NCBI RefSeq assembly: GCF_003312875.1
Contig: NZ_CP015163.1
Location: forward strand, 8,246,001-8,310,000
DNA: 64,000 bases
Direction: 5' to 3'
Origin: Amycolatopsis albispora
Lineage (GTDB): Bacteria; Actinomycetota; Actinomycetes; Mycobacteriales; Pseudonocardiaceae
Numbering within the stretch: the first letter of the stretch is position 1; each line of letters begins with the position of its first letter. A model generated the notes under the pieces. It searched no databases. It was not told the DNA's origin and was given only the letters and a program-made list of their open reading frames with translations. Below, one piece after another: positions 1 through 64,000 of the stretch. Position numbers and translations under genes: made by a program.

Positions 1-2372
1 GCCAGCCCGCCCCGCGGGCGCGCCTGCATGGCCTGCAGGCTGAGCGCGGCCGCCTCGCCCCAGCGGTCGCCGAGCGCGCGGAACCCGGCCAGCGCGCGCT
101 CGACCCTGGCGGCCCCGAGGTCGAGGTCACCCGCGCCGATCAACGCGAAGCTCAGGAACCACTCGGCCCGCGCACGGCCCAGCGGATCGTCGACCTCCTC
201 GTACCGCGCCAGCACCCGCTCGGCGGTTTCGTGCAGGCCGGAGCCCTCACCGATGAGAATGGTGAGCGCGGCGCGCCAGGCCATCGCCCTGGTCCGCGGG
301 ACCTCCGGCGCGTGGCCGTCGATGCCGAGCGCGAGCGTGACCGACCGGTGGCCCTCCCGCAGCCTGCCGCGCAGGAACCAGTACCAGCCCAGCGCGTTGA
401 CCAGCCGGATCGCCAACTCGGCGTTGCCGTCGATCTCCGCGCCCTCGAGCGCGCCCCGGAAGTTGGCGCTCTCGGCGTCCAGCCGGTCGAGCCAGCTCCG
501 CTGATCGGACCGGCACAGCCGCTCTTCGGCGCGTTCGGCCAGGTCGAGGTAGTACCGGTGGTGCCGCCGCCGGACCTCGTCGTACTCGCCCGCTTCGTGC
601 AGCCGTTCGACGCAGTACGCGGCCACCGACTCCAGCAGGCGGTACCGCGTGCGGCCGCCCTGCCTGGTCACCGCCACCAGCGACCGGTCGACCAGCCGCG
701 CCAGCAGGTCCAGCACCTCGCCGGGCTTCACCCCGTCGCCCGCGCACACCGCTTCGGCGGCCTCCAGCTCGCAGCCCTCGGTGTGCACGGCCTGCCGTCG
801 CAGCACGATCCGCTCGGCCTCGGTGAGCAGCTCCCAGCTCCAGCCGATCATCGCGCGCAGCGTCTGCTGCCGGGCGGGCGCACCACGCTCGCCGGTGACG
901 AGCAGGCGGAAGCGGTCGTCCAAGCGGGACAGCAGTTCCTGCGCGCCGAGCACGCGGATGCGGCTGGCGGCCAGTTCGAGCGCGAGCGGGATGCCGTCGA
1001 GGCGGCGGCAGATTTCCGCGACCGCCTCGCTGTTCTCCTCGGACAACGCGAAATCCGGCGCCGCCGCGGTCGCCCGCGTGCGGAACAGCTCGATCGCACT
1101 GCTCAGTTCGAGCGGGCGCACGGTGTGCACGAACTCACCCGCCAGGCCGAGCGGCTCCTGGCTGGTGATCAGCACGCGCAGGCCCGGCGCGGTCCGCAGC
1201 AGCAGCCGCACCAGGTCGGCGACCGGCTCGACCAGGTGCTCGCAGTTGTCCAGCACGAGCAGCAGGCGCTGGTCACGCAGGGCTTCGGCGAGCTGGTCCG
1301 ACGGCGGCGGCAGCGTGCCGGACTTGGTGTCCTCGCGCAGGTTCAGCATGCTCGCGGTGACCTCGGCGACCGAGCACGCGGCCTCCGGCGCGCCGTGTGT
1401 CCAGTGCCCGGCCAGCTCGACCAGCCACACCCCGTCGGGAAAACCACCGACCAGCCGGGACGCCGCCTCGATGGCCAGCCGGGTTTTGCCCACCCCGCCC
1501 GGCCCGGTCAGCGTGACCAGCCGGTGCGCCGCGAGCAGCCGCCCGACCTCGTCGACCTCGGCGTCCCGCCCGATCAGCCCGGTCAGCTGCGCGGGCAGGT
1601 TCGTGGTGCGGCGGGCCGACGGCGTGAGCGCCGGATCCTGCCGCAGCATCGACTGGTACAGCTCGGCCAGCTCGGGACTCGGGTCGAGGCCCAGCTCGTC
1701 GGCGAGGCGCTGGCGCAGCTCGGTGTACCCGGCGAGCGCTTCGCTCTGACGGCCCGCGCGGTACAGCGCGAGCAGGTGCGCGCGGCGCAGGCGCTCCCGC
1801 AGCGGATGCCGCGCGACCAGGTCGGTCAGCTCCCCGGCCAGCTCGCTGTGCTCGCCCAGCTCCAGCCGGGCTTCGGCCTGTTCCTCCAGCGCCACCAGCC
1901 GCTGCTCGTCGAGCCGCTGGATCACCGGCGCGAGGAAGTCCGCGTCGGCGAAGTCGGCGAACGCGGCACCACGCCACAACGCCAGCGCCTCGGCCAGCTG
2001 GGCCGCCTTGGCACGCGGGTCCGCGGCCTGGCGGGCCTGCTCCAGCAGCTGCTCGAACCGGCTGTGGTCGACGTCGGCGGGCTCGGCCAGCAGCGTGTAC
2101 CCCGACGGGCCGGACACCACCAGCTCGCGGCCGCCCGCCTCGCCGTCCTCCAGCGCCCGCCGCAGCTGGGACACCTTGGTCTGCAGCGCGCCGGTCGGGT
2201 TCGCCGGCGGGCGCGTGCCCCACAGGTCGTCGACCAGGCGGTCCACCGAAACCGGGCGCCCTCGGTGCGCGAGCAGGTCGGCGAGCAGGGCGCGGACCTT
2301 CGCCTCCGGCACCCGCACCGGCCGCTGATCCGCCGTCCACACCTCGAGCGGACCAAGCACACCGAAACGCAC
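1..2372 (-). CDS. AfsR/SARP-family transcriptional regulator with NB-ARC ATPase domain (C-terminus cut by window edge)
   Basis: About 790 codons are visible, running off the left edge. The GTG at 2372 begins the reading VRFGVLGPLEVW, the usual opening of a SARP winged-helix DNA-binding domain (about residues 1-95). A bacterial transcriptional activation (BTAD) region follows to about 245, then a nucleotide-binding STAND domain with Walker A GPGGVGKT near residue 290 and the downstream LLLVLDNCEH Walker-B-like motif. The alpha-helical rest resembles the TPR/helical region of AfsR-type proteins. Such proteins activate secondary-metabolite or developmental promoters in the cytoplasm. The frame has no ATG near its start, so the GTG is needed. 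It is divergent from the imine-reductase-like gene at 2487, which could be a target. It lies about 20 kb from the polyene genes, so a role in that cluster is not shown. Confidence 0.85.
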   Translation of the reverse strand, partial: MRFGVLGPLEVWTADQRPVRVPEAKVRALLADLLAHRGRPVSVDRLVDDLWGTRPPANPTGALQTKVSQLRRALEDGEAGGRELVVSGPSGYTLLAEPADVDHSRFEQLLEQARQAADPRAKAAQLAEALALWRGAAFADFADADFLAPVIQRLDEQRLVALEEQAEARLELGEHSELAGELTDLVARHPLRERLRRAHLLALYRAGRQSEALAGYTELRQRLADELGLDPSPELAELYQSMLRQDPALTPSARRTTNLPAQLTGLIGRDAEVDEVGRLLAAHRLVTLTGPGGVGKTRLAIEAASRLVGGFPDGVWLVELAGHWTHGAPEAACSVAEVTASMLNLREDTKSGTLPPPSDQLAEALRDQRLLLVLDNCEHLVEPVADLVRLLLRTAPGLRVLITSQEPLGLAGEFVHTVRPLELSSAIELFRTRATAAAPDFALSEENSEAVAEICRRLDGIPLALELAASRIRVLGAQELLSRLDDRFRLLVTGERGAPARQQTLRAMIGWSWELLTEAERIVLRRQAVHTEGCELEAAEAVCAGDGVKPGEVLDLLARLVDRSLVAVTRQGGRTRYRLLESVAAYCVERLHEAGEYDEVRRRHHRYYLDLAERAEERLCRSDQRSWLDRLDAESANFRGALEGAEIDGNAELAIRLVNALGWYWFLRGRLREGHRSVTLALGIDGHAPEVPRTRAMAWRAALTILIGEGSGLHETAERVLARYEEVDDPLGRARAEWFLSFALIGAGDLDLGAARVERALAGFRALGDRWGEAAALSLQAMQARPRGGL

Positions 2373-2486
2373 GGGAGCCAGCCTAGCCGGGCCCACCGAC
2401 AGTTCCCCGTGAGCGGATCCGAACCGGACCGAAAGCCCCGGCACGCACGGTGAAGACGGTCAAGGGAGCGAACGAGAAGAGGAACG

Positions 2487-3368
2487 ATGACCGAGAACTT
2501 CACCACCCGCGCCACCGTCGCCGGGCTGGGGGACATGGGCCGGGCGCTGGCCGCGGCGTTGCGGCGGAACGGCTTCCCGGTCACGGTGTGGAACCGCACG
2601 CCGGGCAAAGCCGGTGAGCTGACCGCCGCCGGGGCTCGCGAGGCCGCCGGGCTGGCCGAAGCCTTCGAGGCGAGTCCGGTGGTGATCCTGTGCGTGGTCG
2701 ACAACGAAGCCGTCGGCGAACTGCTCGACGCGGCGGGCGACCGGCTGCGCGGCCGGACCGTGGTCAACCTGACCAACGGCACCCCGCGGCAGGCCCGTGA
2801 GCTGGCCGAACGCGTCACGGCGCTGGGCGCGGAGTACGTCGACGGCGGCATCATGGCGGTGCCGCCGGGCATCGGGACCGAGGCGTCGTTTGTGCTCTAC
2901 TCCGGACCGGAGCACGCGGTCGAGGCGCAGCGCGAGCTGTTCGAAGCCTTCGGCGCGGTGCGGTACGTCGGCGAGGACACCGGGCTGGCGGCGCTGTACG
3001 ACCTCGCGCTGCTGAGCGGGATGTACGGCATGCACGCGGGTGTGGTGCACGCCTACGCGCTGATCGGCTCGGCGGGCGTGCCGGCGACCGAGTTCTCCGC
3101 GTTGCTGGTGCCGTGGATCGAGGCGATGTCCGGGTTCGTCAAGGAGGCGGCCGACCGGGTCGACCGCGACGACTACACCAAGGACGTGGTGTCGAACCTG
3201 GCCATGCAGGCGAAGGCGTTCCCGAACCTGATCGAGGCCAGCGTGGAGCAGGGCGTGCGGCCGGACCTGATGGAGCCGGTGCTGCGGTTGTTCCGCGAGC
3301 GGGTCGCGCAGGGCCACGGCGACGAGGACGCGGTCGGTGTGATCAAGCTTCTGCGGGGAGAATCGTGA
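2487..3368 (+). CDS. NADPH-dependent imine reductase / beta-hydroxyacid dehydrogenase-like protein
   Basis: 293 residues. An N-terminal Rossmann fold carries GLGDMG (residues 13-18) and the VTVWNRTPGK stretch typical of NADP-binding 6-phosphogluconate-dehydrogenase-like proteins. The C-terminal helical half has LYDLALLSGMYGMHAG (about 170-185), the arrangement seen in imine reductases, with Y171/D172 and Y180 as candidate active-site residues. The lysine used by true beta-hydroxyacid dehydrogenases is not obvious, which favours the imine-reductase branch. A GAGGAAC ribosome site precedes the ATG. It overlaps the next SDR gene by 4 bp (GTGA), so the two are translationally coupled. The natural substrate is unknown; reduction of a cyclic imine or ketone is an inference from the family. 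Confidence 0.8.
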   Translation: MTENFTTRATVAGLGDMGRALAAALRRNGFPVTVWNRTPGKAGELTAAGAREAAGLAEAFEASPVVILCVVDNEAVGELLDAAGDRLRGRTVVNLTNGTPRQARELAERVTALGAEYVDGGIMAVPPGIGTEASFVLYSGPEHAVEAQRELFEAFGAVRYVGEDTGLAALYDLALLSGMYGMHAGVVHAYALIGSAGVPATEFSALLVPWIEAMSGFVKEAADRVDRDDYTKDVVSNLAMQAKAFPNLIEASVEQGVRPDLMEPVLRLFRERVAQGHGDEDAVGVIKLLRGES

Positions 3369-4162
3369 TCGGCGCGGAGCGCTCCATTGAGGGTGGTGGC
3401 GGGCGACGGGTGGGCGTGATCGCACCGAGGGCGGTGGTCACCGGCGGGACGCACGGCATCGGGCTGGCCATCGCGAAGGCGGTGCTCGCGCGGGAGGGGC
3501 AGGTCCTGGTCACCGGCCTCGACGAGCGCCGGGTCGAGTCGGCGCGCGACGAACTGGGCCCGCGAGCGTTCGTGGTGCGCTCCGACGCGGCGAGCATGGC
3601 CGACATCGACGCGCTCGGCGGCATCGTCGACGACCGGCTCGGCGGGGTGGACGCGTTGTTCGTCAACGCCGGGGTGGCCTACGGCACCCCGGTCGCCGAG
3701 ACCACCGAAGAGCTGTATGACCGGACCTTCGACGTCAACACCAAGGGCGCGTTCTTCACCGTGCGGCGGCTGCTGCCACGGCTGAAGGACGGCGGCGCGA
3801 TCGTGTTCACCACGTCGGTGGCCGACGAGGGCGGGGCGGCCGGCCTGGGGCCCTACGCCGGTTCGAAGGCGGCGGTGTGGTCGTTCGCGCAGGTGCTGGC
3901 GGCGGAACTGCTGCCGAGGGGAATCCGGGTGAACGCGGTGGCGCCCGGGTTCATCGACACGCCGAGCATGGGGCTGACCGGGGCGAGCGCGGAGGAACGC
4001 GCGGCCTTCTCGAAGGCGGGCGACGCCGTCACCCCGATGAAGCGGCACGGCACGCCGGAGGAGGTGGCGGCGGCCGCGTTGTTCCTCGCCTTCGACGCCA
4101 CGTTCACCACGGCCGTGAAGCTGCCCGTGGACGGCGGCCTCGGCAGGCGGCTCACCGGCTAG
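3365..4162 (+). CDS. Short-chain dehydrogenase/reductase (SDR)
   Basis: 265 residues from the GTG at 3365, chosen because it overlaps the upstream stop (GTGA) and has GGGGAGA just before it. A GTG at about 3411 would be a shorter alternative. Cofactor motif TGGTHGIG at residues 26-33, VNAG at about 100, and the active-site pair Y164/K168 in PYAGSK with a Ser/Thr run at 149-151. The C-terminal APGFIDTP loop is typical of classical SDRs. It probably reduces a carbonyl or oxidises an alcohol with NAD(P)H in the cytoplasm; the substrate cannot be read from sequence. Co-transcribed with the imine-reductase-like gene. It converges on the next SDR operon, with a perfect palindrome (4178-4230) between the stops. 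Confidence 0.85.
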   Translation: MIGAERSIEGGGGRRVGVIAPRAVVTGGTHGIGLAIAKAVLAREGQVLVTGLDERRVESARDELGPRAFVVRSDAASMADIDALGGIVDDRLGGVDALFVNAGVAYGTPVAETTEELYDRTFDVNTKGAFFTVRRLLPRLKDGGAIVFTTSVADEGGAAGLGPYAGSKAAVWSFAQVLAAELLPRGIRVNAVAPGFIDTPSMGLTGASAEERAAFSKAGDAVTPMKRHGTPEEVAAAALFLAFDATFTTAVKLPVDGGLGRRLTG

Positions 4163-4177
4163 GCCCGGGGCCGCCGT

Positions 4178-4230
4178 GCAATGAATGTGGCTTTCATTGC
4201 GCCAGACGCTATGAAAGCCACATTCATTGC
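4178..4230. repeat. 53-nt palindromic element, copy 1 (intergenic, between convergent genes)
   Basis: Two 23-nt half-units (4178-4200 and 4208-4230) flank the 7-nt spacer GCCAGAC. The outer 20 nt of each side are perfect reverse complements (GCAATGAATGTGGCTTTCAT). Each half-unit is built as an imperfect palindrome around the core TGTGGCT/AGCCACA. It is identical over all 53 nt to copy 4 at 14111-14163. It sits exactly between two convergent stop codons, so as RNA it would form a long stem in either direction and may act as a bidirectional terminator. No U-tract is seen. Confidence 0.9.
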
Positions 4231-4240
4231 GTTCGGGGGC

Positions 4241-5029
4241 TCAGGGGACGATCGAGTCGACGTAGCCGCCGTCCACGCGGACGGCGGCGCCCGTGGTCGC
4301 CGAGGCCAGTGGTGAGCTCAGGTAGACCACCATGTTCGCGATCTCCTCCGGCTCGATCAGCCGCCGCAGCAGTGACTGCGGCCGGTGCAGCCGCATGAAC
4401 TCGCGCTGCGCCTCCTCCCACGGCAGCGAGCGGTCCACCAGCTGGTACACGAAGTCCTCGACCCCGCCGGTGTGCGTGGGCCCGGCGATCACCGAGTTCA
4501 CCGTGACCCCGGTGCCCGCCGCCTCTTTCGCGAACCCGCGCGACACGCCGAGCAGCGCGGTCTTCGAGACGCCGTAGTGGATCATCTCGGCCGGGGTGAC
4601 CAGTGCGGAGTCACTGGCGATGTTCAGCACCCGCCCCCAGCCGCGCGCGGTCATGCCGGGCAGGTAGACGCGGGTCAGCCGGACCGCGGACAGCACGTTC
4701 ACCTCGAAGTACCGCCGCCATTCGTCGTCGCTGATCTCCAGCGGCGGCTCGGCGCCGAAGATGCCGAGGTTGTTGACCAGCACGTCCACTTCGGGCAGTC
4801 GCGCGACCAGTTCCCCGGCCCCTTCCGCGGAGGCCACGTCCGCGACGGCGGCCACCGCGTCCCCGCCCGCCTCGCGCACGCGCGCCACGGCTTCGTCCAC
4901 AGTGGACTGCTTGCGGCCGTTCACCGCCACTCGCGCGCCCGCCTGCGCCAGCCCGGTCGCGATGGCCAGCCCGATGCCCTGGCTGGAGCCGGTGACCAGC
5001 GCGGTCTTCCCGCTCAGGTCCAAGCGCAT
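4241..5029 (-). CDS. SDR-family oxidoreductase (3-oxoacyl-ACP reductase-like)
   Basis: 262 residues. The ATG at 5029 was chosen over an upstream in-frame start because GAGGGGA lies 5-11 nt before it and it begins the conserved MRLDLSGKTALVTG. Motifs: TGSSQGIG (13-20), NNLG (86-89; usually NNAG), S139, Y152 and K156 (YGVSK). The C-terminal RVDGGYVDS fits the classical SDR fold. Third gene of the MFS-AKR-SDR operon, 10 nt after the aldo-keto reductase stop. With that reductase and an exporter it looks like a detoxification set for reactive carbonyl or aromatic compounds, likely under the divergent MarR repressor. The exact substrate is unknown. Confidence 0.85.
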   Translation of the reverse strand: MRLDLSGKTALVTGSSQGIGLAIATGLAQAGARVAVNGRKQSTVDEAVARVREAGGDAVAAVADVASAEGAGELVARLPEVDVLVNNLGIFGAEPPLEISDDEWRRYFEVNVLSAVRLTRVYLPGMTARGWGRVLNIASDSALVTPAEMIHYGVSKTALLGVSRGFAKEAAGTGVTVNSVIAGPTHTGGVEDFVYQLVDRSLPWEEAQREFMRLHRPQSLLRRLIEPEEIANMVVYLSSPLASATTGAAVRVDGGYVDSIVP

Positions 5030-5039
5030 GCCGATCCCC

Positions 5040-5873
5040 TCAGGCCACGTTGAAGGTGTCGGGGTCCGGCCCGGTGCGCTCACCGCGGTCAAGGGACGCC
5101 AGTGCGGCGAGATCCTCGTCGGCCAGCGTGAAGTCGAACACCGCCAGGTTCTCCCGGATGCGCGACGGCGTCACCGACTTGGGGATGACCACGTTGCCCA
5201 GCTGCAGGTGCCAGCGCAGCACCACCTGCGCCGGGGTGCGGTCGTGCTTGGCGGCCAGCTCGCGCACCACCGGGTCGGCGAGCAGGTCGCCGCCCTTGGC
5301 CAGCGGGCTCCACGCCTCGGTGACGATGCCGTGCTTCTCGTTGTACTCGCGGACCTCGGCCTGCTGGAGGTACGGGTGCACCTCGACCTGGTTCACCGCG
5401 GGCACCACCGAGCCGGTGCGCGCCAGCTCGTCCAGGTGGGACGGCTGGAAGTTCGACACGCCGATGGCGCGGATCCGGCCGTCGGCGTGCAGCTTCTCCA
5501 GCGCCCGCCAGCTCTCGGCGTACAGCCCGCGCTCCGGGGTCGGCCAGTGGATCAGGTACAGGTCCAGGTAGTCGAGCCCGAGCCGCTCCGCGCTGGCGTC
5601 GAACGCGCGCAGCGCGGCGTCGTAGCCCTGGTCGGAGTTCCACAGCTTGGTGGTGACAAAAAGGTCCTCGCGCTTGATGCCCGAGTCGGCCAGCGCCTGG
5701 CCGACGCCGCGTTCGTTGCCGTACACGGTGGCCGTGTCGATGCTGCGGTACCCGGCTTCGAGCGCTGAGGTCACCGCGGTCGCGGTCTCCGCGTCGGGAA
5801 CCTGGAACACCCCGTACCCCAGCTGCGGCATGGTCACGCCGTTGTTCAGGGTGACGGTGGGAATGCCGGTCAT
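5040..5873 (-). CDS. Aldo-keto reductase (2,5-diketo-D-gluconate reductase / AKR5-like)
   Basis: 277 residues, a normal length for a single-domain (alpha/beta)8 aldo-keto reductase. The catalytic tetrad is complete: D46 (RSIDTA), Y51 (VYGNE), K76 (TTKLW) and H109 (LIHWP). The NADPH-binding IPKSVTPSRIREN segment is near the C-terminus. The ribosome site AAAGGAAGG precedes the ATG. It reduces aldehydes or ketones with NADPH in the cytoplasm. Middle gene of a minus-strand operon with the MFS exporter upstream (28-nt gap) and an SDR downstream (10-nt gap). Confidence 0.9.
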   Translation of the reverse strand: MTGIPTVTLNNGVTMPQLGYGVFQVPDAETATAVTSALEAGYRSIDTATVYGNERGVGQALADSGIKREDLFVTTKLWNSDQGYDAALRAFDASAERLGLDYLDLYLIHWPTPERGLYAESWRALEKLHADGRIRAIGVSNFQPSHLDELARTGSVVPAVNQVEVHPYLQQAEVREYNEKHGIVTEAWSPLAKGGDLLADPVVRELAAKHDRTPAQVVLRWHLQLGNVVIPKSVTPSRIRENLAVFDFTLADEDLAALASLDRGERTGPDPDTFNVA

Positions 5874-5901
5874 GGAACTTGCCTTCCTTTCGTGGTTTTC
5901 C

Positions 5902-7071
5902 TCAGTGGACGGTGACGAGCCCGGGGGACCGCTTCCGGTCCAGCATCCCCGACAACAGCGCGACCAGCAGCCCGGAGGCGGCGAGCAGGGCGCCGATCCA
6001 GTTGGGCGCGGTGTAGCCGAGGCCGCCGTCGATGGCCAGGCCGCCGAGCCAGGCCCCGCCGGCGTTGCCCAGGTTGAACGCGGCGATGTTCGCCGCCGAC
6101 GCCAGCGCGGGCGCCTCCTTCGCCTGCGCCATCACCCTGGCCTGCAGCGGGGGCACGGTGGCGAACCCGGCGGCGCCGAACAGGGCGATGGTGATCGCCG
6201 CGGGCAGCTGGGCGTGCGCGGTGACCACGAACGCCAGCAGCACCAGCGAAAGCGCCGCGAGAATGGCGTACAGGCTGGGCATCAGCGCCCGGTCCGCGGC
6301 CCGCCCGCCGAGCAGGTTGCCCGCGACCAGCCCGGCGCCGAACAACACCAGCAGCCAGGTGACCGCGCCGCTGGAGAAGCCGGCCACCTCGGTCATCATC
6401 GGCGCGATGTAGGTGAACGAGGCGAACACCCCGGCAAACCCGAGCGCGGTCATCGCCAGCGCCAGCCACACCTGCGGCTTGCGGAACACGGCCAGTTCGC
6501 TGCGCAGGCCACCGCCTTCGACGCGCTCCTGCCGGGGCACCAGCGCGAGAATGCCGACCAGGCCGACCACCCCGAGCGCGCTGACCGCCCAGAACGTGGA
6601 CCGCCAGCCGAGCTGCTGGCCGAGCGCGGTCCCGGCGGGCACGCCGAGCACGTTCGCCACGGTCAGCCCGGTGAACATCATCGCGATCGCGCTGGCCCGC
6701 CGCGACGGCGCGACCAGCGAGGCCGCCACCACCGAGCCGACGCCGAAGAAGGCACCGTGGGACAGCGCAGCCACGATCCGGCCGGTCATCAGCAGGCCGT
6801 AGCCGGTGGCCACGGCCGAGAGCAGGTTCCCGGCGATGAACAGCACCATCAGCGCGACCAGCACGGTCTTGCGCGGAATGCGTGAGCCGAGCGCGGTGAG
6901 CAGCGGCGCGCCGACCACCACCCCCAGCGCGTACCCGGAGATGAGCAGGCCGGCGGCCGGGATGGAGACGCCGAAGTCCGCGGCCACCTCCGGCAGCAGG
7001 CCCATGATCACGAACTCGGTGGTGCCGATGCCGAAGGCGCTGATCGCCAGCGCGAACAAGGCGACGGGCAT
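5902..7071 (-). CDS. MFS transporter, DHA1 family (AraJ/YdhP-like efflux permease)
   Basis: 389 residues from the ATG at 7071, which has AAGGA about 10 nt upstream. A longer in-frame extension to 7179 would cover the promoter region shared with the MarR gene and is not preferred. It has about twelve hydrophobic segments and begins ALFALAISAFGIGTTEFVIM, characteristic of the arabinose-efflux/YdhP group, with the loop GSRIPRK after TM2. It is likely a proton-coupled exporter of small molecules in the cytoplasmic membrane. First gene of the operon with AKR and SDR, divergent from a MarR regulator, a classic arrangement for an inducible efflux and detoxification unit. Confidence 0.88.
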   Translation of the reverse strand: MPVALFALAISAFGIGTTEFVIMGLLPEVAADFGVSIPAAGLLISGYALGVVVGAPLLTALGSRIPRKTVLVALMVLFIAGNLLSAVATGYGLLMTGRIVAALSHGAFFGVGSVVAASLVAPSRRASAIAMMFTGLTVANVLGVPAGTALGQQLGWRSTFWAVSALGVVGLVGILALVPRQERVEGGGLRSELAVFRKPQVWLALAMTALGFAGVFASFTYIAPMMTEVAGFSSGAVTWLLVLFGAGLVAGNLLGGRAADRALMPSLYAILAALSLVLLAFVVTAHAQLPAAITIALFGAAGFATVPPLQARVMAQAKEAPALASAANIAAFNLGNAGGAWLGGLAIDGGLGYTAPNWIGALLAASGLLVALLSGMLDRKRSPGLVTVH

Positions 7072-7096
7072 GACGCTTCGATCCTTCACAACGGTG

Positions 7097-7155
7097 GGTA
7101 TCCTGTGGAGAGCAGATACCGGCGTGAGCAATAGTTGCAGACGCGGGTAATTGCT
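7097..7155. promoter_or_regulatory. Candidate MarR operators in the divergent MFS/MarR promoter region
   Basis: Between the divergent starts (7071 and 7214) lie two inverted repeats: GGTATC (7097-7102) with GATACC (7115-7120), and AGCAAT (7127-7132) with ATTGCT (7150-7155). The stretch is clearly richer in A+T than its surroundings. MarR proteins usually bind such imperfect palindromes in their own divergent promoters; assignment to this regulator is inferred from position. Confidence 0.45.
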
Positions 7156-7213
7156 GACGAGCGATACGCTAGCAGGCAACGATCAGGGCTGTCCCCTGGA
7201 GGAGTGGTGAACC

Positions 7214-7663
7214 GTGTCACTGCCCGATGACGCCGTGGAGGCACGCGCCCAGGGGTGGCGCACCCTGGCGGCACTGCACGCCCGGATCGAGGACCAGCTC
7301 GAACGCGCGCTCCAGCGCGAGCACGAGCTGTCGGTCAGCGAGTACACCGTGCTCGACGTACTGGCCCGCCAGGACGGCTTCCACCTGCGGATGACCCAGC
7401 TCGCCAACGCCGTGGTGCTCAGCCAGTCGGCGACCACGCGGCTGGTGAGCAGGCTCGAGGACCGCGGCCTGCTCCAGCGCTACCTGTGCCCGACCGACCG
7501 CCGCGGCATCTACACCGAGGTGACCGCCGCCGGGCAGGCGCTGCTCGCCGAGGCCCGCCCGACCCACGACCGCACGCTTTCGCGGGCGCTGGCCGACGCG
7601 GAGGAACTGCCCGAGCTGGCCCCGCTGGTCGGCGCGCTGGCCCGGCTCACCGAAGTTTCCTGA
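7214..7663 (+). CDS. MarR-family transcriptional regulator
   Basis: 149 residues from the GTG at 7214, preceded by GGAGGAG at good spacing. The winged-helix core is recognisable: LSVSEYTVLDVLARQDGFHLRMTQL, then LSQSATTRLVSRLEDRGLL as recognition helix and DRRGIYTEVTAAG as the wing. Dimerising helices are at both ends. Probably a repressor of the divergent efflux/reductase operon, released by a phenolic or other small ligand. The ligase gene follows 34 nt downstream but is functionally unrelated. Confidence 0.88.
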   Translation: MSLPDDAVEARAQGWRTLAALHARIEDQLERALQREHELSVSEYTVLDVLARQDGFHLRMTQLANAVVLSQSATTRLVSRLEDRGLLQRYLCPTDRRGIYTEVTAAGQALLAEARPTHDRTLSRALADAEELPELAPLVGALARLTEVS

Positions 7664-7697
7664 GGCGTTTCGGCTGATCACGGCCTACGATCCGAGC

Positions 7698-8771
7698 GTG
7701 GATCTGCCCGTGATGCCGCCGGTGAAACCGATGCTGGCCAAGTCCGTCCGTGACGTGCCGCGCGGACCCGGTGTGCTGTACGAGCCGAAGTGGGACGGCT
7801 TCCGCTGCATCGTCTTCCGCGACGGCGACGAGGTCGAGCTGGGGTCCCGCAACGACCGCCCGCTCACCCGCTACTTCCCCGAGCTGGTCGAGCTGCTGCG
7901 GGCCGCGCTGCCGCCGCGGTGCGTGGTGGACGGCGAGATCGTGGTGGTCACCGGCGCCGGGCTGGACTTCGACACGCTGCAGAACCGGCTGCACCCGGCC
8001 GCTTCCCGCGTGCAGAAGCTGGCCGTGGAGACGCCCGCCAGCTTCGTCGCCTTCGACCTGCTCGCGCTCGGCGACCGCGACCTGACCGAGGAGCCCTTCG
8101 CCGAACGCCGCCGCCTGCTGGCGAGCCTGCTGTCCGACGCGTTGTCGCAGATCGTGCTCACCCCGGTCACCGACGATCCCGCGGTCGCCGAAGACTGGTT
8201 CACCCGGTTCGAGGGCGCCGGGTTCGACGGCGTGATGGCCAAGCCGGGCGACCAGCCGTACGAGCAGGACAAGCGCGTGATGTGGAAGGTCAAGCACGAG
8301 CGCACGGCCGACTGCGTGGTGGCCGGGTTCCGCTGGCACAAGGACGGTGAGGGCGTCGGCTCGCTGCTGCTCGGCCTCTACGACGACAACGGGAGGCTCC
8401 ACCACGTCGGCGTGGCCAGCAGCTTCACCGCCGCGCGGCGCCGGGAACTGGTCGACGAGCTGGCGCCGTTGCGGGAGAACGCGATGGCCGAGCACCCGTG
8501 GCGCGCGTGGGCCGAGGAGCACGCGCAGGTGGGCGGCCGGATGCCGGGCGGGGTGAGCCGGTGGACCGGCAAGAAGGACCTGTCGTGGGAACCGCTGCGT
8601 GCCGAATGGGTGGCCGAGGTCCGGTACGAGCACGTGCTGGCCGGGCGGTTCCGGCACGGCGGCAGGCTGGTCCGCTTCCGGCCCGACCGCGATCCGAAGT
8701 CCTGCACCTACGCCCAGCTCGAAGAGGTCGCGCCCGCGGAGCTGACCGCGTTGTTCGGGAGCGCCGGATGA
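7698..8771 (+). CDS. ligC: ATP-dependent DNA ligase (LigC-type)
   Basis: 357 residues from the GTG at 7698. Adenylation motif I is EPKWDGFR with nucleophile K31. Also seen are SRNDRPLT (motif Ia), VVDGEIVV (motif III), FVAFDLLALG (motif IIIa), FDGVMAKPGD (motif IV) and MWKVKHERTADCVV (motif V), followed by an OB-fold domain. This is the actinobacterial LigC family, which seals nicks and breaks in alternative non-homologous end joining and repair. The stop overlaps the start of the polymerase-domain gene (ATGA), so the two are co-translated. No Ku gene is in the window. Confidence 0.9.
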   Translation: MDLPVMPPVKPMLAKSVRDVPRGPGVLYEPKWDGFRCIVFRDGDEVELGSRNDRPLTRYFPELVELLRAALPPRCVVDGEIVVVTGAGLDFDTLQNRLHPAASRVQKLAVETPASFVAFDLLALGDRDLTEEPFAERRRLLASLLSDALSQIVLTPVTDDPAVAEDWFTRFEGAGFDGVMAKPGDQPYEQDKRVMWKVKHERTADCVVAGFRWHKDGEGVGSLLLGLYDDNGRLHHVGVASSFTAARRRELVDELAPLRENAMAEHPWRAWAEEHAQVGGRMPGGVSRWTGKKDLSWEPLRAEWVAEVRYEHVLAGRFRHGGRLVRFRPDRDPKSCTYAQLEEVAPAELTALFGSAG

Positions 8772-9772
8772 GCGAGGCGGTGGTGGTCGAGACCGACGGC
8801 GTCGAGGTGCCGATCACCTCCCCGGACAAGGTTTTCTTCACCGAGCGCGCGGAAACCAAGCTCGACCTGGTGCGGTACTACCAGGCCGTGGCCGGTCCGC
8901 TGCTGGGCACCATCCAGGGCCGCCCGCTGCTGCTGGAGCGGTACCCGAGCGGGGCGGGCGGCAAGTCGTGGTTCCAGAAACGCGTGCCGAAGTCGGTGCC
9001 GCCGTGGCTGCGGACCACCGTGGTGTCCACGCCGAACGGCACCACCAGCGACGCGCTGGTCGCCGCCGACCTCGCGCACATCCTGTGGGCGGTCAATCTC
9101 GGCTGCCTCGGTTTCCACGTCTGGCCGTACCACGCCGAAACGCCCGAAGTGACCGACGAACTCCGCATCGACCTCGACCCGTCGCCCGGTGTCAGCTTCG
9201 AGCAGCTGCGGGAGGCGGCCGCGCTGACCAGGGAACTGCTCGCCGAACTCGGCATCGAGGCGCACCTGAAGACCTCGGGTTCACGCGGGCTGCACGTCTA
9301 CGTCCGGCTCGAGCCGCGATGGGACGGCTACCAGGTGCGGGCGAGCGCGGTCGCGCTCGCGCGGGAACTGGAGCGGCGGCACCCCGCGCTGATCACCGCG
9401 AAGTGGTGGAAGGAGGAACGCGGCGCCCGCGTTTTTGTCGACTTCAACCAGAACGCGCCGCACAAGACGGTTTTCGGGGCGTGGTGCGTGCGCCCGCGGG
9501 CCGGTGCGCAGGTGTCCACGCCGATCCGCTGGGACGAACTCGGCACGGTCGAACCGGACGACCTGACCATCGCCACCGTGCCCGCGCGGGTGGCCGAGCG
9601 CGGCGATCCGTGGGCGGGCATGAACGAGCGGCCGCAGTCGCTGGAGCCGTTGCTGGAGCGGTCGCGGCAGGACCTGGCCGACGGGCTGATGGACGCGCCG
9701 TGGCCGCCGGTCTACCCGAAGCAGCCGAACGAGCCACCGCGCGTTGCCCCGAGTCGCGCCAAACGCCCCTGA
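8768..9772 (+). CDS. LigD-type polymerase/primase domain protein (AEP superfamily, stand-alone PolDom)
   Basis: 334 residues from the ATG at 8768, which overlaps the ligase stop by 4 nt. It is the single archaeo-eukaryotic primase-polymerase domain found at one end of mycobacterial LigD. Catalytic acidic residues are D135 and D137 in RIDLDPSPG and D225 in VFVDFNQN; SGSRGLHVYV (170-179) supplies the conserved basic/His nucleotide pocket. No ligase or nuclease domain is fused. Known relatives add ribonucleotides or fill gaps at broken DNA ends and work with LigC. It ends 19 nt from the convergent geosmin synthase, with no visible terminator. Confidence 0.9.
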   Translation: MSEAVVVETDGVEVPITSPDKVFFTERAETKLDLVRYYQAVAGPLLGTIQGRPLLLERYPSGAGGKSWFQKRVPKSVPPWLRTTVVSTPNGTTSDALVAADLAHILWAVNLGCLGFHVWPYHAETPEVTDELRIDLDPSPGVSFEQLREAAALTRELLAELGIEAHLKTSGSRGLHVYVRLEPRWDGYQVRASAVALARELERRHPALITAKWWKEERGARVFVDFNQNAPHKTVFGAWCVRPRAGAQVSTPIRWDELGTVEPDDLTIATVPARVAERGDPWAGMNERPQSLEPLLERSRQDLADGLMDAPWPPVYPKQPNEPPRVAPSRAKRP

Positions 9773-9791
9773 TCGCCTGGCGCGACCCGGC

Positions 9792-12002
<2,211 letters not shown>

Positions 12003-12083
12003 CTACCGACGCTGGCATCCGGCGGGAGAGCGGGGCAACGGCCAGGTGAGCGATAGGCGGTGCCCCAACGAGTGAACCTCCGG

Positions 12084-13229
12084 CTACCGGGTCGCGGTTG
12101 CCAGTACCGCGGCGAGTCCTTGCCGCAGGTCGTCGACAAAATACTCGGGCACCTCCAGCGACGGGAAATGTCCCCCGGCCTCGGGCGAATTCCACCGGAC
12201 GATCTGCCGGTAGCGTTCCTGGGCCCACGGCCGCGGGGTCTTCTCGATGTCGCGGGGATACATGGTGATCGCGGCCGGGACGTCGACCCGGAGTTCGGGG
12301 TCGAGCGAGTTGTGGCTTTCGTAGTAAATGCGGGCGGCCGACGCGCCGGTGCGCGTCAGCCAGTACAGGGTGACGTCGTCAAGAATGCTGTCCCGGGAAA
12401 TCCGCTCGAACGGGCTGTCCTCGGTGTCCGACCATTCGGCGAATTTGTCGAGGATCCAGGCGAGGAGCCCGACCGGTGAGTCGACGAGCGAGTAGCCGAT
12501 GGTCTGCGGCCGGGTCGCCTGCTGCTTGGCGTAGGCCGCGCGGTGGCGCCAGAAGTGGCGGGTTTCCTCGGTCCACCTGCGCTCGGTCGTGGTCAGCCCG
12601 TCGGTCGGCAACCCGGGCGGCGCCTCCGCGAACAGGGTGTGGATGCCGATGACGTGCGCCGGGAACCGGCCGCCGAGCACCGTGGTGATGTTGCCGCCCC
12701 AGTCACCGCCGTGGGCGGCGAAGCGGTGGTAACCGAGCCTGCCCATCAGTTCCACCCAGGCGGTGGCGATTTTTTCGGTCCCCCATCCGGTGGTGGCGGG
12801 CTTGTCGCTGTAACCGAAGCCGGGTAGCGACGGCACCACGACGTGGAACGCCGGCGCGTCGGCGTCTTCCGGGTTGGCCAGTTCGTCCACCAGACCGGTG
12901 AATTCGGCGATGCTGCCTGGCCAGCCGTGCGTGAGGAGCAGGGGAGTGGCGTCCGCGCGGGTGGATCGGCGGTGCAGGAAGTGGATGCACAGGCCGTCGA
13001 TGGTGGTGCGGAACTGGCCGATCCGGTTGATGCGCTCTTCGAAGGACCGCCAGTCGTATTCGGTGCGCCAGTAGTCGATGACCTCGGTGAGGTCGGCGAG
13101 CGGGACGCCCTGGTCCCAGCGGCCGGGCTCGGTCTCGGCCTCCGGAAGCCGCGCGGCGGCCAGTCGAGCGCGGAGGTCGTCGAGGTCGGCTTCGGGTGCG
13201 TGAGCTTGGAACGCTTGCACGTCGGACAT
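12084..13229 (-). CDS. Epoxide hydrolase (alpha/beta hydrolase with EHN N-terminal domain)
   Basis: 381 residues, with AGGAGGT just before the ATG. The N-terminal EHN segment (about 1-110) includes WRTEYDWR and leads to the oxyanion-hole motif HGWPGS (101-106). The nucleophile is D176 in HGGDWGGN, and the likely catalytic His is in GGHFPSLEVP near residue 356. It is of the microsomal-type bacterial epoxide hydrolase group that opens epoxides to diols. Divergent from the CGNR-domain gene at 13312 across an 82-nt region with paired palindromes, so the two are probably co-regulated. Confidence 0.9.
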   Translation of the reverse strand: MSDVQAFQAHAPEADLDDLRARLAAARLPEAETEPGRWDQGVPLADLTEVIDYWRTEYDWRSFEERINRIGQFRTTIDGLCIHFLHRRSTRADATPLLLTHGWPGSIAEFTGLVDELANPEDADAPAFHVVVPSLPGFGYSDKPATTGWGTEKIATAWVELMGRLGYHRFAAHGGDWGGNITTVLGGRFPAHVIGIHTLFAEAPPGLPTDGLTTTERRWTEETRHFWRHRAAYAKQQATRPQTIGYSLVDSPVGLLAWILDKFAEWSDTEDSPFERISRDSILDDVTLYWLTRTGASAARIYYESHNSLDPELRVDVPAAITMYPRDIEKTPRPWAQERYRQIVRWNSPEAGGHFPSLEVPEYFVDDLRQGLAAVLATATR

Positions 13230-13249
13230 GGGACCTCCTGGCGTAGGGT

Positions 13250-13308
13250 GAACCGGCTAAGACGGTTCTATCAAGCGCCTGCGCTTGGGGGCAACCTGCT
13301 AAGGTGGT
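13250..13308. promoter_or_regulatory. Paired palindromic operator between epoxide hydrolase and CGNR gene
   Basis: GAACCGGCTAAGACGGTTC (13250-13268) and AACCTGCTAAGGTGGTT (13292-13308) are two versions of one site, AACC-N-GCTAAG-N-GGTT, spaced 42 nt apart (about four helical turns). Between them lies a third perfect palindrome, CAAGCGC-CT-GCGCTTG (13272-13287). The second site overlaps the ribosome-binding region of the 13312 gene, so a bound protein could block both divergent promoters. Confidence 0.55.
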
Positions 13309-13311
13309 TCC

Positions 13312-13887
13312 ATGCCTGCCGAGTTCCCGGAGTTTCGTCTCGGCAGCGTGCTGGCCACCAGCTTCACGGCGACGTTGACCGAGCGTTGTGGCAACGCCGT
13401 GGAACGCATCCCGACGCCGCAGCGGCTGGTCGATTGGCTGGCGGTGAACGGCCTCGCCGTGGACTCGTGCACTGCTACTCAGTGGGAACTCGCCCGAGAA
13501 CTGCGAGAGTCGATCCACGCCGCCGCGACCGCGGCCGCCCAGCAGGAGGCTCTTCCGGCGTCTGCCGTCGAGGTCATCAACGAGCGCAGCGTGCACGGCC
13601 GGGCCGCCGCCGTCCTGACGCCCGGCGGTGCGCTCAGATGGCAACTGAGCTCGCCCTCGCGCGTGGAAGATGCCCTCGGCGTAATCGCCGCCGACGCAGT
13701 GAGCATCCTCGCCGGGGAGCGAGACGGACGCTTGGCCTTGTGCGCTTCGCCCACCTGTCAGGCTGCTTTCTTCGACACCAGCCAAAGCCGAACCCGCAGA
13801 TGGTGCGACATGAACACCTGCGGCAACCGCCAGAAGAAGGCGCGCTTCAAGGCCAACCAGCGCAAGGCCCGCACAGCGGCCGAGTGA
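13312..13887 (+). CDS. CGNR zinc-finger (ABATE-domain) protein
   Basis: 191 residues. The N-terminal ABATE-like alpha-helical region holds the pattern ELARELRESIHAAATAA. The C-terminal treble-clef zinc finger contains CASPTC, WCDMNTCGNR and the basic tail RQKKARFKANQRKA. Four cysteines plus the CGNR signature define the family, whose members are presumed nucleic-acid-binding regulators; few have been studied. The ribosome site (AAGGTGG) overlaps one of the divergent operator palindromes, suggesting autoregulation together with the epoxide hydrolase gene. Confidence 0.85.
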   Translation: MPAEFPEFRLGSVLATSFTATLTERCGNAVERIPTPQRLVDWLAVNGLAVDSCTATQWELARELRESIHAAATAAAQQEALPASAVEVINERSVHGRAAAVLTPGGALRWQLSSPSRVEDALGVIAADAVSILAGERDGRLALCASPTCQAAFFDTSQSRTRRWCDMNTCGNRQKKARFKANQRKARTAAE

Positions 13888-13929
13888 GGGTGACGGGCGG
13901 CGCTTCGAGCACCTGAACGCCTCACCGAT

Positions 13930-13984
13930 GGACACGAATGTGGCTTTCGGGGTGTTTTCCGCCCCCAAAGCCACATTCGTGTCC
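13930..13984. repeat. Palindromic element, copy 2 (55 nt, variant centre)
   Basis: Perfect 18-nt arms, GGACACGAATGTGGCTTT at 13930-13947 and its complement at 13967-13984, extended by four more G-C pairs after one mismatch. The core TGTGGCT/AGCCACA is conserved, but the centre (TGTTTTCCG) differs from the GCCAGA type and is 9 nt. It starts 43 nt after the CGNR gene stop, where it could also end transcription. Confidence 0.8.
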
Positions 13985-14002
13985 CGAGTTCGCCCGGGTC
14001 GT

Positions 14003-14055
14003 GTCACGAAAGCCACATTCGAGACGCGAAACGTCTCGAAAGCCACATTCGTGAC
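14003..14055. repeat. 53-nt element, copy 3 (one core flipped)
   Basis: Half-units 14003-14025 and 14033-14055 flank the spacer GCGAAAC. The outer sequences (GTCACGAA, TTCGAGAC, GTCTCGAA, TTCGTGAC) equal those of the copies inside the PKS genes. In the left half-unit, however, the 7-nt core is AGCCACA instead of TGTGGCT, so the two cores are in direct rather than inverted orientation. The 23-7-23 layout is kept exactly. Confidence 0.8.
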
Positions 14056-14110
14056 GTTCGGACTCCCCTGCGGAAGGGCGTCGCACGGTGGCGCCCACCC
14101 GACCCCCGAT

Positions 14111-14163
14111 GCAATGAATGTGGCTTTCATTGCGCCAGACGCTATGAAAGCCACATTCATTGC
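14111..14163. repeat. 53-nt palindromic element, copy 4 (intergenic)
   Basis: Identical over 53 nt to copy 1 (4178-4230), ten kilobases away: half-units 14111-14133 and 14141-14163 with spacer GCCAGAC. The flanks of the two copies are unrelated, which defines the element ends. Confidence 0.9.
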
Positions 14164-15080
14164 ACGGGTCGGTCAGGGACACCCGCGGCAGCTTGGTGTC
14201 GGGTCACTGCGCCCGGAGCATCCATTGTGGACATCCGCAGGCCTCTGCGCCGGCAGCGGCGAGTGGGTGGCCGAGGTGGGGCTCCAGGGGGCCGCGTCCG
14301 AGCCTTGCCGGGCGGGACTTTGGTTACATGCTGAGGGATGTCGTGCGGGTCGGCTGGGGTGGTCGAGGTGGGGGTGCCAAGGGGCTTCGTCCGAGCCTTG
14401 TCGGGCGGGACTTTGGTTACATGCCGAGGGACGTCGTGCGGCTCGGCCGGGGTGGTCCAGGTGGAGCACCAAGGGTGTCGCTCAGGCAGCTGGGGTGGCT
14501 GTGGCTGGGCGCCAAGGGAGTGGCGCCCGGTTTCGGTGGGTGCGGCCGGGCACTAGTGGGCGCGGTTCGTTCGGGGTGCTGGAGCTGGGCGCGGTGAACG
14601 GGCCTCGCCGGGGTGGCTGTGGCTGGGCGCCAAGGGAGTGGCGCCCGGTTTTGGAGGGTGCGGCCGGGTACTAGTGGGCGCGGTTCGTTCGGGGTGGTGG
14701 AGCTGGGCGCGGTGAAGGGGCCTCGCCGGGGTGGCTGTGGCTGGGCGCCAAGGGAGTGGCGCCCGGTTTCGGTGGGTGCGGCCGGGTACTAGTGGGCGCG
14801 GTTCGTTCGGGGTGGTGGAGCTGGGCGCGGTGAAGGGGCCTCGCCGGGGTGGCTGTGGCTGGGCGCCAAGGGAGTGGCGCCCGGTTTCGGTGGGTGCGGC
14901 CGGGCACTAGTGGGCGCGGTCCGTTCGCGGGTGCTGGAGCTGGGCGCGGCGAACGGGCCCGCCGGGATGGCCGGGACTGGGCGCCAAAAAGTGGGTGCGG
15001 TCCGCGGGTTGAGGGAGGCTGGGTGCCAGCGGGCGCAGCGCATTCGGGGGCTGGCGACGAATGAGCGTGCCAGCTGGGTG
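14164..15080. repeat. Non-coding tandem-repeat array (93-bp and 118-bp units with internal hairpins)
   Basis: No convincing gene is seen here. Two units of about 93 bp begin at 14296 and 14389 (sharing GTCCGAGCCTTG and GGACTTTGGTTACATG). Four units of 118 bp follow, starting at 14492, 14610, 14728 and 14846, more than 90 percent alike. Each 118-bp unit holds the inverted repeat GGGCGCC-AAGGGAGT-GGCGCCC and one ACTAGT. The array decays after about 14965. The only open frames are low-complexity by-products of the repeats. The units are too long and contiguous for a CRISPR. Confidence 0.85.
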
Positions 15081-15086
15081 GTCGGG

Positions 15087-15115
15087 ACTGGGCGCCAAAA
15101 GGGATGGCGCCCAGT
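15087..15115. terminator. Strong hairpin downstream of the DHA2 exporter gene
   Basis: Perfect 11-bp arms ACTGGGCGCCA (15087-15097) and TGGCGCCCAGT (15105-15115) around a 7-nt loop, about 65 nt past the minus-strand stop at 15181. It resembles the hairpin inside each 118-bp unit. The GC-rich stem without a U-tract is common for actinomycete terminators; function is inferred. Confidence 0.5.
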
Positions 15116-15180
15116 CTCGGAGGAGGTGGCTCGGCGCCGAAGGGCGCCGCAGCGGGGTTGGTTGGGTGAGGCCGCGGGGG

Positions 15181-16788
15181 TTAGTGGGTGAGGATGACGG
15201 GCGGGTGCGAACCCGACCCCGAACCCGGACCTGCGCCTGAGCCTGGGCCCGAACCCGAGTCCGAATCGGCGGGGGAGTCGGGGTCTGCGGCCGGTGGCGC
15301 CGGGGGTGTGCGCGGGAGGAAGAGGGCTGGGACGAAGCACACGGCGATCAGCACCAGCGCCCAGGTGAACGTGGAGCCGAACGAGTCCGCGGCCAGTACG
15401 GCGGCCTGGTCGTGCGTAGCCGGGTTCATCAGGGCGGCGGTGGCGGCCAGCTGACCCTCGTTCGTCGGCACGCCGAACTTCCCCGCCAGCAGCCCGGCCA
15501 GGATGATCGACATCACCGCCGAGCCGATGGCGCCGGCGGTCTGCTGCACGATGTTCGCCGCCGACGAGGCTCGCGCGACCTTCTTCCGCGTCAGCGTCTG
15601 CAGCGCGGCGGTCATGATCGGCATCATCGTGCACCCCATGCCCATGCCCATCACGAACAACGCCGACAGCAGCTGCCAATAAGGCGTGGTCGCGCCGACG
15701 ATGGTGAACATGACCATGCTGCCCACGATCAGCACCATGCCCGGCAGCACCACCTTGCCCGGCCCGATCTTGTCCGCCAGCCTGCCCGCGACCGGCATGG
15801 TCAGCATCGCGCCGATGCCCTGCGGCGCCAGCAGCAGCCCGGCCTCCAGCGCCGATTCCCCGCGCACCAGCAGGAAGTACGTCGGCAGCAGCAGCATGCT
15901 GCCGAAGAAGGCGATGCAGAAGAACGTGTTCGTCACCATCGCCACGGTGAACGTGCGGTTCCGGAACAACGTCAGGTCGACCAGCGGGTTCGGCACGCGC
16001 AGCGCGCGCACGACGAACCCGGCGATCAGCGCGATCCCGCCGAGGCCCGGCAGCCACACGCTGACCGCGGTGACCCCGCCCGCCGCCGGGATGTCCGACA
16101 CGCCGTAGATCAGCGCGGCCAGCCCCGGCGAAAGCATCAGCATGCCGGGGAAGTCGAACTTCTCGGCGGGCTCCGGCTTGTCCGACGGCAGCAGCCGCCA
16201 CGCCAGCAGCAGCGCGAGCACCCCGATCGGCACGTTGATGTAGAAGATCCACCGCCAGCTCACCGAATCGACCAGCCAGCCGCCCAGGATCGGGCCGCCG
16301 ATCGGGCCGAGCAGCATCGGCACGCCGAGCACCGCCATCACCCGCCCGACCCGGTGCGGGCCGGCGGTTTTGGTCAGGATCGTCATGCCCGCCGGCATCA
16401 GCATGCCGCCGCCGAGGCCCTGCACCACGCGGAAGGCGATCAGCGACTCGATGTTCCAGGCCAGCCCGGCCAGCATCGAGCCGATCAGGAACAGGGTGAT
16501 CGCCAGCAGGTAGAGCCGCTTGGTGCCGAACCGGTCGGAGGCCCAGCCGGTGACCGGGATGACCGTGGCCAGCGCCAGCATGTACCCGGTGGCGATCCAC
16601 TGGATGGTGTCCAGCGAGGTCTTGAACTCCAGGGTCAGCGCCTGCAGCGCGACGTTGACCACCGTGGTGTCGAGGATCGCCATGATCGAGCCGAGCACCA
16701 CGACCGCGGCGACCTTGAGCACCGCGCTGTCGAGTTTGTCGTTTTCCGGTACCGGGGCGGCGTTGTGCCCCGGGTGGGTGGTAGTCAT
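15181..16788 (-). CDS. MFS multidrug exporter, DHA2 family (EmrB/QacA-like, 14 TM)
   Basis: 535 residues from the ATG at 16788, chosen because the upstream extension is arginine-rich and unlike the family. About fourteen membrane segments. Motifs: LDTTVVNVAL in TM1 (motif D1), GWASDRFGTKRLYL (motif A) and LLGPIGGPILGGWLVD (motif C of drug/H+ antiporters). The C-terminal tail is a low-complexity Pro/Ser/Gly/Asp stretch. It likely exports a toxic organic compound with proton exchange. It lies downstream of the P450 gene in the same direction, 233 nt apart with a hairpin between, so co-transcription is uncertain. A self-resistance role for the polyene cluster is possible but unproven. Confidence 0.9.
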   Translation of the reverse strand: MTTTHPGHNAAPVPENDKLDSAVLKVAAVVVLGSIMAILDTTVVNVALQALTLEFKTSLDTIQWIATGYMLALATVIPVTGWASDRFGTKRLYLLAITLFLIGSMLAGLAWNIESLIAFRVVQGLGGGMLMPAGMTILTKTAGPHRVGRVMAVLGVPMLLGPIGGPILGGWLVDSVSWRWIFYINVPIGVLALLLAWRLLPSDKPEPAEKFDFPGMLMLSPGLAALIYGVSDIPAAGGVTAVSVWLPGLGGIALIAGFVVRALRVPNPLVDLTLFRNRTFTVAMVTNTFFCIAFFGSMLLLPTYFLLVRGESALEAGLLLAPQGIGAMLTMPVAGRLADKIGPGKVVLPGMVLIVGSMVMFTIVGATTPYWQLLSALFVMGMGMGCTMMPIMTAALQTLTRKKVARASSAANIVQQTAGAIGSAVMSIILAGLLAGKFGVPTNEGQLAATAALMNPATHDQAAVLAADSFGSTFTWALVLIAVCFVPALFLPRTPPAPPAADPDSPADSDSGSGPGSGAGPGSGSGSHPPVILTH

Positions 16789-16980
16789 CAGGGTCCGTTC
16801 GGGCGTGATCGAATGGCCGCGCGCCTGCGCGCGGCCGGAAGCCGGGAATCGCCGCCCGCTGGCCCCCACGACGCCCCGGGAGGACCCCGGGGCAGCTCAC
16901 GGTCGGTGATTACGGTCGCGATGCTATGGGCGGGCACCGACAGAATGCGATCGGATTTGAGTCGCTTGTGCGCGCCGTCA

Positions 16981-17001
16981 CGTTTTCACACGTGGAAAAC
17001 G
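16981..17001. terminator. AT-rich inverted repeat after the P450 gene
   Basis: CGTTTTC and GAAAACG (16981-16987 and 16995-17001) flank a 7-nt centre, 20 nt beyond the P450 stop codon on the minus strand. The A+T-rich stem stands out in this GC-rich DNA. It may be a terminator or attenuator, or an operator for the exporter downstream. Confidence 0.4.
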
Positions 17002-17021
17002 CGCGAAACGCCCGTGGCCGG

Positions 17022-18236
17022 TCACCAGGTGACGGGCAGCTCGTTCACGCTGTAAACCATTGCCGACGGGTTCCGGAATTCGAGTTCCTCCGGCTTCGCC
17101 GCCAGCTCGAGGGTCGGGATCCGCCGCACCAGCGTGCCCAGCGCGATCTGCATTTCCACCCTGGCCAGGAATTTCGCGATGCAGCTGTGGATGCCGTAAC
17201 CGAAGGCGAGCGGGTTGCTGCCGCCGCGGGTCAGGTCGAGCCGGTCCGCGTCGGGGTACATCTCGTCGTCGCGGTCCGCCGACGACGTCAGCGCGATCAC
17301 GCCCTCGCCGGCGCGCACGGTCTGCCCGGCCAGCTCCACGTCCTCGACCGCCACGCGCGCCACCCCGTGCTGCATGACGTTCTGGTGGCGCAGCAGTTCT
17401 TCGACGGCACTGACGGTGACGTCCGGGTCCTCGCGCAGCAGCTTCATCTGGTCCGGGTTCTGCAGCAGCGAAAGCACGCTCAGTGACAGCGAACTCGCCG
17501 TGGTGTCGTATCCGGCCGACAGCAGCATCATGCCGATGACCACGGCCTCGTTGCGGCTCAGCTCGCCTTTGCGGATCTGCTCGCTCGCCAGCCTGCCGAG
17601 CACGTCGTCGGTCGGCTTGCGTTCCTTGTCCGCGACCAGCTTGTTCATGTAACCGAACAGCGCCGCGGCCGACGCGTTGCGCGCCGCCGGGCTGGGATTG
17701 GCCTCGACCAGGGTGTTGATCCAGCGGCCGAAGGCGAGCCGGTCACTGTAAGGCACGCCGAGCAGGTCGCAGACCACCATCAGGGGAATGGGCCTGGCGA
17801 AGGTGGTGACCAGGTTGACCGGCTTCGGCCCGGCGAGCAGCTTGTCGATGTGCTCGTCGACGATCTGCTGGATCTCCGGGCGCAGCGATTCGGCGCGCTT
17901 CTTGGTGAACTGCCCCATGATCATCCGGCGGTACCGGGTGTGCTCCGGCGGGTCGACCGCGACGAAGGCGCCCGGCTGCGGGTCGACCGGGAAGTAGAAG
18001 CCCTTGGGGAAGCCCGGTGCGGCCACCTTGGAGCTGAACCGCTCGTCGGAGAGCACCAGCTTGACGTCGGCGTAGCGGCTGACCAGCCAGGCGACCTCGC
18101 CCGACGGCAGGGTGACGCGCACGATCGGTTCTTCCCGGCGCAGCCGCCGGTAGTCCAGCGGCAGGTCCAGCACGTGGTCGGCGTCGCGCGCCATCGGGAA
18201 CGGGCAGGTCTGCTTCGCTGCGAGTGCTTCGTTCAT
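17022..18236 (-). CDS. Cytochrome P450 monooxygenase (bacterial class I, CYP105/107-like)
   Basis: 404 residues. I-helix motif AGYDTT (241-246), K-helix EELLRHQ (E279-R283) and the haem loop FGYGIHSCIA with the cysteine ligand C352. The residue after the ligand pair is Ala where Gly is usual. PEHTRYRRM is the C-helix WxxxR equivalent. It has no fused reductase, so it needs ferredoxin partners, and none are nearby. It would hydroxylate or epoxidise a small molecule in the cytoplasm. Polyene clusters carry tailoring P450s, but this gene is about 7 kb from the PKS with an apparently unrelated exporter and repeat protein beside it, so a cluster role is only possible. A relatively A+T-rich block (about 18281-18335) upstream probably holds its promoter. 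Confidence 0.92.
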   Translation of the reverse strand: MNEALAAKQTCPFPMARDADHVLDLPLDYRRLRREEPIVRVTLPSGEVAWLVSRYADVKLVLSDERFSSKVAAPGFPKGFYFPVDPQPGAFVAVDPPEHTRYRRMIMGQFTKKRAESLRPEIQQIVDEHIDKLLAGPKPVNLVTTFARPIPLMVVCDLLGVPYSDRLAFGRWINTLVEANPSPAARNASAAALFGYMNKLVADKERKPTDDVLGRLASEQIRKGELSRNEAVVIGMMLLSAGYDTTASSLSLSVLSLLQNPDQMKLLREDPDVTVSAVEELLRHQNVMQHGVARVAVEDVELAGQTVRAGEGVIALTSSADRDDEMYPDADRLDLTRGGSNPLAFGYGIHSCIAKFLARVEMQIALGTLVRRIPTLELAAKPEELEFRNPSAMVYSVNELPVTW

Positions 18237-18696
18237 GCGGCTGGCCCTACTTCTTCCACTCGAACCGGATGTGGGGCGTGATTAACCAACTTCGCCACGT
18301 GAGTGACTGTAATGAAACCGATACGCTGCGCATAACCCCTACGGCTCCCCTGTTCGCTCCGTTGCCTGGTCAGCGCGTTGGAACGGCGGGTCTGCGAAGG
18401 CGGCCGACACTGTCCTCAGTGGACGTCCGAGAGAGGGGAAGGCCCGGGGAAGGCGGGAGCGGTTCGGGACGACGTGGACTGCCTAGTGCCGTCATCCCCT
18501 GGAACCCTCCACTCGCCGTCGCGACACGATCGTTCCCCAGGCTCCGCCATCTTCGCGCGGATCGCGCTAGGGGATTTGCTAAGGCGCGGGGTCCCGGCGC
18601 TGTACCCGGAATGTATCGCCGTTGTACCCGGCTCGAACAGCCTCGAAGTTTGCCGGATGCGCGACCGGGTGCATCGGCGTCGGGAAAGGAGGTCCG
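18237..18696. other. Divergent intergenic region (P450 / secreted repeat protein)
   Basis: 460 nt with no supported gene. On the P450 side, about 18281-18335 is A+T-richer than its surroundings (promoter-like). On the repeat-protein side, TGTACCCGG occurs twice in direct orientation (18601-18609, 18623-18631), 22 nt apart, about 65 nt before the start codon, a likely regulator-binding pair. The rest shows nothing distinctive. Confidence 0.5.
18567..18582. promoter_or_regulatory. Weak PimM-like box upstream of the secreted repeat protein
   Basis: The 16-mer CTAGGGGATTTGCTAA matches the PAS-LuxR operator consensus CTVGGGAWWTCCCBAG at 12 of 16 positions. The right half (TTTGCTAA) is poor. It may be chance; if real it would link the repeat protein to the polyene regulon. 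Confidence 0.2.
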
Positions 18697-20640
18697 ATGG
18701 AGACCGCGGGACGGCCACTGGCCAGGTCGATGTTGTACTGCCTGTCGGGTGGGGCTTTGTCGGTGTTTTTTGTGCTCGCAGCCGCTCAGCAAGCGGAGGC
18801 TGCCCCCGCGAAGCAGAACGACAAGGGGCAGGTGAGGCAGGCGGCCCCGGACAAGTCTGACGATCGGGCGCGTCGGGCTCCTGCTGTGGGTGGCAAGGGT
18901 GGTTCGGGGGCGCCTGTTGATATTCGCAAGGTGCGTGAGTTGGGGAAGGGGTCGGAGGAGCGGCGTAGGGCTGAGGATCGGAAGGCTGGGGAGGAGAAGG
19001 CGCGCAAGGCCGAGGAGAGGAAGGCGGAGGAGCGGAAGGCTGGCGAGCGGTCGCGGCAGGGTGAGTCGCGTCGGGCTCCTGCGGTGGGGGGTAAGGGTGG
19101 TTCTGGGGAACCTGTTGATATTCGCAAGGTGCGTGAGCTCGGGAAAGGTTCCGAGGAGCGGCGCAAGGCCGAGGACCGGAAGGCTGAGGAAGAGAAGGCC
19201 CGCAAGGCCGAGGAGCGCAAGGCCGAGGAGCGCAAGGCTGGCGAGCGGTCGCGTCAGGGTGAATCGCGTCGGGCTCCGGCTGCGGGGAGTAAGGGTGGTT
19301 CTGGGGAACCTGTTGATATTCGCAAGGTGCGTGAGCTCGGGAAAGGTTCCGAGGAGCGGCGCAAGGCCGAGGACCGGAAGGCTGAGGAAGAGAAGGCCCG
19401 CAAGGCCGAGGAGCGCAAGGCCGAGGAGCGCAAGGCTGGCGAGCGGTCGCGTCAGGGTGAGTCGCGTCGGGCTCCTGCTGCGGGAAGTAAGGGCGGTTCT
19501 GGGGAACCCGTTGATATTCGCAAGGTGCGTGAGTTGGGGAAGGGGTCGGAGGAGCGGCGCAAGGCCGAGGATCGGAAGGCTGAGGAGGAGAAGGCGCGCA
19601 AGGCCGAGGAGCGCGAGGCGGGGGAGCGGTCGCGTCAGGGTGAGTCGCGTCGGGCTCCTGCGGTGGGTGGTAAGGGTGGTTCTGGGGAACCCGTTGATAT
19701 TCGGAAGGTGCGTGAGCTCGGAAAAGGTTCCGAGGAGCGGCGTAGGGCCGAAGACCGGAAGGCCGAGGAGACACGGAAGGCCGAGGAGACACGGAAGGCT
19801 GAGGAGGCACGGAAAGCCGAGGAGCGCGAGGCTGACGCACGGAAAGCCGAGCGAGGGCGTGCTCCGGCCGTGGCCGGGAAGGGTGGTTCGGGGGCGCCTG
19901 TCGACCTGCGCAAGCTTCGTGAGATCGGGCGTGGTTCGGAGCAGCGGCGCGAGGCGGAGCAGGAGCAGCGTCAGGCCGAGCAAGCACAGCGCCAGGCTGA
20001 GCAAGCGCGACGCCAGGCTGAGCAAGCCCAGCAGCAGCCGACCGCGGCTCCTCGGCGCAGTCCGGCCGTAGCCGGCAAGGGTGGCTCGGGAGCACCCGTC
20101 GACCTCCACAAGCTTCGCGAGATCGGACGCGGCTCGGAAGAACGGCGAAAGGCGGAGGACGCACGACGCCAGGCTGAGCCCCCCTCGCAGGGGAAATGGC
20201 CCAGGTCGGTCGGTGTGTGCGCCAACGTCGGTGCGTCCGGTGGCGCGTCCGTTGGCGGGGGCACGTGCGCGGTGCTCGACGGCAAAGGCGGCGGCATCAC
20301 CCGGAGCATGCGCGGCGGCGCCGCAGTCGGTGGGGGTGCGGACGCCAGCGTCGGTGTCCAGGCCTCGTCAGCCGACCTCGAGGGCCTGGCCGGTTACTCC
20401 GCCAACGGCACCGCCTCCGGGTCGATGGGCCCCGGCGTCGAGGGCTCGGCCGGGGTGAGCTTGGACGGCAACAACAACTGGACGGTCAGCGGCGGCCCGG
20501 CCTGGGGCGCGGAAGCGTCCGGCGGCGTGAACATCGAAAAGACCGAAGTGCACCGGCTCTTCAACTGGGAGGACCTGTTCCCCCAGCCGGTCGAACGGGT
20601 CATGGCTCCAGGGCCTGAAGGGAAACCCCACGCATGGTAG
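18697..20640 (+). CDS. Secreted protein with seven ~66-residue charged repeats and a Gly-rich C-terminal domain
   Basis: 647 residues. The ATG at 18697 has an excellent AAAGGAGGT site, so the upstream in-frame extension is rejected. A Sec-type signal peptide covers residues 1-36 (hydrophobic ALSVFFVLAAA, cleavage likely after AEAA). Seven repeats begin at residues 60, 126, 192, 258, 319, 388 and 455. Each opens with AP-KGGSG[AE]PVD[IL]RK[VL]RE[LI]G[KR]GSE-RR and continues as a Glu/Lys/Arg-rich helix, first A-E-E-R-K type and later A-E-Q-A-Q-R type. Residues 500-647 form a Gly/Ala/Ser-rich domain with two cysteines (508, 524) and NNNWTVSGG. No known family is recognised. The charged segments could be long single alpha-helices. 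Codon use (GTTGATATT) is more T-ending than in neighbouring genes. Confidence 0.8.
   Translation: METAGRPLARSMLYCLSGGALSVFFVLAAAQQAEAAPAKQNDKGQVRQAAPDKSDDRARRAPAVGGKGGSGAPVDIRKVRELGKGSEERRRAEDRKAGEEKARKAEERKAEERKAGERSRQGESRRAPAVGGKGGSGEPVDIRKVRELGKGSEERRKAEDRKAEEEKARKAEERKAEERKAGERSRQGESRRAPAAGSKGGSGEPVDIRKVRELGKGSEERRKAEDRKAEEEKARKAEERKAEERKAGERSRQGESRRAPAAGSKGGSGEPVDIRKVRELGKGSEERRKAEDRKAEEEKARKAEEREAGERSRQGESRRAPAVGGKGGSGEPVDIRKVRELGKGSEERRRAEDRKAEETRKAEETRKAEEARKAEEREADARKAERGRAPAVAGKGGSGAPVDLRKLREIGRGSEQRREAEQEQRQAEQAQRQAEQARRQAEQAQQQPTAAPRRSPAVAGKGGSGAPVDLHKLREIGRGSEERRKAEDARRQAEPPSQGKWPRSVGVCANVGASGGASVGGGTCAVLDGKGGGITRSMRGGAAVGGGADASVGVQASSADLEGLAGYSANGTASGSMGPGVEGSAGVSLDGNNNWTVSGGPAWGAEASGGVNIEKTEVHRLFNWEDLFPQPVERVMAPGPEGKPHAW
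18874..20148 (+). repeat. Tandem 198-bp repeat inside the secreted protein gene
   Basis: Period 198 bp for the first four units (66 residues), then units of 61, 69 and 67 residues. Units 2 and 3 (starting at about 19072 and 19270) are nearly identical at the DNA level, including silent positions, indicating recent duplication or unequal crossing-over. Units 6 and 7 have diverged. Confidence 0.9.
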
Positions 20641-20659
20641 GAGCTACACACACCGGAAG

Positions 20660-22519
20660 CTACGAAATCAGGTCGACCGGCGTCGCGGACGAAGCCGCGT
20701 GCAGGCGGGCGTAGGTACCGTCGGCGGCCAGTAGCTCAGCGTGGGTGCCGCGCTCGATGAGGTGGCCGTTTTCCATCACCACGATCAGGTCCGCGTCACG
20801 CACGGTGGACAGCCGGTGCGCGATGACAAAGCACGTCCGGCCTTCGCGCAGGGAGCGCATCGCGTGCTGCACGAGCGCCTCGGTTTTGGTGTCGATGGAA
20901 CTGGTCGCCTCGTCGAGCACCAGCAGCGACGGCCGGATCAGGAACGCCCTGGCCAGCGTGATCAGCTGCTTCTCACCGGCGCTGACGGTCGAGGTCTCGT
21001 CGTCGAGCACGGTGTCGTACCCGTCGGGCAGGGTGTGCACGAACCGGTCCACGCAGGTGGCCTTCGCCGCCGCGACCACCTCGGCGCGGGTCGCGTCCGG
21101 GCGGCCGTAGGCGATGTTCTCCGCGATCGTGCCGTGAAAAAGCCAGGCGTCCTGCGAAACCAGGCCGATGCGGGACCGCAGGTCCTCGCGGTCCATGCGC
21201 GCGATGTCCTCGCCGTCGAGCAGGATGCGGCCGCCGTCGAGTTCGTAGAACCTCATCAGCAGGTTGCCGAGCGTGGTCTTGCCCGCGCCGGTCGGCCCGA
21301 CGATCGCCACCACCTGGCCCGGCGCCGCGGTCAGTGACAGCTCCTCGATCAGCGGTTTCCCCGGTAGGTAACGGAAACTGACCCGGTCGAAGACCACGTG
21401 ACCGCGAGTGGGGCCGGGGCGCACCGGCTGCGAGACCTCGGCGGACTGCTCCTCGGCGTCGAGCAGTTCGAAGATCCGCTTGGCCGAGGCGAGCCCCGAC
21501 TGCAGCTGACCGGAGAAGTTCGCCAGGTCCACGATCGGCCTGCTGAACATCTGCGAGTACTGGATGAACGCCTGCACGTCACCGATGGACAGCGAACCGC
21601 TCGCCACCCGCAGCGCGCCGACCACGGCGACCAGCACGTAGTTCAGGTCGGTGACGAACCGCGCGGCCGGTTCGATCATGCCGGTGATGAACTGCGCGCG
21701 GGAACCGGCGCGGTAGAGCGCCTCGTTGTGCTCGTCGAACTCCCGCTCGGCCAGCTCACGCCTGCCGAAGCCCTTGACCAGCGAGTGCCCGGTGTAGATC
21801 TGCTCGATGTGCGCGTTGAGCGAACCGGTGGTGCCCCACTGCTCGGCGAACCGCGGCTGCGCGCGCTTGCTGATCACCCACGCGATCACCGCCGCCACCG
21901 GCACGCTGAGCAGCAGGATCAGCGCCAGCGCCGGCGAGATCACCAGCATCACCGCGAGCACGCCGAGAATGGTGAACACCGAGTTGATCAGCTGGCCGAG
22001 GGTGAGCTGGAAGCTCTGCTGGAGGTTGTCGATGTCGTTGGTGGCGCGGCTGAGCACGTCACCGCCGGAGTTGCGGTCGAAGTGGCTCATCGGCAACCGG
22101 CTCAGCTTCGCGTCGACCTGCTTGCGTAGCCCGCGGACCACCCGCTGCACGATGGCCGCCACCAGCCGCCCGCGCCACAGCATGAACCCGGCGGCCACCA
22201 GGTAGACACCCAGCAGGACCAGCAGCACCACCCCGAGCGCGGCGAAGTCGACGCCCTCGCCGGGCACCAGGTCGGTGGTGCTGAACACGTTGGCCAGGGT
22301 GTCCCGGCCGTCCGCGCGCAGCTGCCCGATTACGTCCTCTTTGGACGATCCGGCCGGGTAGCCGCTGCTGACCAGGCCGGCGAAGATGAGGTCGGTGGCG
22401 TACCCGAGCAGTTTCGGGCCGAGCAGGTTCAGCCCGATCCAGGCCAGGCCGAGCACCACCACGGCGGCGATGAGCACCCGGTGCGGCCGCAGCAGACCGG
22501 CGAGGCGGCGGGCGGTCAC
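20660..22519 (-). CDS. ABC exporter half-transporter (NysH/AmphH-type), consensus ATPase partner
   Basis: 619 residues from the GTG at 22519, which overlaps the upstream ABC gene stop (GTGA). Six membrane helices with an unusually long first external loop (about residues 45-100), then a nucleotide-binding domain: Walker A GPTGAGKTT (about 406), signature VSAGEKQ (about 511, non-canonical) and Walker B LLVLDEATSSID with the catalytic Glu. Pairs with the gene just upstream as a heterodimeric exporter in the cytoplasmic membrane. In nystatin and amphotericin clusters two such genes sit beside the GDP-mannose dehydratase and PKS genes and are believed to export the polyene. Its end lies 19 nt from the convergent repeat-protein gene. 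Confidence 0.9.
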   Translation of the reverse strand: MTARRLAGLLRPHRVLIAAVVVLGLAWIGLNLLGPKLLGYATDLIFAGLVSSGYPAGSSKEDVIGQLRADGRDTLANVFSTTDLVPGEGVDFAALGVVLLVLLGVYLVAAGFMLWRGRLVAAIVQRVVRGLRKQVDAKLSRLPMSHFDRNSGGDVLSRATNDIDNLQQSFQLTLGQLINSVFTILGVLAVMLVISPALALILLLSVPVAAVIAWVISKRAQPRFAEQWGTTGSLNAHIEQIYTGHSLVKGFGRRELAEREFDEHNEALYRAGSRAQFITGMIEPAARFVTDLNYVLVAVVGALRVASGSLSIGDVQAFIQYSQMFSRPIVDLANFSGQLQSGLASAKRIFELLDAEEQSAEVSQPVRPGPTRGHVVFDRVSFRYLPGKPLIEELSLTAAPGQVVAIVGPTGAGKTTLGNLLMRFYELDGGRILLDGEDIARMDREDLRSRIGLVSQDAWLFHGTIAENIAYGRPDATRAEVVAAAKATCVDRFVHTLPDGYDTVLDDETSTVSAGEKQLITLARAFLIRPSLLVLDEATSSIDTKTEALVQHAMRSLREGRTCFVIAHRLSTVRDADLIVVMENGHLIERGTHAELLAADGTYARLHAASSATPVDLIS

Positions 22520-24159
22520 GCGGAAACCAGGCCCTTGTCGAGCACGACCACCCGGTCGGTCCGCGCCACGCTGCTGGCGCGCTGCGTCACCAGCAACACG
22601 GTCGCGCCGTCGAGTTCGGGTTCCAGGCGCTCCCGCAACGCCGCTTCCGTCCGGTGGTCGAGCGCGGAGAAGCAGTCGTCGAGCAGGTAGATTTCGGGGC
22701 GGCGCAACAGGGTTCGCGCGATGGCGAGCCGTTGCCGCTGCCCGCCGGAGACGTTCGTGCCGCCCTGGGAGATCACCGCGTCCAGCCCGCCGTCCATGTT
22801 CGCCACAAAATCCCTCGCCTGCACCACATCCAGCGCGTGCCACAGCTCTTCGTCGGTGGCGTCCGGTTTCCCGTAGCGCAGGTTGCTCGCCACCGTGCCG
22901 GAGAACAGGAACGCCCGCTGCGGCACAAAACCGACGGTCCTGGTGAGCGCTTCGGCGTCCTGCTCACGCACATCGACCCCGTTGACCAGCACCGCGCCGC
23001 GCGTGACGTCGAACAAGCGCAGCGCGAGGTTCAGCAGGGTGGTCTTGCCGCTGCCGGTGCCGCCGACGATGGCCAGCTTCTCGCCGGGTTCGGCGACCAG
23101 GTTGATCCCGCGCAGCACCGGCTGTTCCGCGCCGGGATAACCGAATTCGGCGTCACGCAGCTCGAGCCTGCCCCGGCCGGCCGCGGGCACCGGGTGCGCG
23201 GGCTGCGTCACGCTCACCTCGGTGTCGATGACCTCCTGGATGCGCCCGGCGGACACCATCGCGCGTGGTGCGCTGGTGAACACCATCGTCACCATCACCA
23301 CCGACATCACGATCAGCCCGAGGTACCCGAGCAGCGCGGTCATCTCGCCGAGCTGGAGCGTGCCGCCGTCGATGCGCCAGCCCGCCAGCCAGACCAGGCC
23401 GACGGTGAACACGTTCAGCACGATGATCACCACCGCCGGAATCGCCGCCATCAGCCTGCCCACGCGCAGCGAATGCCGGTACATCTCCTCGTTGGCGCTG
23501 CCGAAGCGCTCGTGCTCGCGGCGGTCGCGGACGAACGCGCGGACCACGCGCACCCCGGTGATGCGCTCGCGCAGCAGCCGGTTGATCAGGTCGATGCAGC
23601 GCTGCATGGCGGTGTAGACCGGGCCCATCCTGGCCAGCATCAGCACGATCGCCACGGCCACCGCGAGGATCAGCCCGATCATCACGAACCCCAGCGGCAG
23701 GTCCTGGTTGAACGCCAGCACCAGCCCGCCGACGCACATGATCGGCGCGATCACCGCCACGTCGAAGGTGGTCTGCACCAGGTTCTGCACCTGCTGCACG
23801 TCGTTGACCGTGCGGGTGATCAGCGAGGGCGTGCCGAAGCCGCCGACCTCGCGGGCGGAGAAGTCGAGCACCCGCCGGAACACCGCGGACCGCAGGTCAC
23901 GGCCGACGCCGGCGGCGATCCGGGCGCCCAGCAGCGCCGCGGCGATCGCGGTGGCGATCTGCACCACGGCGACGGCCACCATCACCACGCCGGTGCGCCA
24001 GATGTAGGCGACGTCGCCCTTGACCACGCCGTTGTCGATGATCTCGGCGTTGAAGGTGGGCAGCAGCAGGGTGGCCACGGTCTGGCACAACTGCAGCACG
24101 AGCAAGGCCGCGATCCGGCGGCGGTAGGGCCGCAGGCGGGGCAGCACACTGGACAGCAC
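22516..24159 (-). CDS. ABC exporter half-transporter (NysG/AmphG-type), degenerate ATPase partner
   Basis: 547 residues from a GTG at 24159 with GGAGAG upstream. It has six membrane helices, then a nucleotide-binding domain with Walker A GGTGSGKTT (about 364) and canonical signature VSGGQRQ (about 470). Its Walker B is YLLDDCFSALD, where the usual catalytic Glu is Asp. With the partner at 20660-22519 (normal Glu, abnormal signature) this gives one active and one degenerate ATP site, as in heterodimeric exporters such as TM287/288. Translationally coupled to the partner. Divergent from the dehydratase gene across a region with three PimM-like boxes. Probable role: export of the polyene or its precursor and self-protection. 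Confidence 0.9.
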   Translation of the reverse strand: MLSSVLPRLRPYRRRIAALLVLQLCQTVATLLLPTFNAEIIDNGVVKGDVAYIWRTGVVMVAVAVVQIATAIAAALLGARIAAGVGRDLRSAVFRRVLDFSAREVGGFGTPSLITRTVNDVQQVQNLVQTTFDVAVIAPIMCVGGLVLAFNQDLPLGFVMIGLILAVAVAIVLMLARMGPVYTAMQRCIDLINRLLRERITGVRVVRAFVRDRREHERFGSANEEMYRHSLRVGRLMAAIPAVVIIVLNVFTVGLVWLAGWRIDGGTLQLGEMTALLGYLGLIVMSVVMVTMVFTSAPRAMVSAGRIQEVIDTEVSVTQPAHPVPAAGRGRLELRDAEFGYPGAEQPVLRGINLVAEPGEKLAIVGGTGSGKTTLLNLALRLFDVTRGAVLVNGVDVREQDAEALTRTVGFVPQRAFLFSGTVASNLRYGKPDATDEELWHALDVVQARDFVANMDGGLDAVISQGGTNVSGGQRQRLAIARTLLRRPEIYLLDDCFSALDHRTEAALRERLEPELDGATVLLVTQRASSVARTDRVVVLDKGLVSA

Positions 24160-24207
24160 AGCACTCTCCGGGTCGGCCGGGCGGAACCACAGTCGAACCC
24201 ACGCAAA

Positions 24208-24223
24208 CCCGCGAAATCCCTAG
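24208..24223. promoter_or_regulatory. PimM-like operator box 1
   Basis: CCCGCGAAATCCCTAG matches the PAS-LuxR (PimM) operator consensus CTVGGGAWWTCCCBAG, as I recall it from the pimaricin literature, at 14 of 16 positions. It is 49 nt upstream of the ABC operon start on the minus strand. Confidence 0.55.
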
Positions 24224-24244
24224 TCTTCGGTGGCGTCCGGGCGC

Positions 24245-24260
24245 GCTGGGAAATCACTAG
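24245..24260. promoter_or_regulatory. PimM-like operator box 2
   Basis: GCTGGGAAATCACTAG matches the PimM consensus at 12 of 16 positions; the central GGGAAATC and the end CTAG are kept. It is midway in the divergent promoter region between the ABC genes and the GDP-mannose dehydratase. Confidence 0.45.
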
Positions 24261-24328
24261 TGTTCGCCGGTTGCCGGTCCGCGCGCGGCGGTCCGCGGGG
24301 CAGGGTAGCGGCGGCTGGGGAGGCAAGA

Positions 24329-24344
24329 CTCGAACATTCCCTAG
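24329..24344. promoter_or_regulatory. PimM-like operator box 3 and adjacent promoter
   Basis: CTCGAACATTCCCTAG matches the PimM consensus at 13 of 16 positions. TACCGT at 24357-24362 is a plausible -10 element for the dehydratase gene, placing the box over the -35 region as described for PimM targets. The start codon is at 24437. Confidence 0.5.
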
Positions 24345-24436
24345 TGCCCGCGCGCCTACCGTGCAACCGCGGCCGGAGTCGAAGCGGCGGTGGGCGGAGT
24401 CGACCCGAAGTGCTGAGCGTAGTGGAGAGGGAGACG

Positions 24437-25471
24437 ATGTCCAGGCGAGCTTTGATCACCGGGATCACCGGGCAGGACGGTTCCTACCTTGCCGAGTACC
24501 TGCTGAGCCAGGGTTACCAGGTGTGGGGCCTGATCAGGGGCCAGGCCAACCCGCGCAAGTCGCGGGTCAGCCGCCTGGTGGCCGATCTGTCCTTTGTCGA
24601 CGGTGACCTGATGGACCAGGGCAGCCTGGTGGCCGCGGTGGACAAGGTGCAGCCGGACGAGGTGTACAACCTCGGCGCCATCTCGTTCGTGCCGATGTCC
24701 TGGCAGCAGGCGGAACTGGTCACCGAGGTCAACGGCATGGGCGTGCTGCGCGTGCTGGAGGCCATCCGGATGGTCAGCGGGCTGAACAGCTCGCAGCGGG
24801 TGGACGTGGGCAAGCAGATCCGCTTCTACCAGGCGTCGTCCTCGGAGATGTTCGGCAAGGTGGCCGAGACCCCGCAGAAGGAGACCACCAGCTTCCACCC
24901 GCGCAGCCCGTACGGGGTGGCGAAGGCCTACGGGCACTTCATCACGAAGAACTACCGCGAGTCCTTCGGCATGTACGCGGTGTCGGGCATGCTGTTCAAC
25001 CACGAGTCACCCCGCCGCGGCGCGGAGTTCGTCACGCGCAAGATCACCCTCGCCGTCGCGAAGATCAAGCTGGGCCTGCAGGAGAAGCTGGAGCTGGGCA
25101 ACCTGGACGCGGTGCGCGACTGGGGCTTCGCCGGTGACTACGTGCGCGCCATGCACCTGATGCTGCAGCAGGACGAGCCGGGCGACTACGTGGTCGGCAC
25201 CGGCGAGATGCACTCGGTGCGCGACGCGGTGCGGATCGCCTTCGACCACGTCGGCCTGGACTGGCGCGACCACGTGGTGATCAACCCGGCGCTGGTGCGC
25301 CCGGCCGAGGTGGAGATCCTGTGCGCCGACACCACCAGGGTCAAGGCCGCGCTCGGCTGGGAGCCGTCGGTGAACTTCACCGAGCTGATGCAGATGATGG
25401 TCGACGCCGACCTCGCGCAGGCCTCGCGGGAGCACCAGTACGCCGACCTGCTGCACGCCGCCAACTGGTGA
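24437..25471 (+). CDS. gmd: GDP-mannose 4,6-dehydratase (NysDIII/AmphDIII-type)
   Basis: 344 residues, the usual family length. The ATG at 24437 follows GGAGAGGGAG. It is an extended SDR: NADP-binding GITGQDGSY (9-17), catalytic SSSE (134-137), Y159 and K163 in SPYGVAKAYG, and the substrate loop NHESPRRG (188-195). It converts GDP-mannose to GDP-4-keto-6-deoxymannose, the first committed step to GDP-mycosamine, the amino sugar of most polyene macrolides, or to other 6-deoxyhexoses such as rhamnose. Its place between the ABC exporters and the giant PKS is the same as in nystatin and amphotericin clusters. The aminotransferase and glycosyltransferase that would settle the sugar are not in the window. 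Confidence 0.93.
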   Translation: MSRRALITGITGQDGSYLAEYLLSQGYQVWGLIRGQANPRKSRVSRLVADLSFVDGDLMDQGSLVAAVDKVQPDEVYNLGAISFVPMSWQQAELVTEVNGMGVLRVLEAIRMVSGLNSSQRVDVGKQIRFYQASSSEMFGKVAETPQKETTSFHPRSPYGVAKAYGHFITKNYRESFGMYAVSGMLFNHESPRRGAEFVTRKITLAVAKIKLGLQEKLELGNLDAVRDWGFAGDYVRAMHLMLQQDEPGDYVVGTGEMHSVRDAVRIAFDHVGLDWRDHVVINPALVRPAEVEILCADTTRVKAALGWEPSVNFTELMQMMVDADLAQASREHQYADLLHAANW

Positions 25472-25484
25472 GCCCCGGTTTATA

Positions 25485-25494
25485 GGGAATTCCC
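25485..25494. promoter_or_regulatory. PimM-like operator core upstream of the PKS
   Basis: GGGAATTCCC is a perfect 10-bp palindrome equal to the centre (GGGAWWTCCC) of the PimM operator consensus. The outer bases match less well (12 of 16 over 25482-25497). It sits 142 nt before the PKS start in the 164-nt gap after the dehydratase, so the PKS may have its own activated promoter. Confidence 0.5.
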
Positions 25495-25635
25495 AGCCGT
25501 TCCGCCGCGAGACTGCGTACATGGTGGTCTCAGCGCGCGACCAGGATCGAAGCCGTCGCCCGGAGTCCGCGGACCGGGCCGGTTGTCATGCCGTTCTTAC
25601 CCGGCCGTCCGGTTGTCGAGATGGGTTGAGTTGAG

Positions 25636-28600
25636 ATGGACAACGAACAGAAGCTCCGGGACTACCTCAGGCGCGCGAGCGCGGATCTCCGCCGCACGCG
25701 GCAGCGGCTGAACGAGATCGAGGCCGCCTCGCAGGAGCCGATCGCCATCGTCGGCATCGGCTGCCGGTACCCGGGCGGGGTGCGCACCCCGGAGCAGCTG
25801 TGGGACATGGTGATCGCCGGGGAGCACGGCATCACCGAGTTCCCGGCCGACCGCGGCTGGAATCCCGAGATGCTGGCCATGTCGAACACCCGCTCCGGCG
25901 GCTTCCTGCACGACGCCCCGGAGTTCGACGCGGACTTCTTCCGGATCTCGCCGCGCGAGGCGCTGTCGATGGACCCGCAGCAGCGCGTGCTGCTGGAGGT
26001 CACCTGGGAGGCGCTGGAGCGCGCCGGCATCGACCCGACTTCGATCAAGGGCACGCAGACCGCGGTTTTTGTCGGCGCGATGGCGCAGGACTACCAGGTC
26101 GGCCCGGGTGAGGGCGGCGAGGGCTTCCAGCTGCTCGGCAACTCCAACAGCGTGCTGTCCGGCCGGATCTCCTACACCTACGGCTTTGTCGGCCCGGCCG
26201 TCACCATCGACACCGCGTGCTCGTCCTCGCTGGTCGCCATGCACCTGGCCACGCAGTCGCTGCGCAACGGCGAATGCGAGCTGGCGCTGGCCGGTGGCGC
26301 CACGATCATGTCCAGCCCGACCACCATCGTGGAGTTCAGCAGGCAAGGTGGGCTCTCGCCGGACGGGCTGTGCCGCTCGTTCGCCGAGTCGGCCGACGGC
26401 ACCGGCTGGGCCGAGGGTGCCGGTGTGCTGGTGCTGGAGCGGCTGTCGGACGCGCAGCGCAACGGGCACGAGATCCTCGCCGTGATCAGGGGTTCCGCGG
26501 TCAACCAGGACGGCGCGTCGAACGGGCTGACCGCGCCGAACGGGCCGTCGCAGCAGCGGGTGATCCAGCAGGCGCTGATCAACTCGCGGTTGTCCGAGGA
26601 CCAGATCGACGTGGTCGAGGCACACGGCACGGCCACCACGCTCGGCGACCCGGTGGAGGCGCAGGCGCTGCTGGCCACGTACGGCCGGAACCGCAGCCGG
26701 CCGCTGCTGCTCGGGTCGATCAAGTCGAACATCAGCCACACCCAGGCCGCGGCGGGCGTGGCCGGCGTGATCAAGATGATCATGTCGATGCGGCACGGCG
26801 TGCTGCCGAAGTCGCTGGGCATCGACCAGCCGACCTCGCACGTGGACTGGACCGCGGGTGCGGTCGAGCTGATCACCGAGAACACGCCGTGGCCGGAGAC
26901 CGGCGAGCCGAAGCGCGCGGCGGTGTCCTCGTTCGGCATCAGCGGGACCAACGCGCACACCATCATCGAGCAGGCGCCGGAACTGGTGGTCGAGGGCGAG
27001 ACGGGCGAGGCTCCCGCGCTGGTCGAGGCCGGCATGGTGCCGGTGCTCGTCTCCGGTCGCAGCCGTGAGGCGCTGCGAGCGCAGGCCGAGCGCCTGCTGT
27101 CCGTTTTGGACGATGAACCGCCGTTGCTGGACCTGGCTTTCTCGCTGGCGACCACCAGGGCGAGCTTCGAGCACCGCGCGGTCGTGCCGTCGGACGACCT
27201 GCGTGCCGGGCTGACCGCGCTGGCCGCCGGGGAGGTGGCGCCGGGCACGCTCACCGGCACCATGCACAGCCGGTCCAAGACGGCGTTCCTGTTCACCGGG
27301 CAGGGCGCGCAACGGCTGGGCATGGGCCGGGAGCTGTACGCCCGGTTCCCGGTCTTCGCGGCGGCGCTGGATGAGGTGCTGGCTGGCTTGGCGAGTGTCA
27401 CGAATGTGGCTTTCGAGACGCCAGATGTCTCGAAAGCCACATTCGTGACATCGGCGGAGGGGCTCCGCGAGGTCATGTGGGGCGAGGATGCCGATGCGCT
27501 GGACCAGACCGGGAACGCGCAGCCCGCGTTGTTCGCCATCGAGGTGGCGTTGTACCGGCTGGTGGAGTCGTGGGGCATCAAGCCCGACTTCCTGGCCGGG
27601 CATTCGATCGGCGAGATCGCGGCCGCCCATGTCGCCGGGGTGATGTCCCTTGAGGACGCCGCGAAACTGGTGACCGCGCGTGGAAAGCTCATGCAGGCGC
27701 TGCCTGCGGGCGGCGCCATGGTGGCGATCCAGGCGACCGAGGACGAGGTCACGCCCCTGCTCACCGAGGGCGTTTCCATCGCGGCGATCAACGGACCCGA
27801 TTCCGTGGTGGTTTCCGGTGACGAGGATGCCGTCGAGGCGGTGGTCGCCCAGTTCGAAGGTCGCAAGACCAAGCGCCTCACCGTTTCCCACGCCTTCCAC
27901 TCGCCGCGCATGGACGCCATGCTCGATGATTTCCGCGCGGTTGTTGCAGATCTCGACCTGCAGGCCCCGCTGATCCCGTTCGTCTCGAACCTGACCGGCG
28001 AGCTGGCGCGCGTCGAGCAGGTGACCTCCGCGGACTACTGGGTGGACCACGTCCGCCAGGCCGTGCGGTTCGCCGACGGTGTGTCGTGGCTGCGCGGCCA
28101 CGGCGTCGGCACCTTCCTGGAGCTGGGCCCGGACGGCGTGCTGTCGGCGATGGTCCAGGGCATCGTGGACGACGTGGTCGCGGTGCCGGTGCTGCGAACC
28201 GGGCGCGAAGAGGCGCGGACCGCCACCACCGCGCTCGCCACCCTGCACGTCAACGGGATTCCCGTGCGGTGGGCCGAATACTTCGACCGCACCGGCGCGG
28301 TGCGCATCGACCTGCCGACGTACGCCTTCCAGACCAGGCGGTTCTGGCCGAAGGGCGGTGGCTTCGGCTTCGGCGGCGACCCGCGCTCGTCCGGTCTCGG
28401 TGCCGCGCGGCACCCGCTGCTGGCCGCGGCGGTCTCGCTCGCGGACTCCGACGGCGCGCTGCTGACCGGGCGCCTTTCCCTGCACACCCACGCCTGGCTG
28501 GCCGACCACGCGGTCTCCGGCCGGGTGCTGCTGCCCGGCACGGCGTTCCTGGAACTGGCCATCCGCGCCGGGGACGAGGTCGGCTGCGACCGCGTCGAGG

Positions 28601-31600
28601 AGCTGACCCTGACCGGTCCGCTGGTGCTGCCCGAAACCGGCGGGGTGCAGGTGCAGCTCTGGGTCGGCCGCGCCGACCAGGCCGGCCGCCGGACGGTCGA
28701 CATCTACTCGCGCCTGGACACCGACGACGAGCAGCCGTGGACCCCGAACGCCACCGGCGTGCTCACCACCTCGGGCGCGGACGCCAAGCAGGTTCCGTTC
28801 GACGCCACGGAATTCCCGCCAAAGTACGCGCAGCCGATCGACCTGACCGGGCTGTACGACCGCCTGGCGGCCGACGGGTTCGCCTACGGCCCGTCGTTCC
28901 AGGGCCTGCGGGCCGCGTGGCAGCTGGGCGAGGACGTCTACGCCGAGGTCGCGCTGCCCGAGGACGTCGACAACGAGTCGTTCGAGCTGCACCCGGCGCT
29001 GCTGGACGCGGTGCTGCACGCGTCGCGGTTCGTCGAGTTCGGACCGGAGAGCCAGGGCGGGCTGCCGTTCTCGTGGGAGGGCGTCTCGCTGCACGCGACC
29101 GGCGCCTCCACGGTCCGCGTCAAGCTTTCGCCGGTGGGCGACGACGCGATGTCGATCGCCGTGGCCGACGCCGCCGGTGAGCCGGTCGCGTCGGTGGAAA
29201 CGCTGGTCTTGCGCGCGGTCGCCACCGAGCAGCTGGCCGGGGCGGTCGGCCGCGACTCGCTGTTCCGCGTGGACTGGGTGGCCGCGCAGCACGCCACCAC
29301 GGAGCCGACCGTGGTCGAGACCACCGATCTTGAGTCCATTGTGGATGTGCCGGACTGGGTGCTGTACCACGTCGAGACCGGCGCGGACACCGTCGAAGCG
29401 GCACACGCGGTCAGCGCGCACGTGCTCGGCGTGGTCCAGGAGTGGCTGGCCGATGAGCGGTTCGCCGAATCGCGCCTGGTTTTTGTCACCCGCAACGCGG
29501 TGGCCGCGGCCGAGGGTGACCTGCCGGACGTGGCCGCCGCGACCGTCTGGGGCCTCGTGCGCTCCGCGCAGTCGGAGAATCCTGGCCGGTTCGGGTTGAT
29601 TGACACGGATGCCGATTCGCCGTTGAAGAAGGCGATCGGGGTTGACGAACCGCAGCTGGCCATTCGCCACAACAAGGTTTATGCCGCCCGGCTCGCGCGT
29701 GCCCTGCCGCAGCCGCGTGAACTCGAGTGGGGCGGGCAGGTCCTGATCACCGGTGGCACCGGTGGCCTGGGCAGTGTCATCGCCAAGCACCTGGCCGCCG
29801 AGCACGGCGTGCGCGACCTGCTGCTGGTCAGCCGCCGCGGCCCGGCCGCCGACGGCGTGCCCGAACTGGTCGCCGAACTCGCCGAGCTGGGTGCCGAAGC
29901 CGTGGTCGCCGCGTGCGACGTGACCGACCGCGCCCAGGTCGCCGAACTGGTGGCACAGCACAACATCAAGGCCGTGGTGCACACCGCCGGGGTGCTCGAC
30001 GACGCCACCATCGGCTCGCTGACCCCCGAGCGGCTCGACACCGTGCTCGGGCCCAAGGCCGACGCCACCTGGTACCTGCACGAACTGACCTCGGACCTAT
30101 CGGCGTTCGTGGTGTTCTCCTCGGCCGCCGGGACCTTCGGCAACCCGGGCCAGGGCAACTACGCCGCCGCCAACGCCTTCCTGGACGCGCTCGCCGCGCG
30201 CCGCCGGGCCGAGGGCCTGCCCGGGGCCTCGATCGGCTGGGGCGCGTGGGACCAGACCGGCATGCTCTCGGGTGCCGACGCCGAGCGCATGGCGCGGTCC
30301 GGCATGCCCGCGCTGACCGCCGACCAGGGTGTCGCCCTGTTCGACGCCGCACTGACCACCGACGACGCCGCCGTGCTGGCGCTGCGCCTCGACCTGTCCG
30401 TGCTGCGCGCGCAGCCGGAGATCCCGCCGCTGTTCCGCGGCCTGATCCGCACGCGCTCGCGCCGGTCCGCGGTGGCCAGCTCCGAGGCCGCCGACACGCT
30501 GGTGCGCCGCCTGTCCGGGCTGGCCGAGGAAGAACGCCGTGACGTGCTGCTGGAGATCATCCGCGACCAGGTGGCCGCGGTGCTCGGGCACGCCGACGGC
30601 GCCGAGATCGAGCCAGACCGCCAGTTCAAGGACCTCGGCTTCGACTCGCTGACCTCGGTCGAACTGCGCAACCGCCTGACCGCGGTCACCGGGCTGCGCC
30701 TGCCGGCCACCATGGTGTTCGACCACCCCACGCCGAACGTGCTGGCCGGGTACCTGGCCGGTGAGCTGTTCGAGGCCGACGCGGTGATCCCGGAGCAGGC
30801 CCGCCCGGTGCGCCAGACCGGCGACGACCCGATCGTCATCGTCGGCATGGGCTGCCGCTACCCGGGCGGCGTCGGCTCGCCGGAGGACCTGTGGCGGCTG
30901 GTGCTCGACGGCCAGGACGCCATCTCCGGCTTCCCCACCGACCGCGGCTGGGACCTGGAGAAGCTGTACCACCCGGACCCCGACCACCCGGGCACCTCCT
31001 ACACCCGCTCCGGCGGCTTCCTGCACGACGCCGGTGAGTTCGACGCCGGGTTCTTCGGCATGAGCCCGCGTGAGGCGGTCGCCACCGACTCGCAGCAGCG
31101 GCTGCTGCTCGAGGTTTCGTGGGAGGCCATCGAGCGCGCCGGGATCGACCCGGTTTCCCTGCGCGGCAGCCAGACCGGCGTGTTCGCCGGGGTGATGTAC
31201 AGCGACTACGGCGGCGCGATGAGCGGTGGTTCCGCCGAGGGCTACCAGGGCAGCGGCACCTCACCGAGCATCGTCTCCGGCCGCGTTTCCTACACGCTCG
31301 GGCTGGAAGGCCCGGCGGTCACCGTGGACACCGCGTGCTCGTCGTCGCTGGTCACGCTGCACCTGGCGGCGCAGGCGCTGCGCAACGGCGAATGCTCGCT
31401 CGCGCTCGCCGGTGGCGTCACGGTGATGTCCACCCCGGTCGCGCTGATCGAGTTCTCCCGCCAGCGCGGCCTTTCCCCGGACGGCCGGTGCAAGGCGTTC
31501 TCCGACTCGGCCGACGGTGTCGGCTGGTCCGAGGGTGTCGGCGTGCTGGTGCTGGAGCGGTTGTCCGACGCGCGCCGCAACGGGCACGAGGTGCTCGCCG

Positions 31601-34600
31601 TGGTCAAGGGCTCGGCGGTCAACCAGGACGGCGCGTCGAACGGGCTGATGGCGCCGAACGGCCCGTCGCAGCAGCGGGTCATCCAGCAGGCGCTGGCCAG
31701 CGCCGGGCTGACCACGTCCGATGTGGACGCCGTGGAGGCACACGGCACCGGCACTTCGCTCGGCGACCCGATCGAGGCGCAGGCGCTGCTGGCCACCTAT
31801 GGACAACACCGCAAGCACCGCCCGCTGCTGCTCGGCTCGGTCAAGTCGAACCTGGGGCACACGCAGGCCGCGGCCGGTGCGGCTGGTGTGATCAAGATGG
31901 TGATGGCGCTGAAGTACGGCGTCCTCCCGAAGACGCTGCACATCGACGAGCCGTCGTCCCATGTGGACTGGACGGCCGGTGACGTCGAGCTGCTCACCGA
32001 GCCGACGGAGCTGCCCGAGGTCGGCCGCCCGTGGCGCGCTGGCATTTCCTCGTTCGGCATCAGCGGCACCAACGCGCACGTGATCCTGGAGCAGCCCGCG
32101 CCGGTGGTGGTCGAGGAGCGGCCGTCGCTGGACGGGGTGGTGCCGTGGGTGCTCTCCGGCAAGACCCGGGACGCGGTCCGCGCGCAGGCCGCGCGCCTGC
32201 TGTCCTATGTGGACGAACGGCCGGAGCTGGAACCGGCGGACGTGGCGTATTCGCTGGCCACCGCACGGTCCGCGTTCGAGCACCGCGCGGCCGTGGTCGG
32301 CGAAGGCCGCGACGCCCTGCTGCGTTCGCTCGCCGCGCTGGCCGCCGACACGCCCGAGGCCGGCGTGCTCACCGGCGAGGCCGGTTCGGGCAAGATCGCG
32401 ATGATCTTCACCGGGCAGGGCAGCCAGCGCGCCGGGATGGGGCGTGAGCTGTACCAGCGGTTCCCGGTGTTCGCCGAGGCCTTGGACGAGGTGGCCGACG
32501 CGCTCGACGCGCACCTGGACCGCCCGCTGCGCGAAGTCATGTGGGATGACGAGACCGGTTTGCTCGACCAGACCGGCTGGGCCCAGCCCGCGATCTTCGC
32601 CGTCGAGGTGGCGTTGTTCCGCCTGGTCCGCTCGTGGGGCGTGAAGGTCCACTTCCTGGGCGGGCACTCCATCGGCGAGATCACCGCCGCGCACGTGTCC
32701 GAGGTGCTCACCCTGGACGACGCCGCGAAGCTGGTCGCCGCGCGCGGCAAGCTCATGCAGGCCCTGCCTACCGGCGGGGCGATGGTCGCGATCCAGGCGG
32801 CCGAGGACGAGGTCACCCCGCTGCTCACCGAGGGCGTTTCGATCGCGGCGATCAACGGCCCGGGCTCCGTGGTCGTCTCCGGTGACGAGGACGCCGTCAA
32901 GGCGGTGGTCGCGCGGTTCGAAGGCCGCAAGACCAAGCGGCTCACCGTGTCGCATGCCTTCCACTCGCCGCGCATGGACGCCATGCTCGCCGAGTTCGGG
33001 CAGGTCGTCGCGGAACTGGCCTTCGCCGCGCCCAAGATCCCGGTGGTGTCGAACCTGACCGGGCACTTCGACACCGACGCGCTGTCCTCGCCCGACTACT
33101 GGGTGCGTCACGTCCGCGAGGCGGTCCGGTTCGCCGACGGGGTGCGCACGCTGCACGACTCGGGCGTGCGGACGTTCATCGAGCTGGGCCCGGACGGGGT
33201 GCTGTCGCCGATGGTCCAGGAGGTGCTGGCCGAGGACGAGGCGAACGTGGTCGCGGTCCAGCGGGCGGGCCGCGGCGAGGAGTCGTCGATGGTCTCCGCG
33301 CTGACGCGGATGCACCTGCACGGCGTGAAGGTCGGCTGGCGCAGCTTCTTCGAGGGGCGCGGCGTGCGCCGGGTCGACCTGCCGACCTACGCCTTCCAGC
33401 ATTCGTACTACTGGCCGCAGGCGCCGGAACTGCCCGCCGGCCTCTCCGCCGACCCGAGCGACGAACGCCTGTGGGCGGCGATCGAGCGCGGTGACGCGAA
33501 CGAACTGGCCGCCCTGCTCCACCTCGGTGAGCAGCAGCAGTCCTCGCTCGACGCGCTGCTGCCCGCGTTGTCTTCGTGGCGGCGGAGCAACCAGCAGAAG
33601 TCCCTTTTGGACTCCTGGCGCTACCGGGTCAAGTGGACTCCGGTGCGCACCGGCGTCACGCCCGTGCTCAGCGGTCAGTGGCTGGTGCTCACCGGCGAGC
33701 AGGACACCGAACTGGCCGGTCGGCTCCGCGAGCTGCTGGCCGCGCACGGTGCCGAGGCGCGGCAGGTCGAACTGGACGCGAGCTGCGCCGAGCAGGGGCC
33801 GATCACCGAACGGCTGACCGGGATCGGCGAGGTCGCGGGTGTGGTTTCGCTGCTGGCGCTGGACGACCGGCCGTACGAACCGCATCCGGTGCTGTCCACC
33901 GGCCTGGCGCTGACCATCTCCGCGCTGCGCACCGTGGACGCTCCACTGTGGACGCTGACCCGCGGTGCGGTGAGCACCGGCCAGGGTGACCAGGCCGGGT
34001 CGCTGGCGCAGGCCGCGGTCTGGGGCTTCGGCCGGGTGGCCGCGCTGGAGTACCCGCAGCGCTGGGGCGGCCTCGTCGACCTGCCCGGCGAGCTCGACAC
34101 GAACGCGCTCCGCCACCTGCTCGGTGTGCTCACCGGCGAAGAGGACCAGACGGCGATCCGCGCCACCGGTGTGCTCGGCCGCCGCCTGGCGCACCGGCCG
34201 GTGGACGCACTGCCCGGCGCCGACGAGTTCACCGCGGGCGGAACGGTGCTGGTCACCGGCGGTACCGGTGGCCTCGGTGCCGCCGTCGCGCGCTGGCTGG
34301 CCGGTCGTGGCGCGGAGAACCTGATCCTGACCAACCGCCGTGGCCTGGACGCGCCCGGCGCGGCCGAACTGCGGGCCGAGCTGACCGAACTCGGTGCCCG
34401 GGTGGAGATCGTCGCCTGCGACGTCGCCGACCGCGACGCCCTCGCCGCCGTGCTCGACAGCATTCCGCCCGCCCTGCCGCTGACCGGTGTGGTGCACACC
34501 GCTGGTGTCGGGCAGTCATCGCCGCTGGAGCTGACCGGGCTGCCGGAGTTCGCCGACGTGATGTCGGCGAAGGTGCTCGGCGCGCGGAACCTCGACGACC

Positions 34601-37600
34601 TGCTCGGCGACCGCGAGCTGGACCTCTTCGTGTTGTTCGGGTCCATCGCCGGGGTGTGGGGCAGCGGTGGCCAGAGCGCCTACGCCGCCGCGAACGCCTA
34701 CCTGGACGCGCTGGCCGAACGCCGCCGCGCGAACGGGCTCACCGCGACCTCGATCGCCTGGGGGCCGTGGGCCGAGGTCGGCATGGCCACGCACGAGGAG
34801 ATGTCGGGCAGCCTGCTGCGCCAGGGCCTCGCCTTCCTCGACGCCGGACCGGCGATCACCGAACTGCACCGCGCGGTGGTCCAGCAGGACGTGACGGTCA
34901 CCGTCGCCGACGTCAGCTGGGACCGCTACCACCCGCTGTTCACCTCGCGCCGCCCGAGCGCGCTGCTCAGCGAACTGCCCGAGGTCAAAGCGCTCGCCGA
35001 AGCCGAGGAGAAGCAGGCGGGCGAGTCCTCCACCTTCGCGAACGAACTGCGTGAGCTGCCCGAAGCCGAGCAGCGCCGCCGCCTGGTCGCGCTGGTGCGT
35101 GCCGAGGCGGCCGCCGTGCTCGGGCACAACTCGGCCGAAGAAGTCGGCGAGCAGCGGGCGTTCCAGGAGATCGGCTTCGACTCGATGACCGCGGTCGAGC
35201 TGCGCCAGCGGCTCGGTGGCGCGACCGGGCTGACCCTGCCGGCGACGCTGATCTTCGACTACCCGACGCCCAAGGTGCTGGCCGACCACCTGCACGGCGA
35301 ACTGCTCGGCTCGGCCGCGGAAGCCGCCGTGTACCAGGCAAACCACGGCGGCACCACGGACGAGCCGATCGCCATCATCGGCATGGCCTGCCGGTTCCCC
35401 GGTGGCGCGAACACGCCGGAGGAGTTCTGGCAGCTGATCGCCGACGGCACCGACGCGATCACCGAGTTCCCCGCCGACCGCGGGTTCGACATGGCCGTGC
35501 TGTACGACCCGGACCCCGACCACCCGGGCACCACGTACACCACCGCGGGCGGTTACCTGCACACCGCGGGTGACTTCGACCCGGCGTTCTTCGGCATCTC
35601 ACCGCGTGAGGCGGTCGGCATGGACCCGCAGCAGCGCCTGCTGCTGGAGACCACCTGGGAGGCCATCGAGCGCGCCGGGATCGACCCCGCCTCGCTGCGC
35701 GGCACCCGGACCGGCGCGTTCATCGGGTCCAGCTACTCCGAGTACGGCACCGCCGACGGCGGCGGTTCCGAGGGGTACGCGGTGACCGGCAGCAGCCCGA
35801 GCGTGCTGTCGGGCCGGGTGTCCTACGTCTTCGGCCTCGAAGGCCCGGCGGTCACCGTGGACACCGCTTGCTCGTCTTCGCTGGTCGCGCTGCACCTGGC
35901 GTGCCAGTCGCTGCGCAGCGGGGAGAGCACGCTGGCGCTGGCCGCCGGCGCCACGGTGATGCCGAACCCCAAGCCGCTCATCGCGTTCAGCCGCCAGCGC
36001 GCGCTCGCGCGGGACGGCCGGTGCAAGGCGTTCTCCGACTCCGCCGACGGCATGACCCTGTCCGAGGGCATCGGCATGCTGCTGGTGGAGAAGCTGTCCG
36101 ACGCGCAGCGCAACGGGCACCCGATCCTCGCCGTGGTGCGGGGTTCCGCGGTCAACCAGGACGGTGCCTCCAACGGGCTGTCCGCGCCGAACGGTCCCTC
36201 GCAGCAGCGGGTGATCATGCAGGCGCTGGCCAACGCCGGCCTGCAACCGTCCGATGTGGACGCGGTGGACGCGCACGGCACCGGCACCACGCTGGGCGAC
36301 CCGATCGAGGCGCAGGCCCTGCTGGCCACCTACGGCGTGGACCGCGACCCGCAGCGGCCGCTGCTGCTCGGCTCGGTCAAGTCGAACATCGGGCACTCGC
36401 AGTCCGCGGCCGGGGTGGCCAGCGTGATCAAGATGGTGCTGGCGCTGCGCAACGGCCTGCTGCCGCCGACACTGCACGCGGACACGCCGTCGTCGCATGT
36501 GGACTGGGGTTCCGGGGCGCTGTCGCTGCTCAACGAGCCGGTCGACTGGGTGCCGCACGGGCGTCCGCGCCGGTGTGCGGTGTCCTCGTTCGGCGTCAGC
36601 GGGACCAACGCGCACGCGGTGATCGAGGAGGCCCCGCCGGTTCCGGCGGAGCCCGCCCCGGTGGTGATCGAGCAGCCGGAGGTGGTGCCGTGGGTGCTGT
36701 CGGCCCGCAGCGAAGCCGCGCTGGAGGCGCAGATCGCCAACCTGCTGCCCGCCGTCGAGGGCGAAAGCCCGGTTGATGTCGGGTTCTCGCTGGCCACCAC
36801 CCGCTCGAAGTTCGAGTACCGCGCGGTCCTGCTCGGGGCCGCCGAGGTGCGCGGACTGGCCGATTTGGACGGTCGCACCACCTTTGTCTTCCCCGGCCAG
36901 GGCGCGCAGTGGGCCGGGATGGGCGCGCGGCTGATCGACGAGTCGCCGGTGTTCGCCGCGCGGATCGCCGAATGCGCCGCCGCGCTCGCGCCGTACCTGG
37001 ACTGGTCGCTGCTCGACGTGCTCCGCGGCGTCGATGGCGCGCCCTCGCTGGACCGCGTCGACGTGGTGCAGCCCGCCTCGTTCGCGGTGATGGTTTCGCT
37101 CGCCGAGGTGTGGCGTTCGTACGGGGTCGTCCCGGACGCGGTGGTCGGGCACTCGCAGGGTGAGATCGCCGCGGCCTGCGTTTCCGGCGCGCTGTCGCTG
37201 GAGGACGCCGCGAAGGTGGTGGCCCTGCGCAGCCAGGCGATCGGCCGGGAACTGGCCGGACGCGGGGGCATCGCGTCGATCGCGCTGCCCGCCGAGGAGG
37301 TCACCGAGCGGCTGGCCGCCTGGGACGGCAGGCTTTCGCTGGCCGCCGAGAACGGCCCGCGCACGGTAGCCGTCTCCGGGGATCCCGAGGCGCTGGACGA
37401 ACTGCTCGAAACGCTCGCCGCGGAAGGCGTGCGCGTGCGCCGGATCGTGGTGGACTACGCCTCGCACTCCGCGCACGTGGAGGACATCCGCGACGAGATC
37501 CTGCGTGACCTGCACGGGCTCGACCCGCAGCGGCCGCGCATCCCGTTCCGCTCCACGGTGACCGGCGACTGGGTCGACGGCCCCGAGCTGACCGCCGACT

Positions 37601-40600
37601 ACTGGTACCGGAACCTGCGGCAGACCGTGCACCTGGCGGGCGCGATCCGGGATCTGGTGGACGACGGGCACCGCGCGTTCATCGAGGTCAGCTCGCATCC
37701 CGTGCTCACGGTCGGCGTCGAGGACACCATCGCCGACGCGGGGCAGCGGGGCGTGGTGGCGGGCACGCTGCGTCGCGATCTCGGTGGCATCGACCGGGTG
37801 TGGACCTCGCTCGCCGAGGTTTTCGTGCGCGGGGTCGCGGTCGATTGGGCCGCCGCCTTCGAAGGCACCGGTGCGCGCCGGGTGAGCCTGCCGACCTACG
37901 CCTTCCAGCACGAGCGCTACTGGGTTGGCGGTCCGGGGATGGCGCAGCCCGAGCAGAGCGCGGACCCGGTGGACGCCGAGTTCTGGGCCGCCGTCGAGCG
38001 TGCCGATCTCGCGACGCTCACCTCCAGCCTGCACGTGGACGAGGAATCGCTCGCCGCCGTGCTGCCCGCGCTGAACTCGTGGCGCCAGCAGCACCGCGAG
38101 CAGTCCACAGCGGACTCCTGGCGGTACCGGGTCAGCTGGAAGCCGCTGAGCGGTCACCAGGCTTCGCTTTCCGGCACCTGGCTGCTGGTCACCGCGGACG
38201 GCATCGACGACCAGGACGTCTACGACGCCCTGTCCGCGCACACCGAAGTACGCCGCGTGGTCTTCGACGGGTCCCCTTTGGACACCGAGGGCGTCACCGG
38301 CGTGGTGTCGGTGCTGGCGATGGCCGAGGAGCCGAGCGAGACCGAACCCGCGCTGGCGCGTGGTCTCGACCTGAGCGTGAAACTGGTGCAGACCACCGAG
38401 AACAGCACAGCGCCGCTGTGGTTCTTGACTCGTGGTGCGGTGTCCACCGGCCGGTCGGACCGGCTGGCCAATCCGGTGCAGGCGCAGGTGATGGGCGTCG
38501 GCTGGACGGTCGCGCTGGAGCACCCGCAGCGCTGGGGCGGGGTGATCGACCTGCCCGAGCGGCTCGACTCGCGGGCCGGGCAGCGCCTGGCCGCGGTGCT
38601 GGCCGACCCGGCCGGTGAGGACCAGTTCGCCATTCGCGCCTCCGGCACGCTGGCCCGCCGCATCGTCCGCGCCCCGGCACGGCCGCACCGCGCCCGCGAG
38701 TGGCAGCCCCGCGGCACCACGCTGATCACCGGCGGCACCGGCACGCTCGGCCCGCACGTGGCGCACTGGCTGGCCCACCAGGGTGCCGAGCGGATCGTGC
38801 TGATCAGCCGCAGCGGCATCGACGCCCCCGGCGCCCCGGAACTCGTTGCCGCACTGGGAGAACTGGGTTCCGACGCCTCGGCGGTCTCCTGCGACATCAC
38901 CGACCGCGACGCGGTGGCGGCGATGCTCGACGGCCTGCGTGCCGACGGGCACGAGATCCGCAACGTCATCCACACCGCCGCGGTGATCGGCCTGCACAGC
39001 CTGGCGGAGTCCACATCGGACGCCTTCGGCCAGGTGGTCAACGCCAAGGTGCGTGGTGCCGAGCACCTCGACGCGCTGATCAGCGAAGAACTCGACTCGT
39101 TCGTGCTGTTCTCGTCCATCTCGGGCATGTGGGGCAGTGGCCAGCACGGCGCGTACGTCGCGGCCAACGCCTACCTGAACGCGCTGGCGGAGAACCGGCG
39201 TGGCCGCGGCCTGCCCGCGACCGCGGTGTCCTGGGGCATCTGGGCCGACGACCTCGGCCTCGGCCGGGTGGACCCGGAGCAGATCCGCCGCAGCGGCCTG
39301 GTGTTCATGAAGGCGCGGCTGGCGCTGTCCGCGCTGGGCCGGGCGCTCGACGAGAACGACACCGACGTGGCCATCGCCGACGTCGACTGGACCCGCTACC
39401 ACCCGGTGTTCACCGCGACCCGGCCGACCACGCTGTTCGACGAGATCCCCGAGGTCCGGCAGCTGGCCGAGCAGGCGGCGAACGCGGCACCCGCCGCCGA
39501 CGGCGGGTTCGCCGACCGGCTGCGCTCGCTGCCCGCCGCCGAGCGGGAGCGCGTGCTGCTCGACCTGGTGCGCACGCAGGTGGCCACCGTGCTCGGCCAC
39601 TCGTCACCCGCCGAGCTGTCCGAGCACCGCGCCTTCCGCGAGATCGGCTTCGACTCGATCACCGCGGTCGACCTGCGCAACCGGCTCGCCGCGGCGACCG
39701 GGCTGACCCTGCCGACCACGATGGTCTTCGACCACCCGAACCCGGTCGCGCTGGTGGAGTTCCTGCTCGGTGAGATCGAGGGCGGCGAAGGCCGGTCCAT
39801 CGCGCCGGTGGTGACCTCGGCGGTGGACGACGAGCCGATCGCCATCGTCGGCATGGCCTGCCGCTACCCGGGTGGCGTCAACTCGCCGGAGGACCTGTGG
39901 GAGCTGGTGCTCGGCGGGGTGGACGCGATCTCCGGTTTCCCGGCCGACCGCGGCTGGGACGCCGACGCGTTGTTCGACCCGGACCCCGACCGCCCCGGCG
40001 GCACCTACTCCGTGCAGGGCGGGTTCCTGCACGACGTGGCCAACTTCGACCCCGGCTTCTTCGGCATCAGCCCGCGTGAGGCGCTGGCGATGGACCCGCA
40101 GCAGCGCCTGCTGCTGGAGACCGCGTGGGAGGCCATCGAACGCGCCGGCATCGCCCCGGCGTCCCTGCGCGGCAGCCTGACCGGCGCGTTCATCGGGGCC
40201 AGCTACCAGGACTACTCCACCGGCGGCACGGACGCGGCCGGTGCCTCCGAGGGGCACATGATCACCGGCACGCTGTCCAGCGTGCTGTCCGGCCGGGTGT
40301 CCTACCTGTTCGGGCTGGAGGGTCCCGCGGTCACCATCGACACCGCGTGCTCATCTTCGCTGGTCGCGATGCACCTGGCGTGCCAGTCGCTGCGGGGCGG
40401 GGAAAGCTCCCTCGCGCTCGCCGGTGGGGTCAGCGTGATGTCCACGCCGGGCGCGTTCGTCGGCTTCAGCCGTCAGCGGGCGCTCGCGCAGGACGGCCGC
40501 TGCAAGGCGTACTCCGACGCGGCCGACGGCATGACCCTGGCCGAGGGTGTCGGCCTGGTGCTGCTGGAACGGCTGTCCGACGCACGCCGCAACGGGCACG

Positions 40601-43600
40601 AGGTGCTGGCCGTGGTGCGCGGCAGCGCGATGAACCAGGACGGCGCCTCCAACGGCCTCACCGCGCCCAACGGTCCCTCGCAGCAGCGGGTGATCCTGCA
40701 GGCGCTGGCCAACGCCAAGCTGGATCCGTCCGAAGTGGACGCCGTGGACGGGCACGGCACCGGCACCGCGCTCGGGGACCCGATCGAGGCGCAGGCGCTG
40801 CTGGCCACCTACGGGCAGGCCACCGACCGGCAGCTGCTGCTGGGCTCGGTCAAGTCGAACATCGGCCACACGCAGATGGCCTCGGGCGTGGCCAGCGTGA
40901 TCAAGATGGTGCTCGCGCTGCGGCACGGCGTGCTGCCGAAAACGCTGCACGTGGACCAGCCGTCGTCCCATGTGGACTGGAGTGCCGGCGCGATCCAGCT
41001 GCTCACCGACACCACGCCGTGGCCGGAGACCGGCCGCCCGCGTCGCGCCGGGGTGTCGTCGTTCGGGCTCAGCGGCACGAACGTGCACACCATCCTGGAG
41101 CAGGCGGAACCGGTCGAGGCACCGGCCGTGGCCACCGAATCCGGGCCGATGCCGGTGCTGGTGTCGGCCCGCGGCGAGGGCGCCCTGCGCGCGCTGGCCG
41201 GCCGGCTGCTGTCCACTGTGGAGGACAAGCACCTGACCGATGTGGCCGCCTCGCTGGCGACCACCCGCTCCACCTTCGAGCACCGCGCGGCCGTGGTCGC
41301 CGCCGACACCGGGGAACTGGTGCGCGGCCTGACCGCCCTGCGTGACGGGCAGCCGGGTGCCGGGCTGGTGCGCGGGACCGCCGCCCGCGGCAGGCTCGCC
41401 TTCCTGTTCACCGGCCAGGGCAGCCAGCGGGCCGGCATGGGCCGCGAGCTGTACGACCGGTTCGAGGTGTTCGCCGACGCGCTGGACGAGGTGTTCGCGC
41501 ACTTCGACACCGAGCTGGACCGGCCGCTGCGCGAGGTGATGTGGGAGGACGCCGAAGCCCTCGACGAGACCGGGTACACCCAGCCCGCGTTGTTCGCGCT
41601 GGAAGTGGCGTTGTTCCGACTGGTCGAGTCGTGGGGCCTGAAGCCCGACTACCTGGCCGGGCACTCGATCGGCGAGATCGCCGCCGCGCACGTCGCCGGG
41701 GTGCTGTCCCTTGAGGACGCCACGAAGCTGGTCGCCGCGCGCGGCCGGTTGATGCAGGCACTTCCGGCCGGTGGCGCGATGGTGGCGATCGAAGCCACCG
41801 AGGACGAGGTCACCCCGCTGCTCACCGAGGCCGTTTCGATCGCCGCGATCAATGGCCCGCGCTCGGTGGTCGTGTCCGGTGACGAGGATGCCGTCGAGTC
41901 GGTGGTCGCGCGGTTCGACGGGCGCAAGACCAAGCAGCTCACCGTGTCCCACGCCTTCCACTCGCCGCGCATGGACGCCATGCTCGATGACTTCCGTGCC
42001 GCCATCGAGGGCCTGACCTTCAACGAAGCCCGCATTCCGATGCGTGGCGATGTGACCTCGGTAGACTACTGGGTCAACCACGTGCGCGATGCCGTGCGGT
42101 TCGCCGACAGCGTCTCGTGGCTGGCGGGTGAGGGGGTGCGCAACTTCCTCGAACTCGGTCCCGACGGCGTGCTTTCCGGTATGGCGCGCGACAGCCTCGA
42201 TGACGAGGCTGTGCTGCTGCCCGCACTGCGCCGCGACCGGCCCGAGGTGACCGCGCTGCTCGGCACCCTGACCGGCCTGCACGTCCAGGGCGTGCGGATC
42301 GACTGGGCCGCGTTCTTCGCCAAGACCGGCTGGCGTCCGGTCGAGCTGCCCACCTACCCGTTCCAGCACCAGCGGTTCTGGCCGGAGACCAGCGAGGCGG
42401 CACCCGCCGCGGACCAGGGCGACCCGGTCGACGCCGAGTTCTGGCAGGCCGTCGAACGCGCCGACGTGGCCACGCTCGCCGAGACGCTGGACCTCGACGG
42501 CGAGACGGTCACCGCGATGGTGCCCGCGTTGTCCACCTGGCGCCGCAAGCGGCAGGAGCTGTCCACTGTGGATGGCTGGTGCTACGCGGTGACCTGGAAG
42601 CCGGTCGAGGCCGGGACCAAGCCGCTGACCGGGCCGTGGCTCGTGCTCCACCGCGGTGACGACTGGTCGACGGCGATCGCCGACAGCCTCGGTGTGGAGA
42701 CCACGCTGGTCGAGGTGACCGGCGAGGACCGGACCACTCTGGCCGAGCGCCTTACCGACCTCGGCGTCGCCGGAACACGCCTCGGCGGCGTGCTGTCCAC
42801 TTTGGACCTGAACGGCACCGCCGCCGCGGTACAGGCACTGGGTGACACCGGGATCGACGCGCCGCTGTGGTGCGTCACCACGGGTGCGGTGTCGGTGGGC
42901 CGGTCGGAGGCGCTGACCGAGCCGGAACAGGCGGCGATCTGGGGTCTCGGCCGGGTGGTAGCGCTGGAGCACCCCGGCCGCTGGGGCGGCCTGCTCGACC
43001 TGCCCGCGCAACTCGACCGCGCCACCCTGCGGCGGCTGCCCGGAGTGCTCGCCGGTGAAGAGGACCAGGTCGCCGTGCGGCCGTCCGGCACCTACGCCCG
43101 CCGCCTGGTGCACCGGCCCGCCGGTCCCGAGCCGCGCACCAGCTTCGAGCCGAGCGGCACGGTGCTGGTCACCGGCGGCACCGGCGGTCTCGGCAGGCAC
43201 ATCGCGCGGTGGCTGCTGGACAACGGCGCCGAACACCTGCTCCTGCTGAGCCGTCGCGGTCCGGACGCACCCGGTGCGGCCGACCTCGTGGACGAGCGCA
43301 TCACCATCAAGGCCTGCGATGTCGCCGACCGCGACGCGCTGGCCGCGGTGCTCGCCGAGCACCCGGTGACCGCGGTGATCCACACCGCCGGGGTGGTCGA
43401 AGACGGGCTCGTCGACACGCTCACCCCCGAGTCGTTCGACGCGGTCATGCGGTCCAAGGCGGTCGCCGCGAAGAACCTGCACGAGCTGACCGGCGAGCTG
43501 TCGGCGTTCGTGCTGTACTCCTCGACCGCGGGCGTGATCGGCGCGGCCGGCCAGGGCAACTACGCCGCCGCGAACGCCTATCTCGACGCGCTCGCCGAGC

Positions 43601-46600
43601 ACCGCCGCGGCCTGGGCCTTCCGGCGACTTCGATCGCCTGGGGCCCGTGGGCCGAGGGCGGCATGGTCGCGGACTCGGCCGACGCGGTGGCGAACCGGCT
43701 GCGGCGCGGCGGGCTCAGCCCGATGGCGCCCGGCCTGGCGATCTCCGCGCTCAAGCAGGCCATCGAGCACGACCAGACCACGCTGGTGGTCGCCGACATC
43801 GACTGGACGCGGTACTACCCGGCGCTGACCGCGTTGCGCCCGGCACCGTTCGCCGCGGACCTGCCGGAAGTGCGGCGGCTGCGTGAGGTCGGTGCCGCGC
43901 CGGTGGAGCAGCCCGCCGGGCACGAGCTGGCGGAACTGGCCCCGGCCGAGCGGTCCCGCAAGGTACTGGAGATGCTGCGCACGCAGGTGGCCGCGGTGCT
44001 CGGGCACACCGACGCGAGCGAGGTCGAGCCGGACCGGGCGTTCAGCGACCTGGGCTTCGATTCGCTGACCACGCTGGAGCTGCGCAACGGGCTGGCCGCC
44101 GCGACCGGGCTGACCCTGCCCGCGTCGCTCATCTACGACTACCCGACCCCGCGGGCACTGGCCGAGCACCTGCTCGGCGAGCTGCTCGGTGCCGCTGACG
44201 AGCCGGTTGTGGCCGCGATGGCGAGCATGGCCGCCGCGGACGATCCGATCGCCATTGTCGGAATCGGCTGTCGCTTCCCCGGCGGGGTCACCTCACCCGA
44301 GGAGTTGTGGGAGCTGCTCGCCGAGGGCCGCGACGGTGTCACGACCTTCCCCGACGACCGCGGCTGGGACCTGGGCATGCTCGCCCAGGGCGCTTCCGCC
44401 ACCCGTGAAGCCGGGTTCCTCAGCGGGGTCGCCGACTTCGACGCCACCTTCTTCGGCATCAGCCCGCGTGAGGCGCTGGCGATGGACCCGCAGCAGCGGC
44501 TCGTGCTGGAGACCGCGTGGGAGGCGCTGGAGCGCGCCGGGATCGACCCGTCGAAGCTGCGCGGCAGCCAGACCGGCGTTTTTGTCGGCACCAACGGCCA
44601 GGACTACCCGAGCGTGCTGCGCCGGGCGTCGGCCGACGTGCAGGGCTACGTCGCCACCGGCAACACCGCGAGCGTGATGTCCGGCCGCTTGGCCTACAAC
44701 CTCGGGCTGGAGGGCCCGGCGGTCACCGTGGACACGGCGTGCTCGTCCTCGCTGGTCGCGATGCACTGGGCCACCCGCGCGCTGCGTGCCGGGGAATGCG
44801 GGCTGGCGCTGGCGGGCGGCGTCAGCGTGATGGCCAGCCCGGATTCGTTCATCGAGTTCACCACGCAGGGCGGGCTCGCCGCGGACGGCCGCTGCAAGGC
44901 CTTCGCCGAGGCCGCCGACGGCACGGCCTGGGCCGAGGGCGCGGGCATGCTGGTGCTGGAGCGGCTGTCCGACGCCATCGCCAACGGCCACGAGGTCTGG
45001 GGTGTGCTCAAGGGTTCCGCGGTCAACTCCGACGGTGCCTCCAACGGGCTGACCGCGCCCAACGGCCCGTCGCAGCAGCGGGTGATCCGGCAGGCGCTGG
45101 CCGACGCCGGACTGTCCACAGCGGACGTGGACGCGGTGGAGGCCCACGGCACCGGCACCACGCTGGGCGACCCGATCGAGGCGCAGGCGCTGCTCGGCAC
45201 CTTCGGCAAGGACCGGTCCGAGCCGCTGTGGCTCGGCTCGATCAAGTCGAACATCGGGCACGCGCAGGCCGCCGCCGGCGTGGCCGGGGTGATCAAGATG
45301 GTGCTGGCCATGCGCAACGGCGTGCTGCCGAAGACGCTGCACGTGGACGCGCCCTCGTCCCATGTGGACTGGAGCGCGGGAGCGGTGTCGCTGCTCGACG
45401 AAGCGCGGCCGTGGCCGGAGACGGACCACCCGCGCCGTGCGGGGGTGTCGGCCTTCGGGGTCAGCGGCACGAACGCGCACGTGGTGCTGGAGCAGGCGCC
45501 GGTGGTCGAAGCGGAAGCCACGACTGCCGTGGTGACGCCGTCCGTGGTGCCGTGGCTGGTCTCCGGCCGCACGAAGGAAGCATTGGCCGCGCAGACCGAG
45601 CGGCTGCGTGCCTTCGCCGGTCAGCGGCCCGAGTTGTCCACTGTGGACATCGCGTACTCGCTGGCCACCACCCGGACGGCGTTCGCGCACCGCGCGGTGC
45701 TGCTGGTCTCCGGTGGTGAAGTCACCGAGGGGGCGCGGGCGTCGGTGCGCCGGGGCGACGGGCAGACCGCGTTCCTGTTCACCGGCCAGGGTTCGCAGCG
45801 GATCGGCATGGGCCGGGAGCTGTACGACCGGTTCCAGGTCTTTGCCGACGCCTTCGACGCGGTGGCCGCGCACCTCGACGTGGAGCTGGACCGCCCGCTG
45901 CGCGAGGTCGTCTGGGGCACGGACCCGGAACTGCTGCGGCAGACCGGTTGGGCGCAGCCCGCGTTGTTCGCCATCGAGGTGGCGCTGTACCGGCTGGCCG
46001 AATCGCTGGGCCTGCGGGCCGACCGGCTCGCCGGGCACTCCATCGGTGAGATCGCGGCCGCGCACGTGGCCGGGGTGTTGTCGCTGGAGGACGCGTGCAC
46101 GCTGGTTGCCGCCCGGGCCCGCCTGATGCAGGCATTGCCCACCGGTGGGGCGATGGTGGCGATCAAGGCCACCGAAGACGAGATCGCCCTGACTGAGGGT
46201 GTCTCGATCGCCGCGGTGAACGGGCCGTCGTCGGTGGTCATCGCGGGTGACGAGGCCGCGGTGCTGGCCATCTCGGAGGGTTTCGAGAAGACCTCGCGCC
46301 TCAAGGTGAGCCACGCCTTCCATTCACCGCTGATGGACCCGATGCTGGAGGACTTCCGCGCCGCCATTGACGGGCTGACCTTCCACGAACCGCGGATCCC
46401 GGTGGTCACCACCGGCGACGTGACCACAGTGGACTACTGGGTGAACCACGTGCGCGACACCGTCCGGTTCGCGGACAACGTGCGCTCGCTGGCCGAATCC
46501 GGCGTCACCACGATGATCGAGCTGGGCCCCGACGGCGTGCTCTCGGCGATGGTCGAGGAAGACGCGCTGGTGGTCCCGCTGCTGCGCAAGGACCGCGACG

Positions 46601-49600
46601 AGGAACTGGCCCTCACCGCCGCGCTGGGCACGCTGCACGCGAACGGGGTGGACATCGACTGGGCCAGCTACTTCACCGGCACCGGCGCCGCCCGTGTCGA
46701 CCTGCCGACCTACGCGTTCCAGCGTGAGCGGTACTGGCCGGAGGGCACCCTCGCGATGGGGCCGCCGGAAGCGGCCGTCGATCCGGCCGACGCGGAGTTC
46801 TGGGCCGCGGTGGACCGGGCGGACTTCGACTCGGTGGCGTCCACTTTGGAACTCGACGGCGAAGCGGTGACCGAGGTGGTCCCGGCGCTGTCGTCCTGGC
46901 GCCGCCGCCGTCGTGAGCAGTCCGTTGTGGACGGCTGGCGGTACCGCACGGTGTGGCGGCCGATCAGCGCCGACGGCACGCTCGCCGGCCGCTGGCTGGT
47001 GCTGCTCCCCGCCGAGACGTCGGAGGACGAGTGGACCTCCGACGTGGTGGAGGCGCTGGGGGACAACACGGTCTGCCTGGATGTGAGTAGCCGCGCCGAA
47101 CTCGCCGGGCTCCTGACGGAGCTGGACGAAACCTTCGACGGGGTGGTGTCGCTGCTGGCGACGCGGGGTGCCGAGGTGCCCGACTACGCGTGGCCCGCCG
47201 AGCAGCTGCAGGTGCTCGGCGAAGCCGGGATCACCGCGCCGCTGTGGTGCGTCACCCGGGGCGCGGTCGCGGTCGGTGACGAGATCGCGGCGAACTACGG
47301 CCAGGCCGCGGTCTGGGGCCAGGGCCGCGTTTCCGCGCTGGAACAGCCGGACCGCTGGGGCGGCCTGGTGGACCTGACCACCGCGAACGGCCTCGCCGCC
47401 GTGCTCGCCGGGACGGAGAACCAGGTCGCGGTGCGAGAGCACGGGATCTTCGGCAGGCGGCTGGTCCGGGCGCCCGGCTCGTCGGGCTCGTGGACGCCGG
47501 AGGGCACGATCCTGCTGGTCGGCGGCAACGAGGAGCTGGCGAGCTGGCTCGGCCGCGAAGGCGCGACCGTGGTCACCGGCACCGCCGCCGACCGGGACGC
47601 GCTGGCCGCGTTGCTGGCCGAGCACGAGTTCACCGCCGTGGTGCACGCCGGTGAAGCGGCCGAGGACTTCGAGAGCGCGGTCGCGGGCGTGCGCCACCTG
47701 GACGAACTGCTCGGTGACCGGCCGCTGGACGCCTTTGTGGTGCTCGGCTCGATCGCCGGGGTGTGGGGGGTGCGCGGCCGTGGCCCGCAGGCCGCGGTGG
47801 ACGCCTACGCCGAAGCCGTGGTCCGCGCCCGGCGTGCCCGCGGGGCGACCGCGCTGCACCTGGCGTGGGGTCCGTGGGCGGAGACGCCGGAAAGCCAGCT
47901 GGCGCGGCACCTGCGCCTGAGCGGGCTGCCGGGCATCAACGCGGACCTGGCGCTCGCCGCACTGGGCCGCGCGGTCGCCGCCGGGGACACCTCGGTGACC
48001 GTGGCGGACGTGCGGTGGGAGACCTTCGCGCCGTCGCTGCCGGGCGCGCTGCTCGCCGAGCTGCCGGAGGCGGCCGCTGTTGAGTCCGATGTGGACGCCG
48101 GTGCCTCGGAACTGCGGCAGCGCCTGCTGTCCATGCCGCCGGAGGACCGCGCCGACGCACTGCTGGCGGTGGTCCGCGAGAAGATCGCCGTGGTGCTCGG
48201 GCACACGACCACCGAGGCGATCGAGGACGGGTCGCCGTTCCGCGACCTGGGCTTCGACTCGCTGACCTCGGTCGACCTGCGCAACCAGCTCAACAACGAA
48301 ACCGGGCTGAGCCTGCCCGCCACGCTGGTCTTCGACTACCCGACGCCCAGCGAGCTGACCGCCTACCTGCTCGAAGAGCTGCTGGGCGCGCGCAATGAAA
48401 GCCACATTCATAGCGCGTCACGCAATGAAAGCCACATTCATAGCGCCGACGACCCGATCGCCATTGTCGGCATGGCCTGCCGGTTCCCCGGCGGCGTGCG
48501 GTCGCCGGAGGACCTGTGGGAACTGGTCACCGGCGGGGTGGACGCCGTCGGTGAGATGCCGGCCGATCGCGGCTGGGACTTCGAGAAGTTGTTCGGTGAT
48601 AAGCAGAGCATCACCCGCCAGGGCGGCTTCCTCTACGACGTGGCCGACTTCGACCCGGACTTCTTCGCCATCTCACCGCGTGAGGCGCTGGTGATGGACC
48701 CGCAGCAGCGTGTGCTGCTGGAGTCGGCGTGGGAGGCGATGGAGCGTGCCGGGATCGATCCCGGCACGCTGCGCGGCACCGACGCCGGGGTGTTCATCGG
48801 CGGCGGCAGCGGCGAGTACCGCCTGCCCGCCGAGACCGCCGGGCACGAATGGCAGACCGCGCAGTCGGCGAGCCTGCTCTCCGGCCGCCTCGCCTACACC
48901 TTCGGCTTCCAGGGCCCGACGGTTTCGGTCGACACGGCGTGCTCGTCGTCGCTGGTCTCGCTGCACCTGGCCGCGCAGGCCCTGCGCAACGGCGAATGCT
49001 CGATCGCGCTGGCCGGTGGGGTCACCGTGATGGCCACGCCGGTGGGCTTTGTCGAGTTCAGCGCCCAGGGCGCGTTGTCGGAGGACGGCCGCTGCAAGGC
49101 GTTCGCCGACACCGCCGACGGCACCGGCTGGTCCGAGGGCGTGGGCATGCTGGTGGTGGAGCGGCTGTCCGACGCCCGCCGCAACGGGCACGAGGTGCTC
49201 GCCGTGGTCCGCGGCTCGGCGATCAACTCCGACGGGGCGTCCAACGGGCTGACCGCGCCGAGCGGCCCGTCGCAGCAGCGGGTGATCCGGGCGGCGCTGG
49301 CGAACGCCGGTCTGTCCACTTCGGACGTGGACGCGGTGGAGGCGCACGGCACCGGCACCAAGCTCGGTGACCCGATCGAGGCGCAGGCACTGCTGGCGAC
49401 CTACGGCCGGGACCGCGAAGAACCGCTGCTGCTGGGCACGATCAAGTCCAACATCGGGCACACGCAGTCGGCGGCGGGTGTGGCCGGCGTGATCAAGATG
49501 GTGCTGGCCATGCGCAACGGCCAGCTGCCGCGCACGCTGCACGTGGACCGCCCGACCACTCAGGTGGACTGGAGCGCGGGCGCGGTCCGGCTGCTCACCG

Positions 49601-52600
49601 AGACCACGCCGTGGCCGGAAGTGGGCCGCCCGCGCCGGGCCGGGGTGTCCTCGTTCGGTGCCAGCGGCACCAACGCGCACCTGATCCTGGAGCAGGCGGA
49701 GACCGTGCCGCCGACGGAGGCGGTCGCTCCCGAGCGCAAGCCCGAGGTGATGCCGGTGCTGGTCTCCGGCCGCACCCCGGCGGCGCTGCGGGCGCAGGCG
49801 AACCGGCTGCTCGAACTGGCCCGTGAGAACGACGACCTGGCCGGGATCGCGTTGTCGGCGGCGACCACCCGCGCCGCCTTCGAACACCGCGCGGTGGTGC
49901 TCGCCGGTCAGCAGAGCGAACTGGTCGACGGCCTGGTCGCGCTGGCGGAGGACGCCACGGCCCCGCACGTGGTGCGCGACGAGGCGGCCCGCTCCGGCAA
50001 GCTCGCCTGCCTGTTCACCGGGCAGGGCGCGCAGCGGATCGGCATGGGCCGTGAGCTGTACAACCGCTTCCCGGCGTTCGCTTCGGCGCTTGACGAGGTG
50101 CTCGAGGCGCTGGCGAGTGTCACGAATGTGGCTTTCGAGACGCCAGATGTCTCGAAAGCCACATTCGTGACATCGCTGCGCGACGTGATGTGGGGGGATG
50201 ATCGGGCGGCGCTCGACCAGACCGGCAATGCCCAGCCCGCGTTGTTCGCCGTCGAGGTCGCGCTGTACCGGCTGCTGGAGTCGTGGGGCATCAAGCCGGA
50301 CTTCCTCGCCGGGCATTCGATAGGTGAGCTGTCCGCCGCCCACGTGGCTGGGGTGCTTTCCCTTGACGACGCCTGCACGCTGGTCTCCGCCCGCGCTCGC
50401 CTGATGCAGGCGCTCCCGGCCGGTGGTGCGATGGCGGCGCTGCAGGCGAGCGAGGAGGACGTGCGGCCGTACCTGGTCGAAGGTGTGTCGATCGCCGCGG
50501 TGAACGGGCCGAACTCGGTGGTCGTCGCCGGGGACGCGGAACTGGTCGAGAAGGTGGCCGAACCGTGGAAGGCCAAGTGGCTCAAGGTCTCCCACGCCTT
50601 CCACTCGGCGCACATGGACCCGATGCTGGACGAGTTCCGCGCGGTCGCGAACACCCTGACCTTCGAAGCGCCGCGCATCCCGATCGCCACCGAAGGCGAC
50701 GTGACCTCACCCGAGTACTGGGTGCGGCACGTGCGGGACGCCGTGCGGTTCGGGGACGCGATGCGGTCGCTGGACAGCCGGGGTGTGGCCACCTACGTGG
50801 AACTGGGCCCGGACGCGGCGCTGTCGGCGATGGCCCGCGAGTCGATCTCGGCGCAGGCCGTGGTGGTTCCGGTGCTGCGCAAGGACCGCGGTGAGGAGAA
50901 CAGCCTGGTCTCCGCGCTCGCCAGGGTGCACACCCGCGGTGTCCGGATCGGCTGGCGCGAGTTCTTCGACGGTGTCGGCGCGAGCAGGGTGGACCTGCCG
51001 ACCTACGCCTTCCAGCGGCAGCGGTACTGGCCGGACGCGGTGCCCGCCGCACCCAAGGCGGAGACCGATGGTGTGTCCGACCAGGGGCTTTGGGACGCGG
51101 TGGCGAAGCAGGACTTCGCTTCGCTGCAGTCGGTGCTCGACGTGGACACCGAGTCGCTGTCCAAGGTGCTCCCGGCGCTGCTCGACTGGCGGCGCCAGCG
51201 CGAGGACCAGTCCGTTGTGGACAGCTGGCGGCACCGCATCGCCTGGAAGCCGCTGGGCGGGAAGAAGACCGATCGGCTCGACGGCACCTGGCTCGCGGTG
51301 GTCCCGGCCGGGCGCGGGGAACTGCTCGACGCGATCGACGGCGAGTTCGTCCCGGTCGAGGTCGGTGCACCCGACCGCGAGCAGCTCGCCGAAGCGCTCA
51401 AGGCACACGGTGGTACGCGGTTCACCGGGGTGGTTTCCCTGCTGGCGCTGGCCGATTCGGCCGGCGGCGGGGCACCGGCCGGGGTGCTGCTGACCGCGAC
51501 CCTGGTCCAGGCGCTCGGTGACGCGGGCATCACCGCGCCGCTGTGGTGCCTGACCAGCGGGGCCATCTCGGTGGGTCGCTCGGAGGCGCCGGCGCACCCG
51601 GAGCAGGCGGGTGTCTGGGGTCTCGGCCGGGTGGCCGCGATGGAGTACCCGGAGCGCTGGGGCGGGCTGCTCGACGTGCCCGCGCCGCTCGACGACCGGG
51701 TGGTCCGGGGCATCACGTCCGTCCTTTCCGGACTGGACGGTGAGGACCAGGTGGCCGTGCGGACCAGCGGCATCTTCGGGCGGCGGCTGCTGCCCGCCCC
51801 GGCACCGGTTCCGGCGCGGGAGTGGACGCCGGAGGGCACGGTGCTGATCACCGGCGGCACCGGCGCGCTGGGCGGGCACGTGGCCCGCACCCTCGCCGAG
51901 GCCGGGACGCGGCACCTCGTGCTGGTCAGCCGCCGCGGTCCGGACGCACCTGGTGCCGAGGAACTGCGGACCGAGCTGGCCGGGCTCGGCGCGGCGGTGA
52001 CCGTGGCCGCGTGTGACGTCACCGACCGGGAGGCGATGGAGAACCTGCTCGGCACGATCCCGGACCTGACCGGTGTGGTGCACGCGGCGGGTGTGCTCGA
52101 CGACGGGGTGCTCGACCGGCTCACGCCCGACCGGTTCCAGGAGGTGTTCCGCACCAAGGTGGATTCCGCGCTCCTGCTGGACGAGCTGACCAGGGACATC
52201 GATCTCGGCGCGTTCGTGTTGTTCTCCTCGGCGTCTTCGGCCATCGGCAATCCCGGTCAGGCCAACTACGCCGCGGCGAACGCGGTGCTCGACGCGCTCG
52301 CCGAGCGCCGCCGGGCCGGCGGGCACGCGGCGACCTCGATCGCCTGGGGTGCCTGGGGTGGCGGCGGCATGGCGGGCAGCGACCAGGCCATGGACACCGC
52401 GCGCCGGGCCGGGGTGGCGATGATGGATCCCGCGCTGGCCTGCCAGGTGCTGCGGCAGCTGGCCGCGGAGAGCGAGCCGACCGCGGTGGTGGCCGCGGTC
52501 GACCAGAGCCGGTTCGGTTCCGGTTTCCGGCCCAGCCCGCTGATGCGTGAGCTGGCGCCCGCGCGGGAGCAGGTGGAGGCCGCGCCCGCCGAACCGGCAC

Positions 52601-53130
52601 TCGCCGAGCAGGTGCTCAAGCTGGCCCCGGCTCGCCGCTACGAGGTGGTGCTGGAGCTGGTGCGGACGCGGGCCGCCGAGGTGCTCGGGCAGGCCGATCT
52701 CGACGCGGTGCGCGAGGACCGCCCGTTCCGCGACCTCGGCTTCGACTCGCTCGCGGTGGTGGAGCTGCGCAATCAGCTCAACGCCGCGACCGGGCTGAGC
52801 CTGGCCTCCACGCTGGTGTTCGACCACCCGAACCCGAAGGCACTGGCCGAGCACCTGCTCGAACAGCTGGTGCCCGATGGCGCCGCGGCGGACAGCGAAG
52901 AGGCCGAGGTCCGCGAGCTGCTCGCCTCGGTGCCGCTGGCGAAGCTGCGTGAGCACGGGGTGCTCGACCAGCTGCTGCGGCTGGCCCGGCCCGGCGACGA
53001 GCCGTCGGAAAACGGCGAAAGCGCCTCCATCGACACGATGACCGTGGACGACCTGGTGCAGGCCGCGCTCAGCGGCCAGGACAGCCATGACAGCGGCCAT
53101 GACGACCAGTCCGACCTTTCCTGGAAGTGA
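25636..53130 (+). CDS. Six-module type I polyketide synthase, NysI/AmphI-type (polyene modules 9-14)
   Basis: 9164 residues in one uninterrupted frame. The N-terminal coiled-coil docking segment (1-33) is followed by six modules: KS-AT-DH-KR-ACP; KS-AT-KR-ACP; KS-AT(methylmalonyl)-KR-ACP; KS-AT-KR-ACP; KS-AT-KR(inactive)-ACP; KS-AT-KR-ACP. A C-terminal helical docking domain ends it (about 9085-9164, with [15 protein letters not shown]). KS cysteines are C195, C1901, C3412, C4905, C6369 and C7769; ACP phosphopantetheine serines are S1671, S3183, S4674, S6143, S7542 and S9038. Module number, order, single methylmalonyl AT and single dead KR match my knowledge of NysI and AmphI. It elongates the polyol part of the macrolide in the cytosol. 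Oddities: palindromic elements read in frame at residues 586-606, 7586-7605 and 8160-8180. Confidence 0.95.
25735..30780 (+). other. PKS module 9 (KS-AT-DH-KR-ACP), malonyl, forms a double bond
   Basis: KS about residues 34-449 (C195). AT about 550-908 with GHSIGE (S657) and HAFH, i.e. malonyl-type. DH from 926 with [11 protein letters not shown] and [10 protein letters not shown], both catalytic motifs intact. KR from about 1369 with GGTGGLG, LDD (B-type) and the active-site Tyr in [11 protein letters not shown]1671. The module should leave an alkene, the last of the conjugated polyene. The KS has NISH for the usual NIGH and HGTA for HGTG. The AT carries the element-encoded insert at 586-606. 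Confidence 0.9.
27397..27449. repeat. 53-nt palindromic element, copy 5 (in frame within module 9 AT)
   Basis: Perfect 23-nt arms (27397-27419, 27427-27449) around GCCAGAT. Read in frame it gives the peptide [17 protein letters not shown] between the helix ending ALDEVLAGL and the strand LREVMW of the AT. ATs of modules 10, 12, 13 and 15 have only a short DxxLDRP-type link there. The flanking GCGAGT and ATCG are shared with copies 7 and 8. Confidence 0.95.
30826..35325 (+). other. PKS module 10 (KS-AT-KR-ACP), malonyl, A-type KR
   Basis: KS C1901; malonyl-type AT with HAFH; no DH between AT and KR, only the ketoreductase dimerisation element (around [11 protein letters not shown]). KR has GGTGGLG, lacks LDD (VGQSSP instead), has Trp 8 residues and Gln 3 residues before the catalytic Tyr (WGSGGQSAY), the fingerprint of an A1-type KR. 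ACP S3183. By colinearity it makes the C19 hydroxyl, the sugar attachment point in nystatin-type polyenes. Confidence 0.85.
35362..39800 (+). other. PKS module 11 (KS-AT-KR-ACP), methylmalonyl, A2-type KR
   Basis: KS C3412. The AT differs from all others in the window: GHSQGE and YASH in place of HAFH, and [12 protein letters not shown] opening, the methylmalonyl-CoA signature. KR has GGTGTLG, no LDD, Trp at -8 and His at -3 from the Tyr (WGSGQHGAY), predicting A2-type chemistry with the 2-methyl group epimerised. ACP S4674. It matches the module that installs the C16 methyl, later oxidised to a carboxyl in nystatin and amphotericin. Confidence 0.88.
39832..44205 (+). other. PKS module 12 (KS-AT-KR-ACP), malonyl, variant B-type KR
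   Basis: KS C4905; AT with GHSIGE and HAFH; KR with GGTGGLG, catalytic Tyr in QGNYAAAN, no Trp at -8, and VED where B-type KRs have LDD (the last Asp is kept). No DH. ACP S6143. Predicted to leave a hydroxyl (C15 by colinearity). Confidence 0.85.
44242..48391 (+). other. PKS module 13 (KS-AT-inactive KR-ACP), malonyl, leaves a ketone
   Basis: KS C6369; malonyl AT (HAFH). The KR region from about 7292 has lost the nucleotide motif ([11 protein letters not shown] instead of GGTGGLG). Its catalytic Tyr is Gln (Q7385) and its active-site Asn is Asp (D7389) in GPQAAVDAY, so it cannot reduce. ACP S7542. The unreduced ketone fits the C13 carbonyl that closes to the six-membered hemiketal in this polyene class. 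Confidence 0.9.
48392..48444. repeat. 53-nt element, copy 6 (in-frame, direct-orientation half-units, linker before module 14)
   Basis: Two nearly identical 23-nt half-units (48392-48414, 48422-48444) around GCGTCAC, both with core AGCCACA, so a tandem rather than inverted pair. In frame it encodes two copies of RNESHIHSA, forming almost the whole ACP13-KS14 linker (residues 7586-7605). Confidence 0.9.
48451..52890 (+). other. PKS module 14 (KS-AT-KR-ACP), malonyl, B-type KR
   Basis: KS C7769 starting right after the element-encoded linker; AT with GHSIGE and HAFH and a second AT-located element insert (8160-8180). KR has GGTGALG, LDD and QANYAAAN, active B-type. ACP S9038, then the C-terminal docking domain. 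Predicted to form the C11 hydroxyl. Confidence 0.88.
50119..50171. repeat. 53-nt palindromic element, copy 7 (in frame within module 14 AT)
   Basis: The same 53 nt as copy 5, with arms 50119-50141 and 50149-50171 and spacer GCCAGAT, at the same place in the AT fold. Identity with copy 5 extends only to TGGCGAGT on the left and ATCG on the right (about 65 nt in all). LRDVMW follows directly, three codons shorter than in copies 5 and 8. Confidence 0.95.
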
Positions 53131-53138
53131 GTCAGAGC

Positions 53139-56100
53139 ATGAACGCGCCCAACGAGAAGGTTGTCGAAGCGCTCCGGGTCGCGATGAAGGACGCCGAGCG
53201 GCTGCGCCGGCAGAACCGCGAGCTGGTGGCCGCCGCTTCGGAGCCGATCGCGATCGTGGCGATGAGCTGCCGCTTCCCCGGTGGTGTCGATTCACCGGAG
53301 GCGTTGTGGGAGCTGGTCGCCTCGGGGGGTGACGCCATCTCCGGCTTCCCGGCGGGGCGTGGCTGGGACACCGAGTCGCTGCAGTCCGCCGAGACCGACG
53401 ACCGCGGTACCAGCATGAGCCTGCAGGGCGGGTTCCTGCCCGGCGTGGCCGACTTCGACCCCGGCTTCTTCGGCATCTCGCCACGCGAGGCGGTCACCAT
53501 GGATCCGCAGCAGCGGCTCCTGCTGGAGACCACCTGGGAGGCGATCGAACGCGCCGGCATCGACCCGTCGAAGCTGCGCGGCAGCCGGACCGGTGTTTTT
53601 GTCGGCACCAACGGGCAGGACTACTCGCACCTGATGGTCCGCTCGGTGGCCGACGCCACCGGCGACATCGGCACCGGCATCGCCGCCAGCGCCATCTCCG
53701 GGCGGGTTTCCTACGAACTGGGGCTGGAAGGCCCGACCGTCACGGTGGACACCGCGTGCTCGTCTTCGCTGGTCGCGCTGCACCTGGCCGCGCACGCGCT
53801 GCGCACCGGCGAATGCTCGCTGGCGCTGGCCGGTGGCGTGAACATCATGGCAACGCCCGGTTCGCTGGTGGAGTTCAGCCGCCAGGGCGGGCTCGCGCGC
53901 GACGGCCGGTGCAAGGCGTTCTCCGACGACGCCGACGGCACCGGCTGGTCCGAGGGCGTCGGCCTGCTGCTCCTGGAGCGGCTGTCGGACGCGCAGCGCA
54001 ACGGGCACGAGGTGCTCGCCGTGGTGCGCGGTTCGGCGGTCAACTCCGACGGCGAGTCCAACGGCTTCACCGCGCCCAACGGCCGGGCGCAGCAGCGGGT
54101 GATCCGGCAGGCGCTGGACCGCTGCGGGCTGGCACCGTCCGATGTGGACGTGGTGGAGGCACACGGCACGGGGACCCCGCTGGGCGACCCGATCGAGGCA
54201 CGCAGCCTGCTGGCCACCTACGGCCAGGACCGCGAGCACCCGCTGCTGCTGGGCTCGATCAAGTCGAACCTCGGGCACACGCAGGCGGCGGCGGGGGTCG
54301 CCGGGGTGATCAAGATGGTCATGGCCATGCGGCACGACCTGGTGCCGAAGACCCTGCACGTGGCCAAACCGTCCACCCACGTGGACTGGACCACCGGTGC
54401 GGTCCGGCTGCTCACCGAGGCCACGCCGTGGCCGGAGACCGGCCGGGCCCACCGGGCGGCGGTTTCGTCGTTCGGGGTCAGCGGCACCAACGCGCACGCC
54501 ATCATCGAGCAGGCTCCGCCGATGGCGGTCGAGGCGGTGCCGGACGTGCCTGAACCCGCGGTGGTGCCGTGGGTGCTGTCCGGGCGGACCCCGGCGGCCC
54601 TGCGTGCCCAGGTGCGCTCGATGCTGTCCTTTGTGGACAACGAGCGCCCGGTGGACCTGGCGCTTTCGCTGGCCACCACCCGGACCAGCTTCGAGCACCG
54701 GCTCGCCGTGGTCGGCGGCAGCCGCGAGGAACTGTGCGAGTCGCTGTCCGCGTGGGTGGAGAACGGGACCGCGGCGGGTGTGGTGACCGGTGAGGTCAAC
54801 GGCCGCGCCAAGCTGGGGGTGTTGTTCTCCGGTCAGGGTGCGCAGCGGATCGGCATGGGCCGCGAGCTGTACGGCCGTTTCCCGGTTTTCGCGGATGCCT
54901 TCGACGAGGTGGTGGCCGAACTCGACCGGCACCTGGATGGCTCGCTGCGGGACGTGGTCTGGGGCGACGACGCTGAACTGCTGAACCAGACCGGCTGGAC
55001 GCAGCCCGCGCTCTTCGCCATCGAGGTGGCGTTGTTCCGGCTGGCCGAATCCTGGGGCCTAGCCCCGGACTTCGTGGCCGGGCACTCCATCGGCGAGATC
55101 GCCGCCGCCCACGTCGCCGGGGTGTTCTCGCTGGAGGACGCCGCCGGGCTGGTCGCCGCGCGGGCGCGCCTGATGCAGGCGCTGCCCCCGGGCGGGGCGA
55201 TGGTGGCGATCAAGGCCACCGAGGACGAGATCACCCTGACCGAAGGCGTGTCGATCGCCGCGATCAACGCACCCGGTTCCGTGGTGATCGCCGGTGAGGA
55301 AGCCGCGGTGCTGGCCATCGCGGAGGGCTTCGAGAAGACCACGCGGCTGAAGGTGTCGCACGCCTTCCACTCGCCGCTGATGGACCCGATGCTGGACGAG
55401 TTCCGCCGGTTCGCCGAGGGCATCGCCTACGCCGAGCCGTCGATCCCGGTGGTCTCCAACCTGACCGGCGAACTGGCCACCGCGAACGAACTGCGCTCCG
55501 CGGACTACTGGGTGCGGCACGTCCGCGAGGCGGTCCGGTTCGCCGACGGCGTGCGGGCGCTGGCCGGCGCCGGGGCCGGGGTGCTGCTCGAACTGGGCCC
55601 GGACGGCGCGTTGTCCGGGCTGGCGCAGCAGAGCGCCGACCTGCCGGTTGCCCCGGCGCTGCGCAAGGACCGCGGTGAGGAAGCCGCGATCCTCGGCGCG
55701 CTGGGCAAGCTGCACGTCAGCGGGGTGGCGGTGGACTGGGCGGCGGTGCTCGACGGCACCGGCGCCCGCCGGGTCCCGCTGCCGACCTACGCCTTCCAGC
55801 ACGAGAAGTACTGGCCGTCGGTGTCGGTGCGCTCGGGTGACATTTCGGGGCTGGGCCTGGATTCCGCGGACCACCCGCTGCTCGGCGCGGCCACCACGGT
55901 GGCCGGGTCCGGTGAGCTGGTGATGACCGGCAGGCTGTCGCTGGAAAGCCATCCGTGGCTGGCCGACCACGCGGTCGGGGGCGCGGTCCTGTTCCCCGGC
56001 ACCGGTTTCCTCGAACTCGCCCTGCGTGCCGCCGATCAGGTCGGCTGCGACCGGGTGCACGAGCTGACCCTGGTGGTGCCGCTGGTGCTCGCCGAGAAGT

Positions 56101-59100
56101 CCTCGGTGACCGTGCAGGTGTGGGTCGGTGCGCCGGACGCGTCCGGGCGCCGCCCGGTCAGCGTGCACTCGCAGCAGGGCAACGCCGAATCGTGGGTGCA
56201 GCACGCCAGCGGCTCGCTCGGCGACGGTGCCGCCGTCGCGCCGTTCGCCGCCGCCGAATGGCCGCCCGCCGGGGCGGAAGCGCTTGATCTGGACGGGTTC
56301 TACGAGCGGTTCGCGGAAACCGGGCTCACCTACGGTCCGGTGTTCCAGGGCGTGCGGGCCGCCTGGCAGGGAGAGGGCGAAATCTTCGCCGAAGTCGCGC
56401 TGCCGGACGGTGTCGAGGACGCCGGTGAGTTCGGGGTGCACCCGGCGCTGCTCGATTCGGCCTTGCACGCCAGCCTTTTTGTGCACCCCGACCGCGAGGA
56501 CAGCGGCCTGCTGCCGTTCTCGTGGAGCGGGGTTTCGCTGCACGCCTCCGGGGCTTCGACGCTGCGGGTCCGCCTGGCCGCCACGGCCGACGACGCGATC
56601 TCGGTGACCGCGGTCGACGTCCAGGGCGAACCGGTGCTGTCGGTGGAGTCGCTGGCCCTGCGCTCGGCGACCGCGGAATCGACCGCCCGCGCGCAGAGCG
56701 AGCAGGACTCGCTGTTCCGGCTCGACTGGGTCACCCAGCCCGGCGCGAAGTCCACTGAGGACACGCGTTGGGCGGTGCTCGGCACCGGGGAAGCCGCGCT
56801 GGGGGCGGCGGTCGCCGCGACCGGTGGGTCCCGTGTGGACTCACTCGACGAATTGGCCGAGCTGGCCGGCGGCGTGCCGGACATGGTGCTCTGGCCGGTC
56901 GGCAGCGACGGCGAAAGCCCGGCGGACGTGCACGAGCTGACCGCGCGGGTGCTCGGCACCGTGCAGGACTGGTTGGCGGACCAGCGGTTCGGCGACTCGT
57001 GCCTGGTGGTGGTCACCCGTGGCGCGGTCGCCGCCGGTGACGAGAACGTGCACGACCTGCCCGCCGCCGCGGTGTGGGGCCTGGTGCGCACCGCCCAGTC
57101 GGAGAACCCGGGCCGCCTGCTGCTGCTCGACCTCGACCAGGCGGACACCGACGTGCTCGGCGGCCTGCCCGCCCTGCGTGCCAATGGCGAAACGCAGATC
57201 GCCGCGCGTGAGGGTGAACTGCGCGTCGGACGGCTCGCGCGGCTGGCCGCCGGTACCGCGCTGGTGCCGCCGGTCGGCGTGCCGTGGCGGCTGGACAGCG
57301 GCCGCAAGGGCAGCCTCGACGGCCTCACCCTCGCGCCCGCCCCGCAGCTGCTGGACCCGGTGGAAGGCCGTCAGGTCCGGGTGGCCGTCCGCGCGGCCGG
57401 GCTGAACTTCCGCGACGTGCTGAACGCGCTGGGCATGTACCCCGGTGACGCGGGCCTGTTCGGGTCCGAGGCCGCCGGTGTGGTGGTCGAAACCGGGCCC
57501 GAAGTGACCGGGCTGGCGCCGGGCGATCGCGTGATGGGCATGCTCTTTGGCGGCATGGGCCCGCTGGGCGTGGTGGATGAGCGCCTGCTGACCAAGCTGC
57601 CGGACGACTACTCGTTCGAAACCGGCGCCTCGATCCCGCTGGTGTTCCTCACCGCCTACTACGCGCTGGTGGACCTGGCCGCGCTGCGGCCGGGGGAGAA
57701 GGTGCTGGTGCACGCGGGTGCCGGTGGGGTCGGCATGGCCGCGGTCCAGCTCGCCCAGCACTTCGGCGCGGAGGTGTTTGCCACCGCGAGCGAGGGCAAG
57801 TGGGACACCCTGCGCGGGCTCGGCCTCGATGACGACCACATCGCGTCCTCGCGCTCGCTTGACTTCGAAGCGAAGTTCCCGCAGGTCGACGTGGTGCTCA
57901 ACGCGCTGGCCGGCGAGTTCATCGACGCGTCGCTGCGCCTGCTCGTGCCCGGCGGGCGCTTCCTCGAAATGGGCAAGACCGACCTCCGTGCCCCGGAGAG
58001 CCTGCCCGAGATCCGCTACCAGGCCTTCGACCTCGGCTGGGTGGACCCGGACCGGATCGGCGCCATGCTGGCCGAGCTGAAGGAGCTGTTCGCGGCGGGC
58101 GCGATCCGGCCGCTGCCGATCGTCAGCTGGGACGTGCGCCGCTCGCGGGACGCGTTCCGGTTCATGAGCCGCGCCCAGCACATCGGCAAGATCGTGCTCA
58201 CCGTGCCGCCCGGCTGGGACCCCGACGGCACGGTCCTGATCACCGGCGGCACCGGTGGCCTCGGCGGGGTGCTCGCGCGTCACCTGGTCACCGCGCGCGG
58301 CATGCGGAACCTGGTGCTGGTCAGCCGCAGCGGCGAGAACGCGCCGGGCGCGGTGGAACTCCGGGACGAGCTGACCGAAGCGGGCGCGAACGTGACCGTC
58401 GCCGCCTGCGACGTCGCCGATCGTGACGCACTGGAAGCACTGCTCGCCACCATTCCGAACCTGACCGCCGTGGTGCACACCGCCGGTGTGCTCGATGACG
58501 GCATCGTCGGCTCGATGGCCCCCGAGCGGCTCGACACCGTGCTGCGGCCGAAGGTGGACGCCGCCTGGCACCTGCACGAACTCACCCGCGACCGCGACCT
58601 GGCCGGGTTTGTGCTCTATTCCTCGGTTTCCGGCGTGATGGGCAGCGCCGGGCAAGCGAACTACTCGGCCGCGAACGTGTGGCTCGACGCGCTGGCCCAC
58701 CGCCGCCGCAGTGAAGGGCTCGCGGCGACTTCGGTGGCCTGGGGCGCGTGGACGCCGGAAATCGGCATGACCGCCACGGTCAGCGACACCGACCTGCGGC
58801 GGATGAGCGAATCGACCAATCCGCTGTCGGTCGAGCAGGGCCTGGCGTTGTTCGACACGGCGATCGGCTGCGACGAGCCGTTGCTGGTGGCGCTCAACGG
58901 CGGCGCGGGGCAGGCCGGATCGGCGCAGGGGCACGTGCCCGCGTTGCTGCGTGGCCTGATGCGTGCCGGCCGCCGCACCGCGGCCAGCGGCACCAGCGGT
59001 GGTGAGGGCCTGGCGCAGCAGCTGCTCGGCATGCCGGAGGACGAGCGCATCCGGCACCTCGTGGAGATGATGCGCACCGAGGCGGCCGCCGTGCTCGGGC

Positions 59101-62100
59101 ACAGCTCACCGGACGCGATCGGGGTCGATCGTGAGTTCCGGCAGCTGGGCTTCGACTCGCTGACCGCCGTCGAACTGCGCAACCGCCTCGGCTCGGCGAC
59201 CGGCATGACCCTGCCCGCGACGCTGGTCTTCGACTACCCGACCCCGCGGGTGCTGGCCGAGTACCTGCTTGACGAACTGCTGGGCGCCGCGGAGGAGCTG
59301 ACCGAGATCGCGCCGCAGGCCGCGGGCACCGCCGACGACCCGGTGGTGATCGTCGGGATGAGCTGCCGGTTCCCCGGTGGCATCGACTCGCCGGAGGACC
59401 TCTGGCAGTTCCTGCTCGACGGCGGTGACGCGATCACCGACTTCCCGCCGGACCGCGGCTGGGAGTCCGACCCGACCGGCGGCACCGAAGGCGCGAAGGG
59501 CGGCTTCCTGGCCGACATGGCCGGGTTCGACACCGGCTTCTTCGGCATCTCGCCCCGCGAGGCCAAGGCGATGGACCCGCAGCAGCGCCTGGTGCTGGAG
59601 GTCTCGTGGGAGGCCATCGAGCGCGCCGGGATCGACGCCGCGGCCCTGCGCGGCACGCCGACCGGCGTGTTCATGGGCACCGGCGGGCAGGACTACACCA
59701 ACGTGGTGCTGCGGGCCAACGAAGATCTCGAAGGCCACGCCAGCACCGGCCTGGCCGCGGCCGTCATTTCCGGCCGCGTCTCCTACAGCTTCGGCTTTGT
59801 CGGCCCGTCGCTGACCATCGACACCGCGTGCTCGTCGTCGCTGACCGCGCTGCACCTGGCCGCGCAGTCGCTGCGCACCGGGGAAAGCTCGCTGGCGCTG
59901 GTCGGCGGCGTCGCGGTGATGAGCACCCCGATGAGCTTCGCCGGGTTCACCGCGCAGGGCGGGCTCGCACCGGACGGCCGGTGCCGCGCCTTCTCCGACG
60001 ACGCCAGCGGGACCAGCTGGTCCGAGGGCGTCGGGGTGCTGGTGATGGAGCGGCTGTCCGACGCCCGCCGCAACGGGCACCAGGTGCTCGCCACGCTGCG
60101 CGGCAGCGCGGTCAACCAGGACGGCGCGTCGAACGGGCTGACCGCGCCGAACGGGCCGTCGCAGCGCCGGGTGATCCGCGCCGCGCTGGCCGGTGCCGGG
60201 CTCGCCGCGTCCGATGTGGACGTTGTGGAGGCACACGGCACCGGGACCAAGCTGGGTGACCCGATCGAGGCGCAGGCCCTGCTGGCCACCTACGGCCAGG
60301 ACCGCGAACGGCCGTTGCTGCTCGGTTCGGTGAAGTCGAACCTGGGCCACACGCAGGCCGCGGCCGGTGTGGCCGGGGTGATCAAGACGGTGCTGGCGCT
60401 GCGGCACGGGGTGGTGCCCAAGACACTGCACGTGGCCGAGCCGACGTCCCATGTGGACTGGTCGGCCGGTGCGGTGGAACTGGTCACCGAGGCCACGCCG
60501 TGGCCGGAGGTCGATCGCGCCCGACGGGCCGGGGTGTCCTCGTTCAGCCTGAGCGGCACCAACGCGCACGTGATCTTCGAGCACACGCCGGTGGCCGAGG
60601 CCGAACCGGCCGAGCGGGACGAGCCGGAGATCGTGCCGGTGCCGGTGTCGGCGAAGACCCCGGAAGCGGTCGATGGCCAGCTGGAGCGCATCCGCTCGTT
60701 CCTCGGCTCGCACTCCGCGCTGGACACGGCGTATTCGCTGGTGACAACGCGCACGGAGTTCGAGCACCGCGCGGTACTGCTGTCCACAAAGGATGGTGTG
60801 GTGGAGGTCGCGCGGGGAACCGCGGTGGACCGTCCGCTCGCCGTGTTGTTCTCCGGCCAGGGTTCGCAGCGGCTGGGCATGGGCCGGGAGCTGTACGCCC
60901 GGTTCCCGGTCTTCGCGGCGGCGCTGGATGAGGTGCTGGCTGGCTTGGCGAGTGTCACGAATGTGGCTTTCGAGACGCCAGATGTCTCGAAAGCCACATT
61001 CGTGACATCGGTGGAGGGGCTTCGCGAGGTGATGTGGGGGGAGGACGCCGACGCGCTGAACGAGACCGGCGCCACGCAGCCCGCCCTGTTCGCCATCGAG
61101 GTGGCGCTCTACCGGCTCGTCGAGTCGTGGGGTGTGAAGCCGCGATTCCTGGCGGGCCATTCGATCGGTGAGATCGCGGCCGCGCACGTCGCCGGGGTGC
61201 TCAGCCTGGAGGACGCGTGCCGGCTGGTCGGCGCCCGTGCCCGGCTGATGCAGGCGCTCCCGGCCGGTGGCGCGATGGTGGCGATTCGCGCCACGGAGGA
61301 CCAGGTGTCCCCGCTGCTCACCGAGGGCGTGTCCATCGCGGCGGTCAACGGGCCGTCGTCGGTGGTCGTCGCGGGTGACGAGGCCGAGGTGCTGGCCATC
61401 GCCGAAGGCTTCGAGAAGACCTCCCGGCTCCGGGTGTCCCACGCGTTCCACTCGCCGCTGATGGACCCGATGCTGGACGACTTCCGCGCGGCCATCGGGG
61501 AACTCACCTTCCACGAGCCCCAGCTCCCGGTGGTCACCACGGGCGACGTGACCTCGCCGGAGTACTGGGTGCGGCACGTCCGCGACGCCGTGCGCTTCGC
61601 CGACAACGTGTCCACTTTGGTCAGCGAGCGCGCCGGGGTGTTCCTGGAACTGGGCCCCGACGGCGTGCTGTCCGCGATGGTCGCGGAAACCGCGCCGGAC
61701 GCGGTGGTGGTGCCGGTGCTGCGCAAGGACCGGCCCGAGGAGCCCACCGCGCTGACCGCGCTGGCGAAGCTGCACGTCAACGGCGTCCCGGTGGACTGGA
61801 CCAGCCTGTTCCCCGGCGCCCGCCGGATCGACCTGCCGACCTACGCCTTCCAGCACGAAAAGTGCTGGCCGTCGATGGCCACCGGGGCGCGGGCCGGTGA
61901 CGTGTCCGGGCTCGGCCTGTTCTCCACCAAGCACCCGCTGCTGACCGCGGCGATGGCGGTCGCCGGTTCGGACGAGATCGTGCTGACCGGGCGACTCTCC
62001 CTGACCACCCACCCGTGGCTGGCCGACCACCGGGTCGGCGGCCGGGTGGTCTTCCCCGGCACCGGCTTCCTCGACCTGGTCATCCGCGCGGGCGACCTGG

Positions 62101-64000
62101 TCGGCTGCGACCGCGTCGAGGGGCTGGCGCTGATGGTGCCGCTGGCCTTCGACGACCGCTCCGGGGTCGCGGTGCAGGTCCGCGTCGGCGAGCCCGACGA
62201 CCACGGCCGCCGCGAGGTCGGTGTGTACGCGCAGCCCGCCGACGGCACCGGTCGCGAATGGACCCACCACGCCGGCGGCACGCTGAGCACCAGCGAAACC
62301 GTGCCGGAGGGCATCAGCGAGTGGCCACCCGCCGGGGCCGAGCCCGTCGAGCTGGACGGCCACTACGACCGGCTCGCCGCGGAAAGCGGCCTGAGCTACG
62401 GCCCGGTGTTCCAGGGCCTCAAGGCGGTCTGGCGCGCCGAATCCGAGGTCTACGCCGAGGTCGAGCTGCCGGAGCAGGTCGAGGACGCGGCCGCGTTCGG
62501 GCTGCACCCGGCGCTGCTGGACGCGGCACTGCACGCGATCGTGTTCCTGGACGAGGAAAGCCGCGGCCTGCCGTTCGCCTGGCACGGCGCGTCCCTGCAC
62601 GCGGTGGGCGCCTCCGTGCTGCGTGTCCGGCTCGCCCGCGGCAGCGGCGACTCGATGTCGGTGACCGCGGTCGACGTCGAAGGCGCGCCGGTGCTTTCGG
62701 TGGAATCCCTTTCGCTGCGGGCTTCCTCGGTCGATGACGCCCCGAAGCAGCAGGGCCGGATCAGCGACTCGCTTTTTGTGGTGGACTGGTCGCCCGCCGA
62801 ACTCGCCGCCGACCGGCCCGCCGCGAAGTGGGCGCTCCACGGCGACGACCTCTTCGGCCTCACCCCGACCGCCACGGCCGAAGAAGCCGACGCGATCCTG
62901 GTCCAGTTCGCGGGTGCCGAAGGTACCGAAGCCGTGCACGAACTGACCGCCCGCGCGCAGGAACTGCTCCGCGACACCCTGGCCGACGAGTCGGGGAAGC
63001 CGCTGGTGCTGGTCACCCGCGGGGCGACCGCCGTCGGTGACGAAGCCGTGCGCGACCTCGCCGCCGCCGCGGTCTGGGGCCTGGTGCGCTCGGCGCAGGC
63101 GGAGAACCCCGGCCGGTTCCTGCTGGCCGATCTTGACGAGACGGCCGAATCCGCGGCCGTGCTGACCAACCTCACCGAACTGCTGGAACTCGGCGAGACG
63201 CAGGTCGCGCTGCGGGCGGGCACGGCCCACCTCGGCAGGCTGGCGCGGCTTTCCGCCAGCCCCGCGCTGGTGCCGCCGGAGGGCACGCCGTGGCGGCTGG
63301 CCACCGCGAACAAGGGCAGCCTGGACGAGCTGATCCTGGCGCCCTGCCCCGATCTGCTGGAACCGCTGACCGAGCGCCAGGTGCGCGTGGCGATCCGCGC
63401 GGCCGGGCTGAACTTCCGCGACGTGCTCAACGCGCTGGGTATGTATCCCGGCGAGGCGGGCGTGTTCGGCGCCGAAGCCGCCGGTGTGGTGGTCCAGACC
63501 GGTCCGGACGTGGTGGACCTGCGGCCGGGCGACCGGGTGATGGGCATGCTGTTCGGCGGGTTCGGCCCGGAGGGTGTGGTCGACGAGCGCTTCCTGACCA
63601 AGCTGCCCGAGGACTGGTCGTTCGAGACCGGTGCCTCCTACCCGCTGGTCTTCCTCACCGCCTACCACGCGCTGACCGACCTCGGGAACGTCCAGCCGGG
63701 CGAGAAGGTGCTGGTGCACGCCGGTGCCGGTGGGGTCGGCATGGCCGCGGTGCAGCTCGCCCAGCATCTCGGCGCGGAGGTGTTCGCCACCGCCAGCGAG
63801 GGCAAGTGGGACACCCTGCGTGGCCTCGGCCTTGACGACGACCACATCGCGTCCTCGCGCAACGCCGACTTCGAAGCGAAGTTCGGCCAGGTGGACGTGG
63901 TGCTCAACGCGCTGACCGGTGAGCTGATCGACGCGTCGCTGCGGTTGCTCGGCGAGGGCGGCCGGTTCCTCGAAATGGGCAAGACCGACATCCGCGACCC
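53139..64000 (+). CDS. Type I polyketide synthase, NysJ/AmphJ-type (modules 15 and 16; 3' end beyond window)
   Basis: 3620 residues visible from the ATG at 53139, 8 nt after the first PKS stop, so co-transcribed; the ribosome site is weak (GAAGTGAG). It has an N-terminal coiled-coil docking helix (1-34), then module 15 KS(C207)-AT-DH-ER-KR-ACP(S2007) and module 16 KS(C2231)-AT-DH-ER, cut within the ER NADPH domain. Both ATs have HAFH (malonyl), and both DHs and ERs keep their motifs. It takes the chain from the six-module PKS. In relatives this protein has three modules (15-17), so at least a KR and ACP of module 16 and probably one more module should follow. Element-encoded insert at residues 2604-2624. 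Confidence 0.95.
53241..59290 (+). other. PKS module 15 (KS-AT-DH-ER-KR-ACP), malonyl, full reduction
   Basis: KS from residue 35 (C207). AT about 563-894 with HAFH. DH from 912 with [11 protein letters not shown] and [12 protein letters not shown] about 1396-1692 with GLNFRDVL and the NADPH loop [15 protein letters not shown] from about 1699 with GGTGGLG, LDD and [12 protein letters not shown]2007. All reductive motifs are intact, so a methylene is expected. Confidence 0.92.
59337..64000 (+). other. PKS module 16 (KS-AT-DH-ER-..., truncated by window), malonyl
   Basis: KS from residue 2067 (C2231). AT about 2570-2911 with GHSIGE and HAFH and the element insert. DH from 2932 with [11 protein letters not shown] and [12 protein letters not shown] from about 3398 with GLNFRDVL and [13 protein letters not shown], cut at the window edge. 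The KR and ACP lie outside. Its presence makes two fully reducing modules in a row. Confidence 0.9.
60954..61006. repeat. 53-nt palindromic element, copy 8 (in frame within module 16 AT)
   Basis: Arms 60954-60976 and 60984-61006 around GCCAGAT, identical to copies 5 and 7 and at the same AT position. It lies in a 142-nt stretch (60870-61011) identical to 27313-27454 of module 9, so copies 5 and 8 share a common recent origin by recombination. Confidence 0.95.

Follow-up and report, generated by a model that had tools for sequence, protein, structure and literature searches.

The question raised by this locus is what a short palindromic unit, found at eight places in the window, does there and how it spread. 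The window is the whole stretch of Amycolatopsis albispora DNA that was analysed, 64,000 nucleotides in length. The initial annotation had recognized a dispersed family of 53-nt elements with paired cores. A search of the 64-kb window for the core GAATGTGGCTTTC found 16 copies, 15 of them exact and one with a single mismatch, and these make eight pairs. This compares with a mean of 0.41 pairs (maximum 3) in 100 shuffles of the window, which confirms that the paired-core elements and their constant 53-nt build are real.

All eight elements contain two 13-nt cores at a 30-nt step, i.e. with a linker of 17 nt. The order of parts is outer arm (5 nt), core (13), inner arm (5), spacer (7), and again inner arm, core and outer arm. 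Each half-unit is a quasi-palindrome with its 13-nt core at the centre. The eight copies are the following:

4178..4230, + strand: element with arm type B, cores inverted, with a convergent gene pair around it (core pair search)
13931..13983, + strand: element with arm type C, cores inverted, one core with one mismatch, intergenic (core pair search)
14003..14055, + strand: element with arm type A, cores direct, intergenic (core pair search)
14111..14163, + strand: element with arm type B, cores inverted, intergenic (core pair search)
27397..27449, + strand: element with arm type A, cores inverted, in-frame in the acyltransferase domain of a polyketide synthase (Pfam PF00698)
48392..48444, + strand: element with arm type B, cores direct, in-frame in the linker between carrier protein and ketosynthase (Pfam PF00550, PF00109)
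50119..50171, + strand: element with arm type A, cores inverted, in-frame in a homologous module, at the same place as the 27397 copy (core pair search, reading frame)
60954..61006, + strand: element with arm type A, cores inverted, in-frame in the homologous module of the next gene, at the matching place (core pair search, reading frame)

The copy at 13930 had been described as 55 nt long; it is in fact a 53-nt element (13931-13983), and the figure of 55 arises from one extra paired base on each side (GGACAC...GTGTCC). The other details of the description held largely true. The spacer begins with GC in seven of the eight copies, the exception being GTTTTCC in the 13931 copy, and the cores are inverted in six copies and direct in two (14003 and 48392). 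The core was thought to be the only asymmetry of the unit; this is not so at 48392, where the outer and inner arms are also incompletely complementary. The window further contains two tandem repeats, one of 118 bp (4.2 copies, 95% matches, 14492-14987) directly after three of the elements, and one of 198 bp (4.6 copies, 89% matches, 18869-19769).

For a wider view we used a sample of 2.06 Mb, or 23% of the genome, of which about 0.86 Mb was picked for having elements and 1.2 Mb was taken irrespective of them. In 90 single inverted elements from this sample the core is nearly invariant, while arms and loop vary. At every arm position, starting one base beyond the outer arm and ending at the first base of the spacer, the base is paired with its mirror base in 70-90 of the 90. 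The end bases of the spacer are paired in 73 of the 90, which leaves a loop of 5 nt in most cases, and an element with inverted cores folds as a single long hairpin. The arms belong to type A (TGTCAC...GTGACA) in 44 elements, type C (GRACAC...GTGTYC) in 26, type B (GCAAT or GCTAT) in 18 and other types in 2; the expectation of at least two outer frames was thus correct, since three occur in this genome. Of the six inverted copies in the window, five were folded as RNA and gave -38.1 to -44.7 kcal/mol, against shuffle means of -12.2 to -14.9 kcal/mol. The sixth, at 50119, is identical in all 53 letters to two of the five. The two direct copies fold far more weakly (-24.4 and -13.3 kcal/mol).

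The complete genome of the window's strain (G000; 9.12 Mb, one contig, with the window at 8,246,001-8,310,000) contains 765 exact cores (369 + 396) and no copy of a reversed control. The genome-wide search found hundreds of pairs in a fixed 30-nt register. There are 278 inverted pairs at gaps of 10-30 nt, all of which span 43 nt from core to core among the matches listed. Direct pairs number 50 at gaps of 14-20 nt, 39 of them at a gap of 17. The reversed (-+) arrangement occurs at one site with a gap of 30, where it bridges neighbouring elements, and never at a gap of 17. The ratio of inverted to direct to reversed pairs at gap 17 is therefore 278 : 39 : 0, the gap of the inverted pairs being 17 in every one among the matches listed. 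About 1.2 reversed pairs would be expected if cores flipped independently at the rate of direct pairs, so the zero by itself proves little. The initial annotation had proposed a defined mobile unit with free core orientation. The fixed register and the dispersed copies support the first part of this proposal, and the bias in orientation speaks against the second. Isolated cores account for only 18 of 142 clusters (2.06 Mb, up to 2 mismatches).

Direct two-core elements are unevenly distributed among the arm types in the 2.06 Mb, with 15/59 in A, 4/22 in B and 0/27 in C (A versus C, Fisher P=0.002). All four direct B copies in the sample are located in polyketide synthase genes, and a single 55-mer, identical at five sites, accounts for 5 of the 15 direct A copies. 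The confinement of direct elements to types A and B, together with the five identical copies, indicates that orientation was largely inherited during spread; the direct copies are in part a spreading subfamily. Identical copies are also common in general: 39 of 100 non-coding two-core elements have a 55-mer twin elsewhere, with up to 7 sites per 55-mer. The orientations of 39 direct pairs, with synthase copies and near duplicates dropped, form 11 runs where 19.9 are expected (P=0.0015, post hoc), and the 31 gap-17 direct pairs alone form 10 runs (P=0.009, post hoc). Replication polarity was considered as a cause and rejected, because the switch near 3.83 Mb does not coincide with dnaA (6.51 Mb) or with the position across the chromosome from it. 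An apparent strand bias among the core matches listed reflects which matches were listed.

Next we consider the position of the elements relative to genes, which were called with a simple custom gene finder. The 124 clusters with at least two cores comprise 109 intergenic, 11 coding and 1 overlapping cluster, and 3 at segment edges. The intergenic ones lie 69 times in convergent, 36 times in tandem and 4 times in divergent gaps; the shares of these three kinds in the intergenic DNA are 16%, 50% and 33%, respectively, and some gaps scored as element-free in this placement contain truncated elements. One gap can hold several clusters, and counting by gap is therefore fairer. Among gaps of at least 50 nt in the 2.06 Mb, an element is present in 50/125 convergent, 29/482 tandem and 4/287 divergent gaps. 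The excess in convergent gaps over all others (33/769) is significant (Fisher P=6e-26). The same picture emerges from the unselected 1.2 Mb, with 17/79 convergent, 10/305 tandem and 2/176 divergent gaps (17/79 versus 12/481, P=9e-9). A second genome of the genus (G026), in stretches picked for having cores, has 28 of its 38 clusters in convergent gaps and the other 10 in tandem gaps. The median distance to the nearest stop codon is 28 nt, and 55 of 105 elements lie within 30 nt of one; of the 36 in tandem gaps, only 23 lie nearer to the stop codon than to the following start.

A second strong hairpin is rare where an element is present. In convergent gaps of 45-260 nt, one was found in 1/35 gaps with an element and in 24/47 without; with 35-130 nt of searchable sequence, the figures are 1/12 and 19/32 (P=0.003). 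The coding background for strong hairpins is 2/400.

The element looks like a portable gene-end cap. Its location, its mirror-paired arms and the scarcity of further hairpins beside it favour a hairpin that serves 3' ends in both directions. On balance we think it more likely than not that these are REP-like, non-autonomous mobile palindromes which are kept where they are useful as two-way hairpins at mRNA 3' ends. Whichever side transcription comes from, an element would fold into a hairpin of some 24 bp and thereby terminate the mRNA or protect its 3' end, and it could in this way replace an ordinary terminator. Its duplicative spread would be due to an enzyme that tolerates changed arms but requires the core and the 30-nt register. 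With intrinsic terminators the elements share a stable hairpin shortly after the stop codon. However, at least 4 T within the 9 nt beyond either side occur in only 3 of 69 convergent-gap elements, as compared with 10 of 25 ordinary hairpins, at least one of which is a truncated element. This missing T-tract counts against simple intrinsic termination; a protection of 3' ends that are made otherwise fits equally well. Mismatches in the stem comprise 30 G-U and 22 A-C, and on the sense strand of tandem gaps 4 G-U and 7 A-C. Because there is no preference for G-U, selection at the RNA level is not proven. One direct form, for all the weak folding of direct copies, has nonetheless spread.

These last observations bear on the strongest rival, in which the elements are purely selfish palindromes with no 3'-end function that insert broadly, and selection clears them from promoters and genes so that the convergent spaces remain. 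The absent T-tract, the indifference to G-U, the in-frame copies in polyketide synthases and the avoidance of divergent gaps (4/287) speak for this reading. It does not account well for the tandem gaps, which escape promoters only in part and are used in 29/482 cases as compared with 50/125 for convergent gaps, nor for the rarity of a second hairpin in gaps that bear an element. We consider this explanation rather unlikely.

The copies inside genes form a special case. Polyketide synthase genes hold ten of the 11 coding clusters, and the remaining one is in a gene of 627 aa. Three A copies occupy an equivalent place in acyltransferase domains of different modules, which have paralogues that are free of the element; similar copies also recur in adjacent synthase genes. 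The copies in this system may have spread by recombination of modules, in which case they count as few insertions. They would be tolerated because they are in-frame and sit at a domain edge or in a linker. Rickettsia palindromic elements also insert in-frame into protein-coding genes. The present elements resemble them in this respect and differ in that the coding copies are few and lie in polyketide synthases, while most copies are at gene ends. The copies in synthase genes alter proteins of biotechnological interest. An Rfam scan of five sources gave only eight matches, all to ASpks (RF01782), all in the synthase genes of the window and none at an element. They lie on the minus strand between window positions 26656 and 60335, one in each of eight synthase modules, and probably reflect coding conservation and not an RNA.

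Evidence for gain or loss of elements comes from empty orthologous sites, a comparison that the initial annotation had proposed. Of 30 G026 elements, three in two gaps could be matched to G000, and both gaps are element-free there, the matching flanks lying 35 and 55 nt apart; the remaining G026 elements had no counterpart gap within the G000 DNA compared. A further case is the place after a gene which we take to be menJ-like (Pfam lends weak support, with the FAD-binding domain PF01494 and a geranylgeranyl reductase domain below cut-off) and which is followed by a PF00507 gene. G000 has a C-type copy at this place and A. anabasis, the closest over the 20-kb region (84.7% identity) among the best 80 loci from a scan with the menJ-like protein, has none. 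Among 27 Amycolatopsis loci, the place is without a strong hairpin in some (L125, L136, L137), holds a short hairpin in L123, L126 and L127, and elsewhere holds one of several unrelated nested palindromes. The species pairs L102/L104 and L113/L118 are 95.5% identical over the region, and their palindromes after the menJ-like gene differ.

Flank matches of 2-10 nt, which would indicate the target-site duplication typical of MITEs, were not consistently above shuffles in 100 elements. No gene family recurred within 300 nt of elements among 152 genes (2.06 of 9.12 Mb). The Y1 transposase domain PF01797 was found in 0/80 genomes of the genus, while 5/14 control genomes were positive. Mobilization by a RAYT, the REP-type transposase suggested as a partner, was rejected for this reason. 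With no target-site duplication and no linked enzyme, the identical copies and the presence/absence differences alone speak for mobility; gene conversion between copies could be another source of identity. In collections of phages, plasmids and viral contigs, neither the exact inverted pair nor one type-A element had a match. The idea that the elements belong to a longer transposon was also rejected, since the flank matches (the best 25 of 197 longer matches were examined and one was traced) were other elements or copies of a second palindrome that is centred on CTTGTCAAGGC...CCTTGACAAG.

This second palindrome, dispersed between genes and with variable arms, occurs at L081 ~10252-10479 (G000 near 7,935,260); hairpins of the same kind are at L103:9003, L106:11359, L115:11323 and L117:11337, and beside G026 elements. 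Further families of gene-end palindromes in Amycolatopsis, with the words CGCATTTCGTCCTCTG..., CGTGAGTGTT..., GTGAAGGCC... and TAATGAACGACC... (L104:11268, L104:11484, L102:11276 and L124:4915), are apparently lineage-specific. The gap between menD-like and LamB-YcsF genes (L102 ~4790-5200 and relatives) contains arrays of ~28-30-nt units with ATCACGCG words in both directions, and the length of the array varies among closely related species. In G000, a DDE transposase gene (PF13359; L097:10828-11604, G000 5,600,828-5,601,604) is flanked by elements of type C, A (direct) and B, and the elements may have been a target of this transposase.

We then compared relatives. The exact core is present in 14 of 80 genomes of the genus, but in more than 10 copies in only four (G000 765, G057 317, G026 286, G053 35). 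A variant with one changed letter, GAAAGCCACTTTC, occurs in 35/80 genomes, with 56-588 copies in 19 of them and 0-10 in the four exact-core genomes. A further word, CAATGTGGCATTG, was found in 43/80 genomes, with 48-168 copies in 12 and none in these four. The variants are not strictly exclusive, since G052 and G074 are above the threshold for both GAAAGCCACTTTC and CAATGTGGCATTG. Among the matches listed, the sites of either word show 30-nt or 60-nt steps in several genomes. The arm types in G026 are A and C plus GCCGT.

The register extends beyond these words. The degenerate core AANGSCACNTT was worded after viewing hairpins in the same loci in which it was counted, a set of 80 named loci with a length of at most 21 kb. 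It occurs there 77 times, as compared with 5 for the reversed pattern. These loci were the best 80 from a scan with the menJ-like protein of the window's genome, and most are from Amycolatopsis. Thirty pairs lie within 95 nt of each other, 23 at 30, 6 at 60 and 1 at 54 nt; the 30-nt pairs come from 13 loci in Amycolatopsis, Prauserella and Actinophytocola. Among 249 Pseudonocardiaceae genomes the exact core occurs in 11. One of another genus (G295) has 84 copies, which form 35 reversed (-+) pairs at the searched gaps of 10-30 nt. All of these span 43 nt among the matches listed, their linkers are different, and their half-units are by look less palindromic. No exact inverted pair was found in named genome contigs, a set from which near genomes are perhaps absent.

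From each element type or locus, with the exception of L134, L132 and G295, one half-unit was picked by hand, and the alignment of these 17 is free of gaps. Their own 9-bp stem, with a 5-nt loop, is paired in 84% of cells, and at 7 of the 9 pairs changes occurred on both sides. The covariation score is 0.513, against 0.194 in shuffles that ignore relatedness (0/500 as high) and at most 0.199 for slid structures. Since the search pattern is part of every one of the 17, the two A-T pairs that never vary are given no weight. Together, these data define an apparently undescribed superfamily of palindromes in Pseudonocardiaceae, built from a core, a 17-nt linker and a second core. Its members in related lineages swap cores and arms and hold the 30-nt register, and one other genus reverses the orientation of the cores.

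So constant a register could also point to a protein. BIMEs of enteric bacteria have been proposed to serve as binding sites of gyrase, and by analogy the elements might be DNA-level sites for gyrase or another chromosome protein where convergent transcription meets. The nearly invariant core among variable arms would suit such a site, as would the quasi-palindromic half-units whose arms covary across families and the register that is kept even with reversed cores. Yet a protein site does not predict that an adjoining second hairpin should be rare, and other species have other cores at the same place, which makes this explanation improbable. Very improbable is a role as DNA-uptake signals, comparable to those of Neisseria and Haemophilus, in an actinomycete capable of natural transformation. 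The hundreds of copies of a short conserved word and its lineage-specific variants would suit it, as would the inverted pairing at the ends of genes, which is described in the accessible part of PMC1852404, but lone cores make up just 18/142 clusters and the unit is a fixed 30-nt pair.

The favoured reading, mobile palindromes kept as two-way 3'-end hairpins, can be compared with known systems. Short mobile elements that consist of two hairpins in tandem, with an unknown mobilizer, are present in fungal mitochondria. These double-hairpin elements are similar in their shortness and their two successive hairpins; the host is different, and here the hairpins are mutually complementary and located at gene ends. 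The placement is like that of REP elements, and the elements probably also work like them. As far as the accessible part of PMC3733652 describes them, the GTAG and CGTC super-families of REPs have hundreds of copies, mostly in convergent and tandem gaps and some within genes; a family of Y1 transposases is held to move the GTAG REPs, while CGTC REPs have a stem of 8-9 bp, a loop of 4-5 nt, frequent inverted dimers and no dedicated transposase. The phyla named for these super-families in that part of the article do not include Actinobacteria. The present elements share with REPs the high copy number, the extragenic location and the preference for gene 3' ends. They share with CGTC REPs the half-unit geometry (9-bp stem, 5-nt loop) and the predominance of inverted dimers (278 versus 39 direct). 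In contrast to GTAG REPs they have no unpaired GTAG tag, their ends being TGTCAC/GTGACA, GCAAT or GCTAT, and GRACAC/GTGTYC, and the genus has no Y1 transposase (0/80 genomes). CGTC is confined to the base-paired linker of type A and is missing from the linkers of types B, C and D. The exact 30-nt register and the nearly constant pairing of both half-units into one long hairpin also distinguish them from REPs. Since the tags of both classes and the transposase of the GTAG class failed to turn up, the elements are REP-like and stand outside the named classes.

Uptake-signal terminators of Neisseria and Pasteurellaceae, in the accessible part of PMC1852404, are similar in that a word in inverted pairs forms hairpins after genes and has lineage variants; in our case single words are rare, the two words keep a constant distance and the elements are not known to take part in uptake. 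The intergenic stem-loop repeats in the accessible part of PMC1590033 are likewise enriched at 3' ends and in convergent gaps, and some are repeat families, in Yersinia, Bordetella and Enterococcus. The families named there are from other bacterial groups, and that part describes no nested 30-nt register. A literature search on the core words and on palindromic repeats (titles and abstract openings, mainly open-access) showed no description in Pseudonocardiaceae among the papers listed, in line with the first impression that no named family has this layout. What is new here is apparently the palindromic superfamily with its strict 30-nt register; the REP-like kind was already known.

Finally, we tentatively propose something broader, which we regard as possible but somewhat doubtful. 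Portable gene ends, moved by something other than a Y1 transposase, may throughout the family replace a genome's own terminator hairpins one at a time and so give rise to lineage-specific "terminator dialects" over hundreds of transcripts. If this is true, a repeat that spreads is taking over the mRNA 3' ends of these antibiotic producers, and the turnover of terminators would be directly visible between species that are about 95% alike. The constancy of the register across genera, in spite of changing arms, cores and orientation, is a sharp clue to the machine that recognizes it.
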